Assembly (NCBI GenBank): GCA_951799425.1
Contig: OX637399.1
Location: 17,768,001 to 17,832,000 of the forward strand
DNA length: 64,000 bases
Direction of reading: 5' to 3'
DNA from: Ilex aquifolium
Taxonomy: Eukaryota > Streptophyta > Magnoliopsida > Aquifoliales > Aquifoliaceae
Shown here: in pieces, positions 1 to 64,000 of the stretch
Position numbering within the stretch: position 1 is the first letter of the stretch
Layout of the letters: every line of letters begins with the position of its first letter
The notes under the pieces: generated by a model
What the model was told of the DNA's origin: nothing
The model's database searches: none
What the model saw: only the letters and a program-made list of their open reading frames with translations
Made by a program: the position numbers and the translations under genes

Positions 1-122
1 TACAATTAGTTAGAGTTTAAAAAAAAACGGCCCAAAATCCTAAAGACACTTCTACTGGGCCGACAAACTAACCCTAGCTGTGTACAATCTGAACTCAAAA
101 GAAACAAAACACAAGGTACATC

Positions 123-1275
123 CTACTCATCATCCTCATCAAAGGCATCCTCCTCCTCAGTCTCATCCTCAGACTCACACTCCTCATCATCATCATCCTC
201 ATCGATGGTCCAGTTGGAGGTGGCAGAGGTCCACCGGGGATGGGCTTGCCTGGGAACGTCTGCTGAAATAGCCTCATCACCATCATCGACAGCCCATACA
301 TAGTCGAATCCAGGGTATCCATCCGATGTGACATGGTCCGGACTGGGGTAGAAGTAGGAGGTGCTGAGGAGGATGGCTCTGCTGCAAGTGGCTTCGGTCC
401 TAACTCTCTGGGTCTCTCTCCCCCTATCCTAGCTACCCTATTGCTACTGTTCAACTTCCCAATGGCACCAGTCTTAGGGGGAAGTAGTGTTTCATGCGCA
501 TAGGCCTTCACCTTGGTGTGGGAGCACATCCGTGTGATGAGGTTGCTAAAAGGGAGATTCGCCTTCGGCTTTGCAACCTTGGTGAACTCCCTCATCTCCT
601 CCTATATCAATAGTGCCACATCAATTGTCTTCCCCGTCATAAAAGAATGGAGGAGGGCAAGATTCTCAATGTTTGGGCTCTTCTCGGATCCCCGGGACAT
701 CAAATTATAGTGAAGCACCTTGTTCATCACCCCATAGGCATGCTTGAGGCCCCCGACAAGAGTCGTCCCCTTAAAAGTGGTCGGGTCCTCGTAAGTGAGC
801 CTAACATAGTCGGTGAGAGTCCTACCCCCTTCAACATTATGTGGATAGAACGGGATAGTAGGGGGAGGCCTCTCATACCCCATCACAGTGGCTATCACAT
901 CGGGGGTCACCTCGAAGGTTTTCCCCCACACATTAGTCCTTAGGCCACTCCCATCCTCTCCAAACACCGATAATTTCTTATAAAATTCTTGACACAAACT
1001 CAAATTGTAGCCCTTCACCTCCTCAAACCATATACCTAAACCATGTCCCTCAATCACCTTTACATCTTCATCTTTAGGCCCAAGAGAAATTTTGTCCACA
1101 TACCTCTCGCATGTGACATTTTTTTTTCATCTATTCTTTGTCTACATGCATCGTGTTTTGCTTTAGTTCTTCTCTCCTCCTGGTCTTGGCTACTTGGGCC
1201 TTTCCTACTCTTTTTTCAGGAGCTAGTGCCCATGGGTGGTGGGGAGTCCGGACCCGTTCTCTTGGTGGGGGCCAT
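123..1275 (-). pseudogene. ORF2 of element A, putative plant transposon protein type, broken
   Basis: This is the extra ORF 3' of pol, in the position of the env-like ORF of classical Athila, but no signal peptide or membrane segment is visible. The start at 1275 (MAPTKRTG) matches the starts of the copies at 29261 and 63713. A basic Ser/Pro/Lys-rich N-terminus precedes the conserved core (CERYVDK, VIEGHGLGIWFE, YNLSLCQEFY, GLKHAYGVMNKVLHYNL). A short amphipathic helix follows (about 290-230), then an Asp/Glu-rich tail ending at the TAG at 123-125. Breaks: a TGA in the N-terminal part, a one-base slip in the A9 run near 1120, a TGG-to-TAG nonsense at 602-604, and a frameshift before the acidic tail. 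The family is widespread in plant retroelements and its function is unknown; a DNA-binding or regulatory role is my inference. Confidence 0.75.
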
Positions 1276-3442
1276 GAGGGCCAATAGTGCCCCTACACCA
1301 ATAAATGTCACAATCCACATAAAGAGCCAGTCAACGGGCTCGAAAGCATCGAGAGAAGCATTTCCTAAACAAGCCATAGAATGGGATGTCAAGATTTTGG
1401 AGAAACCCTAAGAGAGATTTAAAAGTGTGGGAAAAGTTTGAGACCTAGGGTTTTTTAGAGATTGACCACAAATTTCGGCAAAATCAACTCAATAACCAAC
1501 CCTAATCAAGAGAAGTGAATATCTAAGGCTTTGGTAAGTGTTTTGGAACTTGGACGAAGTTTGAGGGAGAGGAGAGAGTTTGGGAGCTTAAGATTGAGGG
1601 GAAATGTGAAGGGTTTTTCAAAAATTTTGAACTTAAAACCCTTGTTTTTAGCATTCTAGGCAATACCTTCTGGAAGGTCGATGAGAACCTTCTGGAAGGT
1701 TTTGCTTATTGCTGGGGAAAAAATATCCAGTAGGCAAAACCTTTCGAAAGGTTTTGCTCACTACTGAGGCAAAAATGTCCAATAGGCAAAACCTTCCGGA
1801 AGGTCGATGACAACCTTCCGTAAGGTTTATGACTAAACCTTCTGGAAGGTTTTGCCTTTGCTGCAAAACCATTCCTTTGCTCCAAAACTCACATCCAAAC
1901 CAACTCTTTTCAACTCCAAAATATTTTAACACCCTATCTATGATATCTAGCCTACCAAAAACTTGAACCACACATATGAACCACAATTGATTGATCATAC
2001 CTAAAGTCATTTCCGAAATTGCAACATGATTTAAAATTTTGATGTTTTCAAAATACAAGACATGGAGTTCTAATTTTAACTACCAAAATGAATACCCAAA
2101 ATATAAAGCATAGATTCAAATCACAAGGGCATTCCTAAAGCTATTCAAATATCTAAAGTTGAGCACTATTCCCTCATCCAACAAGTATAGGGCTGTATGA
2201 CAACAATGTTCAAATACCCGAACTAAAAACACATGATCATCAGCATGGCTTTAAATACTATTCCAGAGTATGCACATACACATTCATTTTCAAACTCGTG
2301 TGTGTGTGAATGGACATGTATTTTAAGCATTTACACAACGGAATTCACGTTCACTTTGGCTATTCAAATTAAGCTTCGATGCAATCTCACCAAGGGTGTC
2401 TCTCAACAATGAATCACACTCAAGTTATCCTGGCATGCTCTCCATGTGTATATGTGAGATGGAATCTTGTGCACAAAATGAAGTATGCTCACATATAATC
2501 CAAAAATGAAGTATGCATAATAATGAAACAACCTTGGCATAATCTCATGAGAGGGATGCTAGGGCATTGGATAGCAAAATCAACCTTTCTTTTTCTTTAG
2601 AAATATGCTATCCCCATGCTTTCTTTAGATCATTTAGCACTTTCAAGGGTTATAATGGGGCCTTGGGGTGATATTGAGGCAAATGAAATGAGGGATATAG
2701 GATCACAAAGAGGGTTGTTCCGAGTGAATGAATTTTATTTCAAAAACATCTCCATTTTCATGGGATTTTCAGTCAAACACCATCACCACACTCTTTGTTT
2801 CTTTTGTTTCTTTTGCTTAATATTTTCCTCTTTTTTTGTCATTTTTTTCTTCTTTTCACTCCTTTTTTCTCCTTTTCTTGGATTTTTCATTCTTTTCCGT
2901 TCAACTCTTTGAATTCAGCTTCATTCATCCCTTTTGTTGAGTTTTCGCCATATTTTCTTCTCTTTTATGATCACTCATACTCAGCTCTAGGAACAACCAA
3001 GGTGAGGTAGATTTTATCATTTTGCACTGGCTTGGTCAAATGTGTGGCATGGAAACGAATTTACAATTAAGGCTCAATCACGGCACTAGTGATAAAATTT
3101 TCACAAGAAAAAAGTGCTAAGGCTCAAAGCAAAACAAGGACGACCTAAGATCATTTCTAGATAGACATGGGAGAGCATTGTACATATCAAGACAAAGTCA
3201 ATCAACTACCCAATGCACCTAACCAAAACAAGCATGATGAGATTATTGAACAAATTTGAAATTTGAAGAATTGTTCCCTGAGTAAATGTAAGTTCCCTCC
3301 AACAAGGATTGACACTAAAGCTCTCATGGGTCCTTACTCATTTTCACTATTCATGTCAAGCACTAAAAAGTGAACTCGATCCGTAAATTGTCAAAATTAC
3401 ACATTCAAGGTGCGCTTAAGGTTGAGTTTAAAAGCAAACACA
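1276..3442 (-). other. Noncoding ORF2 leader and spacer of element A
   Basis: No coding sequence is visible. In element orientation this is the 3' part of the spacer between IN and ORF2, followed by the ORF2 leader with its palindrome cluster (1665-1850). About 1.2 kb (2160-3440) aligns by eye with the spacers of B, E and G: the GTGTGTGTGAA tract near 2300, the ATGCTCTCCATGTGTATATG block near 2440, and the T-rich pyrimidine tract near 2790-2890. The spacer continues at 12463-12977 beyond the Tekay-like insertion. Confidence 0.7.
1665..1850. repeat. Palindrome cluster CTTCCGGAAG upstream of ORF2 (A)
   Basis: Six or so copies of CCTTCCGGAAGG or one-step variants (CTTCTGGAAG, CTTTCGAAAG, CTTCCGTAAG) are spaced by AT-rich linkers containing TCGATGA and AAAACC/GGTTTT. 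The cluster lies about 400 bp upstream of the ORF2 start. The same palindrome type fills the LTR of this element at 21846-22112. Confidence 0.9.
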
Positions 3443-3447
3443 TATGT
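3443..3447. repeat. Target-site duplication TATGT, left
   Basis: TATGT directly precedes the TGTGACACC end of the Tekay-like element and is repeated at 12458-12462. Removing the element and one copy restores a sequence (ACACATATGTGATACTC) that matches the uninterrupted spacer of element E near 52790. Confidence 0.95.
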
Positions 3448-3736
3448 TGTGACACCCCATTTTCCGGGGGTCCTGTATTAACCGTTGACAACCCATCAAC
3501 CCGCGGAAATACCCGTGGATGTCGCTTAACCCGACACCACATCGATAACATCCTTAAACCGAGGTTATAATCCAAAATGAAAATTCGGTTCAGCATTTAT
3601 TCGATCCAACCCCAGTCCAACTCCCCATGAATCATACCCCATTAGGGTCCAATTTGATCATTGGAGGGAAGGAAAAACATAGCCCAAAGGCTTGGCAAAG
3701 AAAACAAAAATAAAAAAAATTCTGAGTTTTGGTGGG

Positions 3737-3848
3737 CGTACCGGTACGCCTACCGGTACACTGAACCCACTGGACATCGGCGTACCGGTACGCGTACCGG
3801 TACGCTCTGTCTTCTGTCTGTCTACGTACCGGTACGCATACCGGTACG
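3737..3848. repeat. Palindrome cluster GTACCGGTAC in Tekay-like 3' LTR
   Basis: Six copies of TACCGGTA, most within GTACCGGTAC, are separated by CG- or CTGAACCCACTGGA-type linkers. The ACTGGA linker also occurs in Athila-like LTRs of this window. Confidence 0.9.
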
Positions 3849-5188
3849 ATTTTGCCAGTTTTGCCTTTTTCCTTTGTTTTTCACTTCCAATCCATTCTAA
3901 TACCTTCCTAAACTCATCCAACACATGTATAATACGATTTTTCATATAATACACAACTTATACAAATTCCATTACATTTAATTCCATAATTTACACATCA
4001 AAATGGAATTTATACAAAAGTTTTTACAAAAACTCTAACTAAGGCCACAAGCCGGTCCCCTTCATTCTTGATGCTCTCCAAGTGAGCCATCCGCCGGTGC
4101 AAACCCCACACCTGAAATGTTTCCCGTATAGGGTGAGCACAACGCCCAGTAGAGATAAACCTATAGAGGTTACTCTTCCCCTAGATGCACATGCTCATGT
4201 AATCATCACATAAACATATAACTAAACATTTCTCATACTTATGCATTCTATGATGGAATGCAACAATGCTATGCCATGGAATGAAGTGACACTCACCCAT
4301 GCGTTTCAACCCGAGTCCTCACCGACTCACACAACACAATGCAACGCCAAAGTGTAATGCAACCCGTCTATTGACGAAAAATCATTCCAATGATCGTTAT
4401 GAAACCCGATCATTATTGGAATCTACCCATTGAATGGGTGTTTTTATACAACGAAATCTTGTGTCTTCCTGGGCAACGGATTTTGGAATTTCACCTCGGC
4501 TCCGTGGGCATGCCACTTTTCTGGAATTTCACCCTGGACAAGCGACTGAACCAAGTGGTTCCGGGTTTTTCACCCGAGGGAGTGTCTAGCCCTACTTGCT
4601 TTACCCGACACAAGCTTTTCTTATGCAATGCAACCGTGCAACTCAGTCGGATCTTTGATCCCGACTTTCCCGAGCTCACATACCAATCACCAAACAAGGT
4701 GTTGATTATATCCATGCATCTTCCACACACCAACACTCATGCAATAGTCCCATGAATGTGATGCCATGAAAATGCTCAAAATGCAATAACTACCACATGA
4801 GCAATGTATCCACATGTTCAACATGTCATAACTTCATGGCAATTATATCAAGTGCATATAACTACCAAACCTCATATTCATGTCAACATATCAAAGTCAT
4901 GTCTTGACAACATAGAGCATAATTTCAATTGTCTCTATACACATAAACATGTTATCACAATATCATTGAAATAACCTCATTTCATCAACCAAGACATTTA
5001 AACAAACACCTTAAAGGCATACAATATATTTACAAACAATTCATGCCCACATTCATCAAATCCTAAGGAGAATTCACACATGTAATTCTCTATAGTTAAT
5101 TTCAAGGTTGAATTTGTTATGAATACTGTCCAAACACACTTCCTCATCCCAAATTCATGGAACCATGCATATCTATATATAAACCTAC

Positions 5189-5193
<5 letters not shown>

Positions 5194-5238
<45 letters not shown>
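5194..5238. repeat. (TA)n microsatellite in Tekay-like 3' LTR
   Basis: Perfect or near-perfect TA dinucleotide run. Its length differs from the sister copy at 11664-11706, as expected for slippage. Confidence 0.95.
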
Positions 5239-5245
<7 letters not shown>

Positions 5246-5995
5246 CACTTATCTACATCTAGAACAAGAATAGACCAAAGTAGGAGAACCCCTACCTCTT
5301 AGGAGTGTAGAAAACCCCCAAAAACACCAAAACCACTCCAAAACTTTGAATCTCTCAAGATCGCCTCTTTAGATCTTCGGTGAAATTCCTTGTTTTTGGT
5401 GTCCACGCGTAGCCCTTGTCGCGTAGATCAACTTTGCCTCTTGATTCGACGGAATCCGAGCGACGGAAGTCCGGGAATCGACGGAGAAAACTTGAAGAAA
5501 TCAATTTCCTCTCTTTTCTCTCTTCTCTCTCTCTTGGCCGGCCAAACAAGAACACAAGGGGCAAAAATAATCTGATTTTCTAGATATTTACCCCTATTTA
5601 TAGTTTTAAATACTCGGCCTACGTCGTGCCACGTGTCCCTCGCTTAATCGGGTTCGATTTAGTCCCGAAACGATTTATTTGGTCCCGGTTTAAGTTCAAA
5701 TTAATTTTATTTAAACTTAAACTTAAACTTAATTTTAAGGAAATTTTATAAATCTCATTTATGGGGACGTTCGTGAGGTCATTCGCCACGCAGTCGCCTC
5801 GAACGACGTGCAAAATCCGACTATCTCGGAATTCGACGAAATTTGACAAGGTGACTCGTTTTCGCGATACGAATTCAACAGCGAACTCCGTTTCCTCATC
5901 CGAGGTCTAAAACATGAGTATTTTAAATACGCATTATAGTGGCAAATTATTATTTTGCCCTTTAAAAAAAAAATCCAAATTTCCCGGGTTTTACA

Positions 5996-6010
5996 TTCTT
6001 CCCCCCTTAA
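5996..6010 (-). other. Polypurine tract of Tekay-like element
   Basis: Minus strand reads TTAAGGGGGGAAGAA directly before the TGTAAAACC start of the 3' LTR. This is the expected position and composition for the plus-strand primer. Confidence 0.85.
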
Positions 6011-6088
6011 AAAGAATTTCGTCCCCGAAATTCACGTACACATACATGCAATCTCATGCATATGCTACAGTCATGTAATGGTAAATGA

Positions 6089-7510
6089 CTATAAAAACGT
6101 ACCTCTATCCTCAAACAAGAAAGGATAATTGGCACGTACGGTGTCCTCGCGTTTCCATGTTGCCTCTTCCACTCCCCGGTGCTGCCACAGCACCTACACT
6201 AGCCTCACAGTCTTGCCTCGCAAAACCTGATCCCGGCTATCCATGATACGCACCGGTTTCTCCTCGAAGGTTCTATCCGCATCAACAACAAGCTCGCCCC
6301 AATCCACCACATGAGTCGGATCTGGAGTATACTTCCGGAGCATAGAGACATGAAACACCGCGTGAACACCCGATAAATTTGGCGGCAACGCCAACCGATA
6401 AACAACTGTACCCACCCTCTCGAGTACCTCGAAGGGCCCGATGTATCTCGGCGACAGTTTTCCCCGCTTACCAAACCGGACCACTCCTCTTTTAGGCATA
6501 ACCTTCAAGAAGACATGATCTCCCACCTCAAACTCTAGAGGTCGCCGTCGTCTATCGGCGTAGCTCTTCTGCCGGCTCTGAGCCGTGAGAAGACGCTTCC
6601 GTATTATGTCCACCTTCTCTGAGGTGTCTCTAACCAAATCCGGACCCGTAGCAGGTCTCTCCCCAACCTCTGTCCAACAAACTGGAGGTCGACATGGCCT
6701 CCCATATAGTGCCTCATAGGGTGCCATCTGTATGCTCGCCTGATAACTATTGTTATAGGCGAACTCCACCAAGGGTAAGTGATCTTCCCAGCTACCCTTG
6801 AGATCTAGGACACATGCCCGCAGCATATCCTCTAAGGTCTGGATGGTCCTCTCAGACTGACCATCTGTCTGGGGATGAAAAGCAGTGCTCATCATCAGCT
6901 GTGTCCCCATGGCTCGTTGGAAACTCTCCCAAAAATGAGCCGTAAATCTGGGATCCCGATCCGATACTATAGACACGGGTACCCCATGTAACCGGACAAT
7001 CTCCCGTATATATAACTTGCAGAATTCCTCCAGTGTGAAGGTCATCCGCACAGCCAAAAAGTGCGCCGACTTCGTAAGCCGGTCCACTACCACCCATACC
7101 GCGTCATGTCCCCGCGATGTCCATGGCAAGTGAGTCACAAAATCCATCGTGACATGCTCCCACTTCCACTCAGCTACCTCCAAAGGCTGGAGTAATCCCG
7201 CTGGTCTCTGGTGTTCAGCCTTCACTTGCTGACATGTGAGACATCTACTAACAAATTCGCCAACCTGTCGCTTCATCCCATTCCAATAATACTGGCGACG
7301 GAGATCATGATACATCTTCGTGCCCCCTGGATGAACCGCGAAACGAGAGCAATGAAACTCCCTAAGGATCTCCTCTCTCAGATCTGCCAACTGAGGAACC
7401 ACAACCCTTCCTCGATACCGAAGACTACCATCCGTGTGAATGGTCCAGCCCTCGTCACCTGTACCAGCCTGTACACGGTCCCGGATGGATAATAGTTCCG
7501 TGTCCTGACT
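6089..7510 (-). pseudogene. Tekay-like integrase plus chromodomain (one nonsense codon)
   Basis: This is the integrase part of the chromovirus polyprotein, which joins cDNA to host DNA. The order is the HHCC zinc domain (FHCSRFAVHPG ... CLTCQQVK), the catalytic core with all three acidic residues visible (TMDFV, VSDRDPRF, QSERTIQTLEDML), the GPF/Y region (YIGPFEVLERVG) and a chromodomain-like tail (VLWQHRGVEEATWKRED). A TAG at 6194-6196 separates the core from the last 34 codons, and the region is cut from RNase H by a TAG at 7511-7513 in the same frame. Chromodomains of this type steer insertion to methylated H3K9 chromatin in known chromoviruses. Confidence 0.88.
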
Positions 7511-8041
7511 CTAGGACTCAACAACCTTGCTCAATAGGGAAGGTGTAGCCACCAAACTTCCCAAAGTACCCTGAGTCTGTCCCATATAACATAGCCCGAA
7601 CTGTCTCACAGTCTCGAGCATCTGCCACTCTCGGGAAGCCACACTAGCCAAGACTCCCCGTGACTTCCGGCTGAGTGTGTCAGCGACCACATTTGCCTTA
7701 CCGGGATGGTAATGCAAAGTGAAGTCATAGTCCTCCAAAAACTCCATCCACCTGCGTTGCCTCATATTGAGGTCCCGCTGTGTAAAAATGTACTTCAGAC
7801 TTTTATGGTCTGAAAACACCCCAAACTGTTCACCGTATAAGTAGTGGCGCCAAGCCTTCAAAGCAAAGACAATGGCTGCCAACTCCATGTCATGTGTAGG
7901 GTAATTCTGCTCGTGGTTCTTTAACTGCCGGGAACCATAAGCTACTACTCGCCCGGACTGCATCAAGATGCATCCAAGTCCGTCCTTTGAGGCATCACAA
8001 TACACTGTGTACCTATGTCCCCTATCCGGAATAATCAGAAT
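7511..8041 (-). pseudogene. RNase H domain of Tekay-like pol
   Basis: RNase H-like domain typical of Ty3/gypsy pol. Motifs in order are [60 protein letters not shown] and [15 protein letters not shown]. It begins immediately after a deletion that removed the reverse transcriptase palm and ends at a single TAG before the integrase. The last part (about 7511-7650) is the linker to integrase. Confidence 0.88.
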
Positions 8042-8640
8042 AGGAGCTGGCTCCTATATAATTTGGCAATTTATACTGAAGCGTTCCAAGGTGAAGCATT
8101 CGGTCTATGGAACCCTTTGTTCAACAATTCTTGCTATGAGACCTAGAGTTCTTGCAACTCAGCAGGTGTCATTCTATGCAATATCATAGAAATAAGGGAA
8201 GTATTCGGATGTAACTCGATGGCGAAGTCGACATCCCTAGGTGGAGGTAATCCCGATAACGTGTCCGGAAAACATCCTCGTACTCATACACAACCTGAAG
8301 TAGACCCAACTCCTGTCTCTCCTCGCCCTCTAGGGTAAGGCTTGCTAGCCAACCCGTCAACTGTCCGTGTCATCTAGAGTCATAACTACTTGAGGTAAAG
8401 CGTTATGCTTTTCCCCCTGAAACCTAGAACAAACACCTTCCGGTGTGTAAGCTGTGACCTTCACCCGATCACACTTAATGACAACTCGGTGTGTTGTCAA
8501 CCAGTTCATTCCAAGGATGACATCAACTCCTACATGTCCATGACCCTAAGATCCACGGTGAGTAGAATCCATGAGATCCCTAACTCATATTCCCAACATC
8601 TCCAATCAAAACATATCCTAACCCCTAGGGTTGGATTTCC
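8042..8640 (-). pseudogene. Remnant of protease end and RT N-terminal linker (Tekay-like)
   Basis: Conceptual translation with stops gives a protease tail (DVILGMNWLTTH, KCDRVKVTAYT) and a linker around YEDVFPD/PPPRDVDFAIELHP. It then passes straight to the start of RNase H ([19 protein letters not shown]). About 200 residues of RT, including the catalytic DD box, are absent. The stretch has several nonsense codons and no long open frame. Confidence 0.7.
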
Positions 8641-9498
8641 TCATAAGAACCCTTCCAGGATTGCGATATATAAAACCACATCATGCACAAGAACATGAAG
8701 ATAACGGTATGTGACGTGCACATTCAAATCAAGTGACATGTGTACCCATAAACAGAAAATAAGAAATGTACCATGAAACCGGTACTGGCTTCCCTGGTCT
8801 ACAGTGGGGTAGGGAGGAACAAGGTAGGTTTGTGGCTGTCCCACCGATGACTGGGACGGAGATACCCCATAGCTATGGGATCCTTGCCTCTGAGGACATT
8901 CTCGCCTCATGTGACTCGGTTGATGGCAATAGTAACAAGTTCTTTGGCCTGCCTGGTAGGAAGGTTTCCGTTTTCTCCCGCCTTGGGAGGATTTACGTTG
9001 GCCCACATCTTGACTCATCCATCCGGATTGTGGAGTCTCCGCACATAAAGGAGTAGGGGTTTGGATAACACCCTGTAGCTGGAACAGATCTCCTTGATCC
9101 ATAATGGGACAGGGAGTAACAAAGTGTGCCTGGGGGAGCCCCACAGATGACTGAGATTGAAACATCTCGAAATTTCGTGAGGTTTGCCTCAAGGGACAAT
9201 TCTTCCTCACATGGCCCGGTTGTAGACAGTAGAAACATGTCTTTTGGCCCGCCTGGTAAGTTGTCCTCTGCTTTTTCCCTGAGCGTTGGTGACTCATGGT
9301 ACGTAAACTCTTTTGGACAGCGTGAGCCTCTTGGTTCAGGTTTGCACTGGATTGCACGATGGCAGCAGCTACTGCACTAGCCTGTGCAATAGTAGCAGCC
9401 GTAGCACCCATAGCCTCAACAAAGGCCCGATGGTCAAAGGGCGGTAGTGGTTGATTGTCTCCCCCACCGCCTCGGCGTCCCCTTCCTCGACTAGCCAT
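8641..9498 (-). pseudogene. Tekay-like gag remnant with two zinc knuckles
   Basis: A 285-codon open frame starts MASRGRGRRGGGGDNQ. After a short Ala-rich segment it goes directly to two CCHC zinc knuckles, CFYCLQPGHVRKNC and CYYCHQPSHMRREC. The flanking sequence of the knuckles (SSVGLPQ.., SSVGQPQ..) is also repeated, so the second knuckle looks like a tandem duplication of about 100 residues. The capsid domain that normally precedes the knuckle is missing. The last 40 residues are out-of-frame linker. It could still bind RNA but not build a capsid alone. Confidence 0.8.
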
Positions 9499-9913
9499 CT
9501 ACATAAGCCAGATAGCAAACGAGTACTAACTTAGTATCCCAAAGTAGGGATCAAAATTGAAACGTTAAGAATTCTTCTCATTGTCTCCCTAGTAATGCGT
9601 ATACCACTCACTACTAGACAATTCCGTCATAAGCCATCCCCGTTCATTTATTTTTTTCTAAACACTAGGGTTAGAATATTTTTTACTATGCACATTCATC
9701 ATGCATACAATTCATATAGCACATAGCAAGTAAAGCACATAACATGTATGATTTAAACACATAAGATGAAATGCACAATGCATGCAATGGTCTAGACCCA
9801 ATGCCCATCAAGCTTAGGTTTTCGAATTACCTAGGGCTCTAAACCTCGTTCTCCCTTGCAATGGAAGATGATAGACTCATTTCCCACAAGACCGCATAAG
9901 ATCTATGGCCTAT
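9499..9913 (-). other. 5' leader of Tekay-like element
   Basis: Untranslated region between PBS and gag start. No ORF or hairpin stands out. A related leader is present at 56341-56470. Confidence 0.75.
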
Positions 9914-9925
9914 GCTCTGATACCA
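9914..9925 (-). other. Primer-binding site, tRNA-iMet type
   Basis: Minus strand TGGTATCAGAGC lies three bases inside the 5' LTR end. It is the standard primer site of Tekay and many other plant LTR elements. Confidence 0.92.
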
Positions 9926-10217
9926 AGCTGTGACACCCCATTTTCCGGGGGTCCTGTATTAACCGTTGACAACCCATCAACCCGCGGAAATACCCGTGGA
10001 TGTCGCTTAACCCGACACCACATCGATAACATCCTTAAACCGAGGTTATAATCCAAAATGAAAATTCGGTTCAGCATTTATTCGATCCAACCCCAGTCCA
10101 ACTCCCCATGAATCATACCCCATTAGGGTCCAATTTGATCATTGGAGGGAAGGAAAAACATAGCCCAAAGGCTTGGCAAAGAAAACAAAAATAAAAAAAA
10201 TTCTGAGTTTTGGTGGG

Positions 10218-10317
10218 CGTACCGGTACACTGAACCCACTGGACATCGGCGTACCGGTACGCGTACCGGTACGCTCTGTCTTCTGTCTGTCTACGTACCG
10301 GTACGCATACCGGTACG
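10218..10317. repeat. Palindrome cluster GTACCGGTAC in Tekay-like 5' LTR
   Basis: Five copies of TACCGGTA. One 12-bp unit fewer than the sister cluster at 3737-3848, with the flanks otherwise identical. Confidence 0.9.
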
Positions 10318-11658
10318 ATTTTGCCAGTTTTGCCTTTTTCCTTTGTTTTTCACTTCCAATCCATTCTAATACCTTCCTAAACTCATCCAACACATGTATA
10401 ATACGATTTTTCATATAATACACAACTTATACAAATTCCATTACATTTAATTCCATAATTTACACATCAAAATGGAATTTATACAAAAGTTTTTACAAAA
10501 ACTCTAACTAAGGCCACAAGCCGGTCCCCTTCATTCTTGATGCTCTCCAAGTGAGCCATCCGCCGGTGCAAACCCCACACCTGAAATGTTTCCCGTATAG
10601 GGTGAGCACAACGCCCAGTAGAGATAAACCTATAGAGGTTACTCTTCCCCTAGATGCACATGCTCATGTAATCATCACATAAACATATAACTAAACATTT
10701 CTCATACTTATGCATTCTATGATGGAATGCAACAATGCTATGCCATGGAATGAAGTGACACTCACCCATGCGTTTCAACCCGAGTCCTCACCGACTCACA
10801 CAACACAATGCAACGCCAAAGTGTAATGCAACCCGTCTATTGACGAAAAATCATTCCAATGATCGTTATGAAACCCGATCATTATTGGAATCTACCCATT
10901 GAATGGGTGTTTTTATACAACGAAATCTTGTGTCTTCCTGGGCAACGGATTTTGGAATTTCACCCCGGCTCCGTGGGCATGCCACTTTTCTGGAATTTCA
11001 CCCTGGACAAGCGACTGAACCAAGTGGTTCCGGGTTTTTCACCCGAGGGAGTGTCTAGCCCTACTTGCTTTACCCCGACACAAGCTTTTCTTATGCAATG
11101 CAACCGTGCAACTCAGTCGGATCTTTGATCCCGACTTTCCCGAGCTCACATACCAATCACCAAACAAGGTGTTGATTATATCCATGCATCTTCCACACAC
11201 CAACACTCATGCAATAGTCCCATGAATGTGATGCCATGAAAATGCTCAAAATGCAATAACTACCACATGAGCAATGTATCCACATGTTCAACATGTCATA
11301 ACTTCATGGCAATTATATCAAGTGCATATAACTACCAAACCTCATATTCATGTCAACATATCAAAGTCATGTCTTGACAACATAGAGCATAATTTCAATT
11401 GTCTCTATACACATAAACATGTTATCACAATATCATTGAAATAACCTCATTTCATCAACCAAGGCATTTAAACAAACACCTTAAAGGCATACAATATATT
11501 TACAAACAATTCATGCCCACATTCATCAAATCCTAAGGAGAATTCACACATGTAATTCTCTATAGTTAATTTCAAGGTTGAATTTGTTATGAATACTTTC
11601 CAAACACACTTCCTCATCCCAAATTCATGGAACCATGCATATCTATATATAAACCTAC

Positions 11659-11663
<5 letters not shown>

Positions 11664-11706
<43 letters not shown>
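11664..11706. repeat. (TA)n microsatellite in Tekay-like 5' LTR
   Basis: TA run homologous to 5194-5238 but shorter. Confidence 0.93.
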
Positions 11707-11713
<7 letters not shown>

Positions 11714-12457
11714 CACTTATCTACATCTAGAACAAGAATAGACCAAAGTAGGAGAACCCCTACCTCTTAGGAGTGTAGAAAACCCCCAAAAACACCAAAA
11801 CCACTCCAAAACTTTGAATCTCTCAAGATCGCCTCTTTAGATCTTCGGTGAAATTCCTTGTTTTTGGTGTCCACGCGTAGCCCTTGTCGCGTAGATCAAC
11901 TTTGCCTCTTGGTTCGACGGAATCCGAGCGACGGAAGTCCGGGAATCGACGGAGAAAACTTGAAGAAATCAATTTCCTCTCTTTTCTCTCTTCTCTCTCT
12001 CTTGGCCGGCCAAACAAGAACACAAGGGGCAAAAATAATCTGATTTTCTAGATATTTACCCCTATTTATAGTTTTAAATACTCGGCCTACGTCGTGCCAC
12101 GTGTCCCTCGCTTAATCGGGTTCGATTTAGTCCCGAAACTATTTATTTGGTCCCGGTTTAAGTTCAAATTAATTTTATTTAAACTTAAACTTAATTTTAA
12201 GGAAATTTTATAAATCTCATTTATGGGGACGTTCGTGAGGTCATTCGCCACGCAGTCGCCTCGAACGACGTGCAAAATCCGACTATCTCGGAATTCGACG
12301 AAATTTGACAAGGTGACTCGTTTTCGCGATACGAATTCAACAGCGAACTCCGTTTCCTCATCCGAGGTCTAAAACATGAGTATTTTAAATACGCATTATA
12401 GTGGCAAATTACTATTTTGCCCTTTAAAAAAAAAATCCAAATTTCCCGGGTTTTACA

Positions 12458-12462
12458 TATGT
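12458..12462. repeat. Target-site duplication TATGT, right
   Basis: Second copy of the duplication flanking the Tekay-like element; element A spacer resumes here. Confidence 0.95.
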
Positions 12463-12977
12463 GATACTCAAGCATAGGATGAACTTCTATAATGTGCTCA
12501 TGTATTCAAGTTTCAACGCAAAGATCAACATATCAACAAAACCTTAACACTCTAACTAGGGGAATACATATCAACATTCAGATATTTTTCACAAAAAATT
12601 TCAAAATTTTCACATAATTTGCAACTATTGTAAACAAAAATCTGTAGGATATGTGAAAGGTGAATTTCACCACAAAATTGGTATTATCAACAAAAAAATT
12701 TCACAAACATTGGTGTATCATACAAATGGTGCACCTCACCCCCAACTTAATTCATGCATTGTCCTCAATGCAACAAAAAAAAAATTATGGTATGCAATCA
12801 AGGACTATAAAAAGATGAGTAGGGTTAGAGAACACCTCGCACTTGAGCTTTGACAAAAACACCAATATCTACAACTAGGAAAAACAACACTATACGCAAA
12901 GATAAGATAAATAAAAAAATAACTTGAAAAGTAAATGATAAAAGAAAGCAACTGTACACTAAAAACTATATAAACAA
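12463..12977 (-). other. Spacer of element A, part nearest pol
   Basis: AT-rich noncoding sequence between the pol stop and the Tekay-like insertion. It includes the conserved block around the internal purine tract (12728-12748) and TTGCATTGAGGACAATGCAT, which is shared with B, E and G. Confidence 0.75.
12728..12748 (-). other. Internal polypurine tract (candidate central PPT), element A
   Basis: Minus strand AAGTTGGGGGTGAGGTGCACC just downstream of pol. It is almost the same as the 3' PPT of these elements (AAGTTGGGGGGTG). The same block recurs at 26916-26936, 53003-53024 and 61611-61632. Confidence 0.6.
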
Positions 12978-13961
12978 TTAATCCTCCAACATGTTCGGGT
13001 AGACCGGATCCACCAATTCTTCCTCCACCCCTTGACCTTCAAACCCCTCAAAGAATGGCTTAAGTATTTGTCCATTCACCTTGAATGTCTTTCCATCTTC
13101 GGGGTTTGTGACTTCCACAGCTCAATTGGGGTAGGCCACCTTGACAAGATAGGGGTCATCCCAATGGGATCGGAGTTTCCCTTGAAAGATCGAGAGACGA
13201 GAATTGTATAAGAGCACTTTTTGTCTAGGCTCAAATGATTTCCCTATAATGGATTTGTCATGAAAGATCTTAGCCCTCTCTTTTGAAATTTTAGAGCTCT
13301 CATACACATCTCTTCGAATCTCTTCTAATCCATTCATTTCAAGCTTCCTATTCTCTCCGGCCATTCTCATGTTGAAGTTCAAGGTCTTGATGGCCCAATA
13401 GGCTTTGTGCTCTATTTCAACCAGCAAATGACAGGTCTTACCATAGACTAGTCTATAGGGAGACATACCTAGAATTGTCTTATAAGCTGTGCGGTAAGCC
13501 CAAAGAGCATCGATAAACCTAAATGACCAATCTTTCCTATTGGGATTCACCATTTTCGCTAGGATGTTCTTGATTTTCCTATTGGCCAACTCGGCTTCAC
13601 TGTTGGTCTGTGGGTGATATACGGTGCACACCTTGTGTGTGACGCCATATTTATGCATCAAAGATGCAAATGGTTTATTATAGAAATGTGACCCACCATC
13701 TCTTATCATAGCACGAGCCATCCCAAACCTCGAAAAAATGTTCTCATTGAGAAACTTGACCACAATCCGGTGGTCATTGGTCTTGGTTGGAATAGCCTCC
13801 ACCCATTTGGACACATAGTCCACTGCCAGCAGAATGTACAGGTAGCCAAAAGATGAGGGAAAGGGACCCATGAAGTCAATGAACCAACAGTCAAATATCT
13901 CAATCACCAACACGGGGGATAAGGGCATCATATTCCTATGGGTCACACTACCCAATCTCTA
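12978..13961 (-). pseudogene. Integrase core and C-terminus of element A pol
   Basis: Athila-type integrase core, starting after the solo LTR insertion. The three acidic residues are present ([33 protein letters not shown]). The conserved C-terminal part ([52 protein letters not shown]) ends at a nonsense codon near 13122. The original stop would be at 12978-12980 (MLED*). The N-terminal zinc domain is on the other side of the insertion (15810-16683). Confidence 0.85.
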
Positions 13962-13969
13962 GCACCTAC

Positions 13970-15809
13970 TAATGAGCACAAAATATTGTATATTTAATGG
14001 CCTCATTACATGCATTTTAAACTCAACTTTGTAATTAATTACTTAGAGTTAGCAGAAATTATGAATAATGTTGAAATCTTGGGGTTGCAGATAATTATAG
14101 CTTAAATGATGGATTTTAGAACCTTGCAACTAAGTGTGGATGTGTGGTGAAGACATGGACACATTACATGAGTATTTAGAGGCTTAAAAGTGAAAGATAT
14201 CAAGGAGGTATCGACGCTTGGTAACAAAGGCACCAGCACCCACACCATTTGGTTGCAGTACCTCGGTTTTCCTCCTTTTTGACCATGATCCACTTCGAAT
14301 CTGAAAAAGTGCAAAACATGAAAGTTGTATATCTGGATGTCTTATGTATTGTTTTAAAATTTCAGATCAATTGGACTGTTGGATCAAAATTTATGACAAT
14401 TATATGAAAACTGGTCCGGAGCAGAAACCTTACCGGAAGGCCGTACCGGTATGCTTCACCTACTGGAGTTTGACGTACCGGTATGCTATGCTAAACAGCC
14501 CAGATCGCCTGCATCTCATGCTCCACTTGCTTGGGGGTCCCACCTATGATTCTCCCACTTGCCCTCTGACATTTTCTGCATATTTACATGCCTCCTACAC
14601 CCTTGTTGAAGACTTTGGAGGCAATGACATAGAGGAGGATGGGAGAGAAGGGGGCAGCCATGATGGTTGCAGGCTTCACTTGTCCTAGCCTGTCAAGGGC
14701 CATCATCTCACCTCCCATTGATGGGAGGCCTCCACACACATGCTAGGGACCACCATGGACTAAATTGCAAGGCTCTCACACTCCATATATTCAGCATACA
14801 CACAAGATTCAAGGGTGGCTACCTAAGCTTAGAAAGCTCCAAGGAGGAAAAAGGTGAATAGTAGTTAGAAAGCTTAGATTTTTGCATTTTCTTCCATCCT
14901 TTCACTTGTAGTTTATTGTAACACTTGTGTAAACTTCATTTATTATCTTTAATGTCATTTACTTCAAGCACATTTCAAGTTTAATGCTACATCTTAGATT
15001 TCACCATTGTTGCAGCAAGTTATCTTCATTTTTAAGTTTAAAATGGGTATTGAATATTTTTCTTCTTAGTTTAAGTTTCCTTGCTTTAAGTTAAGTTTCA
15101 ATCTTCATTTCTTCATTATGTCTCTTTACATTATGTCTTTCTTGCTTAGCATGAGTAACTAGATTTTTAAGTTGGTTAATCCAAGGGAGAACTCCTCTTG
15201 GGTGTGCCACTTCAACTCATTTTCATTCCTCCTCTCAGAGTACGATGGTTTGGTTTGACTGGGTTGAGAGTGGATGCGGTTGTGAGTCTTTGATATCCCG
15301 TAGGCCTGGTCACGGGTTATGCTTGGATCCTCACCTCCATTTCATCCCTAACTTCTCACGAATCAATCGTTCATCTAAGCTCTATTCGAGGAAGGCTTCG
15401 AGTTGATTTGAGATTCCCATTGGAGTGAATCCTTCGAATTAGCCAACACTTGTTTTCTTGCATTTTCATTCACAAACTTCAATCACCAAAACACAAACAA
15501 AAGATTTTACACTTTTTTCTTTTGTTCACCAAAATCACCTTCACCACACTTGAACTTTCCTTTCCTGAGGAGACGACCTTGGAATACTAATTCCAAGTAA
15601 AACACGACAAGCAAAAGACTCCTTGCGCTTGGGGAGCACTTTTGTTCACCACACACACATTTCGCACATTTCATTCCATTTTCATTACACCATTTTGTTG
15701 CCCTATTTCCCACATCATTCCGAGGGAGAGTGATACTCCCTTCACACATACACCATATACACATTGAGGGATGATATTAGGAGGTTAGGAACAACAACAA
15801 TTTTGATCA
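13970..15809 (+). mobile_element. Solo LTR inserted in pol of element A
   Basis: It runs from TAATGAGCACAAAATATTG (first TG mutated to TA) to AACAATTTTGATCA and is of the same family as the solo LTR at 44295-46153. It is flanked by near-identical AGCACCTAC/AGCACCTAT. Pol of A continues on both sides (CKECDRC before, [12 protein letters not shown] after). No PBS or internal sequence is present, so this is a solo LTR. It contains a short palindrome cluster and no supportable gene. Confidence 0.85.
14429..14486. repeat. Palindrome cluster in solo LTR 13970-15809
   Basis: Copies TTACCGGAAG, GTACCGGTAT and GTACCGGTAT with a CCTACTGGAGTT linker. Eroded version of the GTACCGGTAC type. Confidence 0.8.
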
Positions 15810-16683
15810 AGCACCTATCACATTCTTTACAGAAAGAGATACAATCTTTTATCAAAGATGGCCAATAAAAACCTAACTGTAAAATCTTTGCCTAAGTCTT
15901 CTTAGAAGAGAAGTGGCCACCGCACGTTACTGAATGGCAAAATGCAAGGACTTCCCATTGTTCATTTTTTGGTATGCATCTCCTCATGACTTGGTCAGGG
16001 CAATACTTGAACAGGTACGGGTTGTCAAAGTAAAAGTACTTCACATCCGCCACAAACCTCCGTCTATCCTCCGGGCTCCAGTGCAATGGTATTTGTCATG
16101 TAGTAAGATAATTACATATGTCAGCATACCAAGGACAAACAGAATGAATAGACAATAAATGCTCATCAGGGAAAAGATCAGGGATAGGAATGTGCTCATC
16201 GACATCTTGCACCACAAGTCGGGATAAATGGTCCGCCACCACGTTCTCAACTCCCTTTTTGTCTTTGATCATCAAGTCAAATTCTTGAAGGAGGAGTATC
16301 CACCTAATGAGTCTCTCTTTTGCATCCTGCTTAGACTACAGATACTTCAAAGCAGAGTGATCGGTGTAGACTACTATAGGTGAACCAATGATGTATGACC
16401 GAAATTTATCCAATGCAAATACTACAGCTAGCAACTCTTTTTCAGTGGTAGTGTAATTCATTTGTGCTTCATTAAGAGTTTTGCTAGCATAATATATTAC
16501 ATAAGGTCTCTTGTCTTCCCTTTGACTGAGCAAAGCGCCGACCGCGTAATCATTCACGTTGCACATAAGCTCAAAAGGTAAATCCCACTTAGGTGGTCGC
16601 ATAATTGGAGATGTAGTGAGCATGCTTTTGAGTTTTTTAAATGATGCCTCATAATTATCTGACCACACAAAATGGGACATCCT
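15810..16683 (-). pseudogene. RNase H and integrase zinc domain of element A pol
   Basis: Athila-type RNase H ([50 protein letters not shown], then a stop where relatives read SKQDAK) is followed by [10 protein letters not shown]. The integrase HHCC module comes next ([43 protein letters not shown]). Several nonsense codons interrupt it. It is truncated at its 3' side by the solo LTR at 15809. Confidence 0.85.
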
Positions 16684-17577
16684 TGGAAAGAAAATTGGTC
16701 AAGGGTCGAGCCAATGCACTAAAGTCTTTTATAAAGCGACGATAAAAACCAGCATAGCCAAGAAACGACCTGATATCTTTGATGACCTTTGGTGTGGGGA
16801 GGTTGAAAATTGCATCCACCTTTGATTTGTCAACTTCGATCTCCTTCCCCGAGACGATGTGCCCGAGCACAATTCCTTGTGTCACTATGAAGTGACACTT
16901 CTCCCAATAAAGAACCAAACTTTTCTCCTCGTATCTTTCAAGAACTCTCTCCAAACATCCTCCAAATGAATCCCTGAAAACTGAGAAGTCATCCATAAAA
17001 ACTTCCACAATCTTCTCCACCGTATCATTGAAAATCTCCATAACGCATCTTTGAAAAGTCCTTGGGGCATTACAAAACCCAAATGGCATGCGTCGGTAGG
17101 CAAAAGTACCATAAGGGCAAGTGAAGGTGGTATTTTCTTGATCCTCCAATGCGATCTCAATTAGTCGGAGTATTCATCCAGGAAACAATGAAACAAGTGT
17201 CCGGCTACTCTCTCCAATACTTGGTCGAGGAATGGCAAAGGGAAGTGGTCCTTTCTTGTGCAAGAGTTAAGCTTCCGATAGTCAATACACACTCTCCATC
17301 CGGTGACTACTCTTGTCGGAATCAACTCATTGTCCTCATTTGCAACCACTGTGACTCCAGATTTCTTTGGCACTACTTGAGTCGGACTCACCCATTTACT
17401 ATCGGCAATTGGAAAGATCATGCCCACATCAAGTAGCTTGAGTACCTCATCTCTCAGTACATCCTTCATGATTGGATTCAACTTTCTTCGTGGCTGTCGA
17501 GACGGCTTGGAGTCTCCTTCAAGGTAGATGCGGTGTGTACAAATGAGGGGGCTTATCCCCTTGATGTCAGCAATTGC
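16684..17577 (-). pseudogene. Reverse transcriptase of element A
   Basis: Athila-type RT. Visible motifs are KWVSPTQVVPKKSG, TRVVTGWRVCIDYRKLN, FPLPFLDQVLERVAG, CPYGTFAYRRMPFG and the catalytic VFMDDFSVF. A small deletion after LDEYS shifts the frame near 17160, and the junction with PR has a TGG-to-TGA stop near 17578. The thumb and connection follow ([34 protein letters not shown]). Confidence 0.87.
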
Positions 17578-18777
17578 TCACCCAATTGCTCCCTTATGCC
17601 TCCTCAACACTTTCAAGAGATCCTCTTCTTGCTTTGCCTCCAAAGTTGAGCTAATCACCACCGGAAAGGTCTCATGTTCCCAAAAGAATGCATACTTAAG
17701 GTTGGATGGTAATGGCTTCAACTCCAAGATGGGATTTTGCACATTCGATGGAAAGATCTTCTTGTCTTGGTGTGGAAGCTTCTCAAATGTAGAGGTCCAT
17801 TTTTCCAATCCTTTCAAGCTCTCCAGTTCCTTTTGATCATCAACATCTTCCTCCCCCAATTTCAACATGCCCAGCAGCTTCAAGTGCTCCTCCACCAAGG
17901 TATCAATCCTAATGACTTCATGCACTCCCTCATCATCCCTCGGTTGTTTACACAAATTGAACACAATGAAGTCCATAGTCATGTTCTCGAAAGTAAGCTT
18001 CATCAGTCCATTCCTGCAATTAATCACAGCATTAGAAGTAGCAAGGAACGGTCTACCTAAAATTACAGAAATTTGTGAGCCAGGGTTAGCAACCGGGTGA
18101 GTTTCAAGTACAATAAAATCGACAGGAAAATAAAAATTATCCACTTGAACCAAGACATTCTCAACTACTCCCCTTGGTATTCTAATACTTCGGTCCACCA
18201 AATGAAGAGTGATTGGAGTTGGCTTCAACTCTTCAAGTTGGAGTTGTTGATACACCGAGTAGGGTAGGAGGTTGACACTTGCCCCCAAATCAAGAACTGC
18301 TTGCTCCACCAGGTAATTCCCTATTGTGATGACAATAGTAGGGCAGCTGGGGTCTTTGAACTTTGGTGGTGTGTTTGTCCTCAAGATTGAGCTCACTTGC
18401 TCGATGAGGAATGCCTTCTTGTGAACATTCAATTTCCTCTTCACTGTGCACAAGTCCTTTAAGATCTTGGCACATGACGAGATTTGCTTTATAGCATCGA
18501 GGAGTGGAATGTTGATTTTTACTTGCTTAAACATCTCAAGTATATCAGAATAGTTAGCCACCTTCATGGGTGGCTTCAAATGATTGCAGAAAGGGGCTAG
18601 AATGGGAGATACATGCACACTTTCATCAACCAAATTTTTTTTCTCGCCCACCTGACCCCCCTCGGAGTGACCCATAGTCTCTTTCTCTAATGGAAATGTG
18701 GTCTTGGGTGAGACTTTTGGCATGATAGTCTTATCAAATTGTTTGACACTTCGAAGGGTGGTGACCGCCTTAAGTTA
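17578..18777 (-). pseudogene. Aspartic protease and linker of element A
   Basis: A 381-codon open frame (18723-17578) preceded by an in-frame TAA at 18775-18777. It contains the retropepsin region with the active site as LDLGASVNLLPYSVYQQL (family usually D-[ST]-G-A, here DLGAS) and the flap/second strand VDFIVLETHPVANPGSQISVILGRPFLATSNAVINCRNG. The C-terminal linker (LPSNLKYAFFWEHETFPVVISS, LLKVLRRHKGAIG) leads to RT. Probably non-functional because of flanking stops. Confidence 0.85.
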
Positions 18778-20402
18778 CTCACAACTCTCCTTTATGGTTT
18801 CAAATGACTCATTCACATGTTGGACTTTAGAGTTCTCTTGGGGTTGAGCGGGGAATTTCTCCTTCTCTGGTTGTGATGTCCGTATGGCATTGGTCAGTTT
18901 TGTGATTTGAGCCGAAATGTTATTGTTGAAGGCGGTTTGGCTTTGGATGAAATTATAAACCACATCCTCCAAATTCCTCTTATGGGGAGGTTGGTAGGTG
19001 GGAGGATTAGTCGGTCCTTGTTGAACATAACTTTACGGAGGTGGACTTTGGGGAAAATTTTGTGGATGTGGGTTCGGTGAATACACTTGCAGATTCGATC
19101 AGGGGTATTGAGAGCTAGACAACTGACCTTGTCCTTGGTATTGACTTTGCTTAGGAGGCATGGAGGGTGAATAAGCACTAGACCCATGAGGAGTGGGATT
19201 CTCATTTCTCCAACTAAAGTTCGGGTGATTACTTCAACCCAGATTGTAAGTGTTAGAGTGCGGAGAGAATGATTGCCTAGTTTGATTAAAGGCATTAACT
19301 TGCTCATAATAGACTTCCTTAAGTGCCGAAATGTTAGGGCATTCCAATATGGAATGCTCCACACTCTCACAAATTGAGAAACCCTCCTCGGTCTTTGAAA
19401 TATTGGACACCTCGTGTCTCCTACTGGCTTCTAAACTTTCCACCTTCCGAGATAACTTGGTGATTTTTTAGAGCAAATCTTCCCGATCCCTCAAGTCATA
19501 CATCCCTCCCCCATGTGATTGATTACTACCCGGAGAAGACCTCGGTACATCGGTGGGATCTGTGATATCCCATGATTGTGTATTTTGCACCAATTACTAA
19601 AGTAGTCTAGGGCCTCATCGGGATCCTTGTTTAAGAACTCCCCATTGCACATCATGTCAATGAATTGTCAATGGCCCGGTGTAATCCCTTCGTAGAAGAA
19701 ACTCACCAATTACCATGATTCAAAACCATGATGTGAAATGAATTGTAGCAATTCCTTGTAGTGATCCCAACAGTGATAAAATTGTACATTGGGCTTTTTC
19801 GAAAAGTTTTGGATTTGCTTCTTAAGAGCGATGGTTCTAGGCACCGAAAAAAATTTGTTCAAAAACTCGGAAAGCATTTATGCCCAAGAGGTTATGGATC
19901 GAGGCCTCAAGGAATTCAACCACGTTTTGGATTTATCCTTAAGGGAAAAAGGAAACAATTTCAAGCGAGCTATGTCTTCCATAGCATGATTAGTGAGGAA
20001 GGTTGCAACTATATCCTCGAATTTCTTAATGTGTAAATAAGGATTTTCTTTTTCAATTCCGTGGAATTGTGGAAGTAGTTGCAACATTCCTGACTTGACT
20101 AGGAAGGCATGAGCTTGGACCGATAAGAGAATGCATGAGGGAGTGGTGCTACGAGTGGGTTGGAGAAAATCCCGCATTGACCTCACCGGAGGATCAATGA
20201 GGATATTGTTCCCTTCATTCCTAGGAGGGAAATTCATTATAGGGTTTGGCATTCTAGGGTTTTTCATTCTCCATTCCCTTTGGAAGTTAGCCTCCTTATT
20301 CTCAAAATTATCACCAACATCCTCGGGTGGGTCTTGGTCAATATTCATATTGGGGCCTAAGGGTCGTCTAACCAATCTATTTTGGTCATCTCGTCCCCAC
20401 AT
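18778..20402 (-). pseudogene. gag of element A, frameshifted
   Basis: Athila-type gag. The N-terminal and capsid part is open at 20402-19878 (RSMRDFLQPTRSTTPSCI, LPQFHGIEKENPYLHIKKFEDIVATF, DIARLKLFPFSLKDKSKTWLNSL). The rest is scattered over two frames: a knuckle remnant near 19443-19234 (ICESVEHSILECPNI, EVYYEQVNAFNQ) and a C-terminal FIQSQTAFNNNISAQITKLTNAI segment at 18972-18775. Multiple frameshifts. Confidence 0.82.
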
Positions 20403-20538
20403 ACAAAATAATATCTACAATTGAAAAATAAGTAGACAAAAGTATATACATGGAACAACGTACCTCAGCCCGTGATGAGAATTCACGGGACTTACCTCTG
20501 TTGTCCGAAAATCACCTTCTTAATTATGCGCTTAACCT

Positions 20539-20556
20539 TCCCCGGCAACGGCACCA
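20539..20556 (-). other. Primer-binding site, tRNA-Asp type (A)
   Basis: Minus strand TGGTGCCGTTGCCGGGGA lies four bases from the LTR end. It is the classical Athila primer site. Confidence 0.9.
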
Positions 20557-20560
20557 AAAA

Positions 20561-22358
20561 TGTTTGATTCATTCCGTCGTCCCTAATCTCTGAACATCAT
20601 CCGGTAATATGTGTATGGCTTATACGGATAGGTGAATGTCACTCTCCCTCGGAATGATGCAATAAATGGGGTAAATGGGTGTGTGAATGAAATGTGTGTG
20701 TGTATCAACAAAAGTGCTCCCCAGGCACAGAGAGACTTTTGAGTGTCGTGTTTTACTTGGAATTTGTATTCCAAAGTCGACTCCTCAGGGAAGGAAGATG
20801 AATTGTTTTGAAGGTGATTTTGGTGAAAAAGGAAAAGTGTAAAAATCTTTGAGTTAGAGTTTTGGTGAGTGATATTTGTGATAGAAAATGCAATGGAAAC
20901 AAGTGTTGGTTAATCCAAAGAGGTCATTCCATTGGGAATGCCAAATCAACTCAAGTCGTTCTTCCAATAGTGCCTAGACGTTCGATTGATTCGTAGGAAG
21001 CGTGGGACTAAAATGGAGGTGAGGATTCAAGCATACCCCGTGACAAGTCTACGGTGTATCAAGAACTCACAACCACGCCCACACTCAACCTAGTCAAACA
21101 AAACCATCGTACACTACAAGGAGGAATGAAAAAGAGTTGATTTAGCATACCCAAGAGGAATTCTCCCTTGAATTAGCCAACTTAAAGCTTAGCTACTCAT
21201 ATTTAATGCAAGAACATAAATGAAGTGAAGAGACATTGTGAAGAAATGAAGATTGGAACTTAAATTAATGAAATAAAAGTTAAACTATGAAGTAGTGCAT
21301 TGAATACCCATTTTAAAAGCTTGAAATGAAGAAAAAACAATACAACAATGACAAAATCTAAATGGTGTATCTAAACTCGCAATGTACTTGAAATAAATGA
21401 CATTAAAGACAATAAATGAAGCTTACAAGAGTATTGAAGAAGATTACAAGTGAAAATGGGTAAAGGAGATGCCAAAATCTAACTTCTCTCACTAAAAACT
21501 ATATTTTCCTCCTGGAGCTTCTCTCTCTATATCTTTACAATTCTGAATACTGTGAAGTAATGCTTGTATTTTCGTCCATGGAGGTCTTCTCTGGTGTGTG
21601 ATAGGCTTCCCATCAAGGGGGTTTGAGTTGATGGCTTGGACAGGCTATGACAAGCCTAGCCTACAACTTCCCTGGCTTGGATCTTCTCTCTCTTCCTCAT
21701 TAATGCATTGGCCTCCAAAGTCCAACTTGAAGTGAAGGGAGGCTTGTATGTGTGTAAGAGATGTCAGGGGACAAGTGGAAGAAGCAAAGGTGGGATCCCC
21801 AAGTGGCAGAGCTTGAGTTGCATGCTGTCTGGAATTTCTGGGCAAAACCTTCTGGAAGGTCGATATAAACCTTCCGGAAAGTTTGTGCAGGAACAGTTAA
21901 AATAGCAGTCCAGACAGCAAAACTTTCTGGAAGGTCGATGCAAACCTTTTGGAAGGTTTGGGCAGGGATAGTTAAAATAGCAGTCCAGTGAGCTAAACCT
22001 TCTAGAATGTTCATTTCAGTAGACAAAACATTCTGAAAGGTTTTGGCAATGAATAGGCATACCAAGTGCAAACCTTCCGGAAGGTTTATGGCCAAACATT
22101 TCGGAAGGTTTTCATCCAACATGCCTATTCTTGGTTTCATCACCTTCCAATCCTTCCTTTAAGCTATCCCCTCATCTTCATTGACTTGAAAAACTTCAAT
22201 GGGGGCTTAACTCAAACCATTTGCAATTCTTCACCTACATTCACACAAGATTTCATTAAAACATAGATTAAACACATTTATCCTCAATTTCACAACAAAA
22301 TCAAGTATAAAAAGGGCATAACAAGCAGCACAAACTATGCAATATTTTGTGCTAATCA
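20561..22358 (-). repeat. 5' LTR of element A
   Basis: 1798-bp LTR, TGTTTGATTC...GTGCTAATCA on the plus strand. U3 is at the high-coordinate end and carries the CTTCCGGAAG palindrome cluster. Small ORFs within it are not supported. Confidence 0.9.
21846..22112. repeat. Palindrome cluster CTTCCGGAAG in LTR of A
   Basis: About eight copies of CCTTCCGGAAGG and variants (CTTCTGGAAG, CTTTTGGAAG, CATTCTGAAAG, TTTCGGAAG) are spread over 270 bp of U3. Linkers include GGTCGATATAAACC and AAAATAGCAGTCCAG. Same type as the internal cluster 1665-1850. Confidence 0.9.
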
Positions 22359-23779
22359 AGTGCCCAAACATTCCAGCACTCAAAGAGGTTTATCATGAGC
22401 AAGTGAATGCCTTCAACCAAAGTAGGCAACCATTCTCTCTACATTTCAATACATATAATCCAAGTTAGAGCAATCACCCGAACTTCAGTTAGAAGAATGA
22501 CAACCCTACTCCTCACGGGTCTAGCTCATTGTCGCCTCCCATTCCACCTAAGCAAAACCAATCCTACTATGGTCATGGTGCCTCGTATAGCTCCCAATAC
22601 CTATAGTTCAATCAACAAGGGTTTTCCCAAAGTCCACCCCAACAAGGGTTTGGTCAACAAGGACCATCCAACTCACCCACCTACCAACCTCCTCACAAAA
22701 CAAATTTGGAGGATGTCGTGCACCAATTCATTCAAAGCCAAACCACAGTCAACAATCAAACCACCACCGCTTTTAATGATATTTGGACTCAAATCACTAA
22801 ATTGACCAATGCCATAGGGTCATCCCAAAAAGAGAAAGGTAAATTTCCAGCTCAACCCCAAGAAAATCCAAGGGGTCAGCACGTGATTGAGTCATCCGAG
22901 TCTACCAAGGAGAGTTGTGAGCAACTCAATGCGGTCACCACCCTTAGGAGTGGAAAAAAATTTGACAAAACCATTTTGCCAAAAGTCTCACCAAAGCCGA
23001 CATTGACAAATGAAAAAGAGACTAAGGGCAACTCCGAGAAGGGTGAGACACTTGAAAAGAAAAAAATCGTTGATTTGAATGTGCATGATTGTCTATTCCG
23101 GCCCCTTTTCCCCAACGTTTGAAGCCACCGGCAAAACTTGCTGACTATTCGGATATCATTGAAATGTTTAAGCAGGTAAAGATAAACATTCCGCTCCTAG
23201 ATGCCATCAAGCAAATACCTTCATGTGCAAAGATTTTGAAAGACTTGTGCACTGTGAAGAGGAAGATGAATGTGCATAAGAAGGAATTTCTCACGGAGCA
23301 AGTGAGTTCCATTTTGAGGACAAACACACCACCCAAGTTCAAAGATCCCGGCTGCCCTACCATTGCCATAACCATAGGGAATTACCGTGTAGAACAAGCA
23401 CTTCTAGACTTGGGAGCAAGTGTCAACCTCCTACCCTTTTCGGTGTATCAACAATTGCAACTTGAAGAGTTGAAGCCAACCCCAATCACTCTTCAATTGT
23501 CGGATTGAAGTGTTAGAACACCAAGGGGAGTAGTTGATGATGTTTTAGTTCAAGTAGACAATTTCTATTTTTCCGTTGATTTTATTGTACTTGATACTCA
23601 TCCTGTTGCTAATCCTAGTTCACAAATTCCTATCATACTAGGTAGGCTTGTCCTTGCTACATCTAATGTTGTGATAAATTGCAGGAACGGACTAATGAAG
23701 CTTGCATTTGGAAACATGACTAATAAAACTTCCACAACAATAGAAGAAAATTTTTCCATCAACCATTCAAACACCCATC
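22359..23779 (+). pseudogene. gag C-terminus and protease of element B
   Basis: It starts in mid-gag (CPNIPALKEVYHEQVNAFNQ) exactly where element A ends. Next come FIQSQTTVNNQTTTAFNDIWTQITKLTNAI and AVTTLRSGKKFDKT. The protease region has VEQALLDLGASVNLLPFSVYQQLQ, and a stop follows near 23508. The remaining protease sequence to about 23700 is homologous to A but has stops, and part of the linker (about 60 residues) is deleted. Confidence 0.82.
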
Positions 23780-24820
23780 TTGGAGTTAAATCCACTACCT
23801 TCTACACTTAAGTATGCATTCCTAGGGGAGCACAAAACATTCCTGGTGGTGATAATCTCTTCCTTGGAGTTGAGGCAAGAAGAGGATTTATTGAAAGTGT
23901 TGAGGAGGCATAAGGGAGCAATCGGTTGGACAATTTTCGATATCAAGGGGATTAGCCCCCTCATTTTCACACACCGAATCTACTTAGAGGAAGACTCCAA
24001 ACCATCCCGACAACCACAAAGGATGCTAAATCCTATCATGAAGAGCGTGGTGAGGGATGAGGTGCTCAAACTACTTGATGTGGGCATTATCTTTGCAATT
24101 GTCGATAGTAAATGGTTTAGTCCCACTCAAGTAGTGCCAAAGAATTCACGGCTCATTGTGGTAGCAAATGAGGAGAATGAGTTGATTCTGACAAGGGTGG
24201 TCACTGGTTGGAGAGTTTGTATCGACTATTGAAAACTCAACTCATACACAAGAAATGATCATTTCACCTTGCCATTCCTTGACCAAGTGTTGGAGAGTAG
24301 CTGGACATCTTTTTTATTGCTTCTTCGATGGCTACTCCGGCTACAACCAAATAGAGATTGCTTTGGAGGACCAAGAGAAGACAACATTCACGTGCCCCTT
24401 CGGTACCTTCGCCTATCACCGAATGCCATTCGGGTTGTGTAATGCCCCGAGAACTTTTCAAAGATGCATGATGAGAATCTTTAGCGATATGGTGGAGAAA
24501 ATTGTGGAGGTGTTCATGGATGACTTTTTCGTATTTGGAGACTCATTCGAGAGGTGTTTGGAAAATTTGGAGAAAGTGCTAGAAAGATGTGAAGAGAGGA
24601 ATTTGGTGCTCAATTGGGAGAAGTGTTACTTCATGGTGACCCAAGGGATTGTGCTTGGGCACATCGTGTCTGCAAAGGGGATTGAAGTAGACAAATCCAA
24701 GATGGAAGCGATTTCCAACCTCCCCACTCCAAAGGTCGTCAAGGATAACAGGTCGTTTCTTGGCCATGCCATTTTTTATCGTAGATTCATAAAATATTTT
24801 AGTGCATTGGCAAGACCTTC
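23780..24820 (+). pseudogene. Reverse transcriptase of element B
   Basis: LPSTLKYAFLGEHKTFLVVI and RRHKGAIGWTIFDIKGISP lead into RT. Motifs are KWFSPTQVVPKNS, TRVVTGWRVCIDY (then a TGA), CPFGTFAYHRMPFGLCNAPRTFQRC and VFMDDFFVFGDSF. A single-base loss near 24295 shifts the frame, so the RT lies in two open pieces, 23780-24232 and 24255-25028. The catalytic MDD is retained. Confidence 0.86.
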
Positions 24821-25763
24821 GACCAATTTGTTAGCAAAGGATGTTCCCCTTGTGTGGTCAGATGATTGTGAGGCATCTTTTAAAAAACTCAAAAGTATGC
24901 TTACTTTACCTCCAATCATGCGATCACCCAAATGGGAACTGTCATTTGAGCTTATGTGCAATGCGGGTGATTACGTGGTCGGCACAGTGCTTGGTCAAAG
25001 GGAAGAAAAAAGGTCATATGTAATATAATACACTAGTAAGACTCTAAATGAAGCACAAATGAATTACACTGCCACCGAAAAAGAGTTGTTAGCTGTAGTG
25101 TTTGCATTGGACAAATTTAGGTCCTACATCATTGGTTCACCTATTGTAGTCTACACTGATCACTTTGCTTTGAAGTATCTTTTTGTCTAAGCAGGATGCA
25201 AAATCGAGACTCATTAGGTGGATCCTCCTCCATCAAGAGTTCAATCTGATCATTAAAGACAAAAAGGGAGTTGAGAATGTGGTGGCGGACCATTTATCAC
25301 GACTTGTAGTCCAAGATGCCGAAGAGCATATCCCTATCCCCAACTCTTTTCCTGATGAGTATGTGTTTTCTATTCATTCTGTTTGTCCATGGTACACTGA
25401 CATTTGTAATTATCTTGCCACAAGACAAATACCACCGCATTGGAGCCCGGAGGACAAACGAAGATTCATGACGGATGTGAAGTACTTCTACTTCTACAAC
25501 CAGTATATGTTCAATTATTGCCCAGATCAAGTGATGAGGAGATGCATACCTATAAATGAACAACGGGATGTCCTTTCATTCTGCCATTCTGAGGCATGTG
25601 GTGGCCACTTCTCTTCAAAGAAAACTTCGACTAAGGTTTTGCAATCCGATTTTTATTGTCCTTCTATAATTAAAGACTGTGTTTCATTTTGTAAAGAATG
25701 TGATAGGTGCCAAAGGTTGGGTAGTGTGTCCTGTAGAAATATGATGCCTCTTTCCCCATGCTA
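24821..25763 (+). pseudogene. RNase H and integrase zinc domain of element B
   Basis: RNase H motifs are [32 protein letters not shown] (then a stop), [19 protein letters not shown] and VYTDHFALKYL. A frameshift near 25185 precedes [19 protein letters not shown]. The integrase zinc module is intact in sequence ([27 protein letters not shown]). Confidence 0.85.
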
Positions 25764-26692
25764 GTCATTGAAATATTCGATTGTTGGGGCATTGACTTCA
25801 TGGGTCCATTCCCTATGTCCTTTGGCTACCTCTATATCCTACTGGCAGTGGACTATGTGCCCTAGTGGGTAGAGGTCATCCCAACCAAAACCAATGACCA
25901 TCGAGTTGTGGTCAAGTTTTTAAATGAAAATATTTTTTCAAGGTTTGGGGTACCTCGTGCAATGATAAGTAACGGTGGGTCTCATTTTTGCAATAGGTCA
26001 TTTGCTTCCTTAATGCATAAATATGGTGTAACACACAAGGTGTCCACCGCTTATCACCCATAGACTAATGGCCAAGTCGAGTTGGCCAATAGGGAGATCA
26101 AAAACATACTACAGAAAACGATGAATCCAAATCGAAAGGATTGGTCACTTAGGTTGACCAATGCGTTGTGGGCTTACCATACTGCTTACAAGACCATCCT
26201 AGGTATGTCTCCCTATAAGCTAGTCTATGGCAAGGCTTGTCATTTGCCAGTAGAGATGGAGCACAAAGCATATTGGGCCATTTAAACCTTGAAATTCAAT
26301 TTGAGAATAGCCGGAGAGAATAGGAAGTTGGAGTTGAATGAATTAGAGGAAATCCATAGAGATGCATATGAGAGCTCAAAAATTTCCAAAGAAAGGGCAA
26401 AGATTTTTCATGACAAATCCCTTGTGAGAAAGACATTTGAGCCTAGACAAAAAGTGCTCTTGCATAATTCTCGACACTCCATTTTTCAAGGGAAACTCCG
26501 ATCTCGTTGGGATGACCCCTATCTTGTCAAGGTGGCCTACCCTAACAGAGTCATGGAAATAACAAACCCTGAAGATGGTAAATCATTCAAGGTCAATGGC
26601 CAAAGACTAAGCCATTATTCGAGGGTTTTGAGGTTCAAATGGAGGAGGAAGAGTTGATGGATCTGGCTTACCCGGACCTTGTTGAGGAATAA
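25764..26692 (+). pseudogene. Integrase core of element B, active site mutated
   Basis: Core begins [20 protein letters not shown]. The second catalytic Asp is replaced by Asn (AMISNGGSHF), while the first Asp and the Glu ([12 protein letters not shown]) remain. Three nonsense codons interrupt the frame: WVEV preceded by TAG, CAG-to-TAG before TNGQ, and AAG/TAA after YWAI. The C-terminal DNA-binding part is open at 26289-26657. The original stop is at 26690-26692 (LVEE*). Confidence 0.87.
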
Positions 26693-28778
26693 CTGTTCAA
26701 GTAGATTTTAGTGTATAGTCACTTTCTTTTATCATTTACCTTCCAAGCTAATTTGTTTACTTACTTTCATCTTTGCATAGTTTTCTTTCTTCAAATGTTC
26801 AGATTATGGTGTTTTGTCAAAGCTCATTGCGAGGTATTCTCTAACCCTACTTATCTTTTTAAGTCCATCATTGCATTCCATATCATTTTGTTGCATTGAG
26901 GACAATGCATAGTTCAAGTTGGGGGTGAGGTGCACCGTTTGTATGATATACCAAAATTTTTGTTGATAATACCATTTTTTGTGAAATTCACCATTCACAT
27001 ATTTGACCTAATTTTTTGTAGAATAGTTACAAAATATGTGAAAAATTTGAAAGTTTTTGTGAAAAATATCTGAATATTGAACCATATTTACCTATTCAGA
27101 GTGTTATGGGTTTAATAATAGTGAGATCTTTCCTTTCAACTTTGAATATATGAGCACATCATAGAAGTATATCCCATGCTTGAGTATCACATATGTGTTT
27201 TCTTTTGAACTCAACTATAGTGCACCATGAACATGTAATTTTGGCAATTTAAGGATTGGATTCATATTTTAGTGCTTGACATGCATAGTGGAGATGAAAT
27301 AAGTACTCGTGTGAGCTTTAGTGTCAATCCTTGTTGGATGGAACTTACATTTACTCAAAGGAACACTTTTTTCAATTCAAAATCTGTTCAATAATCTCAT
27401 TATGCTTGATTTGGTTAGAGTGCATGTAGATAGTTGATTGACTTTGTCTTGAAATGCCAATTTGCCTCCCCATGCTTATCTAGAAATGATCTTAAGCCAT
27501 CTTGGAAATGCTTTGATCATTAGCCCTTTTCTTGGAATAAATTATCCCTAGTGTCATGATTGAGCCTTATTTGAAAATTCGTTTCCATGCCACACAATTG
27601 AACAAGCCAGTGCAAAATGATAAAAATTTACCACACCTTGGTTGTTCTGAGAACTGATTGTGATAGATCATAAAGGGAAGGAAATGTGGTGAGGAAACCC
27701 AAAAAGGGATAAATGGTGCCGAATTCAAATTTTGAATGAAAAAGAGAAAGATAGCCCAAGAAAAAGGAGAAAAAGGGGTTGAAAAAGAAAATAAAAGGAA
27801 AGAAGAAGAAAAAAAGAAACAAAAAATGAAGTGAAGGTGTAAATCTTTAAAAAAAAAAAAATTCCCGCAAAAAGGAGATTTTAGTAATAAAGGTCAATGC
27901 CCTTGGAATAACTTTTTTTGCATTCTTTGACCTTTCATTTCACTCAGCCCAAATATCACCCCCAAGGCCTCATTGCAACCCTTGAAAGCCCTAAATGATC
28001 TAGATAAGCATGGTGAAAGCATAATTTTAATGAAAAAGAAAAGTTGGTTTTGCAATCTACTGCCTTAACATTCCATTCATGAGATTATGTCAAGTTCGTT
28101 TCAATTATTGTGCATGCACATCATTTTTGGATTATATGTGAGCATTTTGGTTTGTGCGTAAGATTCTATCTCACATATACACATGGAGAGCACGCTCAGA
28201 TAATTGTTGAGATAATCGTTCTTGAGAGAAACCCTTGGTGAGTTTTGCATCAAAGCTGGTTTTGGATAGCCAAGTAAATGTGAATTCCGTTGGGTAAATG
28301 CTTAAATTACATGTCCATTTCACAGACACACGAGTTTGGTAACAAATGTGTAGGTGCATACTCTAGAATAGCATTTAAATTCATGGTGTTGCTCATGTGT
28401 GCTTAGTTCAGGTATTTGAATAATGTGTCAGGCAACCCTATGCTTGTAGGATGGGGCAATATCGCTCAAACTTTCAAATATTGGGAAGAAATAGGAATGT
28501 CTTTACCATTTCAATCTGTGTTTTACATATTGGGTATTCATTTTGGTAGTTAAATTTAGAAATCTATGTCTTGTGTTTTGAAAGCATCAAAATTTTAAAT
28601 CACATTTCAATTTCGTAAATGAATTTGGGCATGGTCACTCATTTGTGTTTCACAAGCGTAGTTCAGGTTTTTGGTGGAGTGGAGGTTGTGAATAGGTTGT
28701 TAGAATGTGTAGAGGTTGAATAAATATGAAATGAAGATGAAAATAGGAGCACAGGAAATTATTGGGAAAAAGCTAAAA
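26693..28778 (+). other. Spacer of element B between pol and palindrome cluster
   Basis: 2.1 kb noncoding AT-rich sequence with no supportable ORF. It contains the internal purine tract (26916-26936), the CACATATACACATGGAGAGCA block near 28175, a purine-rich stretch near 27720-27840, and CTCATTATGCTTG blocks near 27400. These are all shared with the spacers of A, E and G. Confidence 0.75.
26916..26936 (+). other. Internal polypurine tract (candidate central PPT), element B
   Basis: AAGTTGGGGGTGAGGTGCACC, downstream of TTGCATTGAGGACAATGCAT and the pol stop. Same block as in A, E and G. Confidence 0.6.
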
Positions 28779-28870
28779 CCTACTGGTAGAAGTTTGTCTA
28801 AACCTACCAGTAGGAATTTTCCAATGCACAAAACCTACCAGTAGGTTTTGATCGTTCTACCGGTAGGTTT
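28779..28870. repeat. Palindrome cluster CTACCGGTAG upstream of ORF2 (B)
   Basis: Four copies: CTACTGGTAG, CTACCAGTAG, CTACCAGTAG and CTACCGGTAG, each with AAAACC/GGTTTT flanks. Located 390 bp before the ORF2 start. Same type as the LTRs of C and F. Confidence 0.9.
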
Positions 28871-29260
28871 TGCCCAGAAAACCAGGAAACGAGGGTTTAA
28901 GTCGGACTTTTTCGGGAAAACTCTTCACTTTCTCCACTTCTCTCCATCTAAGAAGCCTTATCCTCTCCCTCAAAACATCTCTTACCCTCAAAGATCCCAT
29001 ACCTATCCATCAAATCGCCCCATTAACATACCTAGGGTTGATTCTCATTTTGATTGCATTGCAATTTGTTTGGATTTCTCCACAAAACCCTCATTTTTCC
29101 AATTTTCCCCCAAATCCATTACACCTAGGTTTTCACCAAAAGCTTGGATTCCATCCTCATGGCTCGTTCAGGAAAGCATTCCCGTGTTTCTTTTGATCTT
29201 TTTGAGCAACTATAGATGTGGATTTTTCCATTTGTGGCCCTTGGGGCATTCTTGATTTTC

Positions 29261-29941
29261 ATGGCCCGTACGAAACAAAGGGGCCAAGTTCTCCACCACC
29301 CGCGGGCACAGGGTCCCGCAAGAGAACGATGGCGGGCCCCAGTGGAGGGAGTGGGGAGAGAAGGAAGAAGCAGAAAAATGATGCTCGCACGAAGAGCATT
29401 GAGGAAAAGAATGTGACGTGCGAGCGTCACGTGGACAAGCCCACCCTCGCGCCGAACAACGAGGTTATGTGGGTGATCGAGGGGCACGGGATAGACATTT
29501 GGTTTGAGCCGGTGGAGGGGTATACTCTTCCGATGTGCAGGGAGTTTTACCTGAGATTGAGGGTAGAGGATGAGGATATATTCCTACTCAAGACGAGCGT
29601 GAGGGGGAAGGTTATGGAGGTCACTACGGGATTGATTGTGGATTTGATGAAGTATGAGAGGCCTCCCCCCAATATCCCAGTCTATCCCTATAACACCCAA
29701 GGGAGAAAATCACTCTCGAAGTACGTACATTTGATGTATGAGGACCCGACACAATTCAAAGGAAAAATTCAAGTCGGGGCCGTCAACCATTCATATAGGG
29801 TGATGAACAAAGTCTTGCATTACAAGCTGATTCCCCGGGGTGCGGAGAAGACCCCAGGGGAAGAGAAGCTTGCCCTCCTCCACGCTTTCATGATAGGAAA
29901 GAGGATGGATGTGGCCTTTTTGATTTGGGAATTCATGAAGG
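29261..29941 (+). pseudogene. ORF2 of element B, truncated
   Basis: The start ATG at 29261 gives MARTKQRG, like the other copies. A one-base frameshift near 29285 moves the reading into the frame that continues GPSSPPPAGTGSRKR, a basic Ser/Lys-rich region, CERHVDKP, VIEGHGIDIWFEPVEGYTLPMCREFYLRL, MEVTTGLIVDLMKYERPPPNIPVYPYN, MYEDPTQFKGKIQVGAVNHSYRVMNKVLHYKL and FLIWEFMK. It is cut there by a Tekay-like LTR. The acidic tail and helix seen in other copies are lost. Family as for 123-1275. Confidence 0.78.
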
Positions 29942-31181
29942 TGTAAAACTCAGGTAAATTTGAATTTTTATGAAAAATGGCAAAATGGTAATTTGCCACT
30001 ACGGTACGGGTTGAAAACCAGAATTTTTCTAGAGCTCGGATGATGAAATGGACCTCACCGTTGGATTCGTCTCGCGAAATCTAGTTGAAAAATAATTTAA
30101 AGGAAGTTAATATAAAAATATTTTGAACTTGAACCGGGACAAAATTTAATTGATTCGGGTCAAAACTGGACCCGGAAAAGGAGAACGTGTGGCAAAATGA
30201 GGACCAAGTATTTGGAGAGTATAAAAGGGGAAGAAAATCAGATTTTCTTCCCCAATTCTCAACCTTTTACCCGTTAGAAAAGAGAGAGGAAGAAGAGAGA
30301 GAAAGAGCAAGGGTTTCACACCTTATCTCTACGATCTACATCTCTACGTCGCTAGAATCGACTCAAGCCAAGAACAAAAGTTGTTCTTATCATCGAGGGC
30401 TACGCAACCATACCAAAAAGCATGGATTTGGGTGAAGTTTCAAAAATGGGTCTTGGAGAAATCAAGGGTTTAGGCGTGATTTGGGATTCTTGAAGCTTCC
30501 TACCGTTGTTTTATGCTTCAAGAGGTTGGTTTTCTCCCTAATTAGGTTTATTTCCAACCTAGGAGGATTATTTGGAATGGGTAGGGTGTTAGAGGTATAT
30601 AGCACTTACCTATTATTGTTAATTTGATGAAATGGGTATTGGAAATGGGTAAAATCAATTCTAGCTTGAATTGGTACTTAAAAATTTGTGATATGTGGGC
30701 ATGCTATGTGTTTATATTATGCCTTGGAGAATTAAGTGTGTTATTTACATGAGTTTATGTGATAACATGCTTGGAAATTGTTGTTGGGTATAATGTTGAT
30801 ATATGCTTGGTGATGTATTGACATTAAGATGATTGTGGTAATTATATGCTTATGATATAATTGACCATGGTATATGTTGAAATGTGGTTGATATGGTTCA
30901 TATGGCACTCATAACATATTGAACATGATTATAGTGTTGCAATTGTACACTACATTGCATATGCGCGAAGACATCACATTCATGGGCATTAGACATTAGT
31001 GTGGGTATGTGTGCATGATTGTCATCAAACGCCACTCTTGGTGAATGGTGCGTGGGCTCGAGAAAGTTGGGCCAAGGCCCGGCTGAGTCGCATGGTTTGC
31101 ATTGAAAATTGGGTTGGGGTTAGCAAGAAGGGCTGGACTATCCCCCGGGTGCAAGACCCGGTTACTTCGGATACACACTCC
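29942..31181 (+). mobile_element. Tekay-like LTR fragment inserted in ORF2 of B
   Basis: It starts TGTAAAACTCAGG and follows the Tekay-like LTR in plus orientation for about 1240 bp, with GTATAAAAGGGG near 30220 as a TATA-like box and R-like leader, and CTCCCCCGGG-type blocks near 31140. It stops in mid-LTR at 31181, where LTR C begins with TGCTTGACTT. This suggests interruption by C; the remaining half is not in the window. Confidence 0.75.
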
Positions 31182-32105
31182 TGCTTGACTTATTTCATTG
31201 TTGTCGCTAATCTCCGCACATCATCCCGTAGTATGTGTATGGCTTATACGGATAGGGGAGTGTCACTCTCCCTCGGAATGATGCAAGAAATATGGTAAAC
31301 GGAATAGTGTGAATGAAATGTGTGTGTGTGTGTGAACAAAAGTGCTCCCCAAGCGTAGAGAGACTTTCGAATGTCGTGTTTTACTTGGAAATCGTATTCC
31401 AATGTCATCTCCTCAGGGAAGGAGGTGAATCGTTTTGAATGTGATTTTTTTGAAAAAAGAAAAAGTATAAAAATCTTTGAGGTTTGAGTTTTGGTGAGTG
31501 AAGATTGGTTATAGAAATGTAATGGAAACAAGTGTTGACTAATCCGAAGAGGTCATTCCAATGGGAATGCCAAATCAACTCAAGACCTTCCTCCAATGGT
31601 GTCTAGATGTTTGATTGATTCATAGAAAACGCGGGACTAAATGGAGGTGAGGATTCAAGCATACACCGTGACAAGTCTACGGTGTATCAAGAACTCACAA
31701 CCATGTCCACACTCAACCTAGTCAAACCAAATCAACGTACACTACGAGGGGGAAAGAAAAAGAGTTGATTTAGCATACCCAAGAGGAGTTCTCCCTTGGA
31801 TTAGCCAACTTAAGGCTTAGATACTCATATTTAATGCAAGAACATTAATGAAATGAAGAGACATTGTAAAGAAATGAAGAATGGAACTTAAATGATTGCA
31901 AGAAAACATAACCAACAGAAAAGTGCATTTAATACCTATTTGGAGAACTTGAAATGAAAAACTTGAATATAACAATGGTGAAATCCAGAATGTAGAACTA
32001 AACTTGCAATGTACTTGTAATAAATGACATTCAAGACATTAAATGAAGCTTACAAGAGTCTTAAGAAAGATTACAAGTGAAATAGATGGACGAAATGCAA
32101 AAAAT

Positions 32106-32110
32106 CTAAG
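32106..32110. repeat. Target-site duplication CTAAG, left
   Basis: CTAAG before the TGTAACACC end; repeated at 34258-34262. Confidence 0.95.
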
Positions 32111-32426
32111 TGTAACACCCCGCATTTTCTTTTATATATGCATATAGATATATAGATATAGCAAATAATGGTTGTAAAGATGTGGATAGGGGTATTGAAG
32201 TGTGTTTGAACTTTGTAAATTTGAAAAGTAAAGATTTAAAATGTTAATGAAAATCATAGTTGAAATTTAGTTTTAGTGAGTGAAAATATAAAATGTTAGG
32301 TCCTATAACTTGTATTAGATAGGTTTGGTGTATAAATATGTGTTGGAGAGGTTTGTGATGGATTTGGTTAGTTTTGGAATGGATTGGAAATGGAAAACAA
32401 AAGAAATAGTCAAAACTGGGTAAATG

Positions 32427-32522
32427 GTACCGGTACTGGGTACCGGTACTGAGTACCGGTACCCCGATTCCAGAAGGTTTCTTGTACCGGTACTGAATGG
32501 TACCGGTACTGGGTACTGGTAC
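32427..32522. repeat. Palindrome cluster GTACCGGTAC (TGG-spaced) in solo LTR
   Basis: Six copies of TACCGGTA or close variants with TGGG and TGAG spacers, giving GTACCGGTACTGGGTACC-type tandem pairs. The same tandem spacing is seen in element E. Confidence 0.9.
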
Positions 32523-32579
32523 TACCGAAACCAGACTGTTTATTTTAAAGTCGCGAATTTCGGCCTCTCTCTCTCTCCC

Positions 32580-32587
32580 TATAAATA
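32580..32587 (+). promoter_or_regulatory. TATA box of solo LTR
   Basis: TATAAATA just after a CT-rich tract, about 60 bp downstream of the palindrome cluster. Confidence 0.65.
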
Positions 32588-34257
32588 CTTAAGGCCGACT
32601 ATTTGAGCCCCATTTCAGCCTTCTAAACCCTAGGCACCTTTAGAGAGAAAGAGAGGGAGAGAAGAACATCAAAGATAAGGAGAGATACACCATTTTAGAA
32701 GATTAAAACCCTAGATTTCTAAGATTTCACTTCTCTACTCATTCTCTTTTCTTCCATTCTTCACCCACTCTCACCCAAATCTTTTGAAAACCCTAGGGAG
32801 AGGAGATTAAAAGGAAAAGAAAGGAAAGCAAGAAGGTCTTGAAGCTTGGGTATTTGGTTAAAACTCTTGAGCGTTGAGGTAGGGGATTTCTTCCTAATCT
32901 CTTACATTGAGGCTAGGGTTTATGTATATATATATGTTTTTCACTCTCATCCTTATATACATGATAAGAAATACATGATTCTTGTTCCTCTTGAAATAAA
33001 TGCCATGTTTTGAACATTGTGATGGTTGGGTAACTATTAAATTTCTCTTTTTCATCTTCAAACCTTGGTTTTAAAGAGAAATTGACTTTTCCCTCTATTT
33101 TTCCTTGGTATTGCTTTCAAAACTTTAGTGTTTGATATTGTACACCAAAATGTTACTTATGATGATCTCTTGCTCATTTTCTTCCATCATATTATGAAAC
33201 ATTATATTAGAAATTGTGGAATTTGGTAATTCCTTGAAATGTTGATGAATTGAGAATATTTTGGTTTCCTCAATTGTATGGTTGTTGTGAAGGACTTGGA
33301 TTGCCTTCGAGAGATGCCGTAGAGTGTTAGAGGTTAGTCTACCCCAGTGGGGGTGAGATGGTTTCCTAGCACTTGTAGTGGGTTGTCATTTGGTAATGAA
33401 ACCACTATCGTTCACTGGAGTTCGAACAAGGGTTAGTATACTTTTCCTGAGAAGGGACTCGTCACTGCCATTGGGATGGTAGACGCCCTTTCCTAAATTG
33501 CTTGTGAATGTGATTGTGATTGGTGGACTAGGTATAATCGTTGGGTAGATTCATGAGAAGCAATCAACATACATGGTACGGGGATGAACCAATATACATG
33601 GGATGATGAGTTGGAACGTCTTAGCCGGTGCATTGGTATGGGACAATGCATCGGAAGACGCCCTTCCGAATTGGCCTAACTTTGGACACGGTGTATTGTT
33701 GTTCAATTTAATTTATTCTTTTACTTGATTGTTGTTATGGCTTAAACTTGAGATCTCTTTAAACTGTCCTGTTTTTCCTTCAAAAATTGATATATATTAT
33801 TTCTGAAATGTGACCGACCCGTTTTATATTTTTATAAACCTTGTTTGAGTTGGGAAGATTTTGCTACAGAGCTTCGTGCTTATCCCCTACAAATTACATT
33901 TTTCAGATTTGGTGCTAGAGGAGGATCTCGGCATCGACGAGTCAGGGCATTGGGAGGCTCCACTCGAGGGGAACCTAGATCTCGAGGTGGATATGTAGAG
34001 ATGTAGCTTCTTTTGTACTAGACTAGGTTATTCTTCTGGACACTGTAAGGTCTAGTTTCTTTTGCTATTCCGCTGTGCTACTTTAATTAATTTTTGAGAT
34101 GTAAATGCTATGGTTGGGCATATTCTTTTGGATAATGATGTAAATATTTTATGGATGATGAATGAAGTTTAATTTATTTATGGATGATATTAGTGCTCTC
34201 ATGATGTGAATGGTTTTAGTATGTAATGTCGTCCAGGGTGTGTTTTGGGGCGTTACA

Positions 34258-34262
34258 CTAAG
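34258..34262. repeat. Target-site duplication CTAAG, right
   Basis: Second copy; the LTR of C resumes here. Confidence 0.95.
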
Positions 34263-34638
34263 CTTTCTCTCTCTAACTATGTCTTATTCTTTGGAGCTTC
34301 TCTCTCTACAATGCAATACCAACTGAACAATTGTCTAATTTCTCTCTATATTTTCGTCCATGGAGCTCTATGGTATGTATTGTGCAGAGTTTTCATCAAT
34401 TGGGGTTGGTTTGGAAGCCTGCACCAGCAAGGTGCAGACATGCCTGCACCCCCCTGCCACTTTGTCAGCCTCTCTCCTTCTCTCTCTTCTTCTTACATGC
34501 TTCTTCTTCCAAGTCAGGCTTTTGTGTAAGATATGGCATGGTGGTATGTGGAACATGTTAGGGAAGGTGTGGGAGAAGTGTAGGTGGGACCCCCAAGTAG
34601 TTGGAGCTGAGTTGCAGAAGTCAGGCGTTTTCAGTAAA

Positions 34639-34764
34639 ACCTACCGGTAGGTCGATGGAAACCTACTGGTAGGTTTTACTCCAGTAGGCAAAAACTATCA
34701 GTAGGTTTGCGGTAGGTGCAGGTCCAGTAGCCAAAACCTACCGGTATGGCCTACCGGTAGGTTT
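34639..34764. repeat. Palindrome cluster CTACCGGTAG in LTR of C
   Basis: CCTACCGGTAGG, CCTACTGGTAGG, CTATCAGTAG and a closing CTACCGGTAG pair. The linkers (GGTCGATGGAAACC, TTTTACTCCAGTAGG) match those of LTR A except for the palindrome arms. Confidence 0.9.
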
Positions 34765-35011
34765 TCACTGATTTTGCTCAATTCTTGGTTCCTTCACCTT
34801 CCAAGCTATCGCCAAGCCTCCATCTCATCTCCATTGATCTTAAGCATCACGATAGGGGCCTAATATGCATCATTTAAGCTCTTTTTCCTACAAACACACC
34901 GAAACTCCATTAATAGCTCAAAACATTGCAATTCTTCCCATTTTTACCATAAGAGCAAGCATAAAAGGGGTGCAAATGTACACATGAATATGCAATATTT
35001 CGTGCTAATCA

Positions 35012-35024
35012 CACCCCCCAACTT
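35012..35024 (-). other. Polypurine tract of element C
   Basis: Minus strand AAGTTGGGGGGTG immediately before the TGATTAGCAC LTR start. The 270 bp up to the ORF2 stop hold only 3' UTR. Confidence 0.85.
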
Positions 35025-35290
35025 GAGCTTTGCTAGTCCCTAGCAAACTTTATTTTCAAATCAACAAGTATGAAACTACAGCAATCCATTTACACAAGTA
35101 ATTCGTCAAACATTCAAAAACAAAAATATAATGCAATTAAAGAAATGAACTTGGGCAAGATGGAACAACAACTGTGGTATTTCATTAATTACTTCCAAGT
35201 GTGGAGTACATGGAGTTAGAATTCAAAAACAGACAAAACGGCCTAAAATTCCTAAAGACTCTTCTACTAGGCCGATGACTCCACTCCTAA

Positions 35291-36346
35291 CTATGTACAA
35301 TCCAAATCAAAAAGGACAAAACACAAGAGTATCCACTCTTCACCCCCATCATCATCATCATCATCACCATCACCATCATCGTCACCATCATCCTTACCAT
35401 CATCCTCCTCCTCACCATCATCTTCTTCATCCCCATCCGAATCTCCCACTTCAACCACAGTGGAGGCTGAGGGGGTAGAGGCAGGAGGTGGAGGCCCACA
35501 GGGAATCGGCTCTCCTGGAAATGTGTGCTGAAAAAGTCTAGTCATCATCGCCGAAAGCTCGTGAACCATCTCTTCTAGAATGTCCAGGTGCCGTTCCATT
35601 GTGTGCACCGGGGTAGACGTGGACGGCCCAGGAGCAGATGACTCTATAAAGGAAGGTCCAGCAGCAAACGACCCCGGTCTCGAAACCCTATCACGCTCGC
35701 CCCGGCTCATAGCAGACCTCTTGCTACTGCAAGCCTTCTCTATGGCTCCAGTCTTAGGAGGAGTTAACTTGTCGAAGGTATACATCTTCACCTTGAAATG
35801 GAAGCACATCCGGGTGACTAAATTTCCAAAAGGGAGATTCGCTTTCGGCTTCCTAGCCTGAGCAAATTCCTTCATCACCTCCCAAATGAAGAGTACAATT
35901 TCTAAAGCCTTCCCCATCATTACCGCATCCAAGGTCTTCTTGGCTCCCCTTGGGAGCAGGTTATAATTCAAAATCTTATTCATCATCCCGTACGCATGCT
36001 TGAGGCCCCCGACTTGGACCGTTCCCCTAAATTGAGTCGGGTCCTCATACATCGAAGCCACATAATCTGGGATGGACTTGACTCCAGGGATATTGTGGGG
36101 GTACACCGGGGTAAAGGGAGGTAGCCTCTCATACTTCATCAGGGTGGCGATCACAGTTGGGGTCACATCGAAAGTCTTGCCCCTTACATTAACTCTCAAA
36201 ATCTCAGCATCCTCACCCACTACCTTTAGTTTTTGGTAAAACTCCCGACATAACCCTAGATTGAACCCATTCACAGCCTCAAACTAGATCCCAATCCCAT
36301 GGGCCTCAATGATCCTCACAAACTTGTTGTTCAGGCCTAGGGAGAC
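35291..36346 (-). pseudogene. ORF2 of element C, N-terminus removed by element D
   Basis: The core is preserved: VRIIEAHGIGI, a TGG-to-TAG stop, then FEAVNGFNLGLCREFYQKL, FDVTPTVIATLMKYERLPPFTPVYPHN and GLKHAYGMMNKILNYNLL. After a conserved basic stretch (ARKPKANLPFGNLVTRMCFHF) comes a Ser/Gly-rich linker. A heptad-like helix (MERHLDILEEMVHELSAMMT) and a Pro-rich turn follow, then a tail of about 40 Asp/Glu residues encoded by a GAT/GAC repeat (35345-35440). The open frame from 36274 is intact. Dimerisation through the helix and activation through the acidic tail are inferences. Confidence 0.78.
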
Positions 36347-36529
36347 TGATTAGCACATAAAATTAGCATATTACTATGCCGTTTTAAGACTAATTGTACT
36401 TTAATGGAGTTTAAGTGATGTCATTTCAGGCCCTAAACTGAACAAAGACTCAAGAACAACAAGTACCACACTTGAATGCAACACCAACACATTAGAACAC
36501 AAAATTGGAAAAGCTTGGAGCACAGCCAG

Positions 36530-36846
36530 AACGTTCGAACGGCCACATTGAACTGTAGCAGACTCAACTGCTAAGAGAAGGCGTGTTGCAGTTAGGAAAG
36601 AAGACGGTGAAGCTCTAAGGCACTTGAGTGTCACGTTCGAACGCTAACTCACGTTCGAATGTGCACTTGAGTTAATTGAAGACCAGACTACTGCATAGAG
36701 TGTGGAACTGAACTTCACAGAAGACCAACAGATCACTCGAGTGAGAGGGTCAGAGCATATCTGGCGTTCGAACGGAAGACAACGTTCGAACGACCATAAA
36801 GCAAAAACAGAAACAACGTTCGAACGCCAACTCACGTTTGAACATT
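36530..36846. repeat. Palindrome cluster CGTTCGAACG in LTR1 of D
   Basis: About seven copies of CGTTCGAACG or variants, linked by GCCAACTCA or similar, ending about 90 bp before the TATA box. Confidence 0.92.
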
Positions 36847-36938
36847 CTCCACAGACTGGCAGCAGAGTAGTTGGTTTTTCACTTGGACTTGGGCGGCATA
36901 CAGTATTCCTTCTCCCCATCTTGTCTCCTCCTCTTGCC

Positions 36939-36944
36939 TATAAA
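36939..36944 (+). promoter_or_regulatory. TATA box, LTR1 of D
   Basis: TATAAA within TTGCCTATAAACACTCCC; the conserved copy in LTR2 is at 43341-43346. Confidence 0.75.
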
Positions 36945-38236
36945 CACTCCCATTGTTGGAGAGCTAAGGGAGCCAAGTAGAAGGGTTGATGGAGGCTTAG
37001 ACTCCCACTCACATTGTAGATTTAAGCTTATATTTTCCTTGTATGAAGTCTTTATTTTAGAGATTAGTTTGGCTTTAGTCCAACATCTCCTTGCTTGTTA
37101 TAAGAGTAGTTTTATGCTTATGCTTTCATTTACATGCATAGAAGAGAGTTAGTTCATCTTTTGGTTGAGGAAGCAACCCTCCATTCCTTGGTTGAGGAAG
37201 CCACCCTCCAAATGTGACTAGCGTTCTTCTACTTTTATTGTTTATGCACTTCACTTCCATTGCTTGAGCTTCTTTCTTTCTTAGAGGAGTGAAACTCTTC
37301 CACTTTTCTAGAGCTTTACCAAAGTCGTGAAGGGTGGAACGTGATTTACTCAATCTTTGTTAAAGATTGGCTCCTTGTTCTTTGTTGTTTTATCTTTTAA
37401 GTCTTTTACTTGGAGGGATGAGTATCACCCACTTTTCTAGCTTTACCAAAGTCATGAGGAGTGAGTAGTTTCTCATTCACTCTTTAGTAAGAGGAGAAGG
37501 GCATGTATAAGTTATCCGGGAATTATAATTGTGCACTGTTCTTATGCTTAACGTTTATTTCTTCTTGCTTATTGGATGATTGATTGCATCTAGCAAAGCT
37601 AAGGTACTTTGTATAACCGTGGGCTCTTTCTATGACACGGATGACTCATGCATATAAAGACTCATCGGTTCAAGGCAAGTACCCCGGCTAGATCTTCAGG
37701 ACTACCCTTCAATCCTCCCCTTTATTGTGCTTCATTTAAAGAATGGAATATTAATGTCATGAGTGGATGTCTTGTAGAAACACTTGCTTGTTTGTAGACG
37801 GGTTAAGTCTCGGCACAGACAATTCTTGTTCTAGAAAGATATCGGAATCACGTTCTTAATTCTCACAGTCCATCTTTATCTTCCGATTAACTTGCTGTTG
37901 AAAAGGGTGTTAATTGAGTTATCAAGCACAAGTATAATAAACCGGATAATTAACTACATGTCCAGATCCTTGAACTAAAGAGTGACCCTTTTTCATTAGC
38001 ATTTATCTCCTGTTTTGTTAAGAAAATTCTCTTGGAAAGAATTTTATATTCTGTCCAGGAAATCTCACACCTCTCAACAAATCTCAAAGGTTACAAGCAA
38101 TAGGTCTCCACCACTGCTTATCTCAAAAATACCAACAAAAGTTCCCTGTGGATTCGACTCTGGACTCAAACCGGATTATTACTACAGCTTGACCGCCTGC
38201 ACTTGGGTGTACATATTTCGGATTAAGTCAAGTTTT

Positions 38237-38253
38237 TCGCGCCGTTGCCGGGA
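38237..38253 (+). other. Primer-binding site of D, first copy
   Basis: TCGCGCCGTTGCCGGGA, tRNA-Asp type, six bases after the LTR end. Confidence 0.82.
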
Positions 38254-38568
38254 ACCTTTGAAAGGTGTTTTAAGGTAAAAGGTTTCAGCAGATGAACAGA
38301 TCTCTACCATTCAACCTTATCTCCAAGATCCATGAACTGGTAAATTCGAAATATTGGGGACAATGTTCAGTTTAGGTTGGGGGAGTATGAGAATACAGTT
38401 CATATTTGCCTTTGCCCGTAAATTTTTTGTTGTTGTTGTTGTTGTTCTGATCATTTTATGTACCTTGTCTTGTATAAATTGATGATTATATTTGTGAGTC
38501 AGCTTCAATCGTCTTTGTGACTACCAGACGTTAAAGAACCAGATAGTGAGTCCTAAAGCTTAGAAATC

Positions 38569-38979
38569 ATGGATGTTAAACTTGTTTGGTTTAGTCTAGG
38601 AGTTCTACGCACTTTTCCATCTGATGTGCATATTGTAATCATGAGAAAAGCAAGACTGGTAAGGAAGGCTGAAATCCAAGCAAAACAAGCGAAACCCCTT
38701 TGTGGCAGAAGCAGCTTTGCCAAACGCCGTCGTGCCAAAAGACTTGGTGCTTGTAAACAGTGTGGCAGAGTCTTTCACGAGAAAAGATACAACCAGTGTT
38801 CTGAACCAATCTCCGGTCGCGCACTCGATTGATTAGACTGGATAGTGAATGGGCTGAGTAAGGATTACCCTGATACGCCATGCTATTCCGGTACTCTGCT
38901 TAACCGGTTTGTGAGAGAGGAAGTTGGGAGAGTAACTGGTTGTCCGTTCTACACAGACACAGAGGGAGACTCGAATTAT
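38569..38979 (+). pseudogene. Small basic Cys-rich ORF of element D, copy 1 (premature stop)
   Basis: Same gene as 46844-47254 but with CAA replaced by TGA at 38830-38832, leaving 87 residues. The distal part (WIVNGLSKDYPDTPCYSGTL) is still recognisable but unlinked. Found 315 bp after the PBS, where gag would be expected. See copy 2 for the domain description. Confidence 0.6.
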
Positions 38980-39238
38980 ATAATTTTTTGTAGGAAATGT
39001 ATACTTTTGTTGGGGGTGAAAGCCAAAGGTCCGAATTTTTTGTAAAAAAATCTTTTTGTATAAACTCTTTTGACTGAAATGAAAATATGGGCCGAGTAAG
39101 GAATGTCCCAGAATACCAACCTGAAGCGTGGGTAGGGGCTTATCCTGAGATGCCATAGGATTTTGATTTAAAATTGTATGTTTGGCCCTCTTTGATTGTG
39201 TATAGTGTAGTGGAGAAATTTTTTTGGTTTTTGATTCA

Positions 39239-39540
39239 ACGTTCGAACGCCAAGTGACGTTCGAACGCCAAGTGACGTTCGAACGTCAGCTGCTTACAGT
39301 ACTCAGCCTCTGATAAAGCTTCTGATGAAACTTAAAAGTACTGGGAGCTCAGTTCGTTCGAACGCCAATAGACCGTTCGAACGAGATTAACGTTCGAACG
39401 CCAATAGAACGTTCAAACGAAGAGAACCTACAATACTTTGGCCTCTGACAGAACTCAAAAGTACTGAGAGCTCACCACGTTCGAACGATCTATTTAAAAT
39501 CCTTCTAGACACATTCGAACGTTACCAACGTTCGAACGTC
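39239..39540. repeat. Palindrome cluster CGTTCGAACG upstream of ORF2 (D, copy 1)
   Basis: About ten copies of CGTTCGAACG or one-step variants in 300 bp, ending 12 bp before a TATA box. Same palindrome as the D LTRs. Confidence 0.92.
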
Positions 39541-39551
39541 ACGACTCAGGC

Positions 39552-39557
39552 TATAAA
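39552..39557 (+). promoter_or_regulatory. Internal TATA box upstream of ORF2 (D, copy 1)
   Basis: TATAAA in GGCTATAAAAGCCTGG, directly after the palindrome cluster and 216 bp before the ORF2 ATG. It resembles a complete internal promoter. Confidence 0.6.
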
Positions 39558-39772
39558 AGCCTGGTTCGTCTTCTTCATTTCAAAACCCTCCAAAATCCTT
39601 GTAAATACGAAAAACCCTTGGTGACTCTTCACTACCTAGACCCCAAAACACCAACCATTCTCCAATTTTACCAAAAATCAATCCTCCCAAGACTATTCCC
39701 ATATCAAAAAGCTCCATTTTCACAGAGAAATCCAAAATTTCAAAATCCTCAAACTAAAAAAAAAAACCAAAA

Positions 39773-40867
39773 ATGCCAAGAGTCAAGCTTCCTGCCAGGC
39801 GCAACCCAAACACCGAAGAGCCCAATTTCGTCGAGGAGGTGGTGGAAGTGAGAGAAGGAATGCCACCACTTATGCGAAGATACGACAAAACTCGATTTCC
39901 CACAGCTCTAAAAGCTGATAGGTATGAAAATTTCTACCAAAACAAAGCCATTGTTTGTGAAAGAGATGTGATTTTGGCTGATTTTACGGAGTTGGGGATC
40001 TTTGCGGAGATGGAGAGAAGGGGGTGGTTGTTTTATTTGAGGAACGGCGGGGAGGCCATGGTCGACTTGGTGCGGGAGTTTTACTCCAACGCCGAGATCA
40101 TCGACGGGGAAATTCGAACATATGTAAGAGGAGTCCATGTGGACGTAAATAAGGATTACATTTGGGGGATAAGGCAAGAAGTGCCTCGATTACCACTTCC
40201 CGCCTACCCCCCAAAAAAGAACGTCGCAATGAATGAAGTGGAGAGGGAACTAACGGGAATGCCTACTTTCTCTTGGACGGGAAAGGGATTCTTTAGATAA
40301 GGGGAACTCATTGACAAATACAAAATGTTGAACTTGATTGCGGTTGCCAACTTTGCTCCGCTAGGAAGAAAGAATGAAATCCTCCCCGACATGGCCCGAC
40401 TATTGTATGCAATTGGAAAAGGGCAAAGCATTGACCTCCCCTCCCTAGTGTTGACTGAGATGAAGAAAGGGTGTGATGTGAAGCGGAATTCACTTCCCTT
40501 CGGCACCCTAGTGACTGAAATATGTAAAGACCATGGGGTAAGGGTGAAACCAGAGATGGAGATTCAAAAGCCAATGGGGCCACTTAACAAGGCATCCTTT
40601 AGGAGGAGCCAAGGTCATGGTGGCGGCCCAGCGTCAAGACAAGAGGAGCCCCCTGCCCAAGGAGTCGACGAAGTTCAGGATGGGCTTGATGAGATGGAGG
40701 AGAGAGAGATGGAGGAAGAGAGAGATCAGCCACAGGAGGCAGGGCCTAGCACCAGCACCCGACGCTCTTTACGAGACATCATGCTTAGCATTGAAACTAA
40801 GCAGGATGAGATTCTTAGGCTTCTGAGGGGTGGACCTGGTGGAGATGGTGGACATGGAGGAGAGTGA
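39773..40867 (+). pseudogene. ORF2-like gene of element D (one nonsense codon)
   Basis: 365-codon reading frame interrupted only by TAA at 40298-40300. The N-terminus is MPRVKLPARRNP with a basic/acidic mixed region. The core has FYQNKAIVCERDVILADFTELGI, GWLFYLRNGGEAMVDLVREFYSNA and RTYVRGVHVDVNKDYIWGI, typical of the putative plant transposon protein family. The second half has LGRKNEILPDMARLLYAIGKGQ, LTEMKKGCDVKRNSLPFGTLVTEIC, a Gln/Glu-rich linker, a short helix (RDIMLSIETKQDEILRLLRG) and a Gly-rich end. Diverged from the A/B/C/G type and without the long acidic tail. Function unknown. Confidence 0.78.
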
Positions 40868-42714
40868 GAGAGAGGGATCCCTGTTTTGTTTATGTTTTTT
40901 GTGTGTGTGTTTATTGCTTATTTCTATAAGTTTCTTCTTTGATAGTGTTAAAGATGTTGTAAGTTTTTGTGTGTGATTGTGGATGAATTGAATCGTTGAT
41001 ATTGATGTTAAACGATGATATTTTGAGAAATGAATGGTTCATTTTATCACTTTTATTTGTTTTAATGCATATGTAGATTTAGCTTAAAATTAATATATGA
41101 TGGAACGAATGTGGATGTTAAGAATGTTTGCTAGAGTAACTATGCACATGATCAGTTTGACACCTCAACTTATCAACCGAAACTTAAAACCGCATCTCTT
41201 GGAAAATTGGTATTATTTCTATGCTTAAATTGTCAAATGTGCATCGATATCTGTTATTTTCAAGGTACAGGATGATCTGACTCGAAAATAGAATCGGTAT
41301 ATAACCGACATCCCCTGGAAAACCCGACATAACTAGTGGAGATAACAAGGAACACCATGGTGAGTTTCGAGCCTTACGATGCTTTTGAGAGACAATCGAT
41401 GTTTACTCAAGTAAAGTCTTTCATTCTCAATTTTTGAATAATCTCATTAATCTTGCTTTGATTGACACAATTAAAAGTGATCTATTGACATTTCCCACAG
41501 GAAACCTTCACATACGACACATACATGTGCACATACTTGAGAAATGATTTTAGGCCATCTTTGATTTAATATTGAGCCTTAGCCATTTCTTTTACAAAAT
41601 TATTTCCCTAGTCAGCCATGTTTGAGCCCTTAATGTATGATTTCTTCTTCGATAAACCCGTATGATTACCAAGCCACAAGAAAACATACTTGACACACCA
41701 TTGCTATCTAATTTTCTTGCACCCTCTTATAAATCAATAAGACACAGAAATGCAAGGAAAAGGGAAAGGATGTGGAGGCTACTTTTCAATGACAAGAAGA
41801 ATCGATGGGAACAATTGAAACAGAAAAGAAGCAAAAAGGCAAGAAATTGCCAAGAAAGTGAAAAATGCGAAAAATGAAAGAAAGAAATATCATCTCTTGG
41901 CAAAATATCGAAAAGATAGAAAGAGGTATGCTACACTACATAAACAGAGGATAACTTTTGAATACTTCTGACATCATTTCGTTAGCCACTAACCTCTGGC
42001 CACGTTACAACCCATGAAAAGCCCTAATTGATCTCAAGTCTGTTACATGCATGTGTTGTCAATCAAAATTGGGATATGGTAAATAGTATTTCTTTAAATT
42101 ATGTCAATATTCTTTCATGATATTATGCCAAACATGAGTAGTTGCTTCCTTAAAATTTCACTCCCATCCTAATTGTACATGTGATTTTTCGATTGGCCAC
42201 CTTCTGATCACATGATCTGTGAGAAACAAGTCACTATAATCGGAGTGAACTTTTGCTGAGAGTATTCTACGAGAGGTTTGTGGAATCGAAGCTATCCATG
42301 GAAGGTGGTAAAAGGGAGTGTTTTTTATATAACAATTCCTGTAGCGTGAATGATCATTCCTACTACACAGGGAATCCCAAATGCCAATGTAACAGATGCT
42401 AATTTTTGCATAGAATAGATACCTATGAAAGAGGGACATGTGGGATATAAGTCAAAATTGAGAGTTGGGTGCCTCAACGACCATGATGCTAATTTACTTT
42501 AATCAGGAATCTCACATACACATCTGTTCGACTGAAGTTTGTGGGGAGCTTCACTGAAAACCGTCACGAGACAACACTCGTCCACTAGGGTAAACCTAGT
42601 GATTCAACGGCTTGTTGCATAAGCTAAATGCAATCGGATGACCTACGAAAATGGCATTAGGAGTAGATTTATTTTTGTATTACTAGAGATTAGCAATACT
42701 TAGGTTGGGGAGTG
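40868..42714 (+). other. 3' spacer of element D
   Basis: 1.85 kb noncoding. From about 41400 it shares blocks with the Athila-like spacers (AATAATCTCATTAATCTTGCTTTG, TTTTAGGCCATCTTTGA, TTGAGCCTTAGCC). It ends with purine tract TTAGGTTGGGGAGTG before LTR2, the probable PPT. No supportable gene. Confidence 0.7.
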
Positions 42715-42897
42715 TGATTAGCACTTAAAATTAGCATATTACTATGTCGTTTTAAGACTAATTGTACTTTAATGGAGTTTAAGTGATGTCATTTCAGGCC
42801 CTAAACTGAACAAAGACTCAAGAACAACAAGTACCACACTTGAATGCAACACCAGCACATTAGAGCACAAAATTGGAAAAGCTTGGAGCACAGCCAG

Positions 42898-43246
42898 AAC
42901 GTTCGAACGCCAACTCACGTTCGAACGGCCACATTGAACTGTAGCAGACTCAACTGCTAAGAGAAGACGTGTTGTAGTTAGGAAAGAAGACGGTGAAGCT
43001 CTGAGGCACTTGAGTGTCACGTTCGAATGTGCACTTGAGTTGATTGAAGACCAGACTACTGCACAGAGTGTGGAACTGAACTTCACAGAAGACTAACAGA
43101 TCACTCGAGTGAGAGGGTCAAAGCATATCTGGCATTCGAACGCCCCTAGTGCAAAGATAGAAGAAACGTTCGAACGAAAGACAATGTTCGAACAACCATA
43201 AAGCAAAAACAGAAACAACGTTCGAACGCCAACTCATGTTCGAACG
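42898..43246. repeat. Palindrome cluster CGTTCGAACG in LTR2 of D
   Basis: About eight copies including decayed CATTCGAACG and TGTTCGAACA. One unit present here (near 42915) is missing in LTR1 and one LTR1 unit (near 36640) is missing here. Confidence 0.92.
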
Positions 43247-43340
43247 TTCTCCACAGACTGGCAGCAGAGTAGTTGGTTTTTCACTTGGACTTGGGCGGCA
43301 TACACTATTCTTTCTCCCCCTCTTGTCTCCTCCTCTTGCC

Positions 43341-43346
43341 TATAAA
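43341..43346 (+). promoter_or_regulatory. TATA box, LTR2 of D
   Basis: TATAAA in TTGCCTATAAACACTCCC, identical to LTR1. Confidence 0.75.
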
Positions 43347-44289
43347 CACTCCCATTGTTGGAGAGCTAAGGGAGCCAAGTAGAAGGGTTGATGGAGGCTT
43401 AGACTCCCACTCACATTGTAGATTTAAGCTTATATTTTCCTTGTATGAAGTCTTTATTTTAGAGATTAGTTTGACTTTAGTCCAACATCTCCTTGCTTGT
43501 TATAAGAGTAGTTTTATGCTTATGCTTTCATTTACATGCATAGAAGGGAGTTAGTTCATCTTTTGGTTGAGGAAGCAACCCTCCATTCCTTGGTTGAGGA
43601 AGCCACCCTCCAAATGTGACTAGCGTTCTTCTACTTTTATTGTTTATGCACTTCACTTCCATTGCTTGAGCTTCTTTCTTTCTTAGAGGAGTGAAACTCT
43701 TCCACTTTTCTAGAGCTTTACCAAAGTCGTGAAGGGTGGAACGTGATTTACTCAATCTTTGTTAAAGATTGGCTCCTTGTTCTTTGTTGTTTTATCTTTT
43801 AAGTCTTTTACTTGGAGGGATGAGTATCACCCACTTTTCTAGCTTTACCAAAGTCATGAGGAGTGAGTAGTTTCTCATTCACTCTTTAGTAAGAGGAGAA
43901 GGGCATGTATAAGTTATCCGGGAATTATAATTGTGCACTGTTCTTATGCTTAACGTTTATTTCTTCTTGCTTATTGGATGATTGATTGCATCTAGCAAAG
44001 CTAAGGTACTTTGTATAACCGTGGGCTCTTTCTATGACACGGATGACTCATGCATATAAAGACTCATCGGTTCAAGGCAAGTACCCCGGCTAGATCTTCA
44101 GGACTACCCTTCAATCCTCCCCCTTATTGTGCTTCATTTAAAGAATGGAATATTAATGTCATGAGTGGATGTCTTGTAGAAACACTTGCTTGTTTGTAGA
44201 CGGGTTAAGTTTCGGCACAGACAATTCTTGTAAACTTCTAGAAAGACATCGGAATCATGTTCTTAATTCTCACAGTCCATCTTTATCTT

Positions 44290-44294
44290 CCGAT
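44290..44294. repeat. Target-site duplication CCGAT, left
   Basis: CCGAT before TGCTTGGTG; second copy at 46154-46158. Uninterrupted sequence is seen in LTR1 near 37880. Confidence 0.95.
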
Positions 44295-46153
44295 TGCTTG
44301 GTGAAAAACGTTGTTGTTTCCTAACCCCTAAAAACCATCCCTTAGAATGTATTGTATATGGTGTATGTGTGAAGGGAGTGTCACTCTCCCTTGAGATGAT
44401 GTCAAATGAAAGGGCAACAGAATGGTGGATGAATGAAATGAAATGAAATGAGTGTGTGAAAAAAAGTGCTCCCCAAGCGCAAGGAGTCTTTTGCTTGTCG
44501 TGTTTTACTTGGAATGAGTATTCCAAGGTCGTCTCCTTAGGGAAGGAAAGTTCAAGTGTGTGAAGGTGATTTTGTGAAAAAGAGAAAAGTGTAAAATCTT
44601 GTAGTTGGTTTTGGTGAATTTTGTTCTTAATGAAAATGCAAGAAAAACAAGTGTTGGCTAATCCGAAGGATTCACTCCAATGGGAATCCCAAATCAACTC
44701 AAAGCCTTCCTCGAATAGAGCTTAGATGAACGATTGATTCGTGGGAAGCTAGGGATGAAATGGAGGTGAGGATCCAAGCATAACCCGTGACCAGGCCTAC
44801 GGGATGTCAAAGACTCACAACCGCATCCACTCTCAACCCAGTCAAACCGAACCATCGTACTCTGAGAGGAGGAATGAAAATGAGCTGAAGTGACACACCC
44901 AAGAGGAGTTCTCCCTTGGATTAACCAACTTAAAAAATCTAGCTACTCATGAAAGCAAGAAAGAAATGCATAATGTAAAGAGACATAATTGAAATGGAGC
45001 ATGAAACTTAAATTAATGCAAGGAATCTTAAACTATGAAGAAAAATATTCAAAACCCATTTTAAAGCTTGAAAAATGAAGAACTTGAAAGCATTAATGGT
45101 GAAATCTAAAATGCAAGAATAAACTTGAAATATACTTGAAATAAATGACATTAAATGAAATGAATGAAGCTTACAAGAGTATTCAAGAGATTACAAGTGA
45201 AAATGGGCAAAGGAAATGCAAAAACATAAATTTCTATTATACTATTCATCTTCTTCTTCCTAGGAACTATCTAAGCTTAGGTAGCCACCCTTGAATCTTG
45301 TGTGAATGCTGAATATATGGAGTGTGAGAGCCTTGCAATTTGGTCCATGGTGGTCCCCCTAGGTGTGTGCAGGCCTCCCATCAATGGGAGGTGAGTTGAT
45401 GGCCCTTGACAGGCTAAGACAAGCTTAGTCTGCAACTATCATGGCTGCCCCCTTCTATCCCATCCTCCTTAAATGCCAAGCCTCCAAAGTCTTCAAATTG
45501 TGTAAGGGAGGCATGGTTGTAGGTAGAACATGTTGGGATAGGTGTGGGAGAAGTGTAGGTGGGACCCCCAAGCAAGTGGGATATGATTTGCAGGTGTCTG
45601 GGATGTTCTGGGCATTCTGGGCATGGCGTACCGGTATGCGTACCGGTACGGTTTGGCTACTGGAGTTCGTCGTACCAGTACGCGTACCGGTACAGTTTGC
45701 CTGCTCTAGACTAGTTTTCATAGAATTGTCATAACGTTTTATCCAACCGTCCGATTGAGCTGAAATTTGACACAATATAGAAGACATCCAGATCTACAAC
45801 TTTCATGTTGTGTACTGTTTCAGATTCGAAGTGGATCATGGTCACAAAAGAGGAAAACCGATGTACTACAACCAAATGGTGTGGGTGCTGGTGCCTTTGT
45901 TACCAAGCACCAATACCTCCTTGATTTCTTTCACTTTTAAGCCACCAAATCCTCATGTAATGTGTCAATGCCTTCACCACACATCCACACTTAGTTGCAA
46001 GGTTCTAAAATCCATCATTTAAGCTATAATTACCTGCAACATCAAAAATTCAACATTGTTCATAAATTTGGCTAACTCTAAGTAATTAAATGCAAAGTTA
46101 AGTTAAAATGCATGAAATGAGGCCGTCAAATATACAATATTTTGTGCTCATCA
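44295..46153 (-). mobile_element. Solo LTR inserted in LTR2 of D
   Basis: 1859 bp, TGCTTGGTG...GTGCTCATCA on the plus strand, perfect duplication CCGAT, no internal sequence. Athila-like LTR of the same family as 13970-15809. Palindrome cluster at 45626-45693. ORFs inside are not supported. Confidence 0.93.
45626..45693. repeat. Palindrome cluster GTACCGGTAC in solo LTR 44295-46153
   Basis: GTACCGGTAT-GC-GTACCGGTAC, linker GGCTACTGGAGTTCG, then GTACCAGTAC-GC-GTACCGGTAC. One copy shows CG-to-CA decay at the centre. Confidence 0.9.
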
Positions 46154-46158
46154 CCGAT
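46154..46158. repeat. Target-site duplication CCGAT, right
   Basis: LTR2 of D resumes here. Confidence 0.95.
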
Positions 46159-46508
46159 TAACTTGTTGTTGACACGGGAGTTAATTGAGTTATCAAGCAC
46201 AAGTATAATAAACCGGATAATTAACTATATGTCCAGATCCTTGAACTAAAGTGTGACCCTTTTTCATTAGCATTTAATCTCCTGTTTTGTTAAGAAAATT
46301 CTCTTGGAAAGAATCTTATATTCTGTCCAGGAAATCTCACACCTCTCAACAAATCTCAAAGGTTACAAGCAATACATCTCCACCACTGTTTATCTCAAAA
46401 ATACCAACAAAAGTTCCATGTGGATTCGACTCCGGACTCAAACCGGATTATTACTACAGCTTGACCGCCTGCACTTGGGTGTACACATTTCGGATCAAGT
46501 CAATTTTT

Positions 46509-46526
46509 TGGCGCCGTTGCCGAGGA
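46509..46526 (+). other. Primer-binding site of D, second copy
   Basis: TGGCGCCGTTGCCGAGGA, tRNA-Asp type, after the LTR2 end; shows that a second internal region begins here. Confidence 0.82.
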
Positions 46527-46843
46527 ACCTTTGAAAGGTGTTTTAAGGTAAAAGGTTTCAGCAAATGAACATATCTCTACCATTCCACCTCATCTCCAAG
46601 ATCCGTGAACTGGTAAATTCGAAACATTGGGGACAATGTTCAGTTTAGGTTGGGGGGTATGAGAATACAATTCATATTTGCCTTTGCCCGTAAATTTTTT
46701 GCTGTTGTTGTTGTTGTTGTTCTGATCATTTTATGTACCTTGTCTTGTATAAATTGATGATTATGTTTGTGAGTCAGCTTCAATCGTCTTTGTGACTGGT
46801 AGACGTTAAAGAACCAGATAGTGAGTCCTAAAGCTTAGAAATC

Positions 46844-47254
46844 ATGGATGTTAAACTTTTTTGGTTTAGTCTAGGAGTTCTACGCACTTTTCCATCTGAT
46901 GTGTATATTGTAATCATGAGAAAAGCAAGACTGGTAAGGAAGGCCGATATCCAAGAAAAACAAGCGAAACCCTTCTGTGGCAGAAGCAGCTTTGTCAAAC
47001 GCCGTCGTGCCAAAAGACTTGGTGCTTGTAAACAGTGTGGCAGAGTCTTTCACGAGAAAAGATACAACCAGTGTTATGAACCAATCTCCAGTCGCGCACT
47101 CGATCAATTAGACTGGATAGTGAATGGGCTGAGTAAGGATTACCCTGATACGCCATGCTATTCCGGTACTCTGCTTAACCGGTTTGTGAGAGAGGAAGTT
47201 GGGAGAGTCACTGGTTGTCCGTTCTACACAGACACAGAGGGAGACTCGGATTAG
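46844..47254 (+). CDS. Small basic Cys-rich protein, intact copy (viral NABP-like or zinc-knuckle-like)
   Basis: 136 codons, ATG at 46844, TAG at 47252-47254. Residues 1-25 are fairly hydrophobic. Residues 26-61 are strongly basic, with the patch KRRRAKR at 52-58. A Cys/His cluster CKQCGRVFHEKRYNQC follows at 62-77 (C-x2-C-x4-H-x6-C), with further Cys at 45, 105 and 125. The tail is acidic. A basic stretch directly before C-x2-C resembles the small cysteine-rich nucleic-acid-binding proteins of carla- and allexiviruses (Viral_NABP family), some of which suppress RNA silencing. It could instead be a modified retroviral CCHC knuckle, two residues too long. It sits in the gag position of D. Both readings are tentative; the closely similar copy at 38569 supports a real conserved ORF. 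Confidence 0.5.
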   Translation: MDVKLFWFSLGVLRTFPSDVYIVIMRKARLVRKADIQEKQAKPFCGRSSFVKRRRAKRLGACKQCGRVFHEKRYNQCYEPISSRALDQLDWIVNGLSKDYPDTPCYSGTLLNRFVREEVGRVTGCPFYTDTEGDSD

Positions 47255-47496
47255 ATAATTTTCTGTAGGAAATGTGTTATTTTGTTGGGGGCGAAAGCCA
47301 AAGGTCCGAATTTTTTGTATAAACTCTTTTGACTGAAATGAAAATATGGGCCGAGTAAGGAATGTCCCAGAATACCAACCTGAAGCGTGGGTAGGGGCTT
47401 ATCCTGAGACGCCATAGGATTTTGATTTAAAATTGTGTGTTTGGCCCTCTTTGATTGTGTATAGTGTAGTGGAGAAATTTTTTTGATTTTTGATTC

Positions 47497-47781
47497 AACG
47501 TTCGAACGTCAGCTGCTTACAATACTCAGCCTCTGATAAAGCTTCTGATGAAACTTAAAAGTACTGGGAGCTCAGTCTGTTTGAACGCCAATAGACCATT
47601 CGAACGAGATTAACGTTCGAACGCCAATAGAACGTTCAAACGAAGAGAACCTACAGTACTTTGGCCTCTGACAGAACTCAAATGTACTGAGAGCTCACCA
47701 CGTTCGAACGACAAACCACGTTCGAGCGATCTATTTAAAATCCTTCTAGACACATTCGAACGTTACCAACGTTCGAACGTC
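47497..47781. repeat. Palindrome cluster CGTTCGAACG upstream of ORF2 (D, copy 2)
   Basis: About eight copies. Compared with 39239-39540 it lacks two tandem units at the left and has one extra unit near 47715. Confidence 0.9.
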
Positions 47782-47792
47782 ACGACTCAGGC

Positions 47793-47798
47793 TATAAA
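47793..47798 (+). promoter_or_regulatory. Internal TATA box (D, copy 2)
   Basis: TATAAA in GGCTATAAAAGCC, conserved with 39552-39557. Confidence 0.6.
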
Positions 47799-48013
47799 AG
47801 CCTGGTTCGTCTTCTTCATTTCAAAACCCTCCAAAATCCTTGAAAAACCGAAAAACCCTTGGTGACTCTTCACTACCCAAACCCCAAAACACCAACCATT
47901 CTCCATTTTTACCAAAAATCAATCCTCCCAAGACTATTCCCATATCAAAAAGCTCCATTTTCACAATGAAATCCAAGATTTCAAAACCCTCAAACTCAAA
48001 AAAAAAACTGAAA

Positions 48014-48142
48014 ATGCCAAGAGTCAAGCTTTCTACCAGGCGCAACCCAAACACCCAAGAGCCAAATTTCGTCGAGGAGGTGGTGGAAGTGAGAGAAGGA
48101 ATGCCACCACTTAGGCCAAGATACGAAAAAACTCCAAGATCG
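48014..48142 (+). pseudogene. ORF2-like gene of D, copy 2, truncated
   Basis: The first 40 or so codons (MPRVKLSTRRNPNTQEPNF, VREGMPPL) match 39773 onward. The sequence then switches at about 48143 to an antisense Athila-like pol fragment. Confidence 0.8.
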
Positions 48143-48285
48143 AGGTATGCATACTTGAGATTGGATGGTAATGGCTTCAACTCCAAGACCGATTTTTGCA
48201 TATCCGATGGAAAGATATTCTTGTCCTGATATGGAAGCTTCTCAAATATAGGAATCCATTTTTCTATCCCATTCAAACTCTCTGA
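48143..48285 (-). pseudogene. Fragment of Athila-like protease-RT linker
   Basis: Minus-strand reading LPYQDKNIFPSDMQKSVLELKPLPSNLKYAY is homologous to 17690-17830 of element A. About 140 bp, chimeric junctions at both ends, with no relation to the flanking element. Confidence 0.75.
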
Positions 48286-48684
48286 TTAACCGTAACTAAT
48301 ATGTAATATTGAAAATGATTAAGTAATCAACTTTGTAAGATAAAACAATTAAACATTATGAATTAGGGTTTGTGCGTAAATTAAAGTTATAAATACTTTA
48401 TGTTTGAATTTCAGGGTTTAGTACAGAAATACCGGAGAATATGAGGTAAACTTGCAAGGCTTGAAACAACGAAGGACCAAAATGTAAAGCGACACATGGA
48501 TCATCAAGAACACGACCCATTGAAGCTCCAGCATGCAACATGTGTACCTAGTACAAGGCATCACCATCCGGATGGTGATGGGGGGTCCGAACGGCCACCT
48601 TGGTGGTTTGTCTTGATCCATCCACCTCGTGCTTCTTCCTTTGCCTATAAATATGCCTCCCCTTCTTCATTTCAAGGAGGTCGA
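48286..48684 (+). repeat. Probable LTR fragment with long palindrome and TATA box
   Basis: It begins CTCTGATTAACC, resembling a TGATTA LTR start, and runs to CCTATAAATATGCC (TATA box near 48645) and a short leader, then is cut by LTR H. The order U3, palindrome (48559-48580), TATA is that of the other LTRs. Family not identified. No gene. Confidence 0.5.
48559..48580. repeat. 22-bp perfect palindrome centred on CCGG
   Basis: Two 11-base arms, CATCACCATCC and its complement, meet at a central CpG, 65 bp before a TATA box. Single copy. Confidence 0.85.
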
Positions 48685-48931
48685 TGATTAGCACAAAACT
48701 TTGTATATTTTTACGTGCTAATCATGCTATTTTAATTGATGTTTGGAGATTAAATGATGGGAGTTAGGTTAATTGAGATCTTAACGATGATATTTGGTGT
48801 TTGCAGTTAACAGGTGCTAAATGAGGCTTCTTAAGACCTTCCCAAATCATTTGAGACAAATGAGGATGAAAAGATAGCTTGGGGATAGCTCAGGAGAGGA
48901 GGAAATCAGAAAACCAAGAAGTCAGCCAAAC

Positions 48932-49020
48932 CATACCGGTACGCGTACCGGTATGCTAAGGCTACTGGAGTTAATCGTATCGGTACGTTGAAGCCACTAG
49001 AGTTCGCCGTACCGGTACGC
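48932..49020. repeat. Palindrome cluster GTACCGGTAC in LTR H
   Basis: ATACCGGTAC-GC-GTACCGGTAT, linker GGCTACTGGAGTTAATC, GTATCGGTAC, linker GCCACTAGAGTTCGCC, GTACCGGTAC. Confidence 0.88.
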
Positions 49021-49432
49021 TTTGCCTGATATGCCAACTGCTCTGCAACTCATGTCTGCTGATTTGAGGGACCCACCAACAGACCTCTCATGCTCCCTTG
49101 ACACTTCCACAACACTATTCACCCCTTTCACACCTTTGATTGGAAGTTTGGAGTCTTGGTGATCAATGAGGAGAGAGAAGAGAAGAAGAGCTGGGTGTGC
49201 AGACAAGCTCTGCAACCCCTCTGTCCAGCCATTCCTCCTGCATCCCTACAGATGGAGGTCACTTCTGAGGCTAGGGGCACCTCTCCAAGCACGTTTTTGG
49301 AAGCCAAGCATTGGCATTCAGCCATAAAGTAGAGATAGATAGAAATAGAGAGAGAAAGTCTGGGGAAGATGATGAATAGTGTTCTAGAGAGATAAACTTG
49401 AGATTTTTCCATTTTCTTCATTACATTGTCTT

Positions 49433-49437
49433 GTAAT
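49433..49437. repeat. Target-site duplication GTAAT, left
   Basis: GTAAT before TGATTGATTGG; second copy at 56252-56256. Confidence 0.95.
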
Positions 49438-51292
49438 TGATTGATTGGAAAAACGTTGTTGTTTCCTAACCGCTAGACATCACCCTCACCCTCAATGTGT
49501 GTATGTGGCTTATAGTGATGGGGGAGTGTCACTCTCCCTCCGGATAATGCAAGAGATATAGGAGCAACAACAAATGTGAATGGAAATGTGGAATGAACAA
49601 AATGTATGGAATGAAATGTGGAATGGAATGCGAGTGAACAAAAGTGCTCCCCAATCATAAGGAGTCTCTTGTTGTCGGTGTTTTACTTGGAAAAGTATTC
49701 CAAGGTCGTCTCCTCAGGGAAGGAAAGGGAGTTTTGTGAAAGTGATTTTGCAAAAAGAGAAAAGAAAGTGTAAAATCTTGTATTTGTGTTTTGTTGAGTT
49801 TTGTTCAAAATGAAAATGCAAGAAAGCAAGTGTTGGCTAATCCAAGAGGTTCATTCCAATGGGAATATCAAGCCAACTCAAAGCCTTCCTCCAATGGTGC
49901 CTAGAAGTACGATTGATTCATGGGAAGCTAGGGATAAAATGGTGAGTATCCAAGCATAAACCGTGACTAGGCCTACGGAATATCAAAGACTCACCAATTT
50001 ATCCACCCTCAACCCAATCAAACCGAGCCAACATACACCGAGAGAAGGAATGAAAGAGAGTTGGAATGGAATCCCCAAATGGAATTCACCCTTGGACTAA
50101 CCAACTTAAAAGCTAGCTACTTATACATAAATGAAAGACAAGCATAATGTAAATAGACATATAAAGGAAATGGAGATTAAAGCATGAAACTTAACTTGAA
50201 GCAATAAATCTAAAACTATGAAGAAAAACATTCAATACCCATTTTAAGAAAAGCTTGAAGTGGAAAGACTCATACAACAATGGTGAAAGCTAGAACATGT
50301 AACTAAAGTTGCAATGTACTTGAAAGGAATGGGATTAAAGACAATAAATTAAACTTAGAAGATCCTTACAAGAGATTAAAAAAGATTTCTACAACTTGAA
50401 TGGAGAAGAAAATGCAAAAACGTCACTATTCATCATCTTCCTCCTTGGAGCTCCAAAAAACTAATCCTAAGCTTAGGTAGCCAACCCTTTACATTGTGTG
50501 TTGAATGTTGAATATATTGAGTGTGGAGACTTGCCAAAACGTCCAAGAGGCTCCCCCCTAGCTGTGTGAACGAGCTCCCATCAAGAGAGGGCTGAATGGA
50601 TGGCTTTGACAGGCTAGGAGATCATAGCCTGGGCAGCTCACTTCCCCTCATTCCTCCTTTAATGCATTGGCCTTTAAAGTCTTCCACTTGAGTGTAGGAG
50701 GCCTGTAAATGTGTAAGGAAATGTTGGGATAGGCGTGGGAGAAGTGTAGGTGGGACCCCCAAGCCTCAAAGTTGAGTTACAGGCTGTTTTCGCGACCAGA
50801 AGGTCCGGAGTACCGGTACTGGGTACCGGTACTGTTTTTCTGCACCGGACCACCTTCGGTAGAATCGGCATAACTCTTGATCTAACCGTTGGATTGGGCT
50901 GAAATTTTGACACCAAACAGAAGACACCCATATCTACAACTTTTATGTTTTGAAATTTTCCAAATTCTGAGTAGGTCATGGTCAAAATGGAGGAATTCCG
51001 AGGCAGTACTTCCAATTGTTGCTGCAGCTGGTGCCCTTGTTCCCAAGCACCAATGCCTTCTTGATTTCTTCACTTTTAAGCCTCCAATTCTTCATGTATT
51101 GTGTCCATGCCTTCACCACACATCCAACATAGTTGCAATGTCCTAACATACATGATTTAAGCAATAAAAACTTGCAACATCAAAATATCAACATTATTCA
51201 TAATTTCGGCTAACTCTAAGTACTTAAATGCAAAAGTTGAGTTAAAATGCATGTAATGAGCCCTTCAAATATGCAATATTATGTGCTCATCA
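49438..51292 (-). repeat. 3' LTR of element E
   Basis: 1855 bp, TGATTGATTGG...GTGCTCATCA on the plus strand. Palindrome pair at 50810-50833. ORFs inside (for example near 50674-51164) are conserved only because the LTR is. Confidence 0.93.
50810..50833. repeat. Palindrome pair GTACCGGTAC in 3' LTR of E
   Basis: Two copies of GTACCGGTAC with a TGG spacer, preceded by GGTCCGGA. Confidence 0.92.
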
Positions 51293-51306
51293 CACCCCCC
51301 AACTTA
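51293..51306 (-). other. Polypurine tract of element E
   Basis: Minus strand TAAGTTGGGGGGTG next to the 3' LTR. Confidence 0.87.
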
Positions 51307-53002
51307 AGCTTTGCTAGTCCCTAGCAAACAAAATGTAAAAAGCAAGAAAACAAAAAATAAAACTATACTAATTCTGATATTGCATTTAGCACATGCAACA
51401 AGCCTTTAAACCCCTAGGTGATCCCTAGTGGATGAGTTTTGTCTCGTGAAGGTTTCCAGTGAAGGTACATACAAACTTCTTTTCATAGTATCCAATATTT
51501 AAAATATATTTCCTTATCTTAATTAGCAATGGGATACTAAAAACAACTTGGTTCAAACACCCGAACAAATCACACATGAGACATATCATAGCCGTAAATG
51601 CTATTCTAGAGTATCCACATACACATTTCCTTTCAAAACTCGTGTGTGTGTGAAATGAACATGTAATTTAAACATTTACACAATGGAGTTCACATTTACT
51701 TTGGCCATCCACATTAAGCTTCGATGCAAAAACTCACCAAGGGTGTTCTCTCAAAATGAATAACACTATGATTATCCGGGCATGCTCTCCATGTGTATAT
51801 GTGAGATGGAATCTTGTGCACAAAACAAAGTATGCTCACATATAATCCAAAAATGAAGTATGCATAAAAATGAAACAACCTTGGCATAATCTCATGAAAG
51901 GAATGCTAGGGCATTAGATAGCAAAATCAACTTCTCTTGTTCTTTTAAACGTATGCATCCCCCATGCTTCTCTAGATCTTTTAGGACTTTCATGGGTTGT
52001 AATGAGGCCTTGGGGTGATGTTGTGGTAAGGGAAACGAAGGATATAGGATAACAAAGAGGGTTGTTCCGGGTGAATGACCTTAATCTTAGAAAAACACTT
52101 CCCTTTTATGGGATTTTGATTTTCACACCATCACCACACCCTTTGTTTCTTTTCTTTCTTTTCCTTTACATTTTTCCCTTTTCTTTTTCTCATTCTGTTT
52201 CTCCTTTTTCACTCCCTTTCTCTCCTTTTCTTGGATTCTCATTCTTTTTCCGTTGAACTCTTTTGAGTTTCAACATCCTTCATCCCTTTTGTTTGATTTT
52301 TCACACCATCATTCCTTTTCTTTTATCATCACCCAACTTAGCACTAGGAACAACCAAGGTAAGGTAGATATTTATCATTTTCATTGGCTTGGTTACATGT
52401 GTGGCATAGAAACGAATTCAATTAAGGCTCAATCATGGCACTAGGGATAAAATTTCACAAGAAAAAGGCTAAGGCTCAAAGCATCAAAGATGGCCTAAGA
52501 TCATTTTTAGATAGGCATGGGAGAGCATTGTACCATCAAGACAAAGTCAATCAACTACCCAAATACACCTAACCAAAACAAGCATAATGAGATTATTGAA
52601 CAAATTTGGAATTTGAAAAATTGTTCCTTGAGTAAATGTAAGTTCCCTCCAAACAAGAATTGGCACTAAAGCTCACACGGGTACTTACTCATCTCCACTA
52701 TTCATGTCAAGCACTCAAATGTGAACTCAATCCGTAAATTGTCCAAATTACACATTCAAGGTGCACAATGGTTGAGTTTGAAAGAAAACACATATGTGAT
52801 ACTCAAACATAGGATAAACTTCTATAATGTGATCATGTATTCAAAGTTAAAAATGAAGATCAAGCAATTCACAAATCCCATAACAATTAGGATTGAGGAA
52901 TATAGTTCAATATTGACTATTTTTCACAAAAATTGTCCAAAATTTTTCAAAATTTTCACATTTCCAACTTATTCTATACACAAAGTGGTGGAACATGTGA
53001 AT
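51307..53002 (-). other. Spacer of element E
   Basis: 1.7 kb noncoding. It aligns by eye with the spacer of A (2160-3442) over its whole length, including CTCCATGTGTATATGTGAGA near 51790 and the T-rich tract near 52140-52250. No supportable ORF. Confidence 0.78.
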
Positions 53003-53024
53003 GGTGCACCTCACCCCCCAACTT
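53003..53024 (-). other. Internal polypurine tract (candidate central PPT), element E
   Basis: Minus strand AAGTTGGGGGGTGAGGTGCA plus CC. Its first 13 bases equal the 3' PPT of the same element. Confidence 0.62.
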
Positions 53025-53262
53025 AAACTATGCATTGTCCTCAATGCACAAGGAATCATGCAATGAAAACAATGAAGGTAAAATGGGAAATGAGATACCC
53101 TTTTTTTTTTTTTTTATATATATATAAACATAAAAGAGAAAATGAAACACACAAAGCTCATTTACACCCCCCCAACTTAGACTAGAACATGGGGGAGAAA
53201 TGCTGGTGATGCCCTCAAAGCAGGTGGAGCAGCATTGCAGAGATTGGGTCTGTCAGGCAAAC

Positions 53263-53316
53263 AGTACCGGTGCTGGGTACCGGTACCATTTGGTACCGGT
53301 ACCGAGTACCGGTACT
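53263..53316. repeat. Internal palindrome cluster of element E
   Basis: GTACCGGTGC-TGG-GTACCGGTAC, linker CATTT, GTACCGGTAC-CGA-GTACCGGTAC. It has the same TGG-spaced tandem form as the LTRs of E, although no ORF2 follows. Confidence 0.9.
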
Positions 53317-53477
53317 GTTCTGCTTTGTCTGCTTCCGGATTCTTAAACAAGCTTTATGTTAAAAACTAAACTACAATGATACTCACCATTATACTACAAT
53401 GACATGAAAAATAAAAATATAACAATAAAAGAGATATAACTACTATGTACATGGAAACAAAACAACAAGGGCTCATG

Positions 53478-54276
53478 TCAATCCGGCTTCAATTCGGATA
53501 TGACCCTACGCCCATGGATTTTTTTGATTTTAAAATTTTTTTGTTGTATAAATGCCCTTGCTAACCAATCTATCCAACAATACAAAGGAAAAGAAGTCAA
53601 AAATCTCAACAAAACCAAGATATAGGCAAGTTTATGCAATACAAAAGGTGGAGTATTCAATTTTTCTTTAAGAGTCTCAAAACTTAACTCCATTGCAATG
53701 CCCTCCCCAAGTTGAGAAATGTGAATCTCAACACCACTCATAAATGACAAAATGTCCTTGGGCTCATTAGCCTCATGCAAGATAATAACTTCATCAAATG
53801 TTTCACAATCTATAGTGTGTGGGAGATTCAACATCCATATGCATTTCATTGGGGGGGTCATCCTCAATACATTGACTATGCTCAAGGTGTTGTTCTTCAT
53901 GCATAACAATTGTAGCATTAGTCAATGCATTAAGTTGTTGGGCAATGCATTCCATTTGGGATTGCATAAAATCACACCAAACATTTTCCAATTCTACTTC
54001 GGTTGAGTTCCCATATGTTGGATAGTGGGAGAATTCATTTGGTGGTGTGAGATTGGATGAAAAATTATACGGTTCATTCTCCCAACCATAACTCGAATAA
54101 CTCGGTGAATCATAATGGTTGCGGTAAAAATTTTCGCATGCAAAGTCTTGAACCGGATAATTTATTTGGCACATACAAGAGATGAGCCCAAGGTCATCAC
54201 AAATCTCACACACATTTTCATAATAAGGGGCATTTGATACATTTTCATAATAATTATAAGACATTATATAAAACAA
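53478..54276 (-). pseudogene. gag-like ORF remnant of element E
   Basis: Two overlapping frames, 54276-53803 and 53918-53478, appear to be one gene split by a frameshift near 53830. Visible are a Tyr/Asn-rich N-terminus (YYENVCEICDDLGLISCMC, with C-x2-C and C-x-C pairs), WCDFMQSQMECIAQQLNALTNA, which resembles the FIQSQ...LTNA segment of Athila gag, and CETFDEVIILHEA. I infer a degenerate C-terminal gag region with capsid lost. No enzyme domain. Confidence 0.5.
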
Positions 54277-54375
54277 AATATTTACAAGTTAGACGACATA
54301 CCTTGGCCCGTGATGAAAATCACAAGACTTACCTTATGCCGTCCCAAAATCACCCTCGAACTCGACGCTTTACCT

Positions 54376-54393
54376 TCCCCGGCAACGGCACCA
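54376..54393 (-). other. Primer-binding site of element E
   Basis: Minus strand TGGTGCCGTTGCCGGGGA, tRNA-Asp type, three bases from the 5' LTR. Confidence 0.9.
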
Positions 54394-54396
54394 AAA

Positions 54397-56251
54397 TGAT
54401 TGATTGAAAAAACGTTGCTGTTTCCTAACCGCTAAACATCACCCTTACCCTCAATGTGTGTATGTGGCTTATAGCGATGGGGGAGTGTCATTCTCCCTCC
54501 GGATAATGCAAGAGATATAGGAGCAACAACAAATGTGAATGGAAATGTGGAATGAACAAAATGTATGGAATGAAATGTGGAATGGAATGCGAGTGAACAA
54601 AAGTGCTCCCCAATCGTAAGGAGTCTCTTGTTGTCGGTGTTTTACTTGGAAAAGTATTCCAAGGTCGTCTCCTCAGGGAAGGAAAGGGAGTTTTGTGAAA
54701 GTGATTTTGCAAAAAGAGAAAAGAAAGTGTAAAATCTTGTATTTGTGTTTTGTTGAGTTTTGTTCAAAATGAAAATGCAAGAAAACAAGTGTTGGCTAAT
54801 CCAAGAGGTTCATTCCAATGGGAATATCAAGCCAACTCAAAGCCTTCCTCCAATGGTGCCTAGAAGTACGATTGATTCATGGGAAGCTAGGGATAAAATA
54901 GTGAGTATCCAAGCATAAACCGTGACTAGGCCTACGGAATATCAAAGACTCACCAATTTATCCACCCTCAACCCAATCAAACCGAGCCAACATACACCGA
55001 GAAAAGGAATGAAAGAGAGTTGGAATGGAATCCCCAAATGGAATTCACCCTTGGACTAACCAACTTAAAAGCTAGCTACTTATGCATAAATGAAAGACAA
55101 GCATACTGTAAATAGACATATAAAGGAAATGGAGATTAAAGCATGAAACTTAACTTGAAGCAATAAATCTAAAACTATGAAGAAAAACATTCAATACCCA
55201 TTTTAAGAAAAGCTTGAAGTGGAAAGACTCATACAACAATGGTGAAAGCTAGAACATGTAACTAAAGTTGCAATGTACTTGAAAGGAATGGGATTAAAGA
55301 CAATAAATTAAACTTAGAAGATCCTTACAAGAGATTAAAAAAGATTTCTACAACTTGAATGGAGAAGAAAATGCAAAAACGTCACTATTCATCATCTTCC
55401 TCCTTGGAGCTCCAAAAAACTAATCCTAAGCTTAGGTAGCCAACCCTTTACATTGTGTGTTGAATGTTGAATATATTGAGTGTGGAGACTTGCCAAAACG
55501 TCCAAGAGGCTCCCCCCTAGCTGTGTGAACGAGCTCCCATCAAGAAAGGGCTGAATGGATGGTTTTGACAGGCTAGGAGATCATAGCCTGGGCAGCTCAC
55601 TTCCCCTCATTCCTCCTTTAATGCATTGGCCTTTAAAGTCTTCCACTTGAGTGTAGGAGGCCTGTAAATGTGTAAGGAAATGTTGGGATAGGCGTGGGAG
55701 AAGTGTAGGTGGGACCCCCAAGCCTCAAAGTTGAGTTACAGGCTGTTTTCGCGACCAGAAGGTCCGGAGTACCGGTACTGGGTACCGGTACTGTTTTTCT
55801 GCACCGGACCACCTTCGGTAGAATCGGCATAACTCTTGATCTAACCGTTGGATTGGGCTGAAATTTTGATACCAAACAGAAGACACCCATATCTACAACT
55901 TTTATGTTTTAAAATTTTCCAAATTCTGAGTAGGTCATGGTCAAAATGGAGGAATTACGAGGCAGTACTTCCAATTGTTGCTGCAGCTGGTGCCCTTGTT
56001 CCCAAGCACCAATGCCTTCTTGATTTCTTCACTTTTAAGCCTCCAATTCTTCATGTATTGTGTCCATGCTTTCACCACACATCCAACATAGTTGCAATGT
56101 CCTAACATACATGATTTAAGCAATAAAAACTTGCAACATCAAAATATCAACATTATTCATAATTTCGGCTAACTCTAAGTACTTAAATGCAAAAGTTGAG
56201 TTAAAATGCAAGTAATGAGCCCTTCAAATATGCAATATTATGTGCTCATCA
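54397..56251 (-). repeat. 5' LTR of element E
   Basis: 1855 bp, about 99% identical to the 3' LTR and of the same length. Confidence 0.93.
55769..55792. repeat. Palindrome pair GTACCGGTAC in 5' LTR of E
   Basis: Identical to 50810-50833. Confidence 0.92.
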
Positions 56252-56340
56252 GTAATTGGCTGTAAGAACTTTTCAAGCTTCATTTAATATCATTAATGTT
56301 GTTTTCCTTCAAGTGCATTGCTAGTTTAATGCTCTTTTAA
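56252..56340 (+). repeat. LTR H, continuation, with duplication GTAAT at its start
   Basis: 56252-56256 is the second GTAAT. The next 85 bp (CTTCATTTAATATCATTAATG) match the R/U5 part of related LTRs near 14930. Truncated at about 56340 by the Tekay-like fragment. Confidence 0.75.
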
Positions 56341-57768
56341 GCTTCTACCATTAATTCATATAGCACATAGTACATAACATGTAACAATTTGAGCACATAA
56401 CATGAAATGCACAATGGATGCAATGGCCTAGACCCATGCCCATCAAGCCCTAGGTAAATCGTATATTTATGCTCTGATACCAAGCTGTGACGCCCCAAAA
56501 ACCGGGGGTCATTTATAAGTCCGTTGATCATCCATCAACCCGCAGAAATACCCGTGGATGTCGCTTAACCCGACACCACGTCGATAGCATCCCCTTAATC
56601 GAGATTATAGCCCACAAGTGTAACCTGTGTTCCATTGTTCATTGGATCCAACCAAGGTCCAATATACCATGATTTATACTCCATTATGGTCCATTTACAT
56701 CTTTGGAGGGAAGGAAAAACATAGGCGGAAAACATGGCAAAACAGTTTTAAAATTTGATATTTTTGGAAAGAGTACCGGTACTGCATACCGGTACGGTTT
56801 GCCCACTGGAAAAAGCATACCGGTACGCTGTACTGGTACTGTATGCCTACTGGAAAAAGTGTACCGGTACTGTGTACCGGTACGGTTTGCCCACTGGACA
56901 GCAGCGTACCGGTACTGTCTGTCCATTTTTGCCTATTTCAATTGTTTTGGATTTCAGATCCATTCCAAACCCTTCCACATCCATCCAATACATGTTTAAT
57001 ACCATTTTCCACACAAAACTTGGTACTCACAAGTTCTATTACATTCACTGACATAAATTTACATGCCAAAACTAAGTTTTCATAAATACTTTTACAAAAA
57101 CTCCAAGTAAAGCCACATTTCGACTTTCTTCACCCTTGAGGCTCCAAATGAGAGCCGTCCACCGGCGTGTATCCCACACCTGAAATGTTTTCCCGTATAG
57201 GGTGAGCTACGCTCAATAGAGTATCCCCTACAGAGGCTACTCCCCACCCTAGATGCATATGAAATGCTCACAATGCAACCGATCAACACTTTATAACATT
57301 CCACTCAAGAATATGTATTCCATGTAGGAATTCACCATGCTATGCCATGAAATGAGATGAGACTCACTCACGCATATCAACCCGAGCCCTTCCCGACTCC
57401 TCAACACATGCAAGTACCCATGTGAATGACTCTGTCATCTATGTTACACATCAAATGACATTTACAAATCTAGGGTCTTTCTTGGGGTGGATATTTATGG
57501 ACTTACACCAATGGCACCCAACCGACACGAAATTCATGGACTTCCACCAACGGTTCCGCGTACACCGACACACTTTATGGGCTCTTATACCAACGGAGTG
57601 CGTATCCAATCACCGGGTCTCTCACCCGAGGGATAGTCTAGCCCTTCTTGCTACCCCAACCCAATTTTCATGCAACCGCGCGACTTAGTCGGATCATCGA
57701 CCCAACTTTCCCAAGTCCACCTGTCATCCACCAAGTGAGGTGATGACGACAACCATGCACACACACCC
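56341..57768 (-). mobile_element. Tekay-like fragment: leader, PBS and truncated 5' LTR
   Basis: 56341-56470 matches the leader of the Tekay-like element. PBS GCTCTGATACCA is at 56471-56482. The LTR starts TGTGACGCC at 56486 and runs about 1.28 kb with diverged but collinear sequence (palindrome cluster 56772-56917, TTTCCCGTATAGGGTGAGC block, CACCCGAGGGATAGTCTAGCCC block). It is cut at about 57768. No gene. Confidence 0.85.
56772..56917. repeat. Palindrome cluster GTACCGGTAC in Tekay-like fragment
   Basis: Seven copies, several as tandem pairs, separated by GTTTGCCCACTGGAA-type linkers. One copy reads GTACTGGTAC. Confidence 0.9.
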
Positions 57769-58473
57769 TCACTCTCTCTACAATGCTGAATAATGTCCAA
57801 TGTTGCTTGCATTTTAGTCCATGGAGGTTCCCCTAGGTATGTGACAAGCCTCCCATCCATAGGAGGCTGAGTTGATGGCTTTGGGCAGGCTAGGACAGGC
57901 CTAGCCTGCACTTCCCAAGCTTTCCTCTTCTCTCTCCTCCTCATTAATGCTGGAGCCTCCAAAGTCCAAGCCTAAGTGTGAGGAGGCATCTCTGTGTGTA
58001 AGGGATGTCAGAGGACAAGTGGGAGACTCATAGGTGGGACCCCCAAGGGACAGAACTTGAGTTGCAGGCTTCAGGCATTTTTCAGCAAAACCTACCGGTT
58101 GGTCGATGGCCAAACCTACTGGTAGGTTTTACTCCAGTAGCCAAAACCTTTCGAAAGGTTTGCGGTAGAACCAACTCCAGTAGACAAAACCTATCAGTAG
58201 TTTTATGAACAAACCTACCGGTAGGTTTTTTCTTGTTTTGCTCAAATCTTGGTCTTTTCAGCTTCTATGCCATAGTCAAGCATCCCATTCATCGCCATTG
58301 ACTTTAAGCACTACGATGGGGGTTTAACTCATGTCATTTTCAACTCTTTGCCTGCAAACATACCGAAACCTCATTAAATGTAGAAATATTGCAATTCCTC
58401 CCATATTCACCACAAAAACAAGTCTAAAAATGGTGCAAATGTGCAAATAATGTGCAATATTTTGTACTAATCA
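57769..58473 (-). repeat. LTR fragment of Athila-like element F
   Basis: About 700 bp of U3 ending TGTACTAATCA on the plus strand, next to PPT CACCCCCCAACTT. Closest to LTRs A and C. The U5 side is missing. Confidence 0.8.
58090..58228. repeat. Palindrome cluster CTACCGGTAG in LTR F
   Basis: CTACCGGTTG, CTACTGGTAG, CTTTCGAAAG, CTATCAGTAG and CTACCGGTAG with the same linkers as LTR C. One copy is of the A type. Confidence 0.88.
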
Positions 58474-58785
58474 CACCCCCCAACTTGAGTTTTGCTAGTC
58501 CCTAACAAATTTTATTTTCAAACCACAAAGTATAAAACTACAACAATCCATTTACACAAGTATATCACCAACATTTAAAATGCAAAATCACAATGCAATT
58601 AACCAAATGAACTTGGGCAAGATGGAACAAACAACTGTGGCATTTTTCATTAATCATTTCAAAAGTTCAGTACAAAAGGTTAGAGTTCAAAACAAAATGG
58701 CCCAAAATCCTAAAGACACTTCTACTGGGCCGACAAAACTAACCCTACTATGTACAATCTAAAACAAAAAAGAAACAAAACATCC
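58474..58785 (-). other. PPT and 3' UTR of element F
   Basis: PPT AAGTTGGGGGGTG (minus strand), then sequence matching the 3' end of ORF2 A and its UTR (GGCCCAAAATCCTAAAGACAC also at the window start). ORF2 itself is lost. Confidence 0.75.
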
Positions 58786-59262
58786 AATTGTTGTCGAAAT
58801 TTGGTATTGAAAATTAACGTGCAAGTATACACGATCAACAAGTAATAAAGTGATAAGTAAAGTATCGTTCCCACGGAGAATTATTAATAATAAATTTCAA
58901 GTACTAACTTTATATCAATTCAATTTTATTTAAACAAGGAATGAATAATTTAAACTAAATCTAAACTTAATAATCAAAGATTGAATTTAACGGATAAAAG
59001 AAGTTAAGATTACAACTTCCCCTAATGCTTCGTATAAATCTCTCAACTCTCTTTCCAGTTAATTGATCAAATTGAACTGTTAACTGAGACTTCAAAAGTA
59101 TTTATCAAACCTCTTCCGATAGTAAGATAAGCATATCTCTCCCAATTAAATTGCTATATTCCTATGCAAAATAAGTTGGAATAGATTCATTAAGTTCAAA
59201 CTCTCATAAAAGTTACACACGGCATATAGGTATATTCCTATCCTATACACAAACCCAGCAAC
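58786..59262. other. Unidentified AT-rich fragment, probably LTR-derived
   Basis: No coding sequence. The TATACACGATCAACAAGTAATAA and TATCGTTCCCACGGAGAATT blocks resemble the R/U5 end of other plant LTR families, but I cannot assign it. Confidence 0.4.
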
Positions 59263-59302
59263 TCCAAGGTGGAGGCCATCTCCTATTCCTATCCTATACA
59301 CA
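59263..59302. other. Filler DNA at junction
   Basis: The first 21 bp are a copy of 59384-59404 (in pol of G) and the next 19 bp a copy of 59233-59251. This is a patchwork typical of end-joining with template switching. Confidence 0.75.
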
Positions 59303-61381
59303 CGGGAGAAGTGTCACTTTATGGTGACGGAAGGGATCGTGTTGGGTCACATAGTGTCGACAAGGGGCATCGAAGTTGACAAATCCAAGGTGGAGGCCAT
59401 CTCCAACCTTCCCACGCCGACAACTATCAAGGGTATCCGGTCATTTCTGGGCCATGCAGGTTTCTATCGCCGATTCATTCAAAATTTTAGCGCATTGGCC
59501 CGACCCCTGACCAATTTACTGTCTAAGGAGATTCCTTTTGAGTGGTCGAATGAGTGTGAGGCATCATTTAAAAAATTAAAAAGCATGCTTGTCACGCCTC
59601 CGATCATGCGACCACCCAATTGGGATCTACCTTTCGAGCTTATGTGCGACGCGAGTGACTACGCGGTTGGCGCAGTGCTTGGTCAGAGGAAGGACAATCG
59701 ACCGCATGTTATACACTACGCTAGCAAGACACTTAATGAGGCACAAATGAATTACACTACCACTGAAAAAGAATTGCTAGCTGTAGTGTTTGCTCTTGAT
59801 AAATTCCGTTCATATATCATTGGTTCACCTATTGTTATTTTCACTGACCATTCTGCCTTAAAGTACTTGTTATCTAAGCAGGATGCGAAGCCAAGACTCA
59901 TTAGGTGGATCCTCCTCTTACAAGAATTTGACTTGACCATTAAAGACGAGAAGGGAGTTGAGAATGTCGTGGCGGATCACTTGTCCCGACTGGTGGCACA
60001 AGAGACAAATGAGCACATCCCTATCACAGACTCCTTCCCTGATGAGCAATTACTGTCCATTCATTCTCATTGTCCTTGGTATGCTGATATTTGCAATTAT
60101 CTTGCAACAGGACAAATCCCACCACACTGGAGCCCTGAGGATAAAAGGAGGTTTATGGCGGACGTTAAGTACTTTTACTTCGATAATCCGTATCTGTTCA
60201 AGTACTGCCCAGACCAAATCATGAGGCGATGTGTGCCTAAAAATGAGCAGCGGAATGTCCTTGCCTTCTGTCACTCCCAAGCCTGCGGTGGCCACTTCTC
60301 CGCCAAGAAAACTTCTTCAAAAATTCTCCAATCAGGTTTCTACTAGCCTTCTTTAATTAAGGATTGTATTTCATTTTGCAAAGAATGTGATAGATGCCAA
60401 CGTTTGGGGAATGTGACTCGGAGGAATATGATGCCCCTCTCCCCTGTACTTGTCATAGAGATATTCGATTGTTGGGGCATTGACTTCATGGGTCCCTTTC
60501 CTATGTCGTTTGGCTATCTATACATTCTGCTGGCAGTGGACTACGTGTCCAAATGGGTGGAGGCTATCCCAACTAAGACTAATGACCACCGGGTTGTAGT
60601 CAAGTTCTTGAAAGAGAACATTTTCTCGAGGTTCGGGATGCCTCGTGCTTTGATTAGTGATGGTGGATTACACTTTTGTAACAGGCCAGTTGCATCGTTA
60701 TTGTTCAAATATGGCGTTACACATAAAGTATCCACCGCTTATCACCCACAAACAAATGGCCAAGCCGAGCTAGCCAATAGGGAGATCAAGACCATCCTTG
60801 AAAAAACAGTTAACCCCAATAGGAAGGATTGGTCTGAGAGATTGATTGATGCCCTATGGGCATATCGAACTGCCTACAAGACAGTTTTGGGCATGTCTCC
60901 CTATCGGCTTGTCTATGGAAAGGCTTGCCATCTGCCAGTAGAAATGGAACACAAAGCTTATTGGGCAATAAAGACCTTAAATTTCAATTTAAGAATGGCA
61001 GGCAAACATAGGATGTTAGAAATGAATGAACTGGAAGAGATTAGGCGGGATGCATACGAGAGTTCAAAAATTTCAAAAGAACGGGCGAAAATCTTTCATG
61101 ATAACTCCATAGTGAGAAAATCATTCGAGCCCGGGCAAAAGGTACTCTTGTATAATTCCCGCCTCTCCATTTTTCCCGGAAAGCTAAGATCCCGTTGGGA
61201 TGGCCCCTATCTTGTCAAGGTGGCCTACCCCAATGGAGCTGTTGAAATCACCAACCTCAAAGATGGCCAAACATTCAAGGTAAATGGCCAAAGACTTAAG
61301 CCATTCTTTGAGGGCTTTGAAAACCAAGTGGTGGAGGAAGAGTTAACCGACCCGGTGTATCCGGAAGTGATTGAGGAATAA
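59303..61381 (+). pseudogene. pol of element G: RT end, RNase H, integrase
   Basis: One reading frame with a single TAG at 60344-60346. RT connection: [39 protein letters not shown]. RNase [61 protein letters not shown]. Integrase [27 protein letters not shown]. The integrase core has all three catalytic residues ([30 protein letters not shown]). The C-terminal part is [40 protein letters not shown], with stop TAA at 61379-61381. The RT fingers and palm are missing, so it is not autonomous. Confidence 0.9.
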
Positions 61382-63393
61382 CAATTGGTCCTTTGTTCGC
61401 ATGTACAGTTTCCTTTATTTTAATTATGTCATGTTTTTATTTCATGTCACTTACTTGTTGTTGCTATATAACTTTGTTTTCTTTTGAATCAAGATCTTGG
61501 TGTGTTCGTCAAAAGCTCGAATGCGAGGTGTTTTCTTACCCTTCTCATCTTTTATTGTCTTTCATTGCATATGCTATCTTTTTGTTGCATTGAGGACACT
61601 GCATGATTCTAGTTGGGGGGTGAGGTGCACCACTTGTTAGATGCACCAGATTTTTTTTTTGTGTACTCCAATTTTGTGTTGCATTGGTACAAAATATGTG
61701 AGAAATTTTGAAAATTTTTGATGAAAAATACCTTTAAGTTGATCTGTATTCCCTTATGAAGCGAGTATGAACTGGATGACATGTTGGTTGTTGTTGTGAA
61801 CCTTGTGCACATGAGCTTACTATAGAAATGGATCCTATGCATAAATATCACATATGGATTGATTTTCGAACTCATCTGTATGTGTTTTCTAAACTTGTAA
61901 TTTCAGTGATTTACGGGTTGGATTCATGTTTTAAGCTTGACATAAGTAGTGGAGATGAGTAAGGACCCATGAGAGTTTTAGTGCCAAACCTTTTTGGAGG
62001 GAACTTACGTCTACTCAAAGAACAATTTTTGATATCAAGTTTGTTCAATAGTCTCATTATGCTTGCTTTGGTTAGTTGCATTTGGTTAGTAGACTGATTT
62101 GTCTTGATCATGCAATGCTCTCCCCATGTGGACCTGGAAGTGATCTTAGGCCATTTTTGAAAACTTTGAGCCTTAGCCTTTTTCTTGGAAAAATTTATCC
62201 CTAGTGCCATGATTGAGCCTTACTTGAATTCATTTCTATGCCATACATTTGACCAAGCCAATGAAAAATGATAAATACTTACCTTACCTTGGTTGTTCCT
62301 AGAGCTAAATTTGAGTGATCGTTAAAGCGAAGGAAGTATGGTGTGGAAATTCAAACAAAAGGGATGGATGTTGTGGAGTTTAAATGTTGAATAAAAAAGA
62401 ATGAAAACTCAAGAAAAGGAAGAGAAAGGGGTGAAAGAAGAAAGAACGATCATTGAAAAAAGAGATGATGTTAAGAAGAATAAAGAAAATAAACAAGGGG
62501 TATGGTGATGGTGAGAAAATCAAAATCCCATGAAAAAGGAAGTGTTTTTCCAACATTAAAGTCTCTCACTCGGAACAACCCTCTTTGTTGTCCTTTTTCC
62601 TTCATTTCTTTTACCTAGATATCACCCCAGGGCCCCATTACAACCCTTAAAGCCCTAAGTGATCTAGAGAAGCATGGGAGAAGCATGTTCGTAAAAATAT
62701 TGATAAGTTTAGTCTTACTACCTAATGCACTAACATCCTATTCATGAGACTATGCCAAGGTTGCCTCATTTTCACATATGAACTTCATTTTTGGATTACA
62801 TGTGAGCACTTTGTTTTGAATACAAGATTCTAGATCACATGTACACATGGAGTGCATACCAGTATAACGTGAGTGCGTTTATTGTTTAAGGGTGTCCCTT
62901 GGTGAGTTTTGCATTGAAACTGAGTTTGTCTAGCCTTTCGAATGTGAATTCTGTTTCGTAAATGCCCAAATTACTTGTTTAAATGCACATGCACACGAGT
63001 TGAAAATTAATTTGTGGGTGCATATTTCTGACTAGCATTGAGGACTATGGTTTTGCTCATGTACATCTAGTTCATTCAATTGAGAAATTTGTTAAAAAGC
63101 TCCATGCTTGCAAGAATGAGGGAATATTTCTCAAGTTATTGATATTGGCATATTTTAGGAATGCTTTGATTCTGAATCTTGATGAGGTGTTTTCTGGATG
63201 TTCATTTTGGATAGTCAATTGTTGGAATTCATTTCGTGTATTTTTGAATGTATCAAAGTCCTAAATCGCATTGCAATTTCATTAATAAATTGGACATGAT
63301 GGTTAAGAATGTGCTGGGAGGTATAGAGGATGTCTAGAAGTAAATAGGATTGAAGCAGGATAGCCAGCAAGAAGTTCAGGAAACTAAGGCTTA
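61382..63393 (+). other. Spacer of element G
   Basis: 2.0 kb noncoding, collinear with the spacers of A, B and E. It contains TGCATTGAGGACACTGCATG, the internal purine tract, and GGAACAACCCTCTTTGTTGTCC near 62570. No supportable gene. Confidence 0.75.
61611..61632 (+). other. Internal polypurine tract (candidate central PPT), element G
   Basis: AGTTGGGGGGTGAGGTGCACC, 230 bp after the pol stop. Confidence 0.6.
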
Positions 63394-63450
63394 GCGTACC
63401 GGTACGCGTACCGGTACACTGACCCTACTAGAGTGCTTCGTACCGGTACG
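63394..63450. repeat. Palindrome cluster GTACCGGTAC upstream of ORF2 (G)
   Basis: GTACCGGTAC-GC-GTACCGGTAC, linker CCTACTAGAGTGCTTC, GTACCGGTAC. Same GC-spaced form and linker as LTR H and the solo LTRs at 13970 and 44295. 263 bp before the ORF2 ATG. Confidence 0.9.
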
Positions 63451-63712
63451 CCTGCCTGAATCGATTTTTTTTAAATGGGTTTTTTATTTTTAGATGTCGA
63501 ATAACCCTTCATTTCCCTCCTCATTTAAACCCGATTCTCTCCCAACCGAAATACCTCTTGGAGTGCATGCCCTTTCCCATTCCTCCTCTTTAAAAACCCA
63601 CTTTCTCTCTCCACGATTCTCTCAAATCCCAAATCCCTTGAACCCTTGTTCCACCGAAACCCCCTCAAGCCCAAGTCTTCCCGTTTTTCTCCATTCTCTT
63701 TCAAATCCTTCA

Positions 63713-64000
63713 ATGGCCCGAACAAAAGTGCCCGGTCCCGATCTTCCTCAACATGAGGAGCCCTCTGGTCGCAAGCGGAGTAGTGGGGAGATCGAAGAAC
63801 TCAAGGAGAAGAGGAAGAAGGCGAGAATGAAGGCTCGGATGAATTGGATTGGCGACAGGGGTGTGACCTGTGAGCGAAACCTCGATGTCATATCTCTCAG
63901 ACGGAATGCGGCGGTCCAAGCCATCGAAAACCATGGTATGCATTTCTGGTTTGAGGCAGTTGAGGGGTATAATCTATCCATGTGCAGGGATTTTTATCAG
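63713..64000 (+). CDS. ORF2 of element G, putative plant transposon protein type (partial)
   Basis: The ATG at 63713 is chosen because MARTKVPGPD aligns with the starts of copies A and B. All 96 codons to the window edge are open. The N-terminus is highly basic (GRKRSSGEIEELKEKRKKARMKARM), predicted helical and nuclear-localisation-like. Next come GVTCERNLDVISL and the start of the conserved core, AIENHGMHFWFEAVEGYNLSMCRDFYQ. This is the only ORF2 copy here without a visible lesion. Role unknown; it lies 3' of pol and behind a palindrome cluster like every other copy. Confidence 0.75.
   Translation, partial: MARTKVPGPDLPQHEEPSGRKRSSGEIEELKEKRKKARMKARMNWIGDRGVTCERNLDVISLRRNAAVQAIENHGMHFWFEAVEGYNLSMCRDFYQ

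Follow-up and report, generated by a model that had tools for sequence, protein, structure and literature searches.

The closest described counterparts of the arrays considered here are the RM boxes of Sireviruses, arrayed short palindromes that mostly have a CGG-CCG core and, according to the available portions of the source, lie in the LTR upstream of a TATA box, recur in the linker before the env-like 3' ORF and share one motif per element at both places (Bousios et al., 2010, PMC2829016). The same portions raise the idea of an internal promoter, give the carriers as Ty1/copia elements and call the motif Sirevirus-specific (PMC2829016). In maize Sireviruses the cis-region of the LTR holds rapidly evolving palindrome arrays that are small-RNA hotspots (PMC5311732, PMC10760457), in a description that, in the excerpts available, covers the LTR only. 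In the VANC/VANDAL system, as far as the accessible text goes, short target motifs form tandem arrays in non-coding parts of DNA transposons, the motifs of one array change together and related elements differ; VANC carries DUF1985/DUF287, demethylation has been shown, and the quoted VANDAL21 motif is non-palindromic (Hosaka et al., 2017, PMC5735166). Sunflower Athila elements possess a 3' ORF with Transposase_32 (PF20167; PMC11728184), and one Athila clade has a methylation drop in the LTR (PMC12844716). The available parts of these two sources describe no palindrome arrays; the PF20167 3' ORF is held in common with the elements discussed below, and a link to the arrays is suggestive only.

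In a 64,000-nucleotide stretch of the Ilex aquifolium genome (contig OX637399.1, positions 17,768,001 to 17,832,000), here called the window, LTR arrays are likewise accompanied by arrays of the same motif before a 3' ORF (ORF2), a position that the available excerpts on maize do not mention. In contrast to the Sireviruses, however, the carriers are Ty3/gypsy elements of two lineages, site types are common to these lineages, several types lack CCGG, and cassettes have been replaced on close backbones. As in VANDAL elements, non-coding tandem target arrays differ between related elements, but here the elements are Ty3/gypsy, the sites are palindromic, and DUF1985/DUF287 was not found in seven ORF2 proteins. 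The architecture is known from Sireviruses; what is new is the Ty3/gypsy carriers, the strict homotypy and the cassette switching. Among the matches listed in the open-access literature, as judged by titles and abstract openings, such arrays were reported for Sireviruses and not for the LTRs of Athila elements or chromoviruses. A design called Sirevirus-specific is hereby extended to another retrotransposon superfamily. For the question of how LTR retrotransposons find and change activators under host silencing, this system offers discrete, countable cis-site types present thousands of times, clear-cut changes of type between otherwise similar backbones, and two arrays per element as a built-in internal control.

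The clusters of CG-centred 10-bp palindromes from which an earlier note on this DNA set out are real and are found where the note placed them: the window holds 66 perfect copies, whereas 100 dinucleotide shuffles average 7.36 and never exceed 16, and GTACCGGTAC and CGTTCGAACG occur 30 and 21 times where no single CG-centred palindrome exceeded two copies in the same shuffles. Over a contiguous 284-kb block (the window plus L005-L026) exact counts are 142 for type G (GTACCGGTAC), 61 for type D (CGTTCGAACG), 31 for type A (CTTCCGGAAG) and 10 for type B (CTACCGGTAG); leaving aside the AT repeats ATATATATAT and TATATATATA, other palindromes reach at most 13 (GTACGCGTAC 13, AAAATATTTT 12, TTTTATAAAA 10). 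Type B falls below the best background palindrome and is therefore distinguished by clustering and decayed copies rather than by exact count. All four types that had been named are present, but four is an undercount, as ORF2 loci elsewhere in the genome carry CGTCCGGACG, CGCCTAGGCG, CAGCGCTG and TAGCGCTA. A CCGG centre is present in types G, B and A and in CGTCCGGACG, and is missing from CGTTCGAACG, CAGCGCTG, TAGCGCTA and the TA-centred CGCCTAGGCG.

Table 1. Palindrome arrays, LTRs and ORF2 matches in the window (window coordinates).
Feature	Position	Strand	Remarks
ORF2 of element A, Transposase_32 (PF20167)	605..1126	-	E 2.1e-12
Internal type A array, element A	1667..1848	-	CTTCCGGAAG and decayed copies; upstream of ORF2
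3' LTR of Tekay-like chromovirus	3448..5995	-	type G array 3738-3847
5' LTR of the chromovirus with 3' LTR 3448..5995	9929..12458	-	type G array 10219-10316; Met-type PBS adjoining
5' LTR of element A	20737..22358	-	array 21849-22083
Internal type B array	28780..28866	+	upstream of ORF2 at 29206
ORF2, PF20167	29206..29943	+	E 1.1e-10, slightly under curated cut-off
Type G array	32427..32522	+	its LTR 95% identical to Tekay-like LTR P5 of the 284-kb block; not element B's own LTR
Type B array of LTR C	34641..34760	-	adjoins ORF2 35294-36283; without assignment by LTR homology
ORF2, PF20167	35294..36283	-	acidic C-terminal tail
First LTR of element D	36346..38237	+	end inferred from PBS of second copy; type D array 36532-36826
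Internal type D array, element D	39240..39538	+	TATAAAAG starts 13 bp past last site
ORF2 of element D, PF20167	39758..40864	+	one interrupting stop
Type D array, second LTR of element D	42900..43246	+	LTR broken by solo LTR ~44296-46154
Type G array in inserted Athila-like solo LTR	45628..45693	-	
Internal type D array	47499..47779	+	second truncated internal region
3' LTR of element E	49439..51292	-	type G sites 50810-50832
Internal type G array, element E	53264..53315	-	element without ORF2 match
5' LTR of element E	54394..56251	-	type G sites 55769-55791; Athila-type PBS adjoining
Type G array in Tekay-like LTR	56773..56915	-	
Type B array in Athila-like LTR	58092..58224	-	
Internal type G array	63396..63449	+	upstream of an ORF2 that begins near 63494 and continues into L006

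The arrays beginning at 3738, 10219, 32427 and 56773 are not Athila arrays but lie in LTRs of Tekay-like chromoviruses (Table 1). Between 59210 and 61378 an RNaseH/RT ORF precedes the integrase ORF, the order characteristic of Ty3/gypsy elements, and the chromovirus integrase has an SH3 of the Tf2-1 type. Mixing of site types within an array is absent in the 284-kb block, where all 46 arrays with at least two exact sites are of a single type and all 185 adjacent exact pairs are of the same type; 5000 label shuffles reach at most 101 of 185. Genome-wide, exact sites separated by gaps of at most 30 bp form 14,412 D-D and 10,361 A-A pairs, with no G-D and no A-G pair, and GTACCGGTACNNGTACCGGTAC occurs 4,014 times compared with once for its reversed control.

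In several elements the uniformity extends to both of their arrays. Within the window, agreement in type between LTR and internal array holds, as had been claimed, for elements A, D and E, in the last case including the TGG spacer, and the partner LTR of element A, found beyond the window in L005 and 92.8% identical, is likewise type A. The array at 47497 is not an independent case, since it forms part of another, truncated internal region that follows the interrupted second LTR of element D. The internal cluster lies upstream of ORF2 in elements A and D; element E has no ORF2 match, and its internal array is situated 5' of the region that it has in common with the other elements. Six of ten ORF2 loci from elsewhere in the genome also show agreement, with site types outside the earlier set. 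Across 21 ORF2 loci agreement within elements exceeds that of shuffled pairs (diagonal 40; of 20,000 permutations, averaging 16.3, only 3 did as well); for the nine loci from elsewhere taken by themselves it is weaker (1,402 of 50,000 permutations with 8-mers, 386 of 50,000 with 10-mers). Of 22 loci, 11 agree, one shares half-sites, and 10 are not evaluable or apparently mismatched. A true mismatch is possible at R101896, in which a B internal array stands beside an LTR whose sites are CAGCGCTG. Naive adjacency did not serve as a count of matches, since nested insertions set foreign LTRs beside ORF2 (B_39206, L032). Part of the matching is plain copying, as five elements have an internal array that can be recognised as copied from the one in the LTR (B222, 129 of 147 bp; G73, 74 of 82; A, 50 of 59; L028, 49 of 55; L031, 36 of 36, inverted, the internal and downstream modules being exact reverse complements over this length). 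The backbones of L027, L028 and L035 are 78-88% identical, yet these loci differ in site type in both LTR and internal arrays, which supports a fast turnover of types in which the two arrays switch together.

Two routes of change are evident. The first is replacement of an array together with its promoter, the flanks on either side being up to 88-90% identical: LTR P12 (type G) and the LTR at R150031 (type D) have flanks 88.5% and 89.5% identical around a non-homologous array and promoter, and P1 (type G) and P6 (type A) are 88% identical before the array and 77% where likeness resumes after it. The second is paired symmetric substitution. In aligned A and B arrays most sites differ on both arms while the spacers stay alike; 62 A/B sites are symmetric and seven hybrid (six of the seven from the two LTRs of one element), and for G/B sites the corresponding figures are 174 and three. 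Types G, A and D are common to both lineages, the LTR arrays numbering 20 G, three D and two A in Tekay-like and seven G, five A, five D and four B in Athila-like LTRs, and no ORF2 (PF20167) match was found in the Tekay-like elements of the 284-kb block. Related elements seem to swap entire arrays, a pattern that suggests control by a limited number of putative binding proteins. Transfer of cassettes between lineages, as judged from shared spacers, is unsupported overall: with palindromes masked, and with R269467 and unassigned arrays taken as Athila-like, same-type arrays are no more alike than different-type arrays (median 15 versus 16, p = 0.995), and high scores come from single pairs, those that P6 forms with A and B arrays of Athila.

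A TATA box lies behind a minority of arrays. TATAWA lies 13-94 bp downstream of six of seven type D arrays, including all five D LTR arrays (TATAAA at about 36939 in the first LTR of element D), and, in L029 and L031, close downstream of the internal array. Among 38 representative LTR and internal arrays it occurs within 100 bp downstream in 10 and, as a control, upstream in five, so that the overall excess is small; apart from type D it is found behind four of nine Tekay-like G arrays, and behind none of five A, eight B or nine Athila-like or unassigned G arrays.

On balance we lean towards the explanation that the promoter-proximal palindromes are sites for dimeric, probably host-supplied factors, a reading drawn from sequence patterns. 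Sequence-specific proteins would bind the palindromes as dimers and activate a cassette ordered as array, core promoter and transcript start; one cassette would drive the LTR transcript, and a second, before ORF2, would act as an internal promoter in many Athila-like elements. Each cassette would hold one site type since a single protein has to recognise every site in it, and the occurrence of the same types in Tekay-like elements without ORF2 suggests that the proteins most likely act in trans, coming from the host or being shared among elements. A change of factor would proceed by whole-cassette replacement or symmetric substitution, after which LTR and internal cassettes would be re-matched, in part through copying from one to the other. 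The earlier proposal of a dimeric factor controlling both the LTR and an internal promoter is thereby partly sustained, by symmetric sites that change on both arms, by the paired arrays, and by the TATA boxes behind D and two internal arrays.

What did not fare well is the companion idea that site types track a factor encoded by each element's own ORF2. As an alternative, ORF2 would be a dimeric, methylation-sensitive protein that recognises its own family's arrays and opposes silencing in the manner of VANC in VANDAL elements, sites and factor co-evolving. Selection on ORF2 is purifying (dN/dS of 0.24-0.40 among five related loci); the database relative P0001 combines a basic N-terminus with an acidic tail; weak coiled-coil-like matches near residues 303-358 (E up to 10) overlap a low-confidence predicted helix at 315-350; and the joint switches of L027, L028 and L035 are what co-evolution would produce. 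However, types G, A and D also occur in Tekay-like LTRs without an ORF2 match and whole cassettes switch on similar backbones, and a factor encoded by each element's own ORF2 is therefore not the most economical reading; element E, moreover, has matched arrays but no ORF2 match. Nor does the protein resemble VANC: in seven ORF2 proteins, one of them from the database, only PF20167 scored above cut-off, and neither DUF1985 nor any other recognised DNA-binding domain turned up. Of 8000 candidates scored in a homolog search, four proteins were kept. A PDB sequence search yielded nothing credible (best E 0.024), and the AlphaFold2 model (pLDDT 44.5, pTM 0.20) is too poor for judgement. We consider this alternative unlikely.

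Less probable still is that the arrays act as RNA hairpins feeding siRNA production or the RNA life cycle, as proposed for the small-RNA hotspots of maize Sireviruses in the available parts of those reports (PMC5311732, PMC10760457). All six arrays tested fold far better than shuffles (z -4.0 to -7.7), and base pairing is also compatible with symmetric substitution, but such folding is expected of any palindrome array, pairing needs no identical sequence in LTR and internal arrays, and TATA boxes lie downstream of the D arrays and of the L029 and L031 internal arrays. Least probable are minisatellite-like arrays without selected function, grown and homogenised by slippage and conversion and matched by LTR/internal copying, for although some arrays are tandem repeats with a period of 12-75 bp and copies are clear in five elements, homogenisation leaves unexplained the perfect palindromes, the both-arm substitutions, the recurrence of a few types in two lineages and the D arrays before TATA boxes.

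A more tentative extension is that the genome's Ty3/gypsy elements are sorted into a few mutually exclusive regulatory compatibility groups, each with one site type and one trans-acting factor, between which unrelated lineages might move by cassette exchange, the internal promoter of the 3' ORF being re-matched at each switch. Such a factor might come from the host, or be encoded by an element and serve other lineages too; its identity and origin are directly testable with a few short baits, and such groups, if real, would be the transposon counterpart of a transcription-factor specificity code. Heat-shock element promoters of the ONSEN type are built from nTTCnnGAAn units, and heat-shock elements were rejected as a general answer, for only type A CTTCCGGAAG fits, whereas GTACCGGTAC, CTACCGGTAG and CGTTCGAACG depart from this pattern. 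Scanning the window for Rfam families and tRNAs gave no matches. CpG transitions have hit the centre in 33 of 86 one-mismatch variants, a pattern of decay which suggests that many copies are methylated. A second motif, CYACTGGA, accompanies the palindromes, all 13 of its occurrences in the window falling inside arrays, eight on one strand and five on the other.

The clusters of palindromes described in the earlier note are real, and the observation is extended here; the interpretation offered in that note is supported in part. The window (G000:C9:17768001-17832000) was analysed with 220 kb of flanking DNA from a genome of 800 Mb, that of a plant to judge from the elements. It is a nest of Ty3/gypsy elements of two sets: in one, the primer sites are of Athila type and a 3' ORF (ORF2) matches PF20167 (Transposase_32, T32); in the other, the primer sites are of Met type and the integrase is chromovirus-like. 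We call these Athila-like and Tekay-like elements, respectively. CG-centred 10-bp palindromes number 66 in the window vs 7.4 in shuffles. Across the 284-kb block there are 142 exact copies of type G (GTACCGGTAC), 61 of type D (CGTTCGAACG), 31 of type A (CTTCCGGAAG) and 10 of type B (CTACCGGTAG); G, D and A exceed all other palindromes bar two AT repeats, and B is distinctive through its clustering only, not by exact count. A single site type occupies each block array with at least two exact sites (46/46). Across the genome, exact sites no more than 30 bp apart form 14,412 D-D pairs (control 0), 10,361 A-A pairs (control 1), and no G-D or A-G pairs, and G pairs with a two-bp gap number 4,014 vs 1 for the reversed control; the genome-wide counts cover these five pairings. 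A second, non-palindromic motif, CYACTGGA/TCCAGTRG, is interspersed with the palindromes of several array types in both lineages; 13/13 window copies fall within arrays, and the motif also adjoins the internal array of L035, an ORF2 locus from elsewhere in the genome.

Agreement between the arrays of the LTR and those before ORF2 was surveyed in 22 T32 loci, 12 from the block and 10 fetched by position, the latter drawn from 150 matches listed of 6,661 candidates; the choice of these ten rested on ORF length, score and chromosome and preceded any view of their DNA. Site type agrees in 11/22. In the block these are elements A, D, P11, G73 (downstream LTR inferred from position) and B222, in which the internal sites have decayed and agreement is visible in a 147-bp alignment; elsewhere they are L027, L028, L029, L031 (one exact site per place), L035 (one exact 8-mer per place) and L036 (one mismatch in the LTR copies). 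The downstream array lies within an LTR in L027, L028, L034, L035 and L036, as shown by alignment to an LTR ending at an Athila-type primer site, and the LTR around it is inferred from position in L029 and L031. The types agree in element E too, but without an ORF2 match. In L034 only half-sites are common to both places, and the other ten of the 22 loci are not countable or apparently mismatched. B_39206 and L032 adjoin foreign LTRs; the LTR beside B_39206 is 95% identical to a Tekay-like LTR, and L032 diverges at 2355 from its 94.6% identical twin L031. The internal region of C_45294 is gone where D starts, D2_57999 represents a truncated stretch of D, neither x_116324 nor P10_175361 has an exact internal array, an LTR-like insert occupies the place of the internal array in x_211241, and L030 offers a weak internal candidate only. 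L033, whose PF20167 frame is open over 378 aa, has no array and no repeated palindrome in 4.3 kb; not all ORF2-bearing loci use the system. The B internal array of x_101896 stands beside an LTR with three CAGCGCTG sites, which may be a real mismatch. Shared palindromic 8-mers gave a diagonal of 40 vs 16.3 in permutations, reached in 3/20,000, over 21 loci with no exclusions (L036 came later), the block elements being in part the source of the hypothesis; the nine outside loci alone give a weaker result (1,402/50,000 permutations for 8-mers, 386/50,000 for 10-mers).

Copying accounts for part of this agreement, since the LTR and internal arrays can be aligned with each other over 55-147 bp in A, B222, G73 and L028, and over 36/36 bp, inverted, in L031. 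In D, E, P11, L027, L029, L034, L035 and L036 short pieces at most are shared (10-49 aligned bp), and copying is not visible in these array alignments. The L031 alignment joins two-palindrome 36-bp modules, one before ORF2 and the second 3.4 kb downstream, which are exact reverse complements, decayed site included; their sequence points to inverted copying, or conversion, in the recent past.

Site type also switches between related elements. L027 (CGCCTAGGCG) and L028 (CAGCGCTG) are 88% identical across ORF2 and on to the LTR array, yet differ in type in both arrays; L035, with a backbone 78-79% identical, has TAGCGCTA at both places. Identity of the P12 (G) and R150031 (D) LTRs is 88.5% up to a point 13-21 bp ahead of the array and 89.5% past the promoter, the stretch in between showing little if any homology, and P1 (G) and P6 (A) are 88% identical up to the array and 77% behind it. 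P4E (G) and the R209796 LTR (A), and likewise P10 (A) and R180596 (B), are alignable throughout (78% and 80%). The A and B arrays are homologous, both arms having changed together at most sites, and one site of the R180596 B array is still A-like.

The carriers speak against a link of site type to a factor encoded by each element's own ORF2. Among arrays with at least two sites, at least one of them exact, Tekay-like LTRs carry 20 of type G, 3 D and 2 A; Athila-like LTRs 7 G, 5 A, 5 D and 4 B; internal regions 3 D, 2 B, 2 G and 1 A; and 4 G and 1 B have no carrier assignment. These are array counts, with family copies tallied separately, and not independent events; the carrier is the best LTR match within 150 bp, R264649, between matches of both lineages, could shift from Athila-like to Tekay-like, and a ninth internal array, R223598, was left out for want of an exact site. 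Because the Tekay-like elements of the block have no T32 match, it is improbable that each element supplies the factor through its own ORF2. On the best reading, the palindromes would be promoter-proximal sites for putative dimeric trans-acting factors, probably common to both lineages. TATAWA follows the three Tekay-like D arrays at 53, 53 and 54 bp, both tested Athila D LTR arrays at 94 bp, and the internal D array at 13 bp; TATAAAAG lies inside the P11 internal array region, and the internal arrays of L029 and L031 are followed by TATAAATA and TATATATA. Among 38 representative arrays TATAWA occurs within 100 bp downstream in 10/38 vs 5/38 upstream, and never within 100 bp downstream of A, B or Athila-like G arrays; the promoter reading is therefore good for D and a few others, and tentative for the rest.

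In published accounts, Sireviruses carry palindromic boxes, termed Sirevirus-specific, in the LTR, where they lie upstream of a TATA box, and again ahead of the env-like gene (PMC2829016), VANC targets of VANDAL elements evolve through tandem arrays (PMC5735166), a sunflower Athila has a T32 ORF (PMC11728184), and one Athila clade shows low LTR methylation (PMC12844716). The open-access literature searched yielded no description of arrays of this kind from the LTRs of Athila or chromovirus elements.

Among one-mismatch variants near exact copies, 33/86 carry a C-to-T or G-to-A change in the central CG, a pattern that fits the decay of methylated sites and is silent on binding. PF20167 is the sole ORF2 domain above the curated cut-off, accompanied by weak coiled-coil-like matches; a relative has a basic N-terminus and an acidic tail, dN/dS is 0.24-0.40 (five related loci), and the structure model is unusable (pLDDT 44.5). 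ORF2 could be a putative regulator.

An extra ORF resembling carlavirus nucleic-acid-binding proteins, of which the literature searched gave no account, lies between integrase and ORF2 in P11 and at R115552. D and P11, which are related, are the two elements that combine this ORF with a typed array before ORF2, both of type D, and such a zinc-finger gene adds one more candidate for the factor.

Coordinates of elements, motifs and ORFs (R coordinates are window coordinates plus 10,000)
Feature	Coordinates	Detail
P11	R188526-204684	
G73	R73494	
B222	R222131	
L031 modules	sense 901 and 4346 regions of the locus	
CYACTGGA	window 3767, 10236, 14460, 45657, 48962, 56803, 56847, 56891	
TCCAGTRG	window 1726, 34680, 34723, 58133, 58176	
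Carlavirus-like ORF	window 46832-47251 (+)	PF05515 E 1.7e-9, PF01623 E 2e-5
Carlavirus-like ORF	window 38557-38976 (+)	located by tblastn
Carlavirus-like ORF	R1965, R115552, R194199/R196215, R207865	located by tblastn
Point of comparison of D with P11	window about 38284	

Element D has no gag-pol. The part missing from it, as found in P11, starts with GTAAAAAG and ends with TTTGTAG, and by these ends D looks like the product of reverse transcription of a spliced subgenomic RNA that held leader, carlavirus-like ORF and ORF2.
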